A stretch of DNA of 64,000 nucleotides from positions 32,648,001-32,712,000 of the forward strand of contig OX637394.1 in NCBI GenBank assembly GCA_951799425.1, read 5' to 3'. Numbering within the stretch: the first letter of the stretch is position 1; every line of letters starts with the position of its first letter. This DNA is from Ilex aquifolium. Its lineage: Eukaryota > Streptophyta > Magnoliopsida > Aquifoliales > Aquifoliaceae. The position numbers and the translations under genes were made by a program. Positions 1 through 64,000 of the stretch are shown piece by piece. A model generated the notes under the pieces. The model was not told where the DNA came from. It was given only the letters and a program-made list of their open reading frames with translations, and did no database searches.

Positions 1-285
1 ACTTTTAATGACATTCGGACTCAAATCACAACATTGACCAATGCCATAGGGTCGTCACAATAAGAGAAGGGGAAATTCCCCGCTCAACCTCAAGAGCACC
101 CTAGGGGTCAACACGTGATAGAGTCATTAGAGCCCACCAAAGAGAGTAGTGAGCAACTCAAGGTGGTCACCACCCTTAGGAGTGGCAAACAAATTGACAA
201 AACCATTTTGCCAAAAAGTCCCACCAAAAGCCACATTGGAAAAAGAAAAAGAGATTAAGGGCAATTCCAAGGGGTGTCAGGTGAG
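1..285 (+). pseudogene. Athila-like gag C-terminal linker fragment
   Basis: Reading the plus strand gives a Gln/Pro-rich stretch followed by VVTTLRSGKQIDKTIL, the linker between the gag zinc-knuckle region and the protease in Athila-type Ty3/gypsy elements. The equivalent stretch of element A (around 38240-38300) reads VVTTLRSGKVIDKTIR, which supports the family call. A stop near 61-63 and the lack of flanking gag or protease show a dead fragment. It runs off the left edge and ends abruptly near 285-290, where minus-strand LTR sequence begins. The junction is probably an insertion or recombination breakpoint. Confidence 0.75.
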
Positions 286-289
286 TGAA

Positions 290-998
290 AAAGAAAAGGT
301 AAAATGCAATAAAAACAAGGTTGGCTAATCCGGAGAGGTAATTCGAATGGGAATACCAAATCAACTCAATTTATTCAACTAATGGTGCCTAGATGCTTGA
401 TTGATTCGTACGAAGTGAGGGACTAATGTGGAGTGTAGGCTCAAGCATACCCCATGACAAGTCTACGGTGTATCAAGAGCTCACAACCACGTCCACACTC
501 AACCTAGTCAAACCAAGCACTTTACACTACAAGGTAGAATGGAGAATAGTTGATTGAGCATACCCAAGAGGAAGTTTCCCTTAGATTAGCCGACAAAAAG
601 CTTAGCTACTCATGTTTAAAGTAAAAGCATTCATAATGTAAAGAGACATGTAGATGAAATGGATTGAAAATAGAGATGAAATGAAGCTTAGAACTTGTAT
701 TAATACTAGGAGAAGGTAAACTACAAAGGAGAATTCATTTCATACAAAAATGGAAAGCTTAAAGACAAAACCCAGTTGAAAATATAAAAGTGCAAGAACA
801 TTGAGTTAAACTTGATCAATAAGCCCAATGAGCATTATGATGAGGGCTTAACTCAAGCCATTTCCTATTCCTTACCTGCAATCGCACATAAAATTCATTA
901 ATTGTTAGATTAATTGCATTTTCTCCCACTTCCACCACAAAAGCAAGTATAAAAGGAGTGCAAATGTGTACATGATGTGCAATATTTTGTGCTAATCA
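290..998 (-). repeat. Truncated 3' LTR of B1
   Basis: By eye this matches parts of the LTR at 5645-7464 (for example 'ggttggctaatccg' and 'caatattttgtgctaatca'). It starts on the minus strand with TGATTAGCAC at 998, next to the polypurine tract. Relative to the longer copy it lacks an internal block around 770-815 that in the relative holds the CCTTCCGGAAGG array. It also lacks the last ~310 bp, replaced by gag debris. Confidence 0.7.
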
Positions 999-1014
999 CA
1001 CCCCCCAACTTGAG
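999..1014 (-). other. Polypurine tract of B1
   Basis: On the minus strand this reads CAAGTTGGGGGGTGTG directly before the LTR start TGATTAGC. It is preceded by AGGGACTAGCAAAACT, a context shared with element C (7466-7478) and, more loosely, with element A (46855-46881). Confidence 0.75.
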
Positions 1015-1325
1015 TTTTGCTAGTCCCTAGCAAACCTTATTTTCAAACCTCAAAGCATAAAGCTACAACAATCCATTCATGAAAAACAAAACGCAAAACA
1101 ATCAAAATGCAAAAATCACAAGGCAATTAAAGTAATGACATTGGGCAAGATGAAACAAATGAATGTGGTTCTTTTCATTAATTCCTTCCAAAAGTTAAGT
1201 ACAAGGATTTAGAATTCAAAAAAAGAAACAACCCAAAAACACTAGAGACACTTCTACTAGGCCGATAATTCTAATCCTAACTGTGCAACAACTAAAACTA
1301 AAATAAACAAAACACAACGACACGA

Positions 1326-2510
1326 CTACTCGTCATCCTCGTCTCCAATTTCCTCCTCATCACTCTCCTCATCGTTGTCACCCGAGTCATCATCGTCGGA
1401 ACCCTCCACGTCGACAATAGTAGAAGCCATATGCACAGAGGTAGAGGGTCCAACCGAAGGAGGTGGAGGTCCACCAGGGATCGGCTCGCCCGAAAAGGTG
1501 TGCTCAAAGATCCGGGTCACCATCAGTGAAAGGCCATACATCGTCCTCTCCAAAGCGTCTAAGCGCTGTGGAACTGTACGGACCGGGACAAAGGTGGAAG
1601 GCCCAGAAGTAAACGGCCCAGCAGAGGATGGCTCAGGTCCCGAGGCTCTAGTTCTCTCACCCCTAGTCCTTGATGCCCTCTTACTACTACTCAATTTCCC
1701 AATAGCACCAACCTCAGGGGGCAGCAACACATCAGAGGTGTAATCCTTGACCTTGCAATGATAGCACATCTTAGTGACAAGATTGGTGAAAGGGAGATTT
1801 GCCTTCGGCTTTGCAGCCTGAGCGAACTCCTTCATGAACTCCCAAATAAACAAAGCCACATCCATAGTCTTCCCGGTCATAAATGCGTGGAGGAGGATGA
1901 GCTTCTCCATATTCGGGTTCTTCTCCACACCTCGAGGGCTCATATTGTAGTGCAGAATCTTGTTCATGAACCCGTAGGAGTGCTTGAGGCCCCCGACTAG
2001 AGTTGTCCCTTTGAATTGGATCGTGTCCTCATAGGTAAGTTGTACACACTTAGGGAGTGTTTTTTCCCCTTGGACATTGTGTGGGTAGACCGAGGTATTA
2101 GGGGGAGGCCAATGGTATTTCATCCAGGTAGCAATCAAATTCGGGGTCACGTCAGACGTCTTTCCCCTCACATTTGTCCTGAGAATACAACCATCCTCGT
2201 CCACCATATTCAATTTTTTATAAAATTCCCTACACAATGCCAGGTTATACCCGCTAACCGTCTCAAACCAAATTCCAAGCCCATGACCCTCAATTATCTT
2301 CACCACCTCTTCATTCGGCCCAAGAATGAACCTATCCACAAAACGCTCGCATGTGACATTTTTCTCGTCGATGCTTCGGTTGCGAGCATCGTTCCATGCT
2401 TTCTTCATCCTCTCTACCCTATCTCCACTCGACCTTGCCTCGGTCCTCTTGCGGGAACTAGTGCCCGCGGGTTTTGGGGAACCCGGACCCGTGCATTTCG
2501 TGCGGGCCAT
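1326..2510 (-). CDS. ORF3 of B1, putative plant transposon protein domain, intact
   Basis: A single open frame of 394 codons starting at the ATG of MARTK (2510). The frame is open further upstream to 2627, but that part is homologous to the untranslated leader of the element C copy. The first ~45 residues are basic and low-complexity. A central domain (~45-235) contains SERFVDRF-like (here CERFVDRFILGP), EFYKKL and NVRGKT motifs typical of the extra ORF of Athila-type elements ('putative plant transposon protein' family, by recall). A Pro/Ser-rich linker carries the RLDALE segment, and the last ~27 residues are almost all Asp/Glu. The function is not known. The acidic tail and basic N-terminus would suit a nuclear, chromatin- or transcription-related protein, which is inference. 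It is the only uninterrupted copy of ORF3 here. Confidence 0.8.
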   Translation of the reverse strand: MARTKCTGPGSPKPAGTSSRKRTEARSSGDRVERMKKAWNDARNRSIDEKNVTCERFVDRFILGPNEEVVKIIEGHGLGIWFETVSGYNLALCREFYKKLNMVDEDGCILRTNVRGKTSDVTPNLIATWMKYHWPPPNTSVYPHNVQGEKTLPKCVQLTYEDTIQFKGTTLVGGLKHSYGFMNKILHYNMSPRGVEKNPNMEKLILLHAFMTGKTMDVALFIWEFMKEFAQAAKPKANLPFTNLVTKMCYHCKVKDYTSDVLLPPEVGAIGKLSSSKRASRTRGERTRASGPEPSSAGPFTSGPSTFVPVRTVPQRLDALERTMYGLSLMVTRIFEHTFSGEPIPGGPPPPSVGPSTSVHMASTIVDVEGSDDDDSGDNDEESDEEEIGDEDDE

Positions 2511-2589
2511 GAATATCAACAGTGCCCTAACACCCAAAAATGACAAAAACCACATTAAGAGTTGCTCCACGGGCTCAAAAACGTTAAGA

Positions 2590-2842
2590 CAAGGAAGGCA
2601 TGAGCTTGGACCGGGAGAAATATGCAAGAAGGGGTGGTGCTACGAGTGGGTTAGAGATGCTCCCTCGTTGACCTCGCCGGAGGATCAATCGTGATATTGT
2701 TTCCCTCATTCCTAGGAGGGGGAAAATGCATTTTGGGGTTTGGCATTCTAGGGCTTTGCATTCGCCCACCCCTTGAAACATTAGCATCCTCATTCTCAAA
2801 GTTATCACCGACATCCACGGTTGGGTCTTTGTCAAGATTCAT
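2590..2842 (-). pseudogene. gag N-terminal fragment of B1
   Basis: The minus strand reads from MNLDKDPTVDVGDN to a segment (TTPSCIFLPVQA) that parallels the start of element A's gag (SVPSCFVFPANA), so this is the beginning of an Athila gag. A stop codon follows REHL (codon 64), and the gag core, zinc knuckle and all of pol are missing. Immediately downstream the sequence becomes the ORF3 leader. The fragment marks the left breakpoint of the B1 internal deletion. Confidence 0.65.
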
Positions 2843-2953
2843 ATTAGGTTCTAGGGTCGTCTAACCAATCTATTTTGGTCGTTCCGTCCCCACATGCAAA
2901 AACAATATCTACAATTGAAATGAAAAGTATATACAAGGAGCAACATACCTCAG

Positions 2954-2973
2954 CCCGTGATGAGAATCACGGG
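2954..2973 (-). promoter_or_regulatory. Leader stem-loop next to GGTAAGT
   Basis: CCCGTGAT-TCTC-ATCACGGG on the minus strand is an 8-bp perfect stem with a 4-nt loop. It is preceded by GGTAAGT (splice-donor-like) and followed by GGTATGT. Element C has the same arrangement at 24841-24854 with a shorter stem. It lies between the primer-binding site and gag, where packaging, dimerisation or splicing signals are expected. Confidence 0.55.
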
Positions 2974-3020
2974 ACTTACCTCCGTTGTTCGAAATCACCT
3001 TCTAATTCAACGCTTTGCCT

Positions 3021-3038
3021 TCCCCGGCAATGGCGACA
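3021..3038 (-). other. Primer-binding site (tRNA-Asp type) of B1
   Basis: The minus strand reads TGTCGCCATTGCCGGGGA, two differences from the Athila-type site TGGCGCCGTTGCCGGGGA complementary to the 3' end of tRNA-Asp. It sits 4 bases inside the LTR terminal CA at 3043-3044. Confidence 0.8.
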
Positions 3039-3042
3039 AAGA

Positions 3043-3185
3043 TGCTTGGTTGCGTTCACCCTAATCTCTAAACACGAACCCGAAATATGTGTATATGGCT
3101 TATATAAGTAGGTGAGTGTCACTCTCCCTCGGGTTTGATGCTAGAAATGGGGAAAACGTGTGTGGATGAAAATGTGTGTGTCAAG
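3043..3185 (-). repeat. 5' LTR remnant of B1 (U5 end)
   Basis: About 140 bp that match the U5 ends of the LTRs at 5645 and 24928 (shared 'gtgagtgtcactctccctcgg' region and 'ggggaaaacgtgtgtg'). Homology stops near 3185, where plus-strand gag debris begins, so U3 and its promoter have been lost. Confidence 0.7.
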
Positions 3186-3700
3186 TCCTCAAGGTCGAAA
3201 GGAAATCCAAGTAGACCTAAGTCTCCTAGAAGGGAAGGAGAAAATAAGGGGGAAAGGAAAGAGGAGCAAGGACCTCAATACTACAAGTGTCAAGGGTTGG
3301 GCCAGATGGCTTGAGAATGTTCTAATCGGAAGAAGAAAGATATGTCCATAGAGAGGAGAGAAAGTGAGTCCAATTCGACAATGAGTGAGGATACTTCCTC
3401 TCAAGAAAATGAGGAAGAGTTCATATCTTTAGTAGGCTCACACTCCTCCCTTCGAGAGAGACTTCAGAAAGTGAAGTCAACAGAGGGAGTACTCCACCAA
3501 TTTCTTGAGCTAACCCGATAGATTTTAAGGAAAAACGAGTGTGGGTGAGATGTGAGGACTTTGAGAGGCTCACCGTCTCTACCAAGTTGGATGCCCCAAG
3601 TGCTTCCAACAATGTCATGACTCCTAAGATGTAGGTGAGATGAGAAAGTATGGAGGTAATCTATCATGCATTTCATCGAATACCCTGGGGTCATACTGTG
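3186..3700 (+). pseudogene. Ty3/gypsy gag zinc-knuckle fragment
   Basis: The plus strand reads a basic Arg/Lys/Pro stretch, then YYKCQGLGQMA-stop-EC at about 3280-3320, a decayed CCHC zinc knuckle of the CYKCQGLGHMASEC type. The first Cys is Tyr, the His is Gln, and a stop interrupts it. A Ser/Glu-rich segment follows, as in other plant gypsy gag-protease junctions. No protease motif follows. It belongs to a different lineage from Athila and is opposite in orientation to B1. Confidence 0.6.
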
Positions 3701-4453
3701 AGACCTGAACATGCATACATTACATTTTATACAATGTCGGGTATTTAAATGAAAAGATTGATGTTAGTCATAGGACAAATTAAGAATTTTTGGAAACAGG
3801 GGATGTAAACTATGATCTTCGATTATAAGATTTAGGGTTTAATTAAGGGAATTGTAAAAATGTAGAATTTGATTGGTTAGTTAATGGAAGTGTAAACGTG
3901 GAATTGAGGTTTAAGGGAAATTAGGTGGGGGGTGTAATTAGTCCATAGTGGAGGCCATGTAAGGCAACGACTTGTCTTGACCAAAGGACCCTAGTCTAAC
4001 TAGTGGAGATGTACAAACATTGAGGGGGAAGTCTTCCTTTGTATGTGTTGTTCTTGGCTTTGGAGGAGAGCTAAGAAGGGAAGTCTTCAAACCTCCGGTG
4101 GAAGCTTCGGCAAGAGGGAGGGAATTCTTGTCCAACTAAGGTAAGTCAACCTCTTTTTCTTCTCTACACAACCTCCATAGCTCTAAGCTAGACAAAAATA
4201 TTTGGGTGGTGTTGGGTAGAGTTGGAATCTTCAAGGTGATCTAGTTGGTTCACTTGGAAGTTTCTGGTAGAATTCCTGCAAGGAAAACTTACATGTGGGT
4301 AACCTCTAAATCATTCAATTCATGTGTTTTAAATCTCAATTTATGTGTTTTGAATCCTTAAATGTTGGTGTAATGATAATAATGTTGGGTGTGGAAGGAA
4401 GATGGAGGGAAGCATTAAAACCCAAGTTGTTAAGTTTCGGTACAACCATGTGT
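3701..4453. other. Unassigned AT-rich stretch, possible LTR
   Basis: No coding capacity was recognised. 'tgtgagacctgaacatgc' at 3709 could be an LTR start, and the stretch leads into the palindrome array at 4454, as LTR U3 regions elsewhere in the window do. No matching second LTR was found in the window. Confidence 0.3.
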
Positions 4454-4592
4454 CTACCAGGAGGAGGCGGTTCTGTTTGTGTTCTATTGGTAGGAACTAT
4501 GGTTCTACAGGTAGGAAGCTATTCTATTTGTGTTCTACCGGTAGGAACTATAGAACGATATAAGAGTATTCTGCCTGGTGATGTACTGGTAG
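4454..4592. repeat. CTACCGGTAG palindrome array, copy 1
   Basis: Copies and near-copies of CTACCGGTAG start at 4454, 4484, 4505, 4535 and 4583. The best is the near-palindrome GTTCTACCGGTAGGAAC at 4532-4548. Start distances alternate 30, 21, 30, giving a 51-bp repeat. The same word and nearly the same spacing occur at 61598-61787. Confidence 0.75.
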
Positions 4593-4696
4593 GACTTATA
4601 TCGATACAATAGGACAAAATTTCTATTTTTATGTGGAATCCTCTAATCCTCTACGCGTTCACCACTCCTTAGGCTTTCCAAAACATTGAGTGGGGG

Positions 4697-5644
4697 GAGT
4701 ACTTGCAAAGAACCAATGAATCCTCCTATTCCAATAGTCCTCTTGTCTTAGAAATGACTCATGATTGTACAAAGTACCTTAACTTTGCTAGATGCATCCA
4801 ATCAGTCAATAAACAATCAAAAGATAAAGCATTAAGCATAAATAAAATGCACAAAAATAACTTCCGAATGGTTTATACTTGTCCATCACCTCTTACTAAA
4901 GAGTGAATGAGAAACTACTCACTCTTCATGACTTTGAGAAAGCTAGAAAAGTGAGTGATTCTCATCCTTCAAAGTAGAGGAGGTAAAAGATACAATACAC
5001 TACACAATAAGCCTATCTTCGACGAAGAATGAGTGAACACTACCCACCCTTCAAGGCTACAATAGAGCTAGAAAGGTGAGATAGTTTCACTTCTCTAAGT
5101 GAAGAAAGAAGCTTTACAATGGAAGCTAATGAAACTAATAATGAAAGTAAAAGAAAGCTAGTTACATTTGGAGGGTTTCTTCCTCTTCCCAAGATTTTTC
5201 CTTACTAGCCTTGAAGGGAAGGTATTTATAGGCAAGGAGGAGGGGGTAAAAATACAGATCCAAGTGCTTAAATTCCAAGTGAATGCCAAAAAATCCGGAT
5301 GGAAATCGAATCATACTGCAGCTTGTCTGGGGATTACGTTCGAACGTGTAATGGCGTTCGAATGTGGAGTCTTGTCTTCTTTGATGGGCGTTCGAACGCT
5401 GACTGGAGTTTGAACATAATACTCAAGTGGTTTTTGTCCTCCACAGTGAAGAGCTGCAACATGCCACGTGTCATCACCCCTAGTAAGCTCCTGGGGGTCA
5501 TCAATTAATTCAAGATGGCGTTCGAACGTGGATTGGCGTTCGATCGCTGACTGGAGTTTGAACGTAAAGCTCAAGTGGCTTTTGTCCTTCTCAGGGAAGC
5601 TGCAACATGCCACATGCCATCACCCTAGCAATCTCCTGGGGTCC
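4697..5644 (-). repeat. Athila A-type LTR fragment
   Basis: This is the reverse complement of the middle of element A's LTRs (compare 33080-33830 and 47160-48080). The TATA box region reads CCTATAAATACC on the minus strand (TATAAATA at 5230-5223). CGTTCGAACG sites lie upstream of it at 5337, 5355, 5389, 5407, 5519, 5537 and 5555 (some degenerate). Both LTR ends are missing, and no gag or pol of this copy lies beside it. It may be where the LTR at 5645 inserted. Confidence 0.8.
5337..5564 (-). promoter_or_regulatory. CGTTCGAACG array in LTR fragment
   Basis: Sites start at 5337/5355, 5389/5407 and 5519/5537/5555, each step within a group being 18 bp. Group spacing is 52 bp (5337 to 5389) and 130 bp (5389 to 5519), the same values as in the LTRs of element A. 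The nearest site is ~105 bp upstream of TATAAATA (5230-5223, minus strand). Confidence 0.8.
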
Positions 5645-7464
5645 TGCTTGATCCGTTTTGACCCTAATCTCCGACCATGATTCTAGTAATGTATATGTGA
5701 CTTATACAGTTAGGTGAGTGTCACTCTCCCTCGGATATCATGCAAGAAAAGGGGAAAACGTGTGTGTGGAATGAAAATGTGCGTGTGCAAAAGTGCTCCC
5801 CAAGCGAAGAGAGACTTTCGAGTGTCATGTTTTACTTGGAATTAAGTATTCCAAGGTCGTCTCCTCAGGGAAGGAATGTTAAATTGTGTGAAGATGATTT
5901 TGTAAAAATAGAAAAGTGTAAAATCTAGTAAATTGGTGTTTGGGTGAGTGAAGATTGTTGGTAAAATGCAATAAAAATAAGGTTGGCTAATCCGAAGAGG
6001 TCATTCCAATGGGAGTACCAAATCAACTCAATTCATTCAACCAATGGTGCCTAGGTGCTTGATTGATTCGTAGGAAGTGAGGGACTAATGTGGAATGTAG
6101 GCTCAAGCATACCCCGTGACAAGTCTACGATGTATCAAGAGCTCACAACAACGTCTGCACTCAACCTAGTCAAATCAAGCACTTTACACTGCGAGGTAGA
6201 ATGGAGAAGAGTTGATTTAGCATACCCAAGAGGAAGTTCCCCTTGGATTAACCAACAAAAAGCTTAGCTACTCATGTTTAAAGTAAAAGAATTCATAATG
6301 TAAAGAGACATGTAGATGAAATGGACTGAAAATAGAGATGAAATGAAGCTTAGAACTTGTATTAAATGCAAAGTCATACATGATATGAAGAAACATTGTG
6401 AAGAGATGAAGATTGAAACTTGTATTAATGCAAGAAAAGTTAAACTACAAAGAAGTGCATTTAATACCCATTTGAAAAGCTTGAGAGGAAAAACTTAAAT
6501 ACAAACATGGTAGAATCTAGAATACATAACTAAACTTGCAATACACTTGAAATAAATGACATTAAAGTGCATTAAATGAAGATTACAAGAGGCTTACAAC
6601 AAACTACAAGTGAAATGGGTAAGAAAATGTAAAAAAAAAAAACTTCTCTCTCTAAAACTGTCTACTTCCTTGAGCTTCTCTCTCTATAATGCAGAGTAAT
6701 TAGTCTAAAATGGTGTAACTCCCTGCATTTTCGTCTATGAGGCCCTATATCATGTGTGTGTAGGTCTCCCATCAATAGGGTAGCTGAGTTGATGGCTTGG
6801 ACAGGCTAGGAAAAGCCTAGCCTGCAACATCCCAGACTTCCACCTTCTCTCTCATCCTCATTAATGCATTGGCCTCCAAAGTACAACCTTAAGTGTAGGG
6901 AGGCATGTATGTATATAGAATGTGTCAGGGGACAAGTGGGAGAATCATAAGTGAGACCTCCAAGTGGCTGAGCTTGAGGTACAGATGTCTGACATTTCTG
7001 GGCAAAACCTTCTGGCAGGTCGATGCAATCCTTCCGAAAGGTTTTGGCAGAGGCAGAGGAAAAAGCTATCCAGTATGTCTAACCTTCTGGAAGGTCGATA
7101 CAAACCTTCCGAAAAGTTTTCTTCCAGTGTGCAAAACCTTTCGGAAGGTTTTGGCAGGTAGAAGTTGTCCAGTGTGCAAACCTTCCGGAAGGTCTATGAC
7201 CAAACCTTCCGGAAGGTTATTTCCTGATTTGCCTTTTTCTTGATTTCTTCACCTTCCAAGCCTCCCTTTAAGCCACCCCTCATCTCCATTGAATTTGAGC
7301 ACTACGATGGGGGCTTAACTCAACCATTTCCAACTCTTTGTCTACAATCACACAACAACATCATTAATTGTTTGCTTAATTGCATTTCCTCCCATTTCCA
7401 CCACAAAAAGCAAGTATAAAAGGGTATAAAAGCATACATAATGTGCAATATTTTGTGCTAATCA
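5645..7464 (-). repeat. 3' LTR of element C (1.82 kb)
   Basis: On the minus strand the LTR begins TGATTAGCAC at 7464, just after the polypurine tract, and ends in CA at 5645. The U5 portion matches the LTRs at 290-998, 3043-3185 and 24928-26540. U3 holds the CCTTCCGGAAGG array (7008-7216). A weak TATA-like GATATAGGG lies near 6750 on the minus strand. Its left end abuts the Athila A-type LTR fragment. Confidence 0.75.
7008..7216 (-). promoter_or_regulatory. CCTTCCGGAAGG array in U3 of the element C 3' LTR
   Basis: Sites start at 7008, 7030, 7083, 7105, 7137, 7181 and 7205; those at 7181 and 7205 are perfect 12-bp palindromes. Pairs are spaced 22, 22 and 24 bp, and the first two pairs repeat at 75 bp. 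Spacers such as GGTCGATRCAA are shared with the internal array at 9356-9464. Confidence 0.85.
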
Positions 7465-7465
7465 C

Positions 7466-7478
7466 ACCCCCAACTTGA
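7466..7478 (-). other. Polypurine tract of element C
   Basis: The minus strand reads CAAGTTGGGGGTG immediately before the LTR start, preceded by AGGGACTAGCAAAACT. This matches the B1 tract nearly base for base. Confidence 0.7.
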
Positions 7479-7778
7479 GTTTTGCTAGTCCCTAGCAAAC
7501 TTTATTTCAAACCACAAGGTAAAAAAACTACAACAACCCATTCATACAAGTAAATCATCAAACATACAAAATGCAAAAATCACGCAATTAGAGAAATAGA
7601 CTTGGGCAAGATAAAATGAAACAACGGTGGTACTTTTCATTAATCATTTTCAAAAGTTCAGTACAATGAGTTAGAGTTCAAAAAAAAACGGCCCATCATC
7701 TACTAGGCCGATAAAACTAACCCTAACTGTGTACAACCTAAAACCAAAAGAAACAAAAAAAAAAAAAAGACGACACAA

Positions 7779-8962
7779 CTACTCGTTGTCCTCATCTCCA
7801 GCATCATCGCTCCCAGGCTCACTCTCATCACCACCCTCCTCCTCGTCATCATCATCATTGTCTTCGCCGGAGCCTCCCACCTCGACAACTGTAGAAGGTC
7901 CAACCAGAGGCGGCGGAGGTCCATTGGGGATGGGCTCGCCCGGAAAGGTATGCTGGAAGATCTGAGTCACCATCAGTGAAAGTCCATGCATCGTAGTCTC
8001 CAGAGCGTCCAAACGCTGAGACACAGTGCGGACCGAGGCTGAAGTAAAAGGTCCAGAAGATGATGGCCCAATTGAGAATTGCTCAGGCCCCGAGGCACTA
8101 GCTCTCTCACCCCCAGTCCTTGCTGCCCTCTTACTACTACTCAATTTCCCAATTGCACCAGTCTTAGGGGGGAGCAACACATCATGTGCATAGGCCTTGA
8201 CCTTGCAATGGGAGCACATCCTAGTGACGAGGTTGGCGAAGGGGAGATTCACCTTCGGCTTTGCAGCCTGAGCGAACTCCTTCATGAATTCCTAGATCAA
8301 AAGCTCCACATCCATTTGCTTCCCTGTCATGAACGCATGTAGAAGTGCGAGCTTCTCCACATTAGGGTTCTTCTTCGCACCCCTAAGACTCAGATTATAG
8401 TGTAGGATCTTGTACATGACCCCGTAGGAATGCTTGAGGCCACCGACTAGAGTGTTCCCCTTGAATTTGGTTGGGTCCTCGTAGGTGAGCTGCACATACT
8501 CAGAGAGTGTTTTACTCCCTTCGACATTGTGTGGGTAGACCGGGGTATTAGGGGGAGGCCTATGGTAATTCAACAGGGTAGCAATCATATCCGGGGTCAC
8601 GTCAAATGTCTTCCCCCTCACATTCGTCCTAAGAATCGAACCATCCTCGCCTAACAACATCAATTTCCTATAAAATTACCTACGCAACGCCAAGTTATAG
8701 TCATTAACCGGCTCAACCAAAATCCCCAATCCATGCCCCTCGATAATCCTCACCACCTCGTTATTTGGCCCAAGAGTAATCTTATCCACAAATCTCTCAG
8801 ATTTGACATTTTTCTCATTTATCCTTTGCTTGCGAGCATTATGCCTTGCTTTCGTCCTCCTCTCTGCCCTATCTCCACTACTTGGGCCCTCCACACTCCT
8901 CTTGTGGGAACTAGTGCCCATGGGTTGTGGGGAATCGAGACCGTACGTTTGGTGCGGGCCAT
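7779..8962 (-). pseudogene. ORF3 of element C (broken)
   Basis: Homologous throughout to the intact B1 ORF3: MARTK start at 8962, a SERFVDKI-like motif, NVRGKT, the GGLKHSYG segment, RLDALE and a Glu/Asp-rich tail. It is broken by about one missing base shortly after MARTKRT, a nonsense codon just before FYRKL (near 8674) and another before EFMKEFAQ (near 8292). Otherwise the frame is preserved, so the damage is recent compared with element A's copy. A palindrome array and a TATA-like sequence lie 360-500 bp upstream. Confidence 0.8.
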
Positions 8963-9319
8963 GAGAATCAATAGTGCCCCAAAACCCAAAATCGTCAAAA
9001 ACCACAACAAGAGTTGCTCAATGGGCTCAAAAACATCGAGGGAGATCCTATCCATGCGAACCATTGCAATGGAGTTCAAGGTTTTGGAGAAGATCAAAGA
9101 GAACTTGAGAATTGGGAGAAAAGAGAAACCTAGGGTTTTAAAGGAGAACTCCAAGAAATTTTGGTAGAATTCAAGTAATAAACAACCCTAGCTATGGAAG
9201 ATGGAAGGTTTGGATGGTGGGTGAGAGATCTTTGAAGCTTGGAAGAGATTAGAGAGAGAGAAGAGAGTTTGGGAGATTAAGATTTGAGGGAAATGTGAAG
9301 AGTTTCTCGAAAAAATTGA

Positions 9320-9464
9320 ACTTAAAAACCCTCGTTTTTAGCCTTCTGGGCAAGACCTTCCGGAAGGTCGATACAAACCTTTCAGAAGATTTTGGCAGAA
9401 GCTGAGTCAAAAGCTGTCTAGTGTGCCTAACCTTCCGGAAGGTCGATGCAAACCTTCCAGAAGG
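9320..9464 (-). promoter_or_regulatory. Internal CCTTCCGGAAGG array and TATA-like box before ORF3 of C
   Basis: Sites start at 9356 (perfect), 9378, 9431 (perfect) and 9453, with a degenerate one at 9342. Pair spacing is 22 bp and pair period 75 bp, exactly as in the 3' LTR of the same element, with shared spacer GGTCGATRCAAA. On the minus strand GGCTAAAAACGAGG follows, at the place where element A has GGGTATAAAAACC. This looks like a second promoter for ORF3, now with a weakened TATA box. Confidence 0.7.
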
Positions 9465-9465
9465 T

Positions 9466-9799
9466 TTTGCCTTTTTTGCAAAACAATTCCTGTGCTCCAA
9501 AACTCACATCCAGTCCAACTTATCCCAACTCCTAGACATTCTAACAGCCTATCTATGACATCATCTCTACCAAAAAATTGAACCACAATTGAGTGATCAT
9601 GCCCAAAGTCATTTCCGAAACTGCAATATGATTTAAAATTTTGATGCTTTTAAAATACAAGACATGGATTTCTAAGTTTAACTACCAAATGAATACTCAA
9701 AATGTAAAACATAGATTCAAATGACAAAGGTATTCCTAATTCTATCCAATATTGAAAACTTGAGCAATATTTCCCTATCCTTTAAGCATAGGGCTACAT
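9466..9799. other. Non-coding spacer
   Basis: AT-rich sequence between the internal array and the repeated post-pol block. No gene or signal was recognised. Confidence 0.5.
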
Positions 9800-11345
9800 A
9801 ACACCTTGTTCAAATGCCCGAATCAAGCACACATGAGCATCACCATGGCTTTAAATGATATTCTAGAGTATGCACCTACACATTCATTTTCAAACTCTTG
9901 TGTGTGAAATGGACATGTAATTTAAACATTTACCCAACGGAATTCACATTTGCTCGGCTATCCAAATTCAGCTTCGATGCAACTTTCACCAAGGGTGTCT
10001 CTCAACAATGAATCACACTATGGTTATCCTGGCATACTCTCCGTGTGTATATGTGAGATAGAATCTTGTGCACAAAACAAAGTATGCTCACATATAATCC
10101 AAAAGTTAAGTACATGCATAAGAATAAAACAACATTGGCATAATCTCATGAAAGGAATGTTAGGGCATTAGATAGCAAAATCAACCTTTCTTTTTCTTTA
10201 AAAGTATGCTATCCCCCTGCTGTCTCTAGATCATTTAGGACTTTAAAGGTTATAATGGGGCCTTGGGGTGATATTGAGGCAAATGAAACAAAGGATAGAG
10301 GATTACGAAGAGGGTTGTTCCGAGTGCATGACATTTATTTCAAAACGATCTCCCTTTTCATGAGATTTCCAGTCTACCACCATCACTTCACTCTTTATTT
10401 CTTTTTCTTCTTTTCCTTAACATTTCCCTTTTTCTTTGATCATTATTTCTTCTTTCACCCCTTTTTTTTTCCTTTTCTTGGATTCTTCATTCTTGTTCAT
10501 TCAACACTTGAATTCCACATAATTAATCCCTTTGTTGGGTTTCCACATCACCATTCATTCTCTTTCATGTTCAATCATAGTCAACTCACGGAACAACCAA
10601 GGTGTGGTAAATTTTTATCATTTTGCACTGGCTTGGTCAATTGTGTGGCATGAAAATGAATTTTCAGCAAGGCTCAAACATGGCACTAGGGATAGAATTT
10701 CACAAGAAAAATGGCTAAGGCTCAAAGCATTCAAAAATGGCCTAAGATCATTTCTAGATAAGCATGAGAGAGCGTTATGCATTTCGAGACTAAGTCAAAA
10801 AGCTTCCCAAATGGACTCTAACCAAAATAAGCATAATGAGATTATTGAACAAATTTGGAATTTGAAAAATTGTTCCTTGAGTAAATGTAAGTTCCTTCAA
10901 ACAAGGGTTGACACTAAAGCTCTCATGGGTTCTTACTCATCTCCACTATTCATGTCAAGCTCTAAAATGTGAACTCAATCTGTAAATTGCCAAAATTACA
11001 AGTTCATGGTGCACTTATGGTTGAGTTCAAAAGCAAACACATATGTGATACTCTTAGCAATAGGAAAAACTTCTATGATGCTCTCATGTATCCAAAGTTC
11101 AAAGCAACGATCAAAATATCAAAAAGTCCACAATACTTTGAATAAGAGAATATGATTCAAAATTAAGATATTTTTCACAATTTTCTTAAAATTTTTCACA
11201 TATATCTCAACTATTCTCAAACAAAAATCTATAGAACATGTGAAAGGTGAATTTCACAACAAAAATTGGTATCATCAACAAAAAATTTCACAAAAAATTT
11301 GTGTATCACACAAATGGTGCACCCCACCCCCCAACTTGATTCATG
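9800..11345 (-). repeat. Post-pol non-coding block, copy 2
   Basis: By eye this is homologous along its length to 13640-15060 (same order of 'gatagaatcttgtgcacaaa', the T-rich tract, 'gcactggcttggt', 'gacactaaagct'). It starts next to a G-rich purine tract downstream of integrase and holds no convincing gene. A similar but more diverged block precedes the 3' LTR of element A (45100-46860). Confidence 0.65.
11321..11335 (-). other. Internal polypurine-like tract after integrase
   Basis: The minus strand reads AAGTTGGGGGGTGGGG preceded by GAGGACAATGCATGAATC. The same sentence occurs at 15037-15054 (minus) and, as GGCAATG...GGTTGGGGGGGTGAG, at 42566-42578 (plus). It lies soon after pol in each Athila copy and is distinct from the tract that abuts the 3' LTR. 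Confidence 0.55.
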
Positions 11346-11563
11346 CATTGTCCTCAATGCAATAAAAAAGATATGGTATGCAATGAAGGACTTTAAAAGA
11401 TAAGTAGGGTTAGAGAACACCTCGCATGGAGCTTTTGAGAAAAAACACAGTAATCTACACATTGAAATAAAACACTATACACAAAGATAAAGTAAGTGAA
11501 CAAAATAACTTGGAAATTAAATGATAAAATAAAGCGATTATACACTAACGACTACATGAATAG

Positions 11564-12790
11564 TTAATCCTCCAAAAGGTCCGGGTAAACCGAATCCACT
11601 AACTCTTCCTCCACCCTTTGACCCCCAAAACCCTTGAAGAATGACTTAAGTCTTTGGCCATTGACCTTGAATGTCTTGCCATCCTCGGGGTTGGTGATTT
11701 CCACGGCTCCATTGGGGTAGGCCACCTTGACAAGGTATGAGTCATCCCAACGGGATCGGAGTTTTCCTTGAAAGATAGAGAGTCGAGAATTGTACAAGAG
11801 CATTTTATGTTCAGGCTCAAATGTCTTTCTTAAAATGGATTTCTCATGAAAAATCTTAGCCCTCTCTTTTGAAAATTTTGAGCTCTCATACGCATCTCTA
11901 TGGATCTCCTCTAATTCATTTATATCCAACTTCCTATTCTCTCCGGCCATTCTCAAGTTGAAGTTCAAGGTCTTGATGACCCAATAAGCCTTGTGCTCCA
12001 TTTCAACAGGAAAATGGCAAGCCTTGCCACAAACTAGCCTATAGGGCGACATACCTAGAATAGTCTTGTAAGCAGTGCAGTAAGCCCATAGGGCATCGGT
12101 CAACCTAAGTGACCAATCCTTCCTATTAGGGTTCACAGTTTTCTCTAGGATGTTCTTGATCTCCCTATTGGCCAACTTGGCTTGGCCATTGGTTTGTGGC
12201 TGATAAGCGGTGGACACCATGTGTGTGACGTCATACTTATGCATTAAAGATGCAAATGGCCTATTACAAAAATGAGAACCATCGTCGCTTATCATTGCAC
12301 GAGGCATCCCGAACCTCGAAAAGATGTTTTCTTTCAAAAACATGACCACAACCCAGTGGTCATTGGTCTTGGTTGGGATAGCCTCCACCCACTTGGACAC
12401 ATAGTCCACTGCCAGTAAAATATATAGGTAGCCAAAAGACATGGGGAAGAGACCCATAAAGTCGATGCCCCAACATTCAAATATCTCGATTACAAGTACA
12501 GGGGAAAGGGGCATCATGTTCCTCCAGGTCACACTACCCAAACGTTGGCACCTATCACATTCTTTACAAAAGGAAACACAATCTTTGATTAATGATGGCC
12601 AATAAAAACCTGATTGTAAAACCTTAGCCGAAGTCTTTTTGGAAGAGAAGTGTCCACCGCACACTTCAGAATGACAGAATGCAAGGACGTCCCACTGTTC
12701 ATTCTCAGGTACGCATCTCCTCATGAGTTGGTCAGGGCAGTATTTGAACAAGTACGGGTTGTCGAAGTAAAAGTACTTCACATCCACCAT
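11564..12790 (-). CDS. Element C integrase with C-terminal domain
   Basis: One open frame of 408 codons. The N-terminal zinc-binding region (~35-85) shows HSEVCGGHF and CKECDRC (HHCC type). The catalytic core follows with Asp in GIDFMG and Asp in ISDDGSHF. At the third acidic position the sequence reads [10 protein letters not shown], where relatives have Glu (QAE). The C-terminal part runs through [11 protein letters not shown] to [10 protein letters not shown] and ends PDLLED. The frame lacks its own start because it continues from RNase H, from which it is separated by a frameshift near 12790. The same Lys is present in element A. The enzyme is probably inactive. Confidence 0.8.
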
Positions 12791-13540
12791 AAATCTCCAT
12801 CTATCCTTCGGGTTTCAGTGCGGTGGTATTTGTCCTGTAGCAAGATAATTGCATATGTCAGCATACCAAGGGAAAAAATGAATGGAAAATAAATGCTCGT
12901 CAGGAAAAGAGTCTGGAATAGGAATATGCTCATCGGTATCCTGAACCACAAGTCGGATAAATGGTCTGCCACCACATTCTCAACTCCCTTTTTGGCTTTG
13001 ATTGTCAAGTTGAATTCTTGTAGGAGGAGGATCCACCTGATGAGTCTCGATTTTACGTCTTGCTTAGACAAAAGATACTTCAAAGCAAAGTGATCGGTAT
13101 AGACTACAATAGGTGAACCAATGATGTAAGACCGAAATTTATCCAATGCAAATACTACGGCTAGAAACTCTTTTTCAGTGGTAATGTAATTCATTTGTGC
13201 CTCATTTAGAGTCTTACTAGCATAGTGTATTACATATGGTCTCTTGTCTTCCCGTTGACCAAGCACAACGCCGACCGCGTAATCACTTGCGTCGCACATG
13301 AGCTCAAATGGTAAGTCCCACTTGGGTGGTCGCATAATTAGAGGTGTAGTGAGCATGCTTTTGAGTTTTTTAAACGATGCCTCACAATTATCCGACCACA
13401 CAAATGGGACATCTTTGGAAAGCAAGTTGGTCAAAGGTCGTGCCAATGCACTAAAATCTTTTATGAAACGACAGTAAAAACCAGCAAGGCCAAGAAACAA
13501 CCTGGTATCTTTGACGACTTTCGGTGTGGGGAGGTTTCTA
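12778..13540 (-). pseudogene. Element C reverse transcriptase C-terminus and RNase H
   Basis: From [10 protein letters not shown] (connection segment after the RT thumb) through SFLG-like [25 protein letters not shown] and the RNase H motifs [15 protein letters not shown] and [12 protein letters not shown]. After VADHLSDL the frame slips and drifts into unrelated residues, so the link to integrase is broken. Upstream of ~13540 (frame open to 13656) the residues no longer match RT. The catalytic YVDD-like part, all of RT's fingers/palm and the protease are missing and replaced by a non-coding block. Confidence 0.8.
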
Positions 13541-13639
13541 GTGAAGGTACCTACAAAATTATTTTCCTCATATCCAACATTTGAAACATATTCCCTTATC
13601 CTAACTAGCCCTGGGGTGTCAAAAACAGATTTCTCCAAT

Positions 13640-15060
13640 GCACCCGAATTAATCACACATGAAGCACATCATAGCCTTAAATGTTATTCTATAGTATCCA
13701 CCTATGCATTTTCTTTCAAAACTCATGTGTGTGTGAAATGAATATGCAATTTAAGCCTTTACTCAATAGAATCCACATTCATTTAGCTATTTAAATTTAG
13801 ATTTGATGAAATTCTCACCAAAGGTTTCTCTAAACAATGAATAACTCTATGATTATCGTAGCATGCTCTTTATGTGTATATAAGATAGAATCTTGTGCAC
13901 AAACAGAGATCACACTCACATATAATCCAGAAATGACGTGCATGCTTAACAATTGAAACGACCTTGGGATGATCTCATGAATGGAATGTTAGGATAATAG
14001 ATACCAAAACCAACTTTTCTTTTCATTAAAAATGTGCTCTCACCATGCTTTTTCCAGATCAATTAGGGCTTTCATGGGTACTAATGAGGCCTTGGGGTGA
14101 TATTTGGGTTAAGTGAAATGAAGGGTAGAGGGACGCAAAAAGGATTATCCTGAGGACATGACCTTTATTATCAAAAATCTTCTTTTTGTGGAATTTTTAG
14201 TTTTTCACCTTTATTTCAACTTCCTTTTCATCCTCTTTCATTTCTTTTCTTTTCAATCCCTTTTTTTTCCTTTTCTTGAATTTTATCTTCTTTTTCATTC
14301 AAAATTTGAATTCAGTGCCATTTATCCCTTTATTTTTGGTTGTCTCACTACATTTCCCTTTCTTCATGTTTAGTCACTATCAATCTCAGAAAAACCAAGG
14401 TATGGTAATCATTTTGCACTGGCTTGGTAAAACATGTGGCGTGAAAACAAATTTTCAATTAAGGCTCAATCACGGCACTAGGGACAATTTTTTTCACAAG
14501 AAAAGGCTAAAACTCAACACAAGTCAAAGATGGTCTAAGATCACATTTTTAGACAAAGTCAATCAACCATCTACATGCACTCTAAACAAAGCAAGCATAA
14601 TAAGATTATTGAATGAATTTTGAATTTGAAAAATGTTCCTTTGAGTAAATGTAAGTTCCCTCCAACAATGATTGACACTAAAGCTCACATGGGTACTTAC
14701 TTTCTCTATTATGTATGTCAAGCTATAAAATGTGGATCCAATCAGTAAATTGCCAAAATAATACATTCAAGGTGCACTATCGTTGAGTTCGAATGAAAAC
14801 ACATATGCGATACTCAGGCATAGGATAAACTTCTATGGTGTACTCATATGTTTAAAGTTCAAAATGAAGATCAAGCAATCACAGATCCCATAAAAATTAG
14901 GACAGGGGAATATAGTTAAATGTTAGATATTTTTCACAAAAAAATTTCAAAAATTTCAAAAAAAATTTCTTTTCAAAACCTTCGTATTTTCAATATTCTA
15001 CACAAAAAGTGGTGGAACATGTAAATGATGCACCTCACCCCCCCCCCCCCAACTTGAATC
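13640..15060 (-). repeat. Post-pol non-coding block, copy 1
   Basis: A diverged direct copy of 9800-11345, lying upstream of the remaining pol instead of downstream. It begins with the purine-like tract at 15037-15054. A duplication of the unit [3' half of pol + this block] followed by loss of one pol copy would give this order. Confidence 0.65.
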
Positions 15061-15646
15061 ATGCATTGTCCTCAATGTAGAAGGAATCATACAATGAGAA
15101 AAACGAAAGTAACATGGGAAATAAGATACCCCCCTTTTTCTCTTTTTTTTTTTTTTTTTGGTGATATAAACATTAAAGGAAAAATGAAATACAAAAAAAC
15201 TTGTTTACACCCCCCAACTTAGACTCAAACATGATAGATGATGCTCAAAATGAATTGAGTCAAAATTAGGAAGAGGTAAACAACTTCATGCTAAAATCTA
15301 CACTACAACATCATAAAAATAAAAATATAACAATAAAAGAAATCTAACTACTATGTACATAAAAACAAAACAAAAAGGACTCATGTCAATCCAACGTCAA
15401 TTTAGATATGAGCTTGCACCCATTGATTTTTTTGATTTTAAAAATTTTTTGGTTTTAAAAATTTTTGGTTTATAAATGTCTTTCCTAACCAATATATCCA
15501 ACAATACAAAAGAAAATGATTCAACATTCTCAACAAAACAGAGGTGCACACAAGTTTATGCAATTCCAACAATGGAGTATACAATTTCTCTTTATAAATT
15601 TCTGCACTTAACTCCATTTCAATGCCTTCCCCAATTTGAAAATTGT
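15061..15646. other. Non-coding stretch of element C
   Basis: A 19-T run (near 15142) and another C-rich/purine-tract-like string (near 15211, CCCCCCAACTTAG). No gene was recognised. It ends at the left target duplication of the nested chromovirus. Confidence 0.5.
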
Positions 15647-15651
15647 GAATC
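15647..15651. repeat. Target site duplication GAATC, left
   Basis: GAATC directly before LTR start TGTAACATCC, repeated at 24187-24191 after the other LTR end. Confidence 0.95.
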
Positions 15652-18219
15652 TGTAACATCCCAAAACACACCCTGGACGGCATTACATTCTAAAACCATT
15701 CATATCATGAGAGCACTAATATAATCCCTTAAGAAACAAGACTTCAATTGTCATCCACGAATATTTACAACATTATCCAAAAGAATAAGCCCAAGTCATG
15801 GCTATTACATCTCAAAAATTAATTAAAGAACGCAGCGGAATAAACAAAAGAAGCTAGACTACACAACGTTCCAAAAGAATGTCCTAGTCTAATACAAAAG
15901 GAAAGGAGGTCGCTCTATGCGTCCACCTCAGGATCCACACTCCCGTCCAGTGGAGTCTCCTAAGTAGCGGGCTCCTCGAACCTTACGTCCTCCTCCTCAA
16001 GCGGGTAATCTGAAAAATGTTAGCGATAGGGGGTGAGCACGAAGCTTTGTAGAAAAATTCTCCCAAACCCATACAAGGTTTAGCAAAACATTTAAAACGG
16101 TCGGTCTCAATTTTTAACATAACATAGATACATAATTTGAAATAAAGCAGTGACATTTAAAAAGGATCTCAAGTTTATTTAAAAACATTCCTTAAATGAA
16201 TAAACGGGCACCACATACAAATAATAACCATTAATTAACATAACCAATTCTCAACTATTCTTTCGGTAGGTGGCATACTTTGTGGTAACCTCCACCCCCC
16301 TTTAGGTCATCTTTGATTCTCAAGCATCCTTACCGGGAACCTCTTGAGAATGGAGGAGCATCCTTACATGGAACCTCTCACCAATCACTACATTGTTTCC
16401 CAAGCATCCTTACCGGGAACCTCTTGGGAAGGGGTGATCATCCTTACATGGAACCTCTCACCAATCACTACATTGTTTCCCAAGCATCCTTACCGGGAAC
16501 CTCTTGGGAAGGGGTGAGCATCCTTACAAGGAACCTCTCACTCATGTGCATCACAAACAACCCAACCCAAGCATACAATTCCAACATTTATCTCAATTTA
16601 CAAGCATCTATCCAAAATCCCCAAAATATATCATGTAACAATTCCACAACCAACTAAGAAAATACATGAGATCACAATAACATCATTTTTCTACCCAACA
16701 CAAAGCACTAAGGTTTCGAAATCCATAATAAAGAAAGCATTTAGGAAGGAAATACATCACTCTCCAAAAATTAGGGTTTTAAAACTAGAAAGGAGATTTC
16801 ATGGCTATTAAACCCTAACTTTGTTTAAAACATGTAATCCTTGCAAAAAGCCTAAGAGAGAATGATTTCATAGCATATATATACCATTGATAGCCAAAGC
16901 ATACATATATAAATATCCTAGCCTCAATGTAAGTGAATGAGAGAAAACTCCTACCTTGAATCCTTAGCTTTGGTGTGAAGAACAAGAATATTTGATCTTG
17001 AATCACCCTTGAATCTCTTATTTTTTCCCTTCCTTTCTTCCTCTCTAATACTCTCTAGGGTTCCAAGAGGTGTGGGGGTGTGAGGGGAGTGAAATAAATG
17101 AGGGAAAATGAGATGAAAATGAGTTTAAACATAGCAGCCCCGAAAAACACTGTTCACAGGCTGTTTTGGGTTTCTCCAAATTTACGGTTTTGCTACTAAG
17201 AATCTCCAATTTGATCCATATGACTACCCTAAGGTTTTTTCGACGTTCCGGATTCATTTTTAATGTTATTTTAACCTAAAAATATTTATTTTTATGATTT
17301 ATCTCAAAACCAAAGTCAACGTACACCCGAAACACTAAAATTTCTATTTTTACCCATCCGAACCGGCTATTAATGAAGTTTTGCGATGTTTGTAAATAAA
17401 AGGTGATGAAGGGTGCTTATTAAAGCCTTTTATACTTATTTGAAGCCTAAAAATACTCATTATTCTTATATTTTGATTTAGGATGCAAATAGAGACGTTA
17501 AATGCAAAACGAAGCTAATTGGATTATTTCAACATTGCTCCGTTATCTGGGCATAACTCTCTCATCCGAGCTCCGATTGAGATGATTCAAGATGATATGG
17601 AATGCTAAGAAAGAGATATAAAACTTTCATGTTTTGAGTTGTGAGAGATATTGACTGAATCAAGGTCTAAATTGGGCTTGAAGTTGCAGCCAGTGCACTG
17701 TTCACGTGCACTGTTCAAGCTAATTGAACTGTTTTGACATTGCTTCGTTATCTGGGCATAACTCTCTCATCCGAGCTCCGATTGAGATGATTCAAGATGA
17801 TATGGAATTATAAGAAAGATCTCTACAACTTTCATGTTTTGAGTTTTGAGAGATATTGACTGCATCAAGGTCGAAATCGCGCTTGAAGTTGCAGCCAATG
17901 CACTGTTTACGTGCACTGTTCACGTGCTGTTTCATCCCTTTTCCATTTCCAATCCATTCCTAAGCCAACCAAATCCATCTCAAACCTCTCCAACACATAT
18001 TTCTACACCAAACCTATTTAATACAAGTTCTAGGACCTAAAATTTCATATTTTCACTTATTAAAACTAAATTTCAACTATTATTTCCACTAACATTTTAA
18101 ATCTCTATTTTTTCAATCTACCAAATTCAAACACACATCACTACACATATCCACATTTTTACAACAATTATTTACTATATATCTATATACATATATAAAA
18201 GAAAATGCGGGGTGTTACA
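15652..18219 (-). repeat. 3' LTR of the nested chromovirus
   Basis: 2568 bp, TGTTACA/TGTAACA ends. It contains three 80-bp tandem units (starts 16322, 16402, 16482; AAGCATCCTTACCGGGAACC) and two ~200-bp units (about 17515-17705 and 17720-17925). The latter contain GTGCACTGTTCACGTGCAC, i.e. G-box CACGTG next to GTGCAC. No paired palindrome array of the kind seen in the other LTRs is present. Confidence 0.93.
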
Positions 18220-18220
18220 A

Positions 18221-18238
18221 TCCACCCCCCTTAAAGAA
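18221..18238 (-). other. Polypurine tract of the nested chromovirus
   Basis: The minus strand reads TTTAAGGGGGGTGGA directly before the 3' LTR. A near-identical tract is at 63864-63876 by the LTR at the right edge. Confidence 0.8.
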
Positions 18239-18299
18239 AGTTTCGTCCTCGAAACTTACCTCAAATAGCGAACAAATATGGATACTTCTCCCGCATTTC

Positions 18300-18707
18300 T
18301 TACTCCGGTTCCCATGTAGCTTCCTCCACTCCATGGTGTTGCCACAAAACCTTCACCAATCTGATAACTTTGTTGCGAAGCACTTTTTCCTGGGCATCGA
18401 GAATTTCTACCGATTGTTCTGGGTAGGTTGCTCCGCCTTGAATTTCAATCTCCTCCAAGTTCACAACTGGAGTTGCATCCGAGTGACACCTTCTCAACAT
18501 GGACACGTGGAACACGTCATGTACTCCGGATAGCTGGGCTGGTAGTCGAAGTTGATATGCCGCCTTGTCTACCGCTTTGATTATCTCAAACGGTCCGGTA
18601 TATCTTGGCGCTAACTTGCCCTTATTGCCGAATCTAAACACTCCTTTCTTAGGCGACCCAAATCCACATACATTTTTCCAACGAAATAATTTAAGAAAAA
18701 TTAACAT
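18300..18707 (-). pseudogene. Integrase C-terminus and chromodomain
   Basis: Residues read FGNKGKLAPRYTGPFEII and LSGVHDVFHVSMLRRC, the C-terminal module of chromovirus integrases. A chromodomain-like end follows (VEILDAQEKVLRNK, VKVLWQHHGVEEATWEPE). Chromodomains direct integration to marked chromatin. The catalytic core and everything upstream to protease are missing, and the frame degenerates near 18690 into the minisatellite. The remaining module looks intact. Confidence 0.85.
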
Positions 18708-18769
18708 AATATCATCGAAAATACCATTTTATTGGTCAATACCAATCGTTAGAATTTTGAATTAAGGAA

Positions 18770-19665
18770 CAAATAAATAATCAAGCTTTGGAATCAAGAA
18801 CAAAGTAACAATCGAGTCTTGGAGTCAATAACAGATGCATATCAAGCTTTGTAACCAAGAACTAAAGAGTATCAAGTTTTGAACTCAAGGACAAGGAGAA
18901 ATCAAGTATTAAAATCAAGAGCAATTGAATGTCAAGTCTTGAAATCAAGAACCAATGAATATCAAGTATTGAATATCAAGAATAAATTAATCACAAGGGT
19001 TAGAATCAACAACAAATGAATATTAAATTTGGCTATCAAGAACCAATGGATCATCAAGCCTGGGGAAATTAAAAACAAAGGAACAACCAAGTCTTGAAAT
19101 CAAGAACCAAAGGATGTCAAGTATTGAATATCAAGAATACATGAATTACAATAGTTAGAATCAATCAAATGAATATCAAATTTGGCTATCAAGAGCAAAT
19201 GAATATTAAGCTTGGAAATCAAGAATAAAGGCGTATCAAGCTTGAAATTCATGAACAAAGAAGAAATTAAGATTTAACGGAACAATCATGTATGGAAATC
19301 AATAACAAACGACTATCAAGGTGTGAAATCAAGAACAAAGGATTATGAAACTTAGAAATCAAGACCAAAAGAACACTCAAGTCTTGGAACCAAGAATAAA
19401 GAATATCAAGTATTGAATATTGAGAATAATTGAATCACAAGGGTTATAGTCACTACCAAGTGCATATCAAATTTAGATATCAAGAACAAATGAATATTAA
19501 GCTTGGAAATCAAGAACAAAGGAACAATCACTTCTTGAAATCCATAACAACGAATATCAAGCTTAGAATTAAAAATAAGGAACAATCAGGTATTGAAATC
19601 AATAACAAACAAATATCAAGGGTGGAAATCAAGAACAAAGGAGAAATCAAGAGAAAAACACATTT
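18770..19665. repeat. Degenerate 'ATCAAG...AATCAAGAACAAA' minisatellite
   Basis: About 0.9 kb of ~30-40 bp units built on TCAAG(T/C)(C/A)TTGAAATCAAGAACAAAGGA. A higher-order pattern is visible: TCAAGTATTGAATATCAAGAA recurs near 18961, 19119 and 19397. It stands exactly where RT, RNase H and most of integrase should be. Confidence 0.8.
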
Positions 19666-19720
19666 CCCTTGAAAACTAGGGTTTGGTAGCAAGCAAGGCG
19701 ACTTAAGGGTTACCCAACCA

Positions 19721-20266
19721 TCACATTATTTTCCACATGGCCTTAATTTCAAGAATAGCAAGAATCAAGGATTGGATAGCATACATATAACATTTAGAGT
19801 CAAAGAAATACATATAAGTAAACCTACTGGTAACTGAAGTGTAATCCGCTTGCACGTAACCCTTACAGACCAGCCTGGTATCCCCCTGTTCTCTCGCAGG
19901 CAAGTCAACATATAAAGCATGTTCTAGCTCCTCGAAACCCAATCCCAATTCCACATCATCCGCAGTACGTATAAAAGAATGAGTCGCATAGGAATCCAAT
20001 AAAATTCGGGCCCAAGAATGGTAGAGAAGAACAATACCTTCCACAACGGCGATGGAGGTATTTTCCTCCGGTTGACTCAAAGCAAAAACCCTTCCTTGAT
20101 TGGCGCCGCCGGGGGCATGAGCTTGTATCGGTCTCTGTGGTGGTAATGACTGTCGTAGCGGTGGCCTGTTTGCATTCACTCGTCCAGTTGCTTGGTTGGT
20201 CTTGGTGGAAAGCAATGGACAATTATCTTTGAAGTGCCCAACACCTCCACAGGCAAAGCATCGGCG
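19721..20266 (-). pseudogene. gag zinc knuckle 2 and protease remnant
   Basis: On the minus strand a CCHC knuckle CFACGGVGHFKDNC (about 20251-20228) leads into a Pro/Arg-rich linker, then ARVFAL-like GRVFALSQ and the protease motif LLDSYATHSFI. The family has DSGATHSFI, so the catalytic DSG is DSY here. The frame continues ~60 residues into the protease fold and then loses similarity. Frameshifts separate the knuckle from the protease frame. Confidence 0.8.
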
Positions 20267-20407
20267 TGCATCCGTGCCAACTCTCTCTGGTACGCCTCTC
20301 GCTCCTCGAGCTATCTGAGGTCTCTATTGTGCTAGCCTTTGTAGAGGTGGCTTGTTTGCTAGTACTTGCTCGGTTGCTTGTTTGGTCCTTGGGGGAAACG
20401 AGGGGCA

Positions 20408-21432
20408 TCTATGTTTGAAGTGCCCATACTCTCCGCATGCAAAGCATTGGCGCGGGTCAATGCTTGTTCTAGTTTGAGTCACTTCATCTCCTCAAGCTGT
20501 CAGAAGTCTCTGTCCACCTGCCTGGTCTGGACTTCGGTATGGTGCTACTCGCTGCACTCCACTGGTGCTAGGGTCCGTCCTGATCGGACCTCCTCTCGCG
20601 AAGCTCTGTCGCCGCTGGCTGTCCTCTATATCTCTCTCCACCAATGCAGCTTGGTCAACCAGGTCCCCATACTCTCGGATCTTGAGGGCCACCAACTTCT
20701 CCCAGAAGACAGGCCTCAATCCCTGCTCAAAGCGTTTGGCCCTGTCGGCCTCAGTAGATATAAATCCCGTAGCATAACGGGAGACCTCGTCAAACCTCCT
20801 CTCGTACTCGGCCACCGTTATACTGCCCTGTCGTAGTGTAAGAATCAGCCTTCATTCGGTCTCTGACCGATTCAAGGAAGTAATTATCTTGGAAAAGTTG
20901 ATCGAACTCTTCCCAAGTGAGTGCATCGGTGTCCCTCCGTCTCTTAACTGAATCCCACCAATAGTCGGCCTCCCCCTCTAACAAGTAGGTCGCCAAGTCA
21001 ACCCTCAAGTCTTCGGCAACTCCCATGCCGTCACACACTTTCTTCACCCGCCATATCCACCTATCCGCATCCAAAGAATTGGAGCTCCCTTGGAAATTGG
21101 GTGTACGTTACCTCAAGAATTCCCGAAGAGCTATCATCCTTCGGTCTCCGTTCCCATTGCCTGGTACTTGAGCAAGTGGATGAGCTCCACCATTATGGTT
21201 ATTGTTCCCATTTTGGTTTTGTACCAAAGTGGTGAGCTCCCTCAAGCATTGATATATGCCATTCAAGGCATCGGGAGGTGGCGGTGGTGGTGGATTAGCT
21301 TGACCTCCACGACCACGCCCACATCCACGTTCACGTACACTTCCACGTTCACATACACGTACACGTCCACGTTCACGTCCACGTCCTCGTCCTCGTTCAC
21401 GTCCACGTCTTCGTCCTCGTTCACCGTCCATT
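20408..21432 (-). pseudogene. gag of the nested chromovirus
   Basis: Starts at ATG 21432 (MDGERGRRRG) with an Arg/Gly/Glu hexamer-repeat region, then a poly-Pro run and the N-terminal gag segment to REFLR. After a shift near 21107 it resumes as DADRWIWRVKKV...ADYWWDSVKRR...TWEEFDQLFQDNYF. After another shift (~20800) it resumes as the retrotransposon gag core (AEYERRFDEVSRYA, RAKRFEQGLRP) and ends with zinc knuckle 1 (CFACGEYGHFKHRC, about 20438-20412). Two zinc knuckles, here and at ~20240, with similar Thr/Ser/Lys linkers (NRASTSKQAT and NQATGRVNA) suggest an internal duplication. Confidence 0.85.
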
Positions 21433-21600
21433 TTGCACATCAATATACAACTTAGTTCATTGATGTACAAAACATCCCACTATCACTTTAATCTAAAACA
21501 TAGGACCTGTGAAAATCTAACTCAAGAATTTTTATCCAACCTAGTCCTAAGGCTCTAGTGGTGATCCATAACCTACAGCTCCCATGTAAGACGTAAAGCC

Positions 21601-21615
21601 TAGGCTCTGATACCA
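21601..21615 (-). other. Primer-binding site, initiator tRNA-Met
   Basis: The minus strand reads TGGTATCAGAGCCTA, complementary to the 3' end of plant initiator tRNA-Met, 4 bases (AAGT) after the LTR end. Confidence 0.93.
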
Positions 21616-21619
21616 ACTT

Positions 21620-24186
21620 TGTAACACCCCAAAACACACCCTGGACGGCATTACATTCTAAAACCATTCATATCATGAGAGCACTAATATAATCCCTTAA
21701 GAAACAAGACTTCATTTGTAATCCACGAATATTTACAACATTATGCAAAAGAATAAGCCCAAGTCATGGCTATTACATCTCAAAAATTAATTAAAGAACG
21801 TAGCAGAATAAACAAAAGAAGCTAGACTACACAATGTTCCAAAAGAATGTCTTAGTCTAGTACAAAAGGAAAGGAGGTCGCTCTATGCGTCCACCTCGGG
21901 ATCCACACTCCCGTCCAGTGGAGTCTCCCAAGTAGCGGGCTCCTCGACCCTTACGTCCTCCTCCTCAAGCGGGTAATCTGAAAAATATTAGCGATAAGGG
22001 GTGAGCACGAAGCTCTGTAGAAAAATTCTCCCAAACCCATACAAGGTTTAGCAAAGCATTTAAAACGGTCGGTCTCAATTTTTAACATAACATAGATACA
22101 TAATTTGAAATAAAGCAGTGACATTTAAAAAGGATCTCAAGTTTATTTAAAAACATTCTTTAAATGAATAAACGGGCACCACATACAAATAATAACCATT
22201 AATTGCCATAACCAATTCCCAACAATTCTTTCGGTAGGTGACATACTTTGTGGTAACCTCCACCCCCCTTTAGGTCATCTTTGATTCTCAAGCATCCTTA
22301 CCGGAAACCTCTTGAGAATGGAGGAGCATCCTTACATGGAACCTCTCACCAATCACTACATTGTTTCCCAAGCATCCTTACCAGGAACCTCTTGGAAAGG
22401 GGTGATCATCCTTACATGGAACCTCTCACCAATCACTACATTGTTTCCCAAGCATCCTTACCGGGAACCTCTTAGGAAATGGTGAGCATCCTTACAAGGA
22501 ACCTCTCACTCATGTGCATCACAAACAACCCAACCCAACATACAATTCCAAAATTTATCTCAATTTACAAGCATCTATCCAAAATCCCCAAAATATATCA
22601 TGTAACAATTCCACAACCAACTAAGAAAATACATGAGATCACAATAACATCATTTTTCTACCCAACACAAAGCACTAAAGTTTCAAAATCCATAATAAAG
22701 AAAGCATTTAGGAAGGAAATACATCACTCTCCAAAAATTAGGGTTTTAAAACTAGAAAGGAGATTTCATGGGTATTAAACCCTAACTTTGTTCAAAACAT
22801 GTAATCCTTGCAAAAAGCCTAAGAGAGAATGATTCCATAGCATATATATATCATTGATAGCCAAAGCATACATATATAAATATCCTAGCCTCAATGTAAG
22901 TGAATGAGAGAAAACCCCTACCTTGAATCCTTAGCTTTGGTGTGAAGAACAAGAATATTTGATCTTGAATCACCCTTGAATCTCTTGTTTTTTGCCTTCC
23001 TTTCTTCCTCTCTAATGCTCTCTAGGTTTCCAAGAGGTGTGGGGGTGTGAGAGGAGTGAAATAAATGAGGGCAAATGAGATAAAAATGAGTTTAAACATA
23101 GCAGCCCCGAAAAACACTGTTCACATGTTGTTTTGGGTTTCTCCAAATTTACGATTTTGCCACTAAGAATCTCCAATTTGATCCATATGACTACCCTAAG
23201 GTTTTTTCGACGTTCCGGATTCATTTTTAATGTTATTTTAACCTAAAAATATTTATTTTTATGATTTATCTCAAAACCAAAGTCAATGTACACCCGAAAC
23301 ACTAAAATTTCTATTTTTACCCATCCGAACCGGCTATTAATGAAGTTTTGTGATGTTTGTAAATAAAAGGTGATGAAGGGTGATTCTTAAAGCCTTTTAT
23401 ACTTATTTGAAGCCTAAAAGTACTCATTATTCTTATATTTTGATTTAGGATGCAAATGGAGATGTTAAATGCAAAACGAAGCTAATTGGACTATTTCGAC
23501 ATCGCTCCGTTATCTGGGCATAACTCTTTCATCCGAGCTCCGATTGAGATGATTCAAGATGATATGGAATGATAAGAAAGAAATATAAAACTTTCATATT
23601 TTGAGTTTTGAGAGATATTGACTTCATCAAGGTATAAATAGGGCTTGAAGTTGCAGCCAGTGCACTGTTTATGTGCACTGTTCAAGCTAATTGGACTGTT
23701 TTGACATTGCTTTGTTATCTGGGCATAACTCTCTCATCCGAGCTCCGATTGAGATGATTCAAGATGCTATGGAATTCTAAGAAATATCTCTACAACTTTC
23801 ATGTTTTTAGTTTTGAGAGATATGGAATGCATCAAGGTCGAAATCGCGCTCGAAGTTGCAGTCAGTGCACTGTTCACGTGCACTATTCACGTGTTGTTTC
23901 ATCCCTTTTCCATTTCCAATCCATTCCTAAGCCAACCAAATCCATCCCAAACCTCTCCAACACATATTACTACACCAAACCTATTTGATACAAGTTCTAG
24001 GACCTAAAATTTCATATTTTCACTTATTAAAACTAAATTTCAACTATTATTTCCACTAACATTTTAAATCTCTACTTTTCCAATCTACCAAATTCAAACA
24101 CACATCACTACACATATCCACATTTTTACAACAATTATTTACTATATATCTATATACATATATAGAAGAAAATGCGGGGTGTTACA
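21620..24186 (-). repeat. 5' LTR of the nested chromovirus
   Basis: 2567 bp, near-identical to 15652-18219 with the same 80-bp and ~200-bp internal repeats, flanked by the right target duplication GAATC (24187-24191). Confidence 0.93.
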
Positions 24187-24208
24187 GAATCTCAACACCA
24201 CTCTTAGA

Positions 24209-24760
24209 TTAAAAATTGACCTTGGGCTTATTAGCCTCGTGTGAGATAATAACTTCATTAATTTTTTCATAATCAAGAGTGGTGGGAGATTCAACATCAA
24301 TTTGCATTCCATAAAAATGATCATCCTCAATACATTGACTATGCTCAAGATATTGTTCTTCACACATAGTAATTATGACATTAATCAATGCAATAAGGTC
24401 ATCTCTAATTTCAGAAAGTTGTTGGGCTACTTGGGTATTGACTTCTATTTCATATTGCATAAACTCGTAAAGAGTATTTTTCGATTCCTGTTCGTTTGAG
24501 TTCTCATATGTTGGATAGTGAAAAAATTCATTTGGTGGTGTGAGATCGGATGAAAAATTATAAAGTTCATTCTCCCAACCATAACTTGGATAACTCGTTG
24601 CAATATAATGGTCACGGTAAAAATTTTCAGGGGCTAGTATTGAAATTGAGTCTTCACATGCAAAATCTTGAACTGTATAATTTAATGGGCACTCACTAGT
24701 AATGTGCTCATACTCATCACAAATCTCGCACACATTTTCAAAATTGTGGCATTTAACACA
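24209..24760 (-). pseudogene. Element C gag remnant with CCHC zinc knuckle
   Basis: The minus strand reads CEICDEYEHITSEC, a C-x2-C-x4-H-x4-C zinc knuckle near 24728-24690. About 160 residues rich in Glu, Tyr and Asn follow, ending at a stop at 24209 just before the nested element. The gag core upstream of the knuckle is missing (only ~170 bp separate it from the PBS). The coding frame and the nested insertion show this was gag when the chromovirus inserted. Confidence 0.65.
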
Positions 24761-24840
24761 TTTTCATTAAAATTAGTAAACATTACATAAAACACAAACA
24801 ACAACAAACTATTTACAATCGAGATGACATACCTTGGCCT

Positions 24841-24854
24841 GTGATGAAAATCAC
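24841..24854 (-). promoter_or_regulatory. Leader stem-loop of element C
   Basis: GTGAT-TTTC-ATCAC on the minus strand, preceded by GGTAAGTG and followed by GGTATGTC. Same order and spacing from the PBS as in B1 (2954-2973), with a shorter stem. Confidence 0.5.
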
Positions 24855-24904
24855 GACACTTACCTATGCTGTCTCAAATCACCTTCAAAATTTGACGATT
24901 AGCC

Positions 24905-24922
24905 TTCCTCAGCAACGAGGCC
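24905..24922 (-). other. Primer-binding site of element C (degenerate tRNA-Asp type)
   Basis: The minus strand reads TGGCCTCGTTGCTGAGGA, four differences from TGGCGCCGTTGCCGGGGA, 5 bases inside the LTR end. Confidence 0.7.
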
Positions 24923-24927
24923 AAAAA

Positions 24928-26540
24928 TGCTTGATTGGTTTCCCTTGATTCCCACACGAACCCAATTATGTGTATGGCTTATAATGAAGGATGAGTGTCA
25001 GTCTCACTCAAGCTCGTGCAAGACGCAGAAAAATTGTGTGTGGATGACCAAAAACGTGTATGAATATGCAAAAATGCTCTCCAAGCATAGAGAGACTTAT
25101 AGTGTCATGTTTTAACTCGAAAAAAGTTTCGAGGTTGTCTCCTCAGGGAAGAAAAGGTCAAGTGTTTTTGAAAGTGAATGGTGAAAGGGAAAAATGGAAA
25201 ATATTGTGATTTGAAGTTTGGTGGTTTGTGCTTTAAGAAATTTGCAAGTAGAAAAAGGGTTGGCTAATCCATGTAGTTCATTCCAATGGGTATGACAAAT
25301 CAATTCATTCTATTCCACCAATGGTGTCTAGGTGTTTGATATCATAGGAAGTGAGAGATGAATGTAGTTGTTTGGACAAGAGCATACCCCGTGACAATTG
25401 TACGGTATATCAAAAGCCAAAAACCACTTTCATACGCACTCAACCTAGTCAAACCAAACACTTTACACTACAAGGACGAATGAAAGAGAATTGATTCCAC
25501 ATACCCAAGAAAAAATACCTCTTGGATTTATCAACTAAAAGTTTAGCTACTCATGATAAAGGAAAGAACAAACATGAAAGAGAAAAACATTGTAATGAAA
25601 TCAAACATGAACTTGCATTAATGTAAGAGAAAGTTTAGACAACAATGGAAATGGAATTCATACTCAAAATGTAAAGCTTGAAGAGAAAACACCCAAAACA
25701 AGCAATGGAACTAGTAAACCCTAACTAAACTGAATACAACTTGAAATGAATGAGATTAATGTGCTAGAAATAGAGATTACATGTATATTGATGCTTACAA
25801 GAATGAAAATGGTGAAGGAAAAGCAAAAACCCTAACCTTCTCTCTCTACATTACTCCTAAACTTAGGTGGCCTCCCTCTCGAACCTTACTTCCCTCCTCA
25901 AAACTCTTGAAAGAGAGATATATGTAGATCTAGTGGAAAGTGTGGGTTATTCTCTGTCAAATCTAGACTTTGATCCATGTTTTTCTGATTTTTTTAACTG
26001 TAGTACCGGTACCTAGTGATGAGGTACCGATACCTCGTTGGCAGTGAGCTTTAATGATAGCTCAAACCAGTTTCCGTAGATTTGTCATAACTTTTGATAC
26101 CATTGTCCAATTTAGATCAAATTTTGACACAAGATAGAGAACATCCAGATGTACAAATTTTATGTTTTTCTCGTTTTCAGATTCGAAGTGTATCATGGTT
26201 AAAAATTGGAGATTTCGGGGTACCAGTACCTAATGGTGTGGGTACTAGTACCAATATTCCAGTAGGCTCAGGTACCGGTACCTCTGATACTAGGTACCAG
26301 TACCTTCTTGATTTATTTTACTATTGAAGCTTCCAAATCCTCATATAATGTGTCCATCTCTTCACCACTCATCCACACTTAGTTGTAGCGTTCCGAAAAC
26401 CATCATTTACCCTATGATTACCTACAACATAAAAATTTCCACATTTTCACAAATTCGACTAACTCTAAGTAATTAAATGCAAAGTTGAATCAAAATGCAT
26501 ATAATGAGGCTTTTAAATATGTTGTATTACGCGCTCATCA
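24928..26540 (-). repeat. 5' LTR of element C (1.61 kb)
   Basis: U5 (from 24928) matches the LTRs at 5645 and 3043. U3 (toward 26540, start TGATGAGCGC) is strongly diverged from 5645-7464 and carries a GGTACCGGTACC array instead of CCTTCCGGAAGG. A CT-rich leader lies near 25835-25850. The right flank is the Tat element. No target duplication. Confidence 0.75.
26002..26304 (-). promoter_or_regulatory. GGTACCGGTACC array in U3 of the element C 5' LTR
   Basis: Sites start at 26002, 26023, 26219, 26241, 26271 (perfect 12-bp palindrome) and 26293. Pair spacing is 21, 22 and 22 bp, and the last two pairs repeat at 52 bp. Decayed sites are GGTACCGATACC, GGTACCAGTACC and GGTACTAGTACC. Confidence 0.85.
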
Positions 26541-26830
26541 GTAGGGGAGCTGGATTGATCCTAACCTCTCCAGATTGAATAGACCGGGAGTACGCCCTTA
26601 GGTTCAACTTTAAGGCTTCAAACAACGAAGAAGACTATGAAGCAATGATCGCGAGGCTTAGGTTAGCTCATTCTATGGAGGTGGAATAACTCATAATACA
26701 CAGTGACTCATAAATAGTGGTAAGACAAATCAATGAGACATACGAAGCTAGGGGAGAAAAGATGGCATTGTATTTGCTAAAAAAAAATTTCAGGTCAAGA
26801 TCGTGCAAATTCCCTAAGCAGAGAATTCTG
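26541..26830 (+). pseudogene. Tat-lineage RNase H (second copy type)
   Basis: Frames read EYALRFNFKASNNEEDYEAM-like residues followed by a HSDS motif and RQINETYEARGEKMALYL, the acquired plant-type RNase H found after the classical one in Tat elements. Stops interrupt it (for example before LIIHSDS). Catalytic Glu and Asp positions are recognisable (NNEEDYE, HSDS). Confidence 0.7.
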
Positions 26831-27059
26831 GTGCCGAGGCTCTAACCAGGCTAGTTATCGCCTCCTAAGAAAATCTACACAAGTTTATCCTAGTTGAACA
26901 CCTAGCCGAGCCCTTTGTGAGCTCCGAACCAGAAGTTCTCCCCGTGAGCATACTGTCGATCTGGATAGACCTAATCTTAGCTTATTTACAGAACGGAAAA
27001 CCTGTAGATTCTAAAGAAGTAGCAAAGCTAGGTTCTCTAGATTCACCCTCATCCAACAA

Positions 27060-28166
27060 AAACTTTACAATAGAGGCTTCTCTTCACCTCTCTTGAGGTA
27101 CGTCACAGAAGACGAAGAAAATTACATCATAAGGAAGATTCATGAGGGCATTTGTGAAAATCACATTGGAGCTCGAACCTTAGCCTACATGGCAATAAGG
27201 CAAGGATATTTATGGCATACAATACTTAAGGACGTAAGGGAGCTTGTAAAGAAAGGCAGGGTCTATCAACTTCTTGCAAACATCCCACACAGTCTGCCAG
27301 AGCTACTCACCTAGATGGTAAGCCCTTGGCCCTTCTAGCAATGGGGGCTAGATATACTTGCACCTCTCCCAATAAGCATGGGGCAATGCAAGTTTGCAAT
27401 AATTGGGGTCGATTATTTCACTAAATGGGTCTAGGTGAAGCCCTTTGTGAAGATCATAGAGCAGAAGGTTCAAAACATTGTTTGGAAATCTATAGTATGT
27501 AGGTTTGGGATTCCAAGGGCCCTCGTCTTAGACAATGGGAGGCAATTCAATAATTCAATGTTCAAAGGGTTTTGTGGGAGCTAGGTATAAAGAACTATTT
27601 CTCCGCACCAACTCATTTGTAGTCACCATCCGAACTATCAAGACAGCGCTGAAAACTAGACTCGAAGCCTCAAAAAGCCAATGGGTGGAGCATCTACCAG
27701 GGGTACTATGGGCTTACAGAACCACTGCCAGAACAGCCATGAACGAGACACATTTCACTCTTACCTATGGCACCAAGGTAGTGGTTCTTGTTGAAATAGG
27801 CGCTTCATCTCCAAGGACAAAGCTTGCAAATCCATAACGAAATGACTGATCACTACTCGTTAATCTTGATCTGTTAGATGAGAAGAGAAGTAGCGCCTTG
27901 CAACGCATCACAAATTATCAGAGGAAAATAGTGTGGTCTACAACATGAGAGTTAAGCAGAGAAGTTTCAAAGTAAGAGATATTGTCCTAAAGAAGCTCCT
28001 CCTAGCTGGGAAGAAATCTACACATGGGAAGCTGAGTCCTAACTGGGAAGGCTCATACATAGTCACAAGGGTAATCAGACTTGGAAACTATGAGTTGCAA
28101 ACGGAAAAATGGAAAGTCTTGTTTCACTCGTGGAACACAGACCACTTGAAGAGATTCTATCAATAG
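27060..28166 (+). pseudogene. Tat-lineage integrase (broken)
   Basis: Opens with RYVTEDEENYIIRKIHEGICENHIGARTLAY (zinc-binding region, HEG...H), then a core with stops and shifts (DYFTKW at ~27415, VLDNGRQF at ~27530). It continues as WVEHLPGVLWAYRTTARTA and ends with the C-terminal module GKLSPNWEGSYIV and WNTDHLKRFYQ. At least four frame breaks. Tat integrases act on cDNA in the nucleus; this one cannot be functional. Confidence 0.8.
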
Positions 28167-28254
28167 AAGGGCTGAGCTAGAACGCAAAAGAGGGATCCCT
28201 TGTAAAAATCTTCTGCAATGAATGAAAGTTTCAAATCATTCTCTTAGAGAATGT

Positions 28255-28410
28255 GTTGAGTTATCGATTCCACAAATAAGAGATGAGCTTCCTAGCTCAT
28301 ATAAACGATGAGCTATTCAGGTCATAAATTAAAATGAGTTCTTTAACTCATAAATAAACGATGAGCTCTTCAGCTCATAAACATAAGATGAGTTCTTGAA
28401 CTCATAAAAC
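28255..28410. repeat. Imperfect 'GATGAGCT...AGCTCAT' repeats
   Basis: Four or five ~35-40 bp units of the form (A/C)GATGAGCTCTTCAGCTCATAAA, each an inverted repeat by itself (GAGCT/AGCTC or GAGTT/AACTC). They lie in the 3' non-coding part of the Tat element between pol and the antisense ORF. Confidence 0.65.
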
Positions 28411-28741
28411 AATGAAGATCCTTTAGTCATGAATAGAAATCTGAAAGCTCAAAAATGGTCTATAAGTTCAATTTTGGGAGGATGCATAGACCTCAAACTT
28501 GGCCTCACAGACAAGAAGTTTTGAAATAAACTACTTCCAGAAGACCAAATACCATACTTAAAGCAGAGGCCAAGGAAGGAGACATATCTCCACACATCAA
28601 GCATACAGATCAAGTATGAAAAAAGGAAAAGTTGTTAAAACATAATTTTTCAAAATCAATTATTATTCAAAACCAGAAGGATGTTATAGAGTTGAAAGTT
28701 TGAAAGTTACAAGAATGAAAAAATCAAAAAAGATCGAAAGA

Positions 28742-31395
28742 CTAAGCATCTGTTGCAGATGTAGTGACCTCTTCAGCACCTTTGGGCAGCTCAGGGTCAG
28801 CAATGCTTGCCTCACCTTCTAGAAAAGTAGGAGCTAGGTCTGACTGTCCCTCGGGTAAGGAAATAGTTGGGACTGACTAGTCTTCATGCAGAATGGGAGT
28901 TGGAATCCCCACCTCATTAGAAGCAGCCATAAGTAGAGTGGGCTATGAAGTATCCAACCGTTCAGAAGTAGTCACTGGGATCACGTTAGAGGCAGTCGTT
29001 GGCAGAGTAGGCTTAGAATCTCCACCTCAGCCATAGCCGCAGACTCTTCCTCAGCTCCATCCTTAACTAAGAATTCTTCTTCCTCTCCAAGGTAGGCTCG
29101 AAGTCAAAATCTAGCTCTAGGTACTTCTTCATAGCATGTGTTTAAAAGGCGAAGTAGCCCTTAGCCCAAACGGTGGCACACTCGTCCTTCAGCTCGATGA
29201 TGTGGGAATCCCTTTGAGCCACCTTGGATCTCTTCACATCAATTTTCTTTAGGCAGACAACATTGATCTCGCTAAGCTCCTTCTACTCATCTTTCACGGC
29301 ATGGGTTGCTTCGGTGTCTCCAGCATGTCATTTCGAGCTTGGACAAGACCATCCGTGTTAAGCTTGACCTCACCCGCCTTGAGCTTGACCTCAGTCTCAA
29401 GTCCCTTCTTAGATAAGCTCAAGTTTTTTACGTGTGCCTTGAGGTCGTCATTAACAAAGGATAGCTCGACGACCTTAAGCTCAGAAGCCTTGAGAGATCC
29501 CCTAGCTTCTCATATAGCCTTCTTTGATGTCGAGCCCTGCTCACCAAAGCTCTAACATGAATCGCCATTTGCAAAGAAGAACAAAATAAAAGCCAATTTA
29601 GAAGAAAACAAGCAAAGCTGACCTAAACAAATGATTCTAATTAAAGGAAAAAGTCAGGGACTCACCGAGGTTGTCCCAAACAAGGTTGTGGCAGCCGAGG
29701 TGGAGAGAGGCATGAAGGAGGCCTCATAAATGTCAGCTTCGGGAAAGATTGAGAGAATGGCACTAGCGGCCAAGTTCACGTCGCCAAGAAGAGAATGTTC
29801 ACCCTTGGCCATCCTAGTTGGAGAACTCCTTCATGTGCCGAGAAGTGATTTCAGAGGCACCCCCTTAAATAGACTTTAGCGGGGGAGGATCCCGAAGAGA
29901 CGGAGCTATTGAGTTTGAAACCCCGACCACCTTCTTAGGCCTGGGGGAGGTCTTGACGACCACTACAAGAGATTTCTTGAGCTTAGAGATAGGGGAATAA
30001 AATTTTTGAGCCTCCACATGAGGCTTAGGGGTAGGAGGAGCATTCTTGGGAGATTCTTTCATTGAAGCCTTCTGAGGACGCTTCTGGTCATTGCTCTAAC
30101 CGACCTCATCCTTCCTCTTCCCAGTGGCTTTAGACACCTTAGCGTCTTCCCCCATTTTGGCTACCTTGGCCCTTACAACATCATTATTAGGGGCTATAGT
30201 GTCAAGATCTGAAAAGAAAAGGGATTAGCTGAGAATTCTATGAAGTAGAGATAAATTCAAGACACAAGGCAGAGGTTTTACCAACAAGATATTCTCCTCC
30301 GAGAACAGACAGAGGTGTGGCAGCTTCACCTCTCACCTCTGGAGGTCCAAAGCAGTATCTAGCAAGGGTTGAGGGCGTAACAAGCCTAGATTACTTCTCA
30401 AGCTTACACTCCTTGAGGTCCCTAAGGAGAAGCTTCTCATCAACATCAAGCTCGAGACGAATATATGAAACAATTAGAGAAGACATCAGCAATTAAAGGA
30501 AAATGAGGAAATAAAATCAAGAGAAACTAAACTAAGGCACCTCATCACGGACTCACCCAAATTATCTAGGCCTAACCAAGCCTGATGTACTGGAAGTGTG
30601 CGAGAGGCGTCCCTCGGATTAAACTCCTAATCCTTCCCAAACACAAAGAATAAGTTATTTTTCCAACCTTTATGGGAGCTCGGAAGGTCAGTGATTAAGT
30701 GTTGGATCTTGACCCGTTTTGAAATGTAAAGAAAGCCATCAACAAGAGAGAACTTGACATTGAAGAAATTCATGAGCAGAGGAATCAAGGGGAAGCTAGC
30801 CAAACTATTTTTTTTTTGAAGAAAACCATGAGGTCTACTAAGATATCCCAGAAGTTGGGAGAAATTTGAGCTAGGCAGACATTGAAGTGCTGGAGAATGG
30901 ACTTTAGAAAGGGGTGCATGGGAAACCTGAGACTATTCTTAAAGGAAGCAAATAAGAAATAGGTTTACCTAGGGAGCACAGTGTCATATCAGTTGTTCAC
31001 ATTGGGACTCTAGACACGCATGCAGTAAGTGCATCAAGCAGAAGATGAGTGACTTTGTTGGGTCCCGAGATGTCTGAGGCACTCGGATTGACCTTAGCAT
31101 CCTTGACCGTGCCTAAGGTCTGAGTCACGTTCTTCCTAGATCGTCTCGTTCAAGACTTCTTGGGCTTCGCGACTAGGCCTAGAAGAAGTAGGGGAGCCCC
31201 AACCCCAGCAGCTTGGGTATCAATGACATCTACCCCAAGAAAATTATCTATCTCATCTCCTACATCTCCCAGATCACCAAGTTCGTCGAGATCTTCGATC
31301 CGCCTACTATGATGAGATTGGACCTTGACCTCGGGGGATCTATCAGCCATGGCGAGGGAGATGAAAGAGCCCGTGGCCTCAAAAGAAGCAGACAT
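28742..31395 (-). pseudogene. Antisense extra ORF of the Tat element (gypsy-type transposon protein)
   Basis: On the minus strand a Met at 31395 opens MSASFEATGSFISL. A domain reading RFPMHPFLKSILQHF and AQISPNFWDILVDLMVFF (~30930-30815), then FLYISKRVKIQHLITD, matches by recall the 'putative gypsy type transposon' domain found in antisense ORFs of Tat elements. Further segments (LGGEYLVG; ESPKNAPPTPKPH; Lys-rich tracts; an apparent end EEVTTSATDA-stop at 28742) are separated by GT...AG-like gaps, so the original gene probably had introns. A poly-A slip near 30810 and several stops make it non-functional. Its position between integrase and 3' LTR in reverse orientation agrees with the lineage. 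Confidence 0.65.
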
Positions 31396-31806
31396 GGTAC
31401 AAGGGAAAAATGGCCAAAAGAAGCATAAAGAGATAGAACATTCAAGAAATCGTCCTTGAGGGCTCGAGGATCAAGACTCCAACGACCAAAGAGGAAGATC
31501 CTAGCAGTGGCGTAGGAATCTAAGAAAAGGGGAAGAAGGACAAGGAACGACCCTGATTCCTAAAATAACATAAACGGAAGATCCATAAGGGGAATAACCC
31601 CTCGGATTCGTAGGATCCAAGGTTGAACAAAAAAACCCTAGGAGAGAGAAGAAAAGAAAAGGGAAAGATAGAAGACATACCTAAAAATTGAGGACAATCA
31701 AGAAAGGAGAAGAGAAGACGAAATCGCAAGAGATAGAAAGGGAAGAAGGCTTCTGGGTAAAAGTGCAAAAAAAATTCGAAATAAGGAAAAGGCTGGAATA
31801 TAGGGT

Positions 31807-32752
31807 TCTTTTAGTGGTTTTGCCTGCGAAGGCATTTAAGGCACGTGTACGATTGGATACATGCTGCAAAGATGCCAAATGTGTGCAGCAAACGAGGCAA
31901 AAATGACTCCTCGCATGCGTGCAATGCCAAAAATCTTGGGAAACATCCCATCATGCTCCCCCTAAGTACTGATTGAGCTAAGCTCGTCCACAATAGGGCA
32001 GGTCATTCCCACTCCACATCAGGCAAGGCTTACCTGGCTAGGGACTGGGGGGCAACTGATAATACCAAAAATTAGCTAAGGCTAAGCTCGAGACTCTTAG
32101 CTCGTACATCTAAGCTTGGACCTCTTAACTCATGATCATTAGCTAGGGGTGCGCAGGTCAGGAATCTCTAATAATGTGACTCTCATTTACACGATGACAG
32201 CAACAGCTGGTATCTTCCAAAAGGCCATGTCACGGCTAAGGAATGTAACCCTCAACGGCCAAATATTCTACCACTTGGATCTTTTGGTGGTTTTTCCTGC
32301 GAAGGCATTTAAGGCACATGTACGGTTGGATACATACCACAAAGATGCCGAATGTGTGCAACAAACGAGGTAAAAATGACTCCTCGTATGCATGCAATGC
32401 CCAAAATCTTGGGAAACATCCCATCATGCTCCTCCTAAGTATTGACTGAGCTGAGCTCGTCCACAATAGGGCAGGCTATTCCCACTCCACATCAGGCAAG
32501 GCTTACCTAGCTAGGGACTAGGGGGCAACTGATAATACAAAAAATTAGCTAAGGCTAAGCTCGGGACTTTTAGCTCGTACATCTAAGCTCGGACCTCTTA
32601 ACTCATGATCATTAGCTAGGGGTGCGCAGGTCGGGAATCTCTAATAATGTGACTCTCGTGTACATGTTGACAACAACAGCTGGTATCTTCCAAAAGGCTA
32701 CGTCACGGCTAAGGAATGTAACCCTCAACAGCCAAATATTCTAGCACTTGGA
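31807..32752 (+). repeat. 473-bp tandem duplication across the polypurine tract/LTR junction
   Basis: Unit 1 (31807-32279) and unit 2 (32280-32752) align with a constant offset of 473 bp (GCGAAGGCATTTAAG at 31826 and 32299; LTR start TGATAATAC at 32057 and 32530). Each includes the 3' non-coding end, a polypurine tract (GGGACTGGGGGGCAAC or GGGACTAGGGGGCAAC) and the first ~223 bp of the LTR. The units differ at scattered positions, so the duplication is not recent. Confidence 0.9.
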
Positions 32753-32852
32753 TCACAACACCCTCAAGGGGGATCACATTGATTACGGTAGGAGGGCATT
32801 GGTTACGGGAGGATCGCAGAGATCACGCAAGGCAATAACGCAAGGTGTACAC
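32530..32852 (+). repeat. Tat 3' LTR, first part
   Basis: Starts TGATAATAC after the polypurine tract. It is interrupted at 32852 by element A (target duplication TACAC at 32848-32852) and resumes at 48635 with its TATA box. Confidence 0.8.
32848..32852. repeat. Target site duplication TACAC, left
   Basis: TACAC directly before the 5' LTR of element A, repeated at 48635-48639. Confidence 0.95.
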
Positions 32853-34378
32853 TGATGAATAGTTAAAATTAGCATCTTACCATACTTTTATAAGGCTAAT
32901 TATGTTTTGATTGAGTTTCAATGATAAAATTTCATGGAAAAAGATTGTACAAGGGCCTAAAGTCAATAAACATCAAACTTTCATGCAACACCCACGTGTT
33001 CTAGAAGAAAATTGGAGGAAGAGCAAGCAAAGCATCCACGTTCGAACGCCAATTAACGTTCGAACGCCCATCTTGAAATAATTGAGGACCCCCAAGAGAT
33101 TGCTAGGGTGATGACACATGGCATGTTGCATCTCTTCACTGTGGAGGACAAAAGCCACTTGAGTATTACGTTCAAACTCCAGTCAGCGTTCGAACGCCGA
33201 TCAAAGAAGATAGGACTCCACGTTCGAACGCCATCATACGTTCGAACGTATTTCCCAGACAGGCTACAGAATGGTTGGATTTCCATCTGGATTTTGTGGC
33301 ATTCTCTTGGACTTTAAAAACTTGATTCTGAACTTTTACCTCCTCCTCCTTGCCTATAAATACCTCCTCTTTGGACTTGTAAAGTGGAGAGATATCTTTT
33401 GGAAGAGGAAGAAACCCTGCAAAAGTACCTAGCTTTCTTCTACTTTCATTATTAGTTTTATTAGCTTCCATTGTAAAAGCTTTTTTCTTCACTTAGAGGA
33501 GTGAAACTCTTCCACCTTTCTAGATCTCTTATAGCCTTAAAAGATGGAAAGTGATTCAATCATTCTTCGTCGAAGATAGGCTCATTGTGCCATGAAGAGT
33601 GAGTAGTTCCTCATTCACTCTTTAGTAAGAGGTGATGGACATGTATAAATAATTTGGAAGTTATATTTGTGCATTTCATTTATGCTTAATGTTTTATCTT
33701 TTGATTGCTTATTGAATGATTGAATGCATCGAGCAAAGCTAAGTTACTTTGTACAACCATGAGTCATTTCTAAGACAAGATGACTCTTGGCATAGGAGGA
33801 TTCATTGGTTCTTTGCAAGTACTCCAGCTAGATCTTCATGACTACATTTTTAATCTTCACTATTTTTGTGCTTCAACTAAGAATGGAATACTAACACAGT
33901 GGTTGGATGACTAGTAGAATTACTTGCTTGTTTGTATACGGGTTGAGTCCCGATACTGACAATTCTTGGAATTCTCTACAAAGACATCGAAACCATGCTT
34001 TTAATTCCCACAGTCCATCTTTATCCTCCAATTAACTTGTTTTTGACACAGGGGTTAATTGAGTTCTCAAGTACAAATATAACAACTGAATGATTGACTA
34101 CATGTCCATATCCTCGAGCTAAAGGGTGACTTTTACATTTGAGAGAATATTTTTATTTTGTCTAGAAAATTCCTTTTGAGAGAATTTTATATTCAGTCCA
34201 GGAAATTTCATAAAGATCATAACTTCAAATCTCAAGGATTTCATTCACTTTTGGTCTCTGTCATTATTTACTCCAAAACACCAATATTAGTTCCCAATGG
34301 ATTCGACTCCGGACTTAACCGGATTATAACTACAACTTGACCGCCTACACTTGGGTGTACACATTTCGGATCAAGTCA
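32853..34378 (+). repeat. 5' LTR of element A
   Basis: TGATGAATAG...TCAAGTCA, 1526 bp. U3 has the CGTTCGAACG array (33039-33248), then TATAAATA at 33355-33362. The rest is AT-rich with no coding capacity recognised. Confidence 0.93.
33039..33362 (+). promoter_or_regulatory. CGTTCGAACG array and TATA box, 5' LTR of A
   Basis: Perfect copies start at 33039, 33057, 33187, 33221 and 33239, with a degenerate one at 33169. Pairs are 18 bp apart (33039/33057, 33169/33187, 33221/33239). Pair starts are separated by 130 and 52 bp. The last site ends ~105 bp before TATAAATA (33355-33362). Confidence 0.88.
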
Positions 34379-34384
34379 AGTTTT

Positions 34385-34402
34385 TGGCACCGTTGCCGGG
34401 GA
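34385..34402 (+). other. Primer-binding site of element A (tRNA-Asp)
   Basis: TGGCACCGTTGCCGGGGA, 6 bases after the LTR end, one base different from the Athila consensus TGGCGCCGTTGCCGGGGA. Confidence 0.93.
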
Positions 34403-34486
34403 ACCAAAAGGTTTTTTAAAGTAAAAGGTGAAAAAACATTCATTTGTTGTATATATTTTTGATTTACTGTATATAATTCTCATTTT

Positions 34487-35815
34487 ATGTCTCAGGACGA
34501 TCCACACTTTCAAAATTTTCCAGAAGAATCTATTGGGTCTATAAATCAATCTGGACCATCTTCACCTCGATCAGTGGCAGACTCTTTTGATAATAGCATG
34601 GCCAATAATGAGAGACAATGAGAGGTTCCTGAGAGAGAAGGGGAAGTTTCTAACATTCGAACTCTACGAGATTATTTGCATCCCACACAAAATAGTGTCC
34701 CCTCTTGTTTTGTTTTTCCTGCAAATGCACACCTCTTTAATGTAAACGTGGGGACAGTGCAACTACTACCTTAATTTCATGGACTTGAATCAGAAAACTC
34801 ATATCTGCATATTAAAGATTTTGAGTAGGTATGTGGAACATTCCAAGATAATTCTGAACTGGCCAAGTTGAAACTTTTTCCTTTCTCTTTAAAGGACAAA
34901 GCTAAACAATGGCTAAATTCTTTGAAAACCCATTCAATACCAAACTGGCAGGCACTACAGAATGATTTTTTCAGAAATTTTTTTTCTCTACATCGTACCA
35001 ATGCACTCAAAAGGCAAATCATGAATTTTTTGGTTAAAGAGGGAGAAACATTTTACCAATGTTGGGAGAGATTCAAGGATCTTCTCCAATCCTGCCCACA
35101 CTATGCTTTTGAGAATTGGACTTTGGTAGGATTTTTCTATCATTCTTTGCCCACTAGACTACGTCAGTTTGTTGAAATGATGGCTCAAGGAGATTTCATG
35201 GATAAAAGTCCAGATGAGGCATTCAATTTTTTTGACACCATATCTGATAGTTCTCAGATGTGGGAATCAGCCTCTCCTACCACTGTAGAAGCCAAACCAT
35301 CTACTTCCTAAGGGGGTAAGTATGTCTTGAAAGAAGATAATGACCTGAGAGCGAAAATGACTACCTTATCTCGAAAGCTTGAAGCTCTAGAGATGAAAAA
35401 GGTAAATCAAGTTGATGTTGGCCCTCCCACAGAACAAGTGTGTGGGATTTGTGCGCTGATAGGACACCCTGCTGGGGAGTGTCCTACCATTCCGGCATTC
35501 AAAGAAGTCTTATTAAAACAAAAAAATGCAATTTCCAATTTCAACAAGCTTTATTCCAACCCGTATTCTGAAACATATAATCCAGGGTAGCGGAATCACC
35601 CGAACTTCAGTTGGAGGAACACATAACCAACTCCCATGAATCCACAACAAGGTTCACAACCACCACCTCAAGGACCTCCTGCATATCAACCATACCAACC
35701 ACCACACAAGAGAAGTCTTGAGAACACATTGAATCAGTTCATGCAAAGCCAAATGAACTACAATAATCATTCCACTCAGGCTTTCAATGACTTCAAAACC
35801 CAGACCACTCAGTCT
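34487..35815 (+). pseudogene. gag of element A, part 1
   Basis: Opens at ATG 34487 (MSQDDPHFQNFPEES). Stops occur after NNERQ and before FHGLESENSY. The gag core (34868-35311) reads LFPFSLKDKAKQWLNSL and SLHRTNALKRQIMNF, typical of plant gypsy gag. A zinc knuckle CGICALIGHPAGEC lies near 35441-35482 after a coiled-coil-like Lys/Glu segment. A Gln/Pro-rich region follows, and the sequence is cut at 35815 by the solo LTR. Capsid-like particle assembly is the family role; this copy is dead. Confidence 0.88.
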
Positions 35816-38096
35816 TGTAACACCCCAAAACACACCCTGGACGGCGTTACATTCTAGAACCATTTATATCATGAGAGCACTAAAATAAACCCTTCATAAA
35901 TAAGACTTCATAAAAATCATTCATAACACTTACATCATTATCCCAAAAGAATATGTCATCTTTGGCCTTTACATTTCAAAAATCAACTAATGTAGCGCAG
36001 CGGAAATAACAAAAGAAAACTAGACTTCACAAGGTTCAAAATGAATATCCTAGTCTAGAACAAAAGTAAGCTACATCTCTAGATGTCCCACTCAGGATCC
36101 AAGTATTCCTCTAGTGAAGCCTCTCCATGGCCCGGCTCATTAGCACCGAGCTCCTCCTCTGGCACCAAATCTGAAAAATGTTCAACTGTAGGGGGTGAGC
36201 ACGAAGCTCTGTAGAAAAATTCTCCCAAACCCAAACAAGGTTTAGAAAAGTATATAAAACGGTAGGTCTCATTTCACAATTAACATATATAATATTTGAA
36301 GTAAAACCAGGACATTTAAGTAGATCTCAAGTTTAAGGAACAACAGTAATTGAATGATTAAGTGGAACCACTATACAATTAACAAACCATATCCGAATAT
36401 AATCAAATCCACCATACACTGTTTCCACAAGTTCTCACGGAATCCCATACTTCCCAAGACTCTTGTAGAAACCATCTATGGTAGAATGAACAATGACCAT
36501 TTCCAACTTTAAGCCATTTAGGAAGGGCGCCTTCCGATGCATTGTCCCATACCAATACACCGGCCAAGATGATCCAACCCATCATCCCATGTATATTGGT
36601 TCATCCCCGTACCATGTATGTTGATTGCTTCTCATGAATCTACCCAACAATTATACCTAGTCCACCAATCACAATCACAATCACAATCACAAACACTTTA
36701 GGAAAGGGGCGTCTACCATCCCAATGGCAATGACGAGTCCCTTCCCAGGAAAAGTATATCATCCCTTGTTCGAACTCCAGTGAACGATAGTGGTCGCATT
36801 ACCACATGACAACCCACTACAAGTGTTAGGAAACCATCTCCCCCCACTGGGATAGACTAACCTCTAACACTCTACGGTATCTCTCGAAGGCAATCCAAGT
36901 CCATCACAACAACCATACAAATGAGGAAACCAAAATATTCTCAATTCACCCTCAATTCCAAATAAAGACAAAATCCACAATTTTTCATTTTACAAGCATA
37001 TCTCAAAAATTCCCAAATTTATAATGTGACAATTTCAATAACCAACAAAGAAAAATACATGAGATCACAATAACATCATTTTTCTACCCAACACAAAGCA
37101 CTAAGGTTTCGAAAATCCATCATAAAGAAAGCATTCAAGAAGGAAATACATCACTCTCAAAAAATGAGGGTTTTAAAACTAGAGAAGAGATTTCATGGGT
37201 ATTAAACCCTAACTTTGTTCAAAACATGTAATCTTTGCCAAAAAGCCTAAGAGATGATGATTTCATAGCATATATATACCATTGATAGTCAAAACATACA
37301 TATATAAATACCCTAGCCTCAATGTAAGTGAGTGAGATAAAACCCCTACCTTCTTCTTCCTTAGTGTTCTTTGAGGAACTTGAAGTTTTGATCATCTTCA
37401 ATGTGTAAATCCTCTATTGATCTTGTGTTTTCCCCTTCTTTCCTTCTCTCTAAGTCTTCCTAGGGTTAGAAATGTTGAAATGATGCAAAGAGAGGCGTCC
37501 TTATGTATTTATAGGGTGAGAAATGGTCTCTTGTGCGCGATTTCTGAAACCCAGATTCGTCATTGGCGTTCGAACGTCATTAGCGTTCGAACGGTTGTTG
37601 GTCCCAGTACTTTTGTTTTTCCATCAGATAAGAGTACTGGAACGCACTTTCGTTCGAACGTTTATTCACGTTCGAACGTCGATTCACGTTCGAACGGAAT
37701 TCCTGTTTCTTCTGCAACTTCCAGTGAAGTTTTGGCATATTTAGAGATTGATTTAGAAAATTTTCGTGAGATACACTTTTATAGGCCTGGATGTATACTA
37801 TCTACTGTCCAAATTTCAGATTAATTGGAAGTCAGGATAAAAAGTTATGATCCAAACACTAAGGCAGTGTCTAAAATTCTTCTACCTAAAATATCTCTAA
37901 AATGCGATTTCACTCCAAAATACTTCCAACTTTCTACAACATACACTATTACCTCCACTAACCTTTTTTTTCTACTCTTATCATCTACGTAGCTCATGCA
38001 TACATCATTACATATATATTAGCATTTCAAAAACATAATTACGTTACTATATATCTATATACATATATAAAAGAAAATGCGGGGTGTTACAAGTCC
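35811..38096 (-). mobile_element. Tekay-like solo LTR inside gag of element A
   Basis: A single LTR (35816-38091, 2276 bp) with TGTAACACC...GGTGTTACA ends, related at both ends to the LTRs at 15652 and 21620. Flanks AGTCT (35811-35815) and AGTCC (38092-38096) are a near-perfect target duplication. Gag resumes on the other side. It arose by recombination between the LTRs of a full element. It carries a CGTTCGAACG array and TATA box that the other two Tekay-like LTRs lack. Confidence 0.9.
37506..37696 (-). promoter_or_regulatory. CGTTCGAACG array and TATA box in the solo LTR
   Basis: Five perfect palindromes start at 37567, 37584, 37651, 37669 and 37687 (steps 17, then 18/18). On the minus strand CCTATAAATACA follows (TATAAATA at 37513-37506), ~55 bp from the nearest site. 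Confidence 0.88.
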
Positions 38097-38528
38097 TTTG
38101 AGGATCTCAAAAGTCATATTCAAAAGCTGACCCAGTCGATGACCACACATGAGAAGGGCAAGTTTCCTGCCCAACCAAAACAACCACAAGGTCAATATCA
38201 TGTGGGAAATCCTTCAACCAGGGAAACCCCACAAGAACAAGCTCAAGTTGTCACTACACTGAGAAGTGGCAAGGTAATTGACAAAACTATTAGAGACATG
38301 TTAATTCCAAAGCCAAAACCTGAGTCAATCCCAGTCAATGAACCAGTTGAGCCTGAACCTGTGATTGAAAAGGAACCAGAATTGTCAAAAGAAAAAGATC
38401 CTTCGTGTCCTATTCCTGCTCTTTTTCCTCAAAGACTCAAGAAAGCACAGAAGTTGAATAACCATACAGAAATTTACAGGTTCATTCTTATGCAATCAAA
38501 CAGTTTCATTCTTATGCCAAGTTTCTAA
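38092..38528 (+). pseudogene. gag of element A, part 2 (linker)
   Basis: Continues the gag frame after the solo LTR (SFEDLKSHIQKLTQSM) into a Gln/Pro-rich region and the VVTTLRSGKVIDKTIR linker, then a Pro/Glu-rich stretch (EPVEPEPVIEKEPELSKEKD). A stop at ~38526 precedes the protease. Confidence 0.8.
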
Positions 38529-39130
38529 AAGACTTGTGCACAATCAAAAGAAGCCAAAATGTCCAGAAAAGAGCCTTCTGAACAGAACAAGCCAGCGCCA
38601 TACTCCAACACAAAACTCCTTCAAAATACAAGGATCCAGCATGTCCAACTGTGTCATCTGTCATTGGAAATTTTAGGATAGAACAAGCACTACTAGATCT
38701 TGGAGCCAGTGTCAATTTGTTCCCTTTCTCTGTCTACCAACAATTGGGTCTGAGTTAACTCAAACCCACTTGTATCGCACTCCAGTTGGCAGATAGGTCT
38801 ATCAAAGTTTCGAGGGGCATTGTTGAGGATGTCCTACTTTAAGTGGACAACTTCGTCTTTCTTGTTGACTTCATCGTCTTGGATACTCAGGCAGCAATAC
38901 ATCCAGGGAATCAAATTCTCATCATTCTTGGTCGACATTTCCTAGTAACTTCAAATGCATTAATCAATTGCAGGATTGGGGTCATGAAATTGACTTTTGG
39001 GAATATAACTCTTGAGCTTAAGATTTGCAATATTGCCAAGCACCCAGGAGAGGAAAAGGAAGTGACAGAAGTAAATTCCATTGAGACTTTGGTACTTGAA
39101 CATTTGAATGATACATTTTTGTGAAAACTC
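38529..39130 (+). pseudogene. Aspartic protease of element A
   Basis: The active-site segment reads ALLDLGASVNLFPFSVY (Asp codon at 38696-38698), the DLG form usual for Athila proteases. It continues after a stop with NFVFLVDFIVLDTQ and IILGRHFLVTSNALINC, the second half of the fold. It would process the Gag-Pol polyprotein; frameshifts on both sides disable it. Confidence 0.8.
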
Positions 39131-39499
39131 TGCTGAATCTTTTCTGTGGAAACCTATCACATCTGAGTTAATAGATGATGATCAAAGTTTACAGAGTTGC
39201 CCTGTTCATGCTGTTGGGACATGGGCACCCTAATTTGAAGAACTCTCACCAAGTGGTACAAAGCCACTCTCATCAAGTGTCAAGCCACCAAAGCTTGAAT
39301 TCAAACCTCTCCCAGCTGACCTAAAATATGCATTCTTAGGGGAGGACGAGTCATACCCAATGGTCATTTTATCTAAGCTTGCAAATTTGCAAGAGTCTAA
39401 GATGATTGAAGTCCTTAGACGCCATAAAAGCACCATTGGGTGGACCATTGCTGATTTGAAAGGTATAATCTCATTAATCTATAATCATGCTATATACCT

Positions 39500-40770
39500 T
39501 GAGGAGGAATGAAGCGACGAATGAACCCCCACTTTAAGGAGGTTGTAAGGACTGAGGTGCTCAAACTATTGGATGCAGGAATAATCATTCCCATCTCGGA
39601 TAGTAAATGGGTTAGCCCAACCCAAGTTGTGCCCAAGAAGTCTGGGGTCACAATGGTAAAAAATGATGCCAATGAATTGGAACCAACTCGAGCTGCCACA
39701 GGATGGCAGATGTGCATAGACTATCAAAAACTCAATTTGGTAACTAGGAAAGACCATTTTCCTCTTCCCTTTCTTGATCAAGTCTTAGAAAGAATTGCAG
39801 GTCATGCATTCTTCTGTTTCCTAGATGGGTTTTCTAGGTATAATCAAATTGAGATAGCACTAGATGACCAACAGAAGGATGCGGTTTGGACGTTGTAACG
39901 CTCTTGCAACATTCAAATGGTACATGTTGAGTTTGTTTAGTGACATGGTTGAGAGATTTTTGGAAGTGTTCATAAATGATTTTTTTGTATATGGTTATTC
40001 ATTTGATTTGTGTCTGACAAACCTGGACAAAATATTGATAAGATGTAAGGAAATCAATCTAGTGCTCAATTAGGAGAAATGTCATTTCATGGTAACACAA
40101 GGCATTGTTTGACATTGTGTCGTCTGAAGGCATAAAAGTTGACAAAGCAAAGATAGATTTGATTGGAAATTTGCCTACTCCCAAGACTGTTAAAGATGTC
40201 CGATCATTTCTAGGACATGAAGGGTTCTATAAGAGATTCATAAAAGACTTTAGTATCATATCAAAACCCATGTGTCATCTCCTAAGTCAGGATGTAACTT
40301 TTGTATGGAGTGAAGCATGCCAAAAAGCTTTTGATAAGCTTAAAGGTATGTTAATTTCTGCCCCAATAATGCAACCCCCTGACTAGACTCTACCCTTTGA
40401 ATTGATGGGTGATGCATGATTATGTTGTGGGAGCTGTGTTGGGACAAAGAAAAGATAAGAAGCCCTATGTGATTTACTATGCAAGCAAAACTTTGAATGA
40501 TGCTCAAATGAATTATTCCACAACTGAAAAAGAATTGTTTGCTGTGGTTTTTGCTTTGGAGAAATTTCGTTCTTACCTTGTTGGTTCATCTGTTATTGTG
40601 TTCACTGATCATGCAGCACTGAAATTCTTACTCACAAAGAAAGATGTCAAGCCATGACTCGAAAGATGGATACTCTTATTACAAGAGTTTGACCTGATCA
40701 TTAAGGATAAAAAATGAGTCGAGAATGTGGTGGCAGGTCATCTATCCAGGCTAACATATGAATTTCATAA
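39500..40770 (+). pseudogene. Reverse transcriptase and RNase H of element A
   Basis: RT begins RRMNPHFKEVVRTEVLKLLDAGII, with WQMCIDYQKLN and FLDGFSRYNQI (motif A). The YVDD-like motif is FINDFFVYGYS, where relatives have FMDDFSVYG, so one catalytic Asp is Asn. Segments NLPTPKTVKDVRSFLG and RFIKDFS mark the connection. RNase H follows (VGAVLGQRKDKKPYV, TEKELFAVVFALEKF, FTDHAALKFLL). At least five stops or shifts (for example 39896, 40071, 40384, 40655). Confidence 0.88.
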
Positions 40771-42140
40771 GGATGGGCTACCAATCAATGAAAATTTCCT
40801 TGATGAACAACTGTTCACAATCATGGAAACACCATGGTACGCGGATATTGCTAACTTCCTTGCTACTGGTATGCTTCCTCATTCCTTTACAATGATGGAT
40901 AAGAAGAAATTTATGAGGGAGGTTTGTAATTTATTCTGGGCGGATCCATACGTGTTTAAGTACTATAAGGATAAAATCATAAGGCGTTGTATCCCTAATC
41001 ATGAGCAGACAAGTAATATCTTTTTGTCATTCTGAAGCATGTGGTGGCCATTTCTCATCTAAAAAAACTGCTGCGAAAATCTTGCAGTGTGGATTTTATT
41101 GGCCCACACTTTTTAAAGTTGGCCATGCCTTGTGTATAACATGTGATAGATGTCAAAGGTTGAGAAGTATTTCTTAAAGAAACATGATGCCCTTGAACCG
41201 CATTCTGGTAATTGAAATTTTTTATTGTTGGGGCATCGCTTTTATGGGACCATTTCCCCCTTCCTTTGGCTATCTATATATTTTAGTGGTTGTTAACTAT
41301 GTATCCAAATGGGTTGAAGCAATTCTATGCCGAAATAATGATCACCAAACAGTGATCAAAATTTAAAAGAAAATATTTTGTCCAGGTTTGAAATTCCTAA
41401 ATCCATTATAAGTGATGGGGGTGCTTATTTTTGTAATCGTCCTTTTTGAAATTTGATGAAAAAGTACTTGATTTCTCATAAAATTGTAACCTCTTATCAT
41501 CCACAGACTAGTGGACAAGCTAAATTAGCTAATTGAGAGATCAAACTGATTTTAGAAAAAACGGTAAACCCGGACCATAATGATTGGTCGTTAAGACTAA
41601 CTTATGCATTCTGGGCATATCGCACTGCTTTTAAAAATAATTTTGGGCATGTCACCTTATCGATTAATCTATGGCAAGCTATGTCACCTACCTATGAAAT
41701 TGGAACGCAGAGCATACTGGGCCATTAAAACCATGAACTTTGACCTAGACAAGGCTGGAATCTCAAGAAAACTCCAAATCAATGAGTTGGAAGAGTTGAG
41801 GAATGAGGCATATGACAATGCTAAAATTGCAAAGGAAATGATGAAAGCTTTTCATGACAAAAACATAGTAAGAAAATCCTTTGCCCCTTCACAAAAAGTC
41901 ATTTTATCCAATATAAAGCTCTGCCTGTTTCCTGGTAAGTTGAGGTCAATGTGGACTGGGCCTTACATTGTCAAACAAATATTTGGAGATGGAGTAGTGG
42001 AAATGGAGAATCCATCAAATGGTAATATTTTTACTGTCAATGGTCAACGTTTGAAACCATTTTTTGAAGACTTTGTTAAAGATGTGGAAACCATTTTTTT
42101 AACAGATCCAGAATATTCCGCAGAGATTCGCGTCTGCTGA
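40771..42140 (+). pseudogene. Integrase of element A
   Basis: The zinc-binding region reads [13 protein letters not shown] and CDRCQRL. The core carries [10 protein letters not shown], where the first catalytic Asp is Ala, and VMGVL/SDGG in shifted frames. The third acidic position reads QAKLAN, as in element C. The C-terminal part is open from [11 protein letters not shown] to YSAEIRVC (41640-42140). Several stops in the core. Related to 11564-12790 along its length. Confidence 0.88.
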
Positions 42141-42893
42141 CACAAAAAAGGGTCGGGTCAGGAAAAATTCAAACCAACCCGACCTGAACAAACGCCTTTA
42201 TAAGGCCTCCAAACCCTAATCCCTTTTTCCCCATCTGTCGTTGTTCTTCTTCTTCTTCTTCTTCTTTATTCCCTTTTTCTCTTCAAACGATCCACTCTCT
42301 ACAACTCCATGGCCACACACTTCACAGACACAATCTTTTTTTTTATGTTTTTCATTTTAATTATGTATATGTGCATGGGTGTCTTTCTTCTATTTTCACT
42401 TACGCACAAGGGTTTCCATCCTAACCAAAACCTGATTTTTGTAAAGATGATTAAATTGTGTATTTTGTTTGTAGGCATCGGCAGATGAACAGATATCTAC
42501 TTTCAACCCTAACTACACTTTGCATATACTGATAAATTCGAAACATTCAGGGCAATGTTGAGTTTAGGTTGGGGGGGTGAGAACAACAGTTCATATTTTG
42601 TGCTTTTAAAAAATTTTCTTGATCGTATTGCGTATTCTGTCTTGTATTTCGTATTTATACAGTCTTTATAGTATATAAAAAAAAATTGATGATCATATGT
42701 CTTTAAGGCAGCTTCAATCTTCTTTGTGACTGGCAGACGTTAAAAAATCAGATAGGGTGTCTTAAGCTTAGCAAGCATGGATAGTAAGATTTTTTGGTTC
42801 AGTTTAGGCATTTTACGCACTTTTCCAGCTAATGTGCATTCTATGATAATAAGAAAAGCAAGATTTGTGAGAAAAACTGAAATCCAAGAATAG
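42141..42893. other. Post-integrase leader with internal purine tract
   Basis: A (TTC)n run at ~42245-42266 and an internal polypurine-like tract GGTTGGGGGGGTGAG (42567-42581). Non-coding otherwise. Confidence 0.55.
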
Positions 42894-43187
42894 AAAGCGA
42901 AACCACTGTGTGGCAGAAGCACTTTTGCTAAACGTCGTCATGTGAAAAGACTTGGTGCATGTAAACAATGTGGTAGGATCTTTCACATGAAGGAATATAA
43001 TCAGTGTTCTAATCCAATTTCTGGTCGCACACTTGATCGATTAGATTGGATAGTGTATGGGCAGAGTAAGGATTTTCCTGAGATGTCATACTATACCAGT
43101 CCTGTATTTACACGTTATGTGCAACAAGAAGTTAGAAGAGTCACTGATTGTTCGAATGACATGGAGATAAGACAAGACTCGGATTAG
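42894..43187 (+). pseudogene. Small Cys- and Arg/Lys-rich frame of unknown function
   Basis: An open frame of ~97 codons with no ATG at its start. It reads LCGRSTFAKRRHVKRLGACK then QCGRIFHMKEYNQC, then DRLDWIVYGQSKDF and a polar end. Four Cys and two His in the first 45 residues, with a basic KRRHVKR cluster, could form a zinc-binding nucleic-acid-binding module. It is not one of the standard pol domains. It may be an exon of a spliced product, since no start codon is present, or a captured host fragment. I do not recognise the family. Confidence 0.4.
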
Positions 43188-43466
43188 AATGCTTTTTGAC
43201 AAAGTTATGGAAAATCATGTTTTTTATGAAGGTTAATGGTCCGAAATTTTTTGTAAAAAATGTAAATGTCTTTTTGTTTAATGTACAAAATCTTTTTGTT
43301 GAAATAAAGATGTGGGCCAAGTAAGGAATGTCCTAAAATACCAACGAAGTTGTAGCGTGGGTAGGGACTTATCCTGAGACGCCATGATTTTCCAAGTTCA
43401 ATTTGTGCATATAGTCTTCTTTTAATATGTTTATATAAATGTGTATAAATTTTGATTTTGATTTGG

Positions 43467-43777
43467 CGTTCGAATGTCAGTTCACGTTTGAACTCCAGGA
43501 GCTCAGAGTACTTTGGCTTTTGCAGAACATCAAAAGTACTGAGAGGACCCCATGTTCAAATGCCTGATGAACGTTTGAACTAGGACCCCACATTCGAACT
43601 TCATCCTCACGTTCGAACTAGAGGAGCTTACAATACTTTGATCTCTGTAGGACATCAAAAGTACTGGAAGCAATTGTCGTTCGAACGACAGTTTAACGTT
43701 AGAACCTTCTTTTAAAATTCCTTCTATCCTCGTTCAAATGTCAGTAACATTCGAACGTTGGCTGCTTGGGTATAAAA
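43467..43777 (+). promoter_or_regulatory. Internal CGTTCGAACG array and TATA box before ORF3 of A
   Basis: Sites and near-sites start at 43467/43485, 43553/43572, 43591/43610, 43678/43697 and 43732/43748, pair steps 16-19 bp. 43678 is perfect. TATAAAA follows at 43771-43777 in GGGTATAAAAACC. The ORF3 ATG is ~212 bp downstream. The same word is used in both LTRs of this element. Confidence 0.75.
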
Positions 43778-43988
43778 ACCTGGTTCGTCTTCCCCACTTC
43801 AAAACAACCCAAAACCCTTCAAGTTCTTCAAACCCTAGATCGCCCTTTCACTACCCAAGCCTTAAATCCTCATCCCCTTTCATTTTCTACCCAAAATCAA
43901 GCATCTAAAACACATTTCCATATCCATTTCTCACATTTTAACCAAGAAATCCAACTTTTTCTTGCCCTTAAACCTCAAAAATCCGAAA

Positions 43989-45068
43989 ATGCCCGCTAGG
44001 CGAAAGGCAATCAACCAAGAACCTAACATTGTGGAGAAGGTGATCGATCAAAGGAGGGGAGGCCACCATTGGTCCGAAGGCACGATCGAACTCGCTTCCC
44101 CAGTGCTCTAAAGGCCGATAGGTACGAAAATTTCTTTCAAAACCAAGCCATTATTTGTGAACGTACCGTTGAATTGTTGGATTTTTGTGGAATTGGGAAT
44201 TTATGCAAATATGGAGGTGAGAGGTTGGATTATGTATTTGAGAAATGGTGGTGATGCGATGAAAGAATTGGTGAAGGAGTTTTACTCCAATGCCAAGATT
44301 GTGAACGGGGCTATCAAGACATATGTGAGGGGAGCTCACATCAACGTGGACGAGGATTATATTGTGGAGATGAGGGTCGTACCACGAGTACCAAGGCCCA
44401 GCTACCCCCCCCCCCCCGATGAGGAATGTGGAGATGGACGTGGTTGGTGTTGAGTTGAAAGGATTGTCGACATTTGCTTGGGGAGGAAAGAGGTTCTTTA
44501 GGCAAGGGGAGTAGACAGACAAATAAAAGATGCTCAATTTGATTGTCGTCTCGAACCTTGCCCCCATTGGATGCAAGAACGAGATCCTTTCGGAGATGGC
44601 TTGATTGCTATATGTTATAGGTAAGAACCAAAGCATAGACCTCCCATACTTGATACTGACTGAGATGATGAAGGGATGTGATGCAAAGAGGAATTCACTC
44701 CCCTTCAGCACGCTAGTGACAGAGATATGCTTGGATTCGGGAGTGAAAGTTAGGCCAGAGATGGGGGTGCTCAAGCCAATGGGATCTTTGAACAAGGTGT
44801 CATTCTGAAAGAGCCAAGGCCATAGCGGAGGGTCAGCGGCAAGGCAAGATGTGCCACCTGCCCAAGGCACCGATGAAGTTCAAGATGCCTTGGACACTGA
44901 GGAGGAGAGAGAAGCCCATGCAGAGGCTCAAGCAGAGACCAGCAGCCGACGGACACTACGAGATATCATGCTTGGCATCGAAGCTAAGCAAGATGAGATT
45001 CTCCGATAGCAAGAGGAGATTCTCCATCTTTTGAGAGGTGGAGCTGGAAGACCTTCAGGCTCTTGAGA
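43989..45068 (+). pseudogene. ORF3 of element A (decayed)
   Basis: Starts MPARRKAINQEPN at 43989. Fragments in changing frames read MKELVKEFYSNAKIV, TYVRGAHINVDEDYI (the VRG motif of the family) and LTEMMKGCDAKRNSLPFSTL. The end is Arg/Glu-rich and near 45068. Many stops and a 12-C run at 44406-44417 that shifts the frame. Same family as the B1 and C copies but far more diverged, lacking their acidic tail. Confidence 0.65.
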
Positions 45069-46870
45069 GGTGAGAGAGTGAGAGTGATTTTTGTACTTAG
45101 GGATTGTTGACTGTTTGTTGTTTTTGGATAATCTAAGTCTTTGTGTTTGGAACTATGATATTTTGTGAAATGAATGATTTAGTTTTATTATATTTATCTT
45201 CTTAGATGCATGTGTTAGATTTAGCATTATATTGTTATTTACTAATGATTGATGGAACAGATATAAATATTGAGATTGCTTGCTAAAGTGACTAAGCACA
45301 TGATTGATTTGACACCTCACCTAAAAATCTAGACTTAAAACCACGTTTCCTTGAAAAATGGTATTTACTCTATGCTTACATGTCAATTGTACATTGGTAT
45401 TTGTTATTCTTAAAGTGCAGAATAACCAGGCTTGAAAATGGAATTGATATATAACAGACATTCTTTGAAAAACCTGACATAACCAGTGGAGATAACAAAG
45501 AATATCATGGTAAGTTTTTGAGTCTTGCGATGCTTTTAAGAGAAAATCAATATTTACTCAAGAAAGGTTTTTTACCTTCTATCCTTGAATAATCTCATTA
45601 TTATTGCTTTGATTGACGCAAATAGAGCAGTCTATTGATGTATCCCACAAAGAATCTGTTCATACCACAAATACATGTGCACATGCTTGAGAAAGGTTTT
45701 TAGGTCATCTGTTGAATTTTTTGAGCTTTATCTATTTCTTTTCATACATAATCCCTTGTCAGCCATGATTGAGCCTCAAAATGATAATTCTTTTCAGTAC
45801 AACCATGACTTTGACCAAGCCAAAAGAACTGTGAATCCCTACCTGGGTTATCTAATTTTATTTCATAGTTTCTAAAAGGAGGGCTTCCTCGGTATGAAAA
45901 AAGAGAAGAAAAGGGCAACCAAAAGGGTAGAATGAAATAAGCAAAGAAAGAGAATACAAAAGAAATCAATCTAGTCAAAGAATTGTGATTTGAAAGAAAA
46001 AGAGAATGAAATGAAAAGAGAAGAGAGCACGAGTAATTTTTTTCCAAAGACAAAGATGAAGACAAGAATGAGGGAATGTGCAAAACTATAACCAAATTGG
46101 ATAACCCATTTTGAACTTTTTGTATCCTTCATTTCATTAACCACTTACCCCTGGCCACATTGCAACATGGAAAAAGCCCTAATTGATCTCAAGTCTGATG
46201 CATGTGTAGGTAGTCAACCGAAAGTTTGGGGTATGTTAATAGTATTACTTTATTTGTATCAATATTCTTCCATGAGATTATGCCAAACATGATTAGTCTG
46301 TTTCCTTAGATTTCACTCCCGTAATAATTGTGCATGTGAATTTACAATTAACCTTCTTCTGATCACATGACCTTTGAGATAAAAGTCACAATAATCGAAG
46401 AGAATTTTTGTTGAGAGCATTCTAAGAGAGGTTTGTGAAATCAAAGCTATCAATGGAAGGTTGTAAAGAGGAGTGTTTGTTATATAATAATTCTTGTCGC
46501 TAGAATAATTGTTCTTACTACATAGGGAATTTCAAATACCAATGTAACAAATGTTTATTTTTGCATAGAGTACGTACCTATAAAAGAAAAGTGTTTGGGA
46601 GACAAGTCAAAATTGAGGGTTATGTGTCTCAACGATCATAGTGCTAACTCACTCTGACAAGAGATCTCACATACGCACATCTGTTCGACTGAAGTTTGTG
46701 GGTAGCTTTACTGGAAACCCTCACGAGACAACACTCGTCCACTAGGGGAAACTTAGGGGTTTAACAGCTTGTTGCATATGCTAAATGCAACCAGATGACC
46801 TACGAAAATGGCATTGTAAATAGTTTTTCATTCAATTATTGTTGTATCACTAGGGACTAGCAATATTGAG
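45069..46870. other. Non-coding block before the 3' LTR of A
   Basis: AT-rich; no coding capacity recognised. 45765-45850 ('ttgagcctcaaaatgat', 'tttgaccaagccaa') resembles the post-pol blocks of element C (9800-11345 and 13640-15060), but lies after ORF3 rather than before it. Confidence 0.5.
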
Positions 46871-46881
46871 GTTGGGGGGTA
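46871..46881 (+). other. Polypurine tract of element A
   Basis: GTTGGGGGGTA immediately before LTR start TGATGAATAG, preceded by CTAGGGACTAGCAATATTGAG. Confidence 0.85.
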
Positions 46882-48634
46882 TGATGAATAGTAAAAATTA
46901 GCATTTTTCCATGCTTTTATAAGACTAATTATGCTTTGATTGAGTTTCAATGATAACATTCCATGCTTTTATAAGACTAATTAGGCTTTGATTGAGTTTC
47001 AATGATAACATTTCAGGTAAAAAATTGTACAAGGGCCTAAGGTCAATAAACATCAAACTTTCATGCAACAGCCACGTGTTCTGGAAGAAAATTGGAGGAA
47101 GAGCAAGCAAAGTATCCATGTTCGAACGCCAATTAACGTTTGAACGCCCATCTTGAAATAATTAAGGGCCCCTAGAAGATTTCTAGGGTGATGGGACATG
47201 GCATGTTGCAACTATTCCCTGAGGACGACAAGAGCTACTTGAGTACCACGTTCGAATGCCAATGCACGTTCAAACGCCCATCTTGAATTATTTGAGGACC
47301 CCCAGGAGATTGCTAGGGTGATGACACGTGGGATGTTGCAGCTCTTCACTGTGGAGGACAAAATTCACTTGAGTATTACGTTCAAACTCCAGTCAGCATT
47401 CGAACGCCCATCAAAGAAGATAGGACTCCACGTTCGAACGCCATCACATGTTCGAACGTATTTCCCAGACAGGCTGCAAAATGGTTGGATTTCCATCCAA
47501 ATTTTGTGGCATTCACTTAGACTTTAAACACTTGAGTCTGAACTTTTACCTCCTCCTCCTTGCCTATAAATACCTCCTCTTTGGACTTGTAAAGTGGAGA
47601 GAGATCTTTTGGAAAAGAAAGAAATTTTACTTTCATTATTAGTTTTATTAACTTCCATTGTAAAAGCTTCTTTCTTCATTTAGAGGAGTTAAACTCTTAC
47701 ACCTTTCTAGCTCTCTTGTAGCCTTGAAGGGTGAAAAGTGCTTCACTCATTCTTCGTCGAAGATAGGCTCATTGTGTAGTGTATTTTATCTTTTAAACTC
47801 CTCTACTTTGAGGAATGAGAATCACTCACTTTTCTAGCTTTCTCAAAGTCATAAAGAGTGAGTAGTTTCTCATTCACTCTTTAGTAATAGGTGATGGACA
47901 TGTAAAAATTATTTGGAAGTTATATTTGCGCATTTCGTTTATGCTTAATGCTTTATCTTTTGATTGCTTATTGAATGATTGAATGCATCTAGCAAAGCTA
48001 AGGTACTTTGTACAACCATGAGTCCTTTCTAAGATAAGATGACTATTGGCATAAGAGGATTCATTGGTTCTTTGCAAGTACTTCAGATAGATCTTCATGA
48101 CTACATTTCAATATTCACTATTATTGTGCTTCAACTAAGAATGGAATACTAACACAGTGGTTGGATGACTTGTAGAATTACTTACTTGTTTGTAGATGGG
48201 TTGAGTTCTAACACTGACAATTCTTGTAAATCTCTACAAAGACATCGGAATCATGCTCTTAATTCCCACAGTCCATCTTTATCCTTCAATTAACTTGCTG
48301 TTGACATAGGGGTTAATTGAGTTCTCAAGCACAAATATAACAACCGAATGATTGACTACATGTCCATATCCTCAAGCTAAAAGGTGACTTTTATATTTGA
48401 TAGAATATTATATTTTGTCTAGAAAATCCCTTTTGAGAGAATCTTATATTCTATTCAGGAAATTCCATAAACATCATAACTTCAAATCTCAAGGGTTTCA
48501 GTCACTTTGAAATCTGTCACTATTTACTCCAAAACACCAACATTAGTTCCTTTTGGATTCAACTCCAGATTTAACCGGATTATAACTACAACTTGATTGT
48601 CTGCACTTGAGTGTACACATTTCGGATCAAGTCA
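46882..48634 (+). repeat. 3' LTR of element A
   Basis: 1753 bp, TGATGAATAG...TCAAGTCA. Compared with the 5' LTR it has a 52-bp tandem duplication (46909 and 46961) and one extra 130-bp array unit. CGTTCGAACG-type sites start at 47119/47137, 47249/47267, 47379/47397 and 47431/47449. TATAAATA is at 47575-47582. The reverse strand of 47874-48098 has an open frame shared with the fragment at 4703-4906, probably by homology only. Confidence 0.93.
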
Positions 48635-49000
48635 TACACTATAAATAGGGGTCAAATCCCTACTTCAAAGGAATTCGTTCCAAAGACGCTTTTAATCGCT
48701 CCGCTGGGACGATTTGGTCGAGAGGTTCCCCCGAAGCAAGAGACTTCATTAGAATGGACGAGTCAAGCTTCTGAGTTGGTGAACCACTATAAATTCTATG
48801 TGTCTTGACCTTCGTTCTTTCTTATCATCCTGAATCAATAGATCAACTCCCAAGATTCTAAAAGTTCTGACTAGACATCCCAGTAATCTCCATTAACGTC
48901 CACAACAAGATTCTCAAATAGTTCACCTCTTCTCAGCCGCACAAAACACGCCATCAATACATAATTCTTCAAAGTATAATATCTGGCTCAAAAAGTTACT
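48635..49000 (+). repeat. Tat 3' LTR, second part with TATA box
   Basis: Begins with the right target duplication TACAC (48635-48639) and TATAAATAGGGG (TATAAATA 48640-48647), the core promoter of the Tat LTR. The LTR's right end could not be placed; 49000 is approximate. Confidence 0.6.
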
Positions 49001-49468
49001 TTGGAGCATATTGATACACATATTAAGGGCACTTATGGTATTGTCTTCTCATAGCGCAAATTTACTTGGACCCCGTCAACCTACTGTTCTTAGGGCTACG
49101 CTTGTTTTTCAATATTTTCAGGGAAACTCAAAGAGAAAATAGGAGTGTAAATTATCCGACCATTTTTGCCATTGTCAGAACAAAAATCATGCATAAGAGA
49201 TAGAGAGGTGACGGAAAACCAACAGAAAGTTAGCCAATTGATCATGAGTAATAAGCTTTGAAATTATAAGAAAGTGGCTTAAGTAGAATTTACTTTTGAT
49301 TCAACTAGGGGAAACAGAAATAAAATATATATAAATATTGAAACAAAATTTAAGCATAATTTCTATCAAAAGGGTCAATATATGCATTATCAGCCAAGAT
49401 ATGTATTTTTGTCACCAACTCTGCCCCAAACCCTTTTCTTTTTGATTTTTTTTTCTTTTTCTTTTAGT
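49001..49468. other. Intergenic AT-rich stretch
   Basis: Nothing recognised apart from T-rich tracts near 49440-49470. Confidence 0.5.
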
Positions 49469-49474
49469 TTTATT
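49469..49474 (-). terminator. Candidate poly(A) signal of the SKS gene
   Basis: AATAAA on the minus strand, ~72 nt after the stop codon, a usual distance for plant near-upstream elements. An A-rich run on the minus strand follows. Confidence 0.5.
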
Positions 49475-49545
49475 TGTGCCATTTCCCTTGCACAATCACT
49501 CGTCTTCTTCATGCACCTTCTTCGTCTTCTTCATACTCTATTATT

Positions 49546-51219
49546 CTAAATGGTGTAAGGATGAAGCAGGGGCATTCCATTCACAATGCCACACAGTGGG
49601 GTGTTGTCTGGAATGTTGTACTCATCCCTCAGGGAACGGGCAGGAGAGAGAACACTGATATAGAGCTGTTGTCCGAGGTAGAACCTCTCTCCCATCTCCG
49701 ACCTCAAGTTCCACATCCCAGCATTGTCTAGCGTTGTCATGATGGCTGCCCATGAATTAGGGTAAACTTGGACGGTATGCCTGCTCACGGCGTCAAGAAG
49801 GTTGTAGTTGTTCCTTTTATCCGGGTTCCACTTCCCGGGTTCGATCCCCACAGCGAAGAAGGAATACCCATCGAGGTGCCATGTCTGGATGGTTTTCTCG
49901 TGGTTCTCGAAGATTATCTCAACAAAGTTACGGAAGGTGGCGTTGACAACATTAGTGGCCAATGTGATCTTCTTCTCGCTCTCAGCGGTGGGCTCGTCAA
50001 CAATGGTGTCATACTTAAACACCTTGTCGGCTACTCCAAAGTACTCTGCAAGCTTTAATGGGGTGTTGGGATCCACGTGCGAGACTCCATTGATGGCGTA
50101 CCGAAGTTTATCATTGACATTGTTCCTCGAGTTAACGATTTTGATGGTTCGGGTGATGTTAATCTTTCCGTAATGGTAAGAGCCCTGAGGGTTGGGGCGA
50201 GCAGCGCTGGCGGTGAGATTCCAACGGAACGAACGAAACTGATTAAGGGACCAAGCGATGCCCTGGGAATTCTCCGGTGGGGGAGCTGGGAGCTCAGGAG
50301 ATGCTGGGCCCTTGCCATTGGTGTAGCTGATTATGGCCACGGATGTCATTGGTTTCTTGGTGAACCTACTAGAGGCCACTAAGTAATACTCCTTGGCCTC
50401 TTTGTTGGCAGTAACTAGAACGGAGAGGCACTGCCCTACGTGCAAGTCAAGGGAGTCGTATAAATTCTGAACTGTGTGAGAACCTTCCAACTCTACAAGC
50501 TTCATGGTGTGGCCTTGGAGTTTGAAGTTGAGGGATGTCTTCATCCCTACATTGCAGAATCTGTATCTGTAGGTCTTCCCGGGCTCCATCGTGAAAAGGG
50601 GCTCGCCCTGGTCACCAACTTTGCCAGATTTGCCATTGATCTGGATGCCATCAGGCCTGCCAATGGATCGACCACTGTCCACGAGCTTCTTTAAGGCCTT
50701 GTGGCCCTTGTTGTACCAGTCTCCCATAATGACAGTGTAGTCATCTGCCGGCTCGTCGAAAGGTACAGGGATGAGCAACCGGCTGTTAACACGGATGCCA
50801 CCAATACCACCAGATGCCCTGTGCATGGCCGTGGTGGGGTAGTAGAAATAGGTTCCAATCTGGTCCTTGACTTGGAAACGATAGGTGTAATTTGTCCCGG
50901 GCTGAATCGGGCACATTGTTCCGGGGGTACCATCTTGCCATGAGTTCTTTCTTTGCTGGATGCCAAGCCAGGTAAGGAGGAAAGGCTCATCGAGATTGTT
51001 GAAAACGTTCACCACGATGTTGTTGTTGGACGAGCAGTTGATCTTAGGCCCGGGGAACTCTCCATTGATGAGGATGGCTTGTTGGGGGACTCCCAGAGGG
51101 GCGATGGTTCCATATGTGACATTCCACTCGAAGAAGAGGTAAGGGTCCTCGGCCTGAACTACCAACGCCCCGGCGAAGAGGCACAAAAATAACGCTGCCA
51201 CGAAAGTCATGCTACCCAT
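49546..51219 (-). CDS. SKU5-similar multicopper-oxidase-like protein, pollen Bp10/NTP303 type
   Basis: Intact 557-codon single-exon frame with ATG at 51219 and TAG at 49546. Residues 1-23 are a signal peptide (VAALFLCLFAGALVVQA), so the product is secreted to the cell wall. Three cupredoxin domains follow (about 29-143, 155-290 and 380-515): ITWNGIQQRKNSWQDG-like LTWLGIQQRKNSWQDG, YRYRFCNVG, NAGMWNLRSE. Copper-ligand His clusters of ascorbate oxidases are lost (TWLG for HWHG; QTWHLDGYSFF; no HCH), as in the SKS family. Six N-glycosylation sequons (NVT, NCS, NYT, NLT, NIT, NAT). The C-terminus lacks a clear GPI signal. SKS proteins act in wall expansion, and this subgroup is pollen-expressed in known plants (assigned from memory). 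Absence of introns is seen directly; a retrocopy is possible but the promoter looks genuine. Confidence 0.95.
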   Translation of the reverse strand: MGSMTFVAALFLCLFAGALVVQAEDPYLFFEWNVTYGTIAPLGVPQQAILINGEFPGPKINCSSNNNIVVNVFNNLDEPFLLTWLGIQQRKNSWQDGTPGTMCPIQPGTNYTYRFQVKDQIGTYFYYPTTAMHRASGGIGGIRVNSRLLIPVPFDEPADDYTVIMGDWYNKGHKALKKLVDSGRSIGRPDGIQINGKSGKVGDQGEPLFTMEPGKTYRYRFCNVGMKTSLNFKLQGHTMKLVELEGSHTVQNLYDSLDLHVGQCLSVLVTANKEAKEYYLVASSRFTKKPMTSVAIISYTNGKGPASPELPAPPPENSQGIAWSLNQFRSFRWNLTASAARPNPQGSYHYGKINITRTIKIVNSRNNVNDKLRYAINGVSHVDPNTPLKLAEYFGVADKVFKYDTIVDEPTAESEKKITLATNVVNATFRNFVEIIFENHEKTIQTWHLDGYSFFAVGIEPGKWNPDKRNNYNLLDAVSRHTVQVYPNSWAAIMTTLDNAGMWNLRSEMGERFYLGQQLYISVLSPARSLRDEYNIPDNTPLCGIVNGMPLLHPYTI

Positions 51220-51360
51220 GGCTCCTCCCGCTGCTGACTCTCTCTCTCCCCCACTGTCTCACAATTTCTTAATTTTGTTGGGATTGTTTTTGTTTAGAGA
51301 GAAGAAGATGGGGATGTCTTCTTCCAGCTTGCGCTTAGCATCTACTCATCATCAATCAAC

Positions 51361-51373
51361 CCCTTTTATAGCT
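51361..51373 (-). promoter_or_regulatory. TATA box of the SKS gene
   Basis: The minus strand reads AGCTATAAAAGGG, ~142 bp before the ATG, allowing a ~110 nt 5' leader. A CT-rich microsatellite (about 51516-51530) lies further upstream. Confidence 0.75.
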
Positions 51374-52039
51374 GGGACTGTCTTCATTTAGACCGTCCAT
51401 AAGTCATTATTTCCCTAAAATATCTTTGTGGGCGGACCTTCATTCTTGCTCCCTTCCCTTGCGGTTCTCCTTTCTTTTGTTCAATTCTTTATGTTCCCCT
51501 ACTATGGCGGTTTCTCTCTCTCTCTCTCCTCGCGGTTGAATTGCCCGCAAAGCTTTTTCAACCAGGTTATTTTGTTTCCATTTATTTTCCTTCTTACAAT
51601 TACAACTACCAGTACAAGTTATACTATTTTTACAATTACTATTATTCGAGATTGACATGTTGTCTGTTGCATTTGATTTACGTGCTTGTGCATTTGGTTC
51701 TTCCAACTATATGCAAGACTTGGTTTTACAACTAATCTAATAGTTGTAACGTATTCAATCAGCAAATTATATTGACAAAACTATGTCCAAATAATATTAT
51801 AATTTGTTAAATGTTGGCATATTTCTAATTTAACCTAACCCATACTTTACGGGTTTGTAATAGTCGAATACAGTATTTTATAATGTGAGGACCTGATTTG
51901 TCTTACTCAGTAAGTAATATTTGTCATCGTATTCATAATATCCTCCATTAGCACTACACTTCCATCAAATGAATACCACGTTTGTGAAAGAGACATTAAA
52001 ACATAGGCTCACATTTACCGCTTGACCACTTTATATTAT
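51374..52039. other. Upstream intergenic region
   Basis: AT-rich, with a (CT)n run near 51516. No gene recognised. It probably holds the SKS promoter. Confidence 0.5.
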
Positions 52040-52325
52040 TTCCTATGCTAATGCCAATTGTGCTGGATTTACAATTGGTCATCTTCTGTTACGTGTTTTG
52101 GTCAATTTCTTGGACATAATTTGATCTCATGGTATGCCAAGAAGAAAACTATTGCAACTCATTCAACCATTGAATCTAGATATTGAGTGCTAGCTCACAC
52201 TGCCATTAATACTTCTTCAAGATCTTTCAATGTCTATTTTATTGTGTGACAGCATATCAGCTATCTTACAAGCCAAATTCAATTTTCCGTTCTAGAACCA
52301 AACGATTAAAAGTTGAGTGCTGTAG
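52040..52325 (+). pseudogene. Ty1/copia RNase H remnant
   Basis: Shifting frames read SYANANCAG (DADWAG in relatives), then GQFLGHNLISWYAKKKTIATH and STIESRY, then LQDLSMSILLCDSISAI and KFNFPF. These match the copia RNase H end (FLG.NLISW...K, STEAEY, CDN.SA, NPVFHARTKHI). No LTR was recognised beside it. Heavily decayed. Confidence 0.75.
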
Positions 52326-52462
52326 TACCATGTTGTTCTGAGAGGGGGAACTCGATATGGAACTTTCCTTATAATTATACTCGTGGAGACCAAGACATTA
52401 TATATAGAGGGAGTTGAATAAGTTTTTCAATTTTAGCCCAAATTGATTACCAATTAAAACTT

Positions 52463-52790
52463 ATCTATACTACTTTAAAATATCAGCAAAAGTGAAAAAC
52501 TTTTGTTTGATCATAATACCCCTATAAAAATGATTAAATACAATTATATTATTATGTATTTAATTATTCAATATCAATTAAATATCCAAATAACCCTTCA
52601 TATATTTTCCTTTCCACATAAATAATCTATATGAATATCTACATCTATACTTCAAAAAATAAATATTCAATATACATCCAATTTATAATATAGATAATAC
52701 TAATATATATCTATATTTATATCTATATTTATTTATATTTATACTACTTTAAAATGTCAACAAAAGTGAAAAACTTTTGATTAACTATAA
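52463..52790 (+). repeat. Direct repeat pair, possible Helitron ends
   Basis: TACTACTTTAAAATATCAGC...AAAGTGAAAAACTTTTG at about 52469-52506 recurs with few changes at about 52742-52779, 273 bp apart. The TCTATACTACTTTAAAAT start resembles plant Helitron 5' ends, but no hairpin-CTRR 3' end was identified. Confidence 0.35.
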
Positions 52791-54164
52791 TAACATTGAT
52801 AAAACAATTAATGCCAACAATATCTTTTCTACATTATTATAAAATTATTAATATTATTGTTAATGGTGAAGGTTATGCAAACTATTGAAGCTTTTAGAAA
52901 AGTTACTTGGTGCATTGAAAACTCTCTCTATTGCACCTTACCGTTTTCCACTCTTATTCTTTGTGGCTCTACACATTCTGGGAGTTACTTTTTGAAGTTC
53001 AATGTCTATAGCAATTATCAATTGGAATCTTAGCAATTCCAGACTCCCAATTGGAATGTGAACGACTCTAGGCCTTTCATCACACTTCTCTCTCTCTTGG
53101 ACGCAAATACTCTGTGTATCTTTCTATTTCGAAATCAGCGGTGTATTCTTGGTATAATATTGCTCTTCTATTGATTTTCTTGTAAGTATTTTGTGCAAAA
53201 ATATATCTTAGATTTTTATTTTAATATCATAATCGACAGTAACAGAAGTGATCGTTGACAAAAAATCTCGTGCACAAACACACCGTGTCTATTCGTATTG
53301 CAAAGCCAACAATGTGCTACACGAGCAGGTACTGAGTTTTGTTTAGTAACAAGTTCAAATTTGACCGTAAGTTATATTTTCAATACGGTTTCTCCTTATC
53401 AAAAACCCATCAAATCTTTGATACCAAGTTTTGATCTAATATCTTTTGATACAATACTCCTCATAAGATCGTAGTCCAGTGAAATGTTTAATAAATTCTT
53501 TATATATATACCCGGGAAGTTTTGGACGGTTGAGACATTAGCACAAAGGAGTCTGGGCAAAAGCCTTACAGCTTAAAAATTTTGCCAAAGCTATATTATT
53601 AAACAATCATAAAGCTAAAGTTATTCAATTCCATGAAGTTTTTACAACTTCTATGAATAAAGTTGATAGAGCGATATGTCGGTGTTGGGCTTCTTAAAAA
53701 ATGGGATGAATTATGCTATGAGATGTAGGCAATCTTCATTGGGTGATTAGATATCCACCTGAAGTTTTCCGTAGAGGAGAAAGAAAGAACGAATACTTTA
53801 GTAAAATTGTTTATCAGGATATTTGGAATTTGATATGATATAGAAGAAAATACTACTGGAGGATGATATGCATCTAAAAGGTGTAATGCAGACATAATGC
53901 CCCTCGATTAGATCATCAGCATCGCCATTAATTGATCTCCATATTGATTCACCTATGTCCTCACCACATTGTAACTTACATTTTTTGATGCATCTAATTT
54001 TAAAGACATTGTTCATTGCCTTACTGGAGCATTTTTTTCCCTTCCAACATCGTGCAAAGTATCACCATTGCCAAGTTAATTAGATTGATATGGCTGATTG
54101 TGTTATTTTTCTTTCTTAGATATGTAACGGTTCTTATTTCCTCTTCATTGGTGCTAGGGAACCT
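52791..54164. other. Unassigned AT-rich stretch
   Basis: No gene recognised. 53280-53500 resembles transposon leader sequence, but no family could be assigned. Confidence 0.4.
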
Positions 54165-56056
54165 TCGTTGAAGAAATCAAGTTTGTTTTTCACCAGTTAG
54201 AGAGGTTGTTCACACGTTTCTTATGGGGTGATACAGCTACTCATCGGAGGATTCACTGGTGTCACTGGGCTGAGGTATGTTTTCCTGTAGAGGAGGGCGG
54301 CTTAGGGGTGCGTTCTTTTTCTGACGTAGCTGAGGCTTGTGAGGTGAAGCTCTGGTGGAGTTTTCGGGCTCAACAGTCACTTTGGTCCACTTTTATGATG
54401 GCCAAGTACTGTAGATCCACCCATCCTGGGCTTATTGAGTTTCGTTACCCAGCTTCACCTCTTTGGAGGCGGTTGTGTGGGATTCGATCCGTGGCTGAGC
54501 CGAGGATCAGATGGTTAGTAAGGTCTGGTGAGGTCAGCTTCTGGTATGATTGTTGGTTGGGGGATTACCCTTTGGCTTTAGAGTATCCGGGGGCAGCTTC
54601 TGGGGATCCTGTTTCTGCTTACTGGACGGGTCGGCAGTGGGACAGAGGCCGATTGTTGGGGATTTTACCTCATCCAGTTGTTGAGCAGATTGTGCAGATT
54701 CCGATTCCAGAGCAGGGGATTGATCAAATGAGGTGGAGTTTGTCTTTGGATGGGAATTTTTCATTGAGGACTGCTTGGGCTGATATTCGGGGTGTGGCTC
54801 CAGTTCGGGCTGGGTTTTCTTGTGTCTGGCAGAGGCATATTCCAACTCAGATCTCATTCTTTATGTGGCGGTTGTTTCATGGTTTTCTGGCCACAGATGA
54901 TGGCTTAGAGAGACGGGGTTTCCATGTAGTATCCCGGTGTGTGTGTGGTGGGGCTGTTGAGACTCTTAGGCATCTCTTTCTGGATTGTCCGCTTGCAGTT
55001 CAGGTGTGGGGTCACTTTTATCAGATGTTTGGGATCAGATGTCGGCCGTTTCAGTCTCCTTATGCTTTGATGCTTCATTGGCGGCGTTGTGCTCCTTCTG
55101 CAGGTCACGTGCGGGTTCTGCTTCCGTGCTTCATTCTGTGGCACTTATGGAAGGCCCGTAATGCTTATAGATTCGATGGTCAGGTTTTTCAGGTGCCCGT
55201 TGTGATTCAGAGGGTTATGACTAATATGCAGTTGGTTGGGCTAGCTTTTGGGTTTGCTCCGAGTCAATTGCGTCGGGATGAGTCCGTGGAGTTTGTAGGT
55301 TCTCTTAGGGTCTTGGTTCCTCGGCCTCGACCTCTTCGCTTGGTTGCTTGGACTCGTCCTGTAGTGGGTTGCCTAAAGATCAGTGTTGACGGCTGTTCTA
55401 AAGGCAATCCAGGACTGTCTGCGGCAGGGGGTGTTATTCGGGACCATCAGGGTCGGGTACTTAGGGCTTTTGGCTTGTTTCTGGGGCATCAGCCTATTCT
55501 GTATGCGGAGTTGCAGGCTGTTTGTGCTGGGTTGGAGTTGGCCGCAGATTTGGGAGTTTCAGAGTTGGTAGTGGAGTCAGATTCAGCTACAGTGGTTTCT
55601 TGGGTTTCTTCTCAAGGTACTGGGTGCTGGGTTTATGCTTACCTACTTGCTCGGATTCGGCTTCTGTGTGTTTCTCTCTCTGCTCGCGTCTGCCACGTCA
55701 TGCGGGAGGTGAATCAGGCTGCAGACTTCATGGCTAATTGGGCTTGCTCTCAGCAGCTCAATCAGCGATTCCTTGATTCGTCATCCCTTCCTTCTGGGAT
55801 TGCTGGCATCCTCGCTTTGGACGCTCGACAGACTCCTCACGTTCGTCGTTGAGTTTTTATTTTTTAATTGATGTTTTATTTTTCATGCTTTTGGTGATGA
55901 GTCACCATCAAACTTTTGCTTTGACTTTCTTCCACTTCTGGAGGCTTGGCTCTACGTCCTCCTCCCTTGTACATTTTTCCTTTTAATTATATATACAGGT
56001 AGGGGTCCTGCCAAACCCCCCACCCACACTGGGTGGTTTTAAAAAAAAAAAAAAAA
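54165..56056 (+). mobile_element. 5'-truncated L1-type LINE
   Basis: Coding sequence for the C-terminal part of a plant LINE ORF2, a short 3' UTR and a 16-A tail at 56041-56056 preceded by GGGTGGTTTT. The endonuclease and the RT palm are absent, as expected of 5' truncation during target-primed reverse transcription. The sequence is clearly more GC-rich than its surroundings. Target duplications could not be identified by eye. Confidence 0.85.
54206..55852 (+). CDS. LINE ORF2 C-terminus: zf-RVT and RNase H (partial)
   Basis: An uninterrupted frame of 548 codons with no true start. TTG is the first in-frame codon after the boundary used here, and the frame reads back to a stop at 54155. It opens FTRFLWGD, the end of the RT connection segment. 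The zf-RVT motif CVCGGAVETLRHLFLDC is near residues 246-262. An RNase H domain (~388-520) has all four acidic residues: VDGCSKGNPG, AELQAVCAGLELA, ESDSATVVSWV and VNQAADFMAN. The family reverse-transcribes its own RNA at the target site. The reading frame was preserved until recently, so the insertion is young, but the fragment alone is not active. Confidence 0.88.
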   Translation: MFTRFLWGDTATHRRIHWCHWAEVCFPVEEGGLGVRSFSDVAEACEVKLWWSFRAQQSLWSTFMMAKYCRSTHPGLIEFRYPASPLWRRLCGIRSVAEPRIRWLVRSGEVSFWYDCWLGDYPLALEYPGAASGDPVSAYWTGRQWDRGRLLGILPHPVVEQIVQIPIPEQGIDQMRWSLSLDGNFSLRTAWADIRGVAPVRAGFSCVWQRHIPTQISFFMWRLFHGFLATDDGLERRGFHVVSRCVCGGAVETLRHLFLDCPLAVQVWGHFYQMFGIRCRPFQSPYALMLHWRRCAPSAGHVRVLLPCFILWHLWKARNAYRFDGQVFQVPVVIQRVMTNMQLVGLAFGFAPSQLRRDESVEFVGSLRVLVPRPRPLRLVAWTRPVVGCLKISVDGCSKGNPGLSAAGGVIRDHQGRVLRAFGLFLGHQPILYAELQAVCAGLELAADLGVSELVVESDSATVVSWVSSQGTGCWVYAYLLARIRLLCVSLSARVCHVMREVNQAADFMANWACSQQLNQRFLDSSSLPSGIAGILALDARQTPHVRR

Positions 56057-56413
56057 CTCCAACTCAGGTCAATTTTCACATTTCTAATGTAAAAAGTAAT
56101 GTCTACTATGTGCTAAGTTTTCTTGTATATGACAATGTGGACATATCAGGCTAAAGAGGAATTTGTCATAACACGACAATGCTATGCTACGATTGTTGAG
56201 CCCGTGGGTTACCTATTGCTTAAACAGATTAAGCAGCACGAATCCATTAATTGAATATAGTTTATCAGTATTGTTACCTTTATTTCCTTAAATGTAGTTC
56301 AATTTGAATGTTTTTGATATGTCACTTAATCAGCAATTGCATTGTGCAGTGTCTTACTTTTCTATCAGTTTCTGAAACATCTTATTTATATTTCTTTTTA
56401 GTTTTGTTAATTT

Positions 56414-56421
56414 ATGGGTAA
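56414..56421. repeat. 8-bp target duplication ATGGGTAA, left
   Basis: ATGGGTAA before the hAT element, repeated at 57123-57130. Confidence 0.93.
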
Positions 56422-56752
56422 CTATGAAGCACGGATACTTCGAAATGGTCAAAGTATCGGTATTGGATACGTTTTGGATACGGATACGCCTCCGATACGG
56501 CCGGATACGTATCGGATACGGCTGAGAAATATCCAAAAATTAAAAAAATAAATTTGATTTTCGGATACGCTTGAGATACGGATGGGATACGCTTAGGATA
56601 CTCTTCGGATACGGCGGGGTATTACTTGAATTTTTAAAAAAATATAGGGGCACAAGAACAAATATATTTGAGCCCTTATTTGCAAATATATTATAAAACC
56701 CTAATTTCTTTTATTCCATAGCCCCCCCAACCAAACAGTCGATCGTCGACTG

Positions 56753-56813
<61 letters not shown>

Positions 56814-57122
56814 CGACGACTGACTGTATTTGACGCCGATCGACGACGGGTATCTCCATATATTATGCAATATGTATGCGATATAGAATGTATGATTTAT
56901 AAATGATAGAATGGTTAGTTATTATTATATATATTTGGTAGATGTGTGATTCACTTTATAAATCATAATTATTACATTAAATATAATAATAAAATTTAAA
57001 AATATATATATTTTATGGACGTATCCTAGCCGTATCCGTATCCTATTTTTTTAAGTTTTGTCGTATCGTCGTATCCGTATTGCCGTATCCCGTATCGCCG
57101 TATCCGTATCCGTGCTTCATAG
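56422..57122. mobile_element. hAT-type MITE with GGATACG subterminal repeats
   Basis: 701 bp with perfect 17-bp terminal inverted repeats (CTATGAAGCACGGATAC / GTATCCGTGCTTCATAG) and 8-bp target duplications (ATGGGTAA), the hallmark of hAT elements. Many GGATACG/CGTATCC copies lie in both subterminal regions (about 56430-56630 and 57015-57115), likely transposase binding sites. A 56-bp (CT)n run (56755-56810) sits inside an inverted pair GATCGTCGACTG / GATCGACGACTG. No transposase frame. Confidence 0.95.
56755..56810. repeat. (CT)n microsatellite
   Basis: 28 uninterrupted CT units within the hAT element. Confidence 0.98.
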
Positions 57123-57130
57123 ATGGGTAA

Positions 57131-57984
57131 TCATTTCCATTCAGGCTTTTTTTATATAATCATGAATTTAAAAGGTATGTAGTTAGGAAAAATTTTGTTA
57201 CTAAAAATTTCATGTCTAGGCTCTAATTATAAGTCAGTTTTTTCTCATTTACTTAAAGTTTATTTTAATGACTAATATCCTCCAGCCTGGGGTACTCTAG
57301 CAGCACTCTCTTGAAATACATTACAAAATCAACTCTAATCTCATTGAATTTTACATCTACTTCGGCAGAAAAGTGATATGTTTTAAACTTTTGAGACTAT
57401 GTCTGAAAATATCATGAGCTCTTGACAATAGGAAAAAATGATTGTTAGACTTTCCTCTTTGAATTTTGCATCAATTTTCACTTAGAGTCCCATACTTTTC
57501 AAATTTTGTCATTTTTCATTCAACACAATTTTAATCCGTCCAATTAATGCAGCCCAATTAATGATTTATTGCAAGAACTTGATAGAAAATGCTTGACATA
57601 ACAAAAATAGCACATAAATTAACAAAAACCTTTGGCCTTATTCATTTACAATTTGGTCAATTTTTAATCTTTTGTGAGTTATTGTGTAATGTAATTGGGA
57701 AAGAAACTTAAAAACAAAAAGTAGATTTGATTGTGGTTACTGGAAATTCTTCTGTTTGGAGTGACCTGAAGAATAAAAGTTAAGTTTTGATCTTGTAAAA
57801 TTATAAATGTCAAAACACTTTCATATAGTTACTCAGTTAAACGAAAACAACAATTATCTTATCTTGTAATATTTCGAATAATAGGGAAATAGTACTACTT
57901 AAACAAGATATAAGTCTTAATAATATTATCTTCTATCACATATGTTAGTGTAGTAAAAAGTTTAAGATTTTCATCATAGGCAAA
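57131..57984. other. Unassigned AT-rich stretch
   Basis: No gene or repeat recognised. Confidence 0.5.
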
Positions 57985-58965
57985 ATATATTAATAGTCCC
58001 TCTAGTATGCTCTTTATGTTAGTTTGGTCCCCCAATCTTTGAATTGTGGGTTCATCAACTTCTCAATTTGTGTCACTTTAGTCCAATCGAAAACGACAGT
58101 TTGAATTTTCTAATAGAGATTTTCACGTGACCACACTTGAGAGGTCACTTTGGTCCCTCAAATTTGTAACTTGTATCATTATGGTCCTTCAGGTTTATAA
58201 TTTATGTCACTTTAGTCCCTAAAGACTGAATCATTAACCGCTATGAGAGTCAGCTTCTTCAATCCTTTGAAACTAAGGAAAGTAAAGTGATAGCCGAGAC
58301 CCAAAGATCTCCTATTTTTATGCTTAAAGAGAGTCAAGGGGCCTAGCGAGCAGTTTAGCTAGATCCGAGCTACTCATACGCTGTCTAAGTTCCTACTCTT
58401 GGTGTAATAAAAGCTATTTGGGCTCTTTCACTCCTAAAATGAAGACAGTGAGCTTGCTTTGCCAAAGAATATGTCTTACGCAGTTACTCTGATTAAACCA
58501 CGGGGAAGGGAAGGTACGAAGCCTGATTGACCTAATAAGTATTGTCATTTCTCAAGATGAGACAGTTGGGATGGAACTTGAACAGGGTTCATTTACAAAA
58601 GTTTGAGAATCCAACCTGCTGCTGTGGGAATAGTGCCTCACATCGACTTTTTGCCATTGAATCTGAAAGAAATTATAAAAAGTACTAAATTCCTTTTAAG
58701 GAAAAAATCAATAGGAGAAGATAGACACACCGACGCACAGAGAATAGGGAGCTGCATTGGAGACGAAGAAGGGTAGAAACTTACATACTTCTTTACAGCT
58801 CTAACCTCAAGTGTGATTATGTGAGATGCATGTAGCGATCTCTGTTAGTAAATTTCAACTGCTTTCGATTGGACCAAAGTGACACAAATTGAAAAGTTGA
58901 AAAACCAAATTGACACAATTAAAAGAGTGAGAATCAAATTGGCACTTACCAATCAGGTAATGTCG
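57985..58965. mobile_element. Long inverted-repeat element with internal non-repeat cargo
   Basis: Left arm ~57995-58125 (CAATTTGTGTCACTTTAGTCCAATCGAAA) and right arm ~58845-58960, its reverse complement with mismatches (GACCAAAGTGACACAAATTG), ~110-130 bp each. A second 'TCACTTTGGTCCCTCAAATTT' string follows the left arm. The ~600 bp interior (58230-58830) is not repetitive within the window. Ends and target duplication could not be fixed. A MULE-like or other foldback element is likely. Confidence 0.55.
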
Positions 58966-61597
58966 CATCTTCTGTGCTACGAACATGAAAGCGAGGCATT
59001 CCTTTTGAACTGGTTATACCGGTGTTCTGCGGCAACCATCATTCGACTTAGGTGATATAAGAAGTCCAAAATAGAATGCGAGTAATAAAAGGTATAGATT
59101 TGAATGAGGCAATAATGAATAAATTGATGAACGTTCTTGAAAGAAATCCTTATGTTCAATTCTTAAGAACATTGAAAGATTTTCCTTCTTCGAATAATTT
59201 CAAAATTCATATTACAAATGATATATCAAACTAAATTAACGAGTTTATAACTCCCCTTCAGCAAACCAAGTTGCATCTATATGGATTAAAGAGAATAACC
59301 CTAAAGTGCTTTGCTATAGAGAGATATCATAGTACATGTACACTTTGGACGCAAAATATAGAGGTAAACATTACTTTGGATGTTACGATCCTTTATAATA
59401 TCTCCTATTATTTCATAAAGAGAGGTCAGATAGATGACATCAAAATATCAAAAGAAAAAATGGTGTGGACAACAATAATGATCTTGATATTGATTTGCTT
59501 TGAATAATGTAGTTACTTCAGTCAGTCAATTTTGAAATATTATTAAAGAATTCAAATTTTGATTGATTAAATATCATAGTTTATTGAGGACATAGATTTT
59601 CGGAAAAAAAGTGATCCATAACTTTAATAGACATATTCCACTCTTAACATGATCAAGTATGTTGGTCCACGTGCAACGCATGTGTGCACCAACTAGTGTC
59701 TACTAAAATTACCACTTCTCACAAAGATTAAGCAAAGAATGTGAGAACCCCTTTAGTCACCACAATCCAATTTATGATGACGATTGATTTTAATTAATCT
59801 TCAACTGATCCACTCAAAATTAATCTCATGGCGATCCCTAATCCCAAAACAAAATTGCACAACTATTTATGGATGAATAGTCAATCAATTAAATCAACAA
59901 ACACATAGTGTGAGAGGAATACAAGCAATTTGTTGACGCGGAAAACCCTCATTAGGAAAACTACAGGGAACCTTCTCGGTTCACCAAAGCCTAATCTACT
60001 ACTCCCTAAGTCAACATACAAGTACCCCGAGAGTTATACCTCAACCAACACTATGGTTAGATGCTCATTTCCTTACTATGTTTCTTCGCCAAATGTCCCG
60101 CTTCGACGTCTAGTATAACTTCACTTAGACCTCCCCACCGCATGGTTTGTCTAAGCTTTGAGCGATTATAGGCATGCGAACAATCCTTAATATACACACA
60201 ACAATAAGTTTATCAAACCATCAAGATCTTCAACTTCAATTTGTAAGGTTGGGTAGAATCTTTAGTGGTAGCCTTTGGATCTTAAAGATTTAGGTTGTGG
60301 TAGAAGCTCTTAAAAATGATTTTCTCTCTTAGAAATCTCACTAGAGGCTTAACCCAGGTGTGAGAAAGGCTCTCTTTATTTATAGGTCAGAAATAAGAGT
60401 AGTTTTAGTAAATAAGAAAACTCAGATTCGTGAATGACTGCTCGATCGGTGAGAGGGTTGTTGTCACTAGAATTAAAACAATGTTTCAAACACGACTAAT
60501 GCACCTACCGCTAGAGTGAGCCCTATGCTACCTTCTTTGACCTTTTCTCATTTCCTTCCCTAAGTCATAAAGAGACCGCAATAGTGCAGGCTAGCGAGTA
60601 TAGATCGATCCCTATAGGTTTTTAAGCATAAAACCATACAAAAACTTGTTCTCCTTAGTACTAAAGGGTGTTGCTCAAAGAGGGGTCTGATTGTGACTCA
60701 AACTATATTTTTAAAACTCATAAATGGTTTAAAAAATCTTTCTTTTTTTAAAAAAAATACCTAGGCGTCAAAATCGAATTGCTTCCAATTCTATATTCAT
60801 CATAATCAACCCAAGTTAAAATAACTAAGGGTTCATCTTAGGTGTCTAGGTCATTACTTAGTCTTAAGCATGAAGGTGCATACGGAGGTTGAATGATGTT
60901 ACTCTAACGCTTGATCTCCTCCCTTTAATGACACTTTCAGATCTTGAACTTGATAGCATCATGACCATGTAATAGGTTAAGATTTTATAATGGACTTCAC
61001 GAAATTAGTTAATTACAAGTATAATCTAACATACTCGATAAATTCAAAACATGTGTTCAAACTATGGCAAGAAAAACGGCAAGAGTTATTAATTGACCTT
61101 GAAATTAGGCCCAATTGGCTCCCGCAGAACTTGTATAAGGCGACAGTGCCACGCCAACACCCTAGTGTCGTAGAGGTACCCAATGTTGCGGCAAACACAC
61201 TATGCCACGGCAGGCACCACGTATTGTAGGAAGCGTCAAGCACTGCAGAAGGGCATGACACATCCTCCATGAAGCCCCTAAAATCGAGGGTCCTTTGTCG
61301 ACCTGTTGATCACCCATCAACCCACGGAAGTATCCATGAATGCCGCAAAACCTGACACCACGACAATAACATCCCCTTCACTGGGATCATAAACAACACA
61401 GTGTTTGGGCAGAGTCTCTTTTGTATCGGGCACTTCCAAACGCGTAACCTGTATACATTTCTATCACTTGACCATTCCAAGGTCCAACATACATCAATTT
61501 GCCCTTAATTTTACTCAATTTACATCCTTTGGACAAAAGGACTCAAGGGCCAGAGGCTTGACATAATTATTTTAAATTTCTGAAAATTTAAGAGGAC
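58966..61597. other. Unassigned region
   Basis: No gene recognised. 'tttgttgacgcggaaaaccctca' at ~59930 resembles sequence common in plant LTR elements, and 59740-60300 may be part of a decayed LTR. The rest is AT-rich. Confidence 0.35.
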
Positions 61598-61787
61598 CTA
61601 CCGATAAATAATTAACGTTCTACCAGTAGAAAAACCTTCTCTGGAATTCTTCTACTAGTAGGTAAACAACGTTCTACCGGTAGAAGAGCCCACTGGAATT
61701 CTTCTACCGGTAGGTAATCAATGTTTTATCAGTAGAAAAGCTCTTTAGAACGTTTCTACCAGTAGATAATCAATGTTCTACCGGTAG
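61598..61787. repeat. CTACCGGTAG palindrome array, copy 2
   Basis: Eight sites start at 61598, 61620, 61652, 61674, 61704, 61726, 61756 and 61778; those at 61674, 61704 and 61778 are perfect. Every pair is 22 bp apart, and pairs repeat at 54, 52 and 52 bp. The array lies outside the adjacent LTR (61958-63860), in the sequence that LTR inserted into. Confidence 0.9.
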
Positions 61788-61957
61788 AAGAGCGCAGTTT
61801 GCCCCCAATTCAATCCTTTTTCAAATTTCAACTCATTCAATCTCATACAACATCCACCCAAACTCATACAACATCCAATTCTACACAATATAGTTCATAT
61901 GAGTTCGTTTTACAATCTTTCATACAATATTACATATTCAAAAACTAATTACACACT

Positions 61958-63860
61958 TGTTTTACAACCATGAATTTAAAGCCACAACTCGGCTTACTTC
62001 ATCAATGAGGGCCCAAGTGAGAGCCTTTCGCCGGCGCTTGTCCCGCACCTGCACTGTTGTTCCCATAAAGGGTGAGTCACGCTCAATAGGGTATCTCCTA
62101 AAGAGACTACTGCTCAACCTAGATGAATCTGAAATGCTCACATGCAATTTAACAATCAACAAACAATCCATTTAAGAATATGTCATTCATAATGGAATTT
62201 TCTATGTCATGTCATGTTATGAGATGAGACTCACACATGCAATGTAACTCAAGCCTTCACCGGCTCTCATAACATATGCATTGTCATGCGTATGAATCCG
62301 GACATTCCAAGCCCCTGCCATTGATGGTGCAAATTCAATGACCATTATATATCCGGGGTCTTTCTTGGGGTATGTATTTTTAGACTTCCACCAACGGGCA
62401 CTCAACCGACACGACATTTATGAACTTCCACCAACGGCTCCGCATACACCAACACACATTATGGACTCAACACCAACGGAGTGCGTATCCAAATCACCGG
62501 GTCATACACCCGAGGGACAATCTAACCCTTCTTGCTAACCCCGACCCTATTTTCAATGCAAACCCGTACGACTAAGTCAAACTTTGATTCAACTTTCCCG
62601 AGTCCACGCATCATCCACCAAGAATGGTGTTTGATCAAAATCATGCACACACCCACACCTATGTCACATGCCCACAAAAGTGATGCTTCTCGTGTATATG
62701 CAATGCAATGAACAATTGCATTTCATATCATTATACAACGAAGATTTAAATTGTAATTCCAATTTCATGTTCATCATATCATGAAAGTAGCACGACATAC
62801 CCATTTTTACAATATCAATTATATCAAGAGCATATAATTACATTCCACAAATTTTCACCAAACATGTTATAACATTTTCAATGAAACCAACGTGCTAAAT
62901 CAACATAGGCATTTTATCAAACACCTTCAAGGCATAAATGTAACACATAGCATGCCTAATCACACATTTCTCTTGAAATTACCAAAACAAGCAATTTCTC
63001 CCAAAAACCAATTCATACAAAAATTGGTTTTAGCATATTTCTATACCATTTTTCATGTTCTAGTTACACTAGAAATACATCTACACAAGAGATTTCATCC
63101 CAATTCATGTTACCTATTTCATACGAAACCCTAAGTTGGAAATAAACCTAGCTAAAAGAAAAACCCTACATCTTGAAGCGTGATACAAGTGGTAGAAACT
63201 CCCAAGACCCAAATCAAGCTTCAAACCTTGATTTCCAAAAATCCCATTCTTAAGACTTCATCAAAATCCGCTATCTTTGCTATGGTTTTGGAGCCTACAT
63301 CATGTAGAACAATCTTTGTTTTTGGCCCAAGGCGATTCAACGAACGGAGAGCTGTAGATCTTAGAGAGAAGGTTGAAGAATCCTTCATTTTCCTTCTCTT
63401 CCCTTCCTTGCTCTTTTCCGAAAATACAACGCTGAGAAATGGGGAAAATCTGATTTTTTTCCCTTTTTATACTCCTCATATACTTTGCTCTCGTTACGCC
63501 ACACGTTTGTCTTTCCCAGGTCTAATTTCATCCCGAATTAATTAAATCTCGTCTCATTTCAAGTTCAATATATTTTTATTTGGACTAACTTTAAATTATT
63601 TTCCACGTTCCACAATTTATTTCCGTTTGCATTTATTTTGGTCACGCGACACCCGATCGCCTCGTAAAATACGAGAAATCTAATTGTATCAGAATTCAAC
63701 GAAAATTGACTAGGTAACTAGATTTTTAGAGACGAATTGAACGGTGAGGTACGTTTCTTCATCCGAGTTCTAGAAAAATTTGGGTTTTTCAACCCGTACC
63801 TTAGCGGCTAATTACCTTTTTGCCTTTTTCCTAAAATTTCAAATTTTCCCAGGTTTTACA
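61958..63860 (-). repeat. 3' LTR of a chromovirus at the right edge
   Basis: The minus strand starts TGTAAAACCTGG at 63860 and ends GGTTGTAAAACA at 61958, 1903 bp. It is preceded (to the right) by polypurine tract CTTTTAAGGGGGGAATAA and an internal AAATTTCGTCACC context that mirrors AAGTTTCGTCCTC beside the LTR at 18219. TATAAAAAGGG lies on the minus strand at ~63470-63460. The other end of the element is outside the window. Confidence 0.75.
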
Positions 63861-64000
63861 TTATTCCCCCCTTAAAAGAAATTTCGTCACCAAAATTTAC
63901 ACACACATGCACATTCAACCACATGCATATGCAACAGTCATATAATACTTATGACCATAGGAATGTACCTCCACCCTCGAACAAGAATGGATAACTAGTA
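63861..64000 (-). mobile_element. Internal 3' end of the same chromovirus
   Basis: Polypurine tract (63864-63876) and the first ~120 bp of internal sequence up to the window edge. No coding frame recognisable in this short piece. Confidence 0.6.

Follow-up and report, generated by a model that had tools for sequence, protein, structure and literature searches.

Introduction

In Sireviruses (Ty1/copia), RM boxes are multi-copy, family-specific palindromes, mostly with a CGG-CCG core (Bousios 2010, PMC2829016). As that account describes them, the boxes are placed shortly before the TATA box of the LTR; in ENV-containing members more of them are found at the 5' side of ENV. An initial annotation of the DNA studied here, a 64,000-nucleotide stretch of the Ilex aquifolium genome (the window), described palindromes arrayed in LTRs and knew of no equivalent among LTR elements; the Sirevirus motifs, in both of these positions, are such an equivalent and, going by the parts of that paper that concern them, the closest precedent (PMC2829016).

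Other described systems bear on the proteins. The VANC proteins of VANDAL elements are element-encoded and read short motifs that differ by family and form arrays in the non-coding DNA, with protein and motif changing together; the VANC21 and VANC6 motifs, YAGTATTAY and AGTTGTCC/AC, are given as non-palindromic and in a single orientation (PMC5735166). In Grande, gene23 is an extra ORF between pol and the 3' LTR, antisense and with its own promoter, that encodes a nuclear protein (PMC7264820). The extra ORF of sunflower Athila elements matches PF20167, has a 3' position and a predicted nuclear signal, and was described with its function left open (PMC11728184). What is new here is that the same palindromic word stands in the LTRs and before the PF20167 extra gene of the same elements.

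Results

Palindromic words and their arrays

The four palindromes of the initial annotation, CGTTCGAACG, CCTTCCGGAAGG, GGTACCGGTACC and CTACCGGTAG, are called the A, B, C and D words, and have 15, 4, 1 and 4 exact copies in the window, respectively. Arrays in the window were mapped with 1–3 mismatches allowed, and several previously cited sites are themselves inexact (two mismatches at 33169 and 47379, one or two at 26219 and 61652). Across the 800-Mb genome the arrangement CGTTCGAACG-N8-CGTTCGAACG occurred at 7,903 places, versus 0 for a reversed control, and the same words were found again as arrays in 20 further stretches of 10 kb each, taken at round coordinates. These 200 kb plus the window (264 kb) were scanned for 10-mers that occur three or more times within 300 bp and whose copies have flanks unrelated to each other. 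All 11 palindromic clusters from the scan were words of the initial annotation; of the 51 non-palindromic clusters, 36 were, by our own count, the same words extended or in a shifted register. The arrays are genuine features of the promoters, the words have two-fold symmetry, and different families have different words, all as originally described. That the arrays sit in unrelated LTRs holds for those on different LTR chassis, but not for those in homologous copies of one LTR.

Further candidates were rejected. The neighbours of CTATCGATAG in L023 were read as decayed CTACCGGTAG, and TGGGCGCCCA in L013, together with several AT-rich palindromes from a permissive scan, failed the independent-flank scan. 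TGATCGATCA, the Pg word, was retained as weak; it is located in AT-rich tandem repeats.

Step lengths between sites, measured start to start, are family-specific. Those of CGTTCGAACG are 17–19 and 34, those of CCGG words mostly 20–24, 30–32, 40–44 and 49–58, and those of GTACCGGTAC 12–16 and 31–32. The pooled CCGG words are helically phased, with steps clustering at multiples of about 10–10.5 bp, in a test where steps within tandem duplicates are non-independent; by the same test phasing was absent for CGTTCGAACG (p 0.30) and TGATCGATCA (p 0.42). The layout of 18, 22, 52, 75 and 130 bp that had been proposed as common to all words was not supported, and a spacing rule holds only in part, for CCGG-type words; the values 52, 75 and 130 can mostly be put down to summed steps or duplication. 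In CGTTCGAACG LTRs, for example, 52 is 34 + 18, and the 52- and 130-bp recurrences arise because these LTRs are homologous copies of one LTR with a 130-bp tandem duplication.

Elements of the window

The features of the window are collected in Table 1. The elements that carry the extra ORF have Ty3-type gag and integrase/RNase H Pfam matches in addition to PF20167; we call them Athila-like from our own reading of the integrase and from PMC11728184. In the window elements A and B, the PF20167 ORF lies downstream of integrase (Pfam, frames).

Table 1. Positions of elements, arrays and extra ORFs in the window
Feature	Position	Strand	Basis or remark
Element A, Athila-like Ty3	32880..48634	+	self-BLAST, Pfam
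Element A LTRs	about 32880-34378 and 46961-48634	+	self-BLAST
Element A gag (PF03732)	34829-35311	+	Pfam
A-word array, element A 5' LTR	33039..33248	+	6 sites, 5 exact
A-word array, element A 3' LTR	47119..47458	+	8 sites, 1 exact, rest decayed
Element A internal A-word array, between integrase and extra ORF	43467..43757	+	
Element A PF20167 (Transposase_32) extra ORF, degraded, in pieces	43989..44805	+	Pfam, frames
A-word array, LTR fragment of element A's family	5337..5564	-	
Chassis-E LTR nested in element A	35816..38092	-	A-word array at 37567-37696
Chassis-E element	15652..24186	-	LTRs 15652-18219 and 21620-24186, 96.5% alike
B-word internal array, upstream of B extra ORF	9356..9464	-	
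B extra ORF, three stop-free pieces	7782..9017	-	related to P0001
B-word array, chassis-G LTR	7008..7216	-	
P0001, intact PF20167 extra ORF	1329..2510	-	394 aa from its Met
C-word array, chassis-G LTR	26001..26305	-	
D-word array, chassis-F LTR	61618..61789	+	
Weak D-word array	4482..4546	.	

In element A a TATA box lies 106 bp past the last A-word site in the 5' LTR (about 33355) and likewise in the 3' LTR (about 47565), and TATAAAA starts 13 bp past the last site of the internal array (about 43771). The extra ORF pieces that match PF20167 are at 44112–44450 and 44605–44805. In the chassis-E LTR nested in element A, the TATA box is 53 bp downstream of the A-word array. The separate chassis-E element has a promoter part made of 205-bp repeats with GTGAACAGTG and an internal part of about 3.4 kb with a gag/protease piece only; a Pfam search gave no PF20167 match in it. 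No array was found in the 900 bp upstream of P0001, whose LTR is near to that of B and is without the U3 part. For the D word no PF20167 partner was found.

One word at two promoters

In 13 selected LTRs, the arrays end 40–117 bp upstream of the TATA box. This set left out L004, in which the TATA box is altered, and the B-, C- and D-word LTRs; in the L014 LTR a minus-strand TATAAATA was not counted because the array is not on the expected side of it. Downstream of the arrays in the window's B- and C-word LTRs, no TATA box was found. The arrays are promoter-proximal, and the earlier placement of the TATA box downstream of the array stands for the 13 measured LTRs but not for the window's B- and C-word LTRs.

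The PF20167 ORF is preceded by the word that its own elements carry in the LTR, clearly in five lineages: A (window; L050, L051), B (window), C (L024), Pm (L034 and L045) and Ps (L027 and L047). A sixth case, a Pd relative (L006), is weak. From the internal array to the TATA box of the ORF the distances are 13, 13 and 13 bp (A), 12 bp (Pm) and 11 bp (Pd); the internal promoters of B, C and Ps are without a clear TATA box at 11–13 bp. As a test of prediction, two elements were picked via their LTR arrays alone, and both had an internal array, of 10 and 6 sites, with a TATA box 13 bp on and then a PF20167 ORF. Within 5 kb, no LTR array matched the internal word of Pg or Py. In B, and likewise in C, the internal and LTR arrays are homologous duplicates, so that the agreement in these two lineages may be due to copying alone.

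The extra ORF

The initial annotation named element-encoded VANC proteins as a precedent but did not see the ORF; the PF20167 extra ORF, with the same word upstream, is now a candidate for an element-encoded reader. Among 20 PF20167 loci sampled without regard to arrays, 14 had arrays upstream, versus 17 of 220 background tiles. In an enlarged set the count was 17/25 (Fisher 2e-11), three of the five added loci being known beforehand to carry arrays. The six upstream regions under the array threshold were L026, L028, L029, L030, L035 and L040; L026 nevertheless contains GCGC-N4-GCGC four times, L040 contains two sites resembling CGTCCGGACG, and L029 and L030 have no site at all. Of the 11 Ps upstream regions, 7 contained the Ps word, GCGC-N4-GCGC, at least twice, versus 0 of 220 tiles.

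The ORF is under purifying selection in two lineages, with dN/dS of 0.14–0.49 in 21 Ps pairs and 0.14–0.40 in 3 Pd pairs. The PF20167 proteins examined have basic N-termini and, as read by eye, helix-like heptad stretches in the C-terminal part; in P0001 the N-terminus is basic and the tail acidic. A fold prediction for P0001, made with four more rows, had a mean pLDDT of 34 and was set aside. A search of solved structures gave 3 weak matches (best E 0.11) and no solved relative. In the protein database P0002 was the single relative of both P0001 and the alignment A2, and a search with L034 gave none.

Divergence and exchange of words

Word distance tracks protein distance (Mantel r 0.45, p 0.0056; 6 lineages), a correlation that would also be expected if entire elements had descended together. 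Five of the words can be ordered so that each differs from the next by one symmetric change, CGTTC-CGTCC-CTTCC-CTACC-GTACC; the chance of a five-word chain is 0.0003 (0.0015 when allowing for the choice of the best 5 among 6). Words recur on several LTR chassis, and different words substitute for each other on a conserved chassis. In the homologous LTRs at 3173 and 4693 of L010, a symmetric word change is found in the same place, two of the four sites in each LTR being exact. The earlier idea of a changeable DNA word agrees with such substitution on a conserved LTR. L021 has A-word sites and matches the start of the L014 LTR; it has no match of at least 45 bases to the chassis-E reference.

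Discussion

We propose, with a probability of roughly 0.58, that the palindromes are sites of element-encoded PF20167 proteins, each lineage having its own word, and that, in the manner of VANC, these proteins switch on their own element or release it from silencing. The steps that we infer are binding to DNA, dimerisation, activation or anti-silencing, and borrowing. The palindromes would bind sequence-specific, probably homodimeric nuclear proteins made by the elements themselves. The proposed reader is the product of the PF20167 extra ORF, encoded between integrase and the 3' LTR, each lineage's protein reading that lineage's word. An array upstream of the LTR TATA box would serve production of genomic RNA, and an array at the internal promoter that of the extra ORF itself. 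Because the word is in both promoters, the protein would act in feedback on the promoter of its own gene and on every LTR bearing the word, by activating transcription, removing silencing, or both. Short elements that lack the ORF, such as chassis E, could adopt the word of one lineage or another and so, we suggest, borrow its protein.

An alternative, which we consider less likely, is that the words are host transcription factor sites adopted for different expression niches, with PF20167 having another role, in an envelope-like, particle or RNA function. Host-factor sites are common in LTRs, those of Tnt1, Tto1 and ONSEN among them, and CCTTCCGGAAGG contains TTCnnGAA, the core of a two-unit heat-shock element. 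The presence of the same words on several LTR chassis also suits host factors. The function of the Athila 3' extra ORF is described as open, and the ORF is often termed env-like (PMC7264820, PMC11728184). However, there are at least five distinct words, which vary by element lineage and track the PF20167 lineage; wherever both were seen, the ORF is preceded by the word of the LTR; and a series of words that are each one symmetric change apart is not something that a fixed repertoire of host factors would need.

It is quite improbable that the palindromes act as nucleic-acid structures, in the form of cruciforms or of RNA hairpins, to attract siRNAs or aid RNA dimerisation, a role that has been suggested for the LTR palindromes of maize Sireviruses. 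Two palindrome copies can pair with each other, and Sirevirus LTR palindromes are given as sRNA mapping hotspots (PMC5311732), but a hairpin needs complementary arms rather than a single word kept across LTRs and internal promoters, the CCGG-word steps suit DNA faces, and the place of the arrays before TATA boxes is fixed. More improbable still is that short stretches of a fast-evolving U3 were duplicated in tandem by a neutral process and are palindromic by chance: tandem duplications are present (of 130 bp in the A LTR, of 42 bp in L048 and of 52 bp at 61609–61793), but copies have unrelated flanks, the 16 CGTTCGAACG pairs at the loci analysed have 9 different 8-base spacers, one word is found in different chassis, and the reversed control gave 0 places against 7,903 for the CGTTCGAACG pair.

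The reading in which PF20167 proteins recognise the words can be broadened, tentatively and at somewhat less than even odds: PF20167 may be a large family of dimeric DNA-binding retrotransposon proteins, each with its own palindrome, and these palindromes may have diverged one symmetric step at a time. The resulting circuits would feed themselves and be insulated from one another within a single genome, and gene-less elements would rewire through exchange of word modules on a fixed LTR. The word shared by LTR and ORF promoter gives each extra-ORF protein a specific and testable target. If the proposal is true, one family supplies several protein-word pairs that exist in parallel within a single genome; they would be a natural series for co-change of DNA-binding specificity and sites, and for helper switching by gene-less elements; and VANC-like self-recognition would extend from DNA transposons to Ty3 retrotransposons.

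A literature search for the palindrome string gave no transposon title among the matches listed, and the link between word and PF20167 protein was not found in those parts of the literature that the search covered. As in Sireviruses, the holly elements have a multi-copy palindrome upstream of the LTR TATA box (here in the 13 LTRs) and further boxes upstream of a gene after pol; unlike Sireviruses, which are Ty1/copia, the ORF-bearing elements here are of Ty3 Athila type with PF20167. Several features go beyond the Sirevirus account, as far as PMC2829016 sets it out: a word common to the two promoters of a single copy, an internal TATA box at 11–13 bp, the correlation of words with proteins, and the exchange of words on LTR chassis. 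The position between pol and the 3' LTR is that of Grande gene23 and other plant Ty3 extra ORFs, but gene23 is antisense, and a promoter word shared with the LTR is not among the features reported for Grande in the relevant parts of PMC7264820. The sunflower Athila ORF has the same Pfam family and 3' position as here, without a DNA word in its description as far as PMC11728184 gives it. As with VANC, the motif of PF20167 elements differs between protein lineages; unlike VANC, the carriers are LTR elements rather than VANDAL (Mutator-like) DNA transposons, and the words are palindromic.

Occurrence of the palindromic words

The four palindromes that the initial annotation had reported in LTRs, here the A (CGTTCGAACG), B, C and D words, were re-located in the window sequence. 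The spaced pair CGTTCGAACG-N8-CGTTCGAACG occurs at 7,903 places in the 800-Mb genome and the reversed pattern at 0. In a sample of 20 stretches of 10 kb, taken at round coordinates, exact CGTTCGAACG was found in five stretches, CTACCGGTAG in two, and CCTTCCGGAAGG and GGTACCGGTACC in one each; the reversed-word control GCAAGCTTGC was found in 0 of the 20. A first, permissive palindrome scan of the sample also turned up many AT-rich palindromes. A stricter scan (at least three exact copies within 300 bp, flanks less than 60% alike) gave 11 palindromic clusters, all 11 being the four words, and 51 non-palindromic clusters, 36 of which, counted by hand, were these words in shifted or extended form.

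When the distinct steps of the CCGG words were pooled, phasing at 10.5 bp was R 0.55 (0 of 5,000 nulls). Single words were phased for CTTCC (p 0.015), CTACC (0.003), GTACC (0.011) and GCGC (0.004), and weakly or not at all for CGTCC (0.16), CGTTC (0.30) and TGATC (0.42).

Arrays in LTR and internal promoters

In 13 LTRs, chosen by us, a TATA box lies 40-117 bp past the end of the last site. The Athila-like Ty3 elements A and B carry an extra ORF (PF20167) between integrase and 3' LTR. Element A has a second, internal array (Table), with the Met of this ORF about 230 bp downstream of the array end, and element B has its own word both in the LTR and ahead of its related ORF. To test the prediction of such a second array, two LTR-array pairs spaced about 12 kb were taken from the CGTTCGAACG-N8-CGTTCGAACG places listed, and 5 kb was fetched at the expected extra-ORF position. 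Both elements had internal CGTTCGAACG arrays (10 and 6 sites), followed after 13 bp by a TATA box and then by a PF20167 ORF. The L050 ORF is open to one stop, the L051 ORF broken. The L050 protein is nearest those of the Pm (41%) and Pd (35%) lineages, whose word is one symmetric step from its own.

The region 3' of the ORF was fetched for one copy per lineage. The Pm LTR (L045) has four exact CGTCCGGACG sites at steps of 23, 58 and 23, with a TATA box 64 bp further on, and Ps has GCGC-N4-GCGC at L047 1864 and 1915. L024 carries the C word in its LTR and ahead of an ORF like P0001 (the intact PF20167 ORF at window 1329-2510, minus strand), and L006, which is related to Pd and whose ORF is broken, has a pair in the LTR and a single imperfect site ahead of the ORF. 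The Pd stretch (L040) includes a chassis-F LTR and ended short of L040's own; for Pg and Py no LTR array was found within 4.5-5 kb. Internal and LTR arrays are mutual duplicates in the C (92% over 92 bp) and B (82% over 125 bp) cases. In A they are alike over just 38 bp and in Pm over 40-51 bp, partly in reverse orientation, so in these two cases the word has been kept without its surroundings.

PF20167 proteins and their words

In the genome, 6,661 first-look candidates for PF20167 were obtained; scores were listed for 150, and 20 of these, picked for varied length and score, were fetched with 1.1 kb upstream. The array threshold was passed upstream of 14 of the 20, against 17 of 220 background tiles; the 20 fall into five lineages of related copies, so that their effective number is lower. 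With five further loci of our choice, three already known to have arrays before counting, the figure was 17 of 25 (Fisher 2e-11). Below threshold were L026, which nevertheless has four GCGC-N4-GCGC sites, L028, with an LTR-like insert upstream, L029, L030, L035, and L040, with two sites. Among the PF20167 matches listed, a 377-aa Pm open frame recurs with equal score at many places in the genome; Pm is suggested to be a recently active lineage with an intact extra ORF.

Judged by sequence comparison, the PF20167 ORFs are under constraint, with dN/dS values of 0.14-0.49 for Ps (21 pairs), 0.14-0.40 for Pd (three pairs), 0.29-0.31 for Pg versus L035 (four pairs) and 0.45-0.81 for close Pg pairs (six pairs). 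The proteins have basic N-termini, and the C-termini inspected include stretches read by eye as coiled coil; acidic tails end P0001 and the L024 protein.

Single steps join the half-words CGTTC-CGTCC-CTTCC-CTACC-GTACC, with TGATC, GCGC and GTGAACAGTG outside the chain. The probability of such a chain by chance is 0.0003 for five words that have CG at the centre, and 0.0015 when the five are selected as the best out of six. Protein and word distances of six lineages are correlated (r 0.45, p 0.0056, 720 permutations; with an arbitrary code for Ps, r 0.51 and p 0.002), a correlation that common descent of whole elements can also produce.

Exchange of words between LTRs

LTR types alignable outside the array (chassis) carry different words. 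Chassis E, whose LTR starts TGTAACACCCC, has four alternative modules between alignable sides. Two homologous LTRs in L010 are set apart by a symmetric exchange of CGTTCGAACG for CGTCCGGACG, with two of four sites exact in each, and the B- and C-word LTRs of chassis G are 70-73% alike downstream of the array. The A-word module of chassis E is about 70% like the internal promoter of element A over 79-116 bp, closer than to A's LTR, which hints that it may have been captured from that promoter. Inside the window's chassis-E element no PF20167 match was found; it holds a gag/protease piece only.

Table. Arrays, words and other features (window or fetched locus)
Feature	Location	Word or remark
Chassis E	window 37567; L010 3173; L020; L024	A word
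Chassis E	L010 4693	Pm word
Chassis E	L014	C word
Chassis E	window 15652-24186	GTGAACAGTG module
Chassis F (TGTGACRCCCC)	L020; L048; window 61618; L023 (decayed)	D word
Chassis F	L007	C word
Chassis F	L019; L008	no array
Chassis G	window 7008	B word
Chassis G	window 26001	C word
Element A internal array	window 43467-43757	TATAAAA 13 bp after array end
Ps (MSSKRQRG type)	L025-L033; L041; L044	GCGC-N4-GCGC, often as GCGCCTAGGCGC
Pm (MAPPRAS type)	L034	CGTCCGGACG x8, then TATA, then ORF
Pd (MDLRQRP type)	L038-L040	pair of CGTCCGGACG-type sites at a distance of 20 bp, followed by TATATAT
Pg (MAGGTAG type)	L036; L037; L042; L043	TGATCGATCA within AT-rich repeats
Py	L035	GATCGATC, one at best
205-bp tandem repeats	window 17512-17922; 23479-23889	GTGAACAGTG/CAGTGCACTG, located where chassis-E LTRs have their promoter; possibly a further word module
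Arrayed sites (permissive scan)	L013 5439-5838	TGGGCGCCCA-like, steps 18, 21, 33, 39
LTR-like segment	L013 7820-8289	similar to Ps-type LTR of L047
97-aa frame downstream of integrase, upstream of internal array	window 42894-43187 (+)	weak Viral_NABP match, below cut-off; by eye, similar cysteine-rich frame at same place in L050
473-bp tandem repeat, two copies	window 31807-32754	immediately ahead of element A
570-aa open frame	window 49546-51258 (-)	presumably a multicopper-oxidase-type (SKU5-like) plant gene, by reading alone
564-aa open frame	window 54158-55852 (+)	presumably C-terminal LINE part with RNase H, by reading alone

Discussion

The arrays are very probably (about 0.85) the sites through which a sequence-specific DNA-binding protein with two-fold symmetry acts on promoters. 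We lean somewhat towards the element's own PF20167 protein, with a putative DNA-binding fold, as the reader of the words. By analogy with VANC, the anti-silencing proteins of VANDAL DNA transposons (PMC5735166), such a reader would activate or un-silence its own element; the data are compatible with activation, un-silencing or repression alike.

The palindromic RM boxes of Sireviruses, which are Ty1/copia elements, have a two-place layout, LTR and internal (PMC2829016), and the Ty3/PF20167 elements described here share it. Relative to that account, what appears new is the Ty3/PF20167 setting, the internal TATA box at a fixed distance, the matching words in the two promoters of a copy, the relation of word to protein lineage, and the swapping of words on a given LTR chassis.
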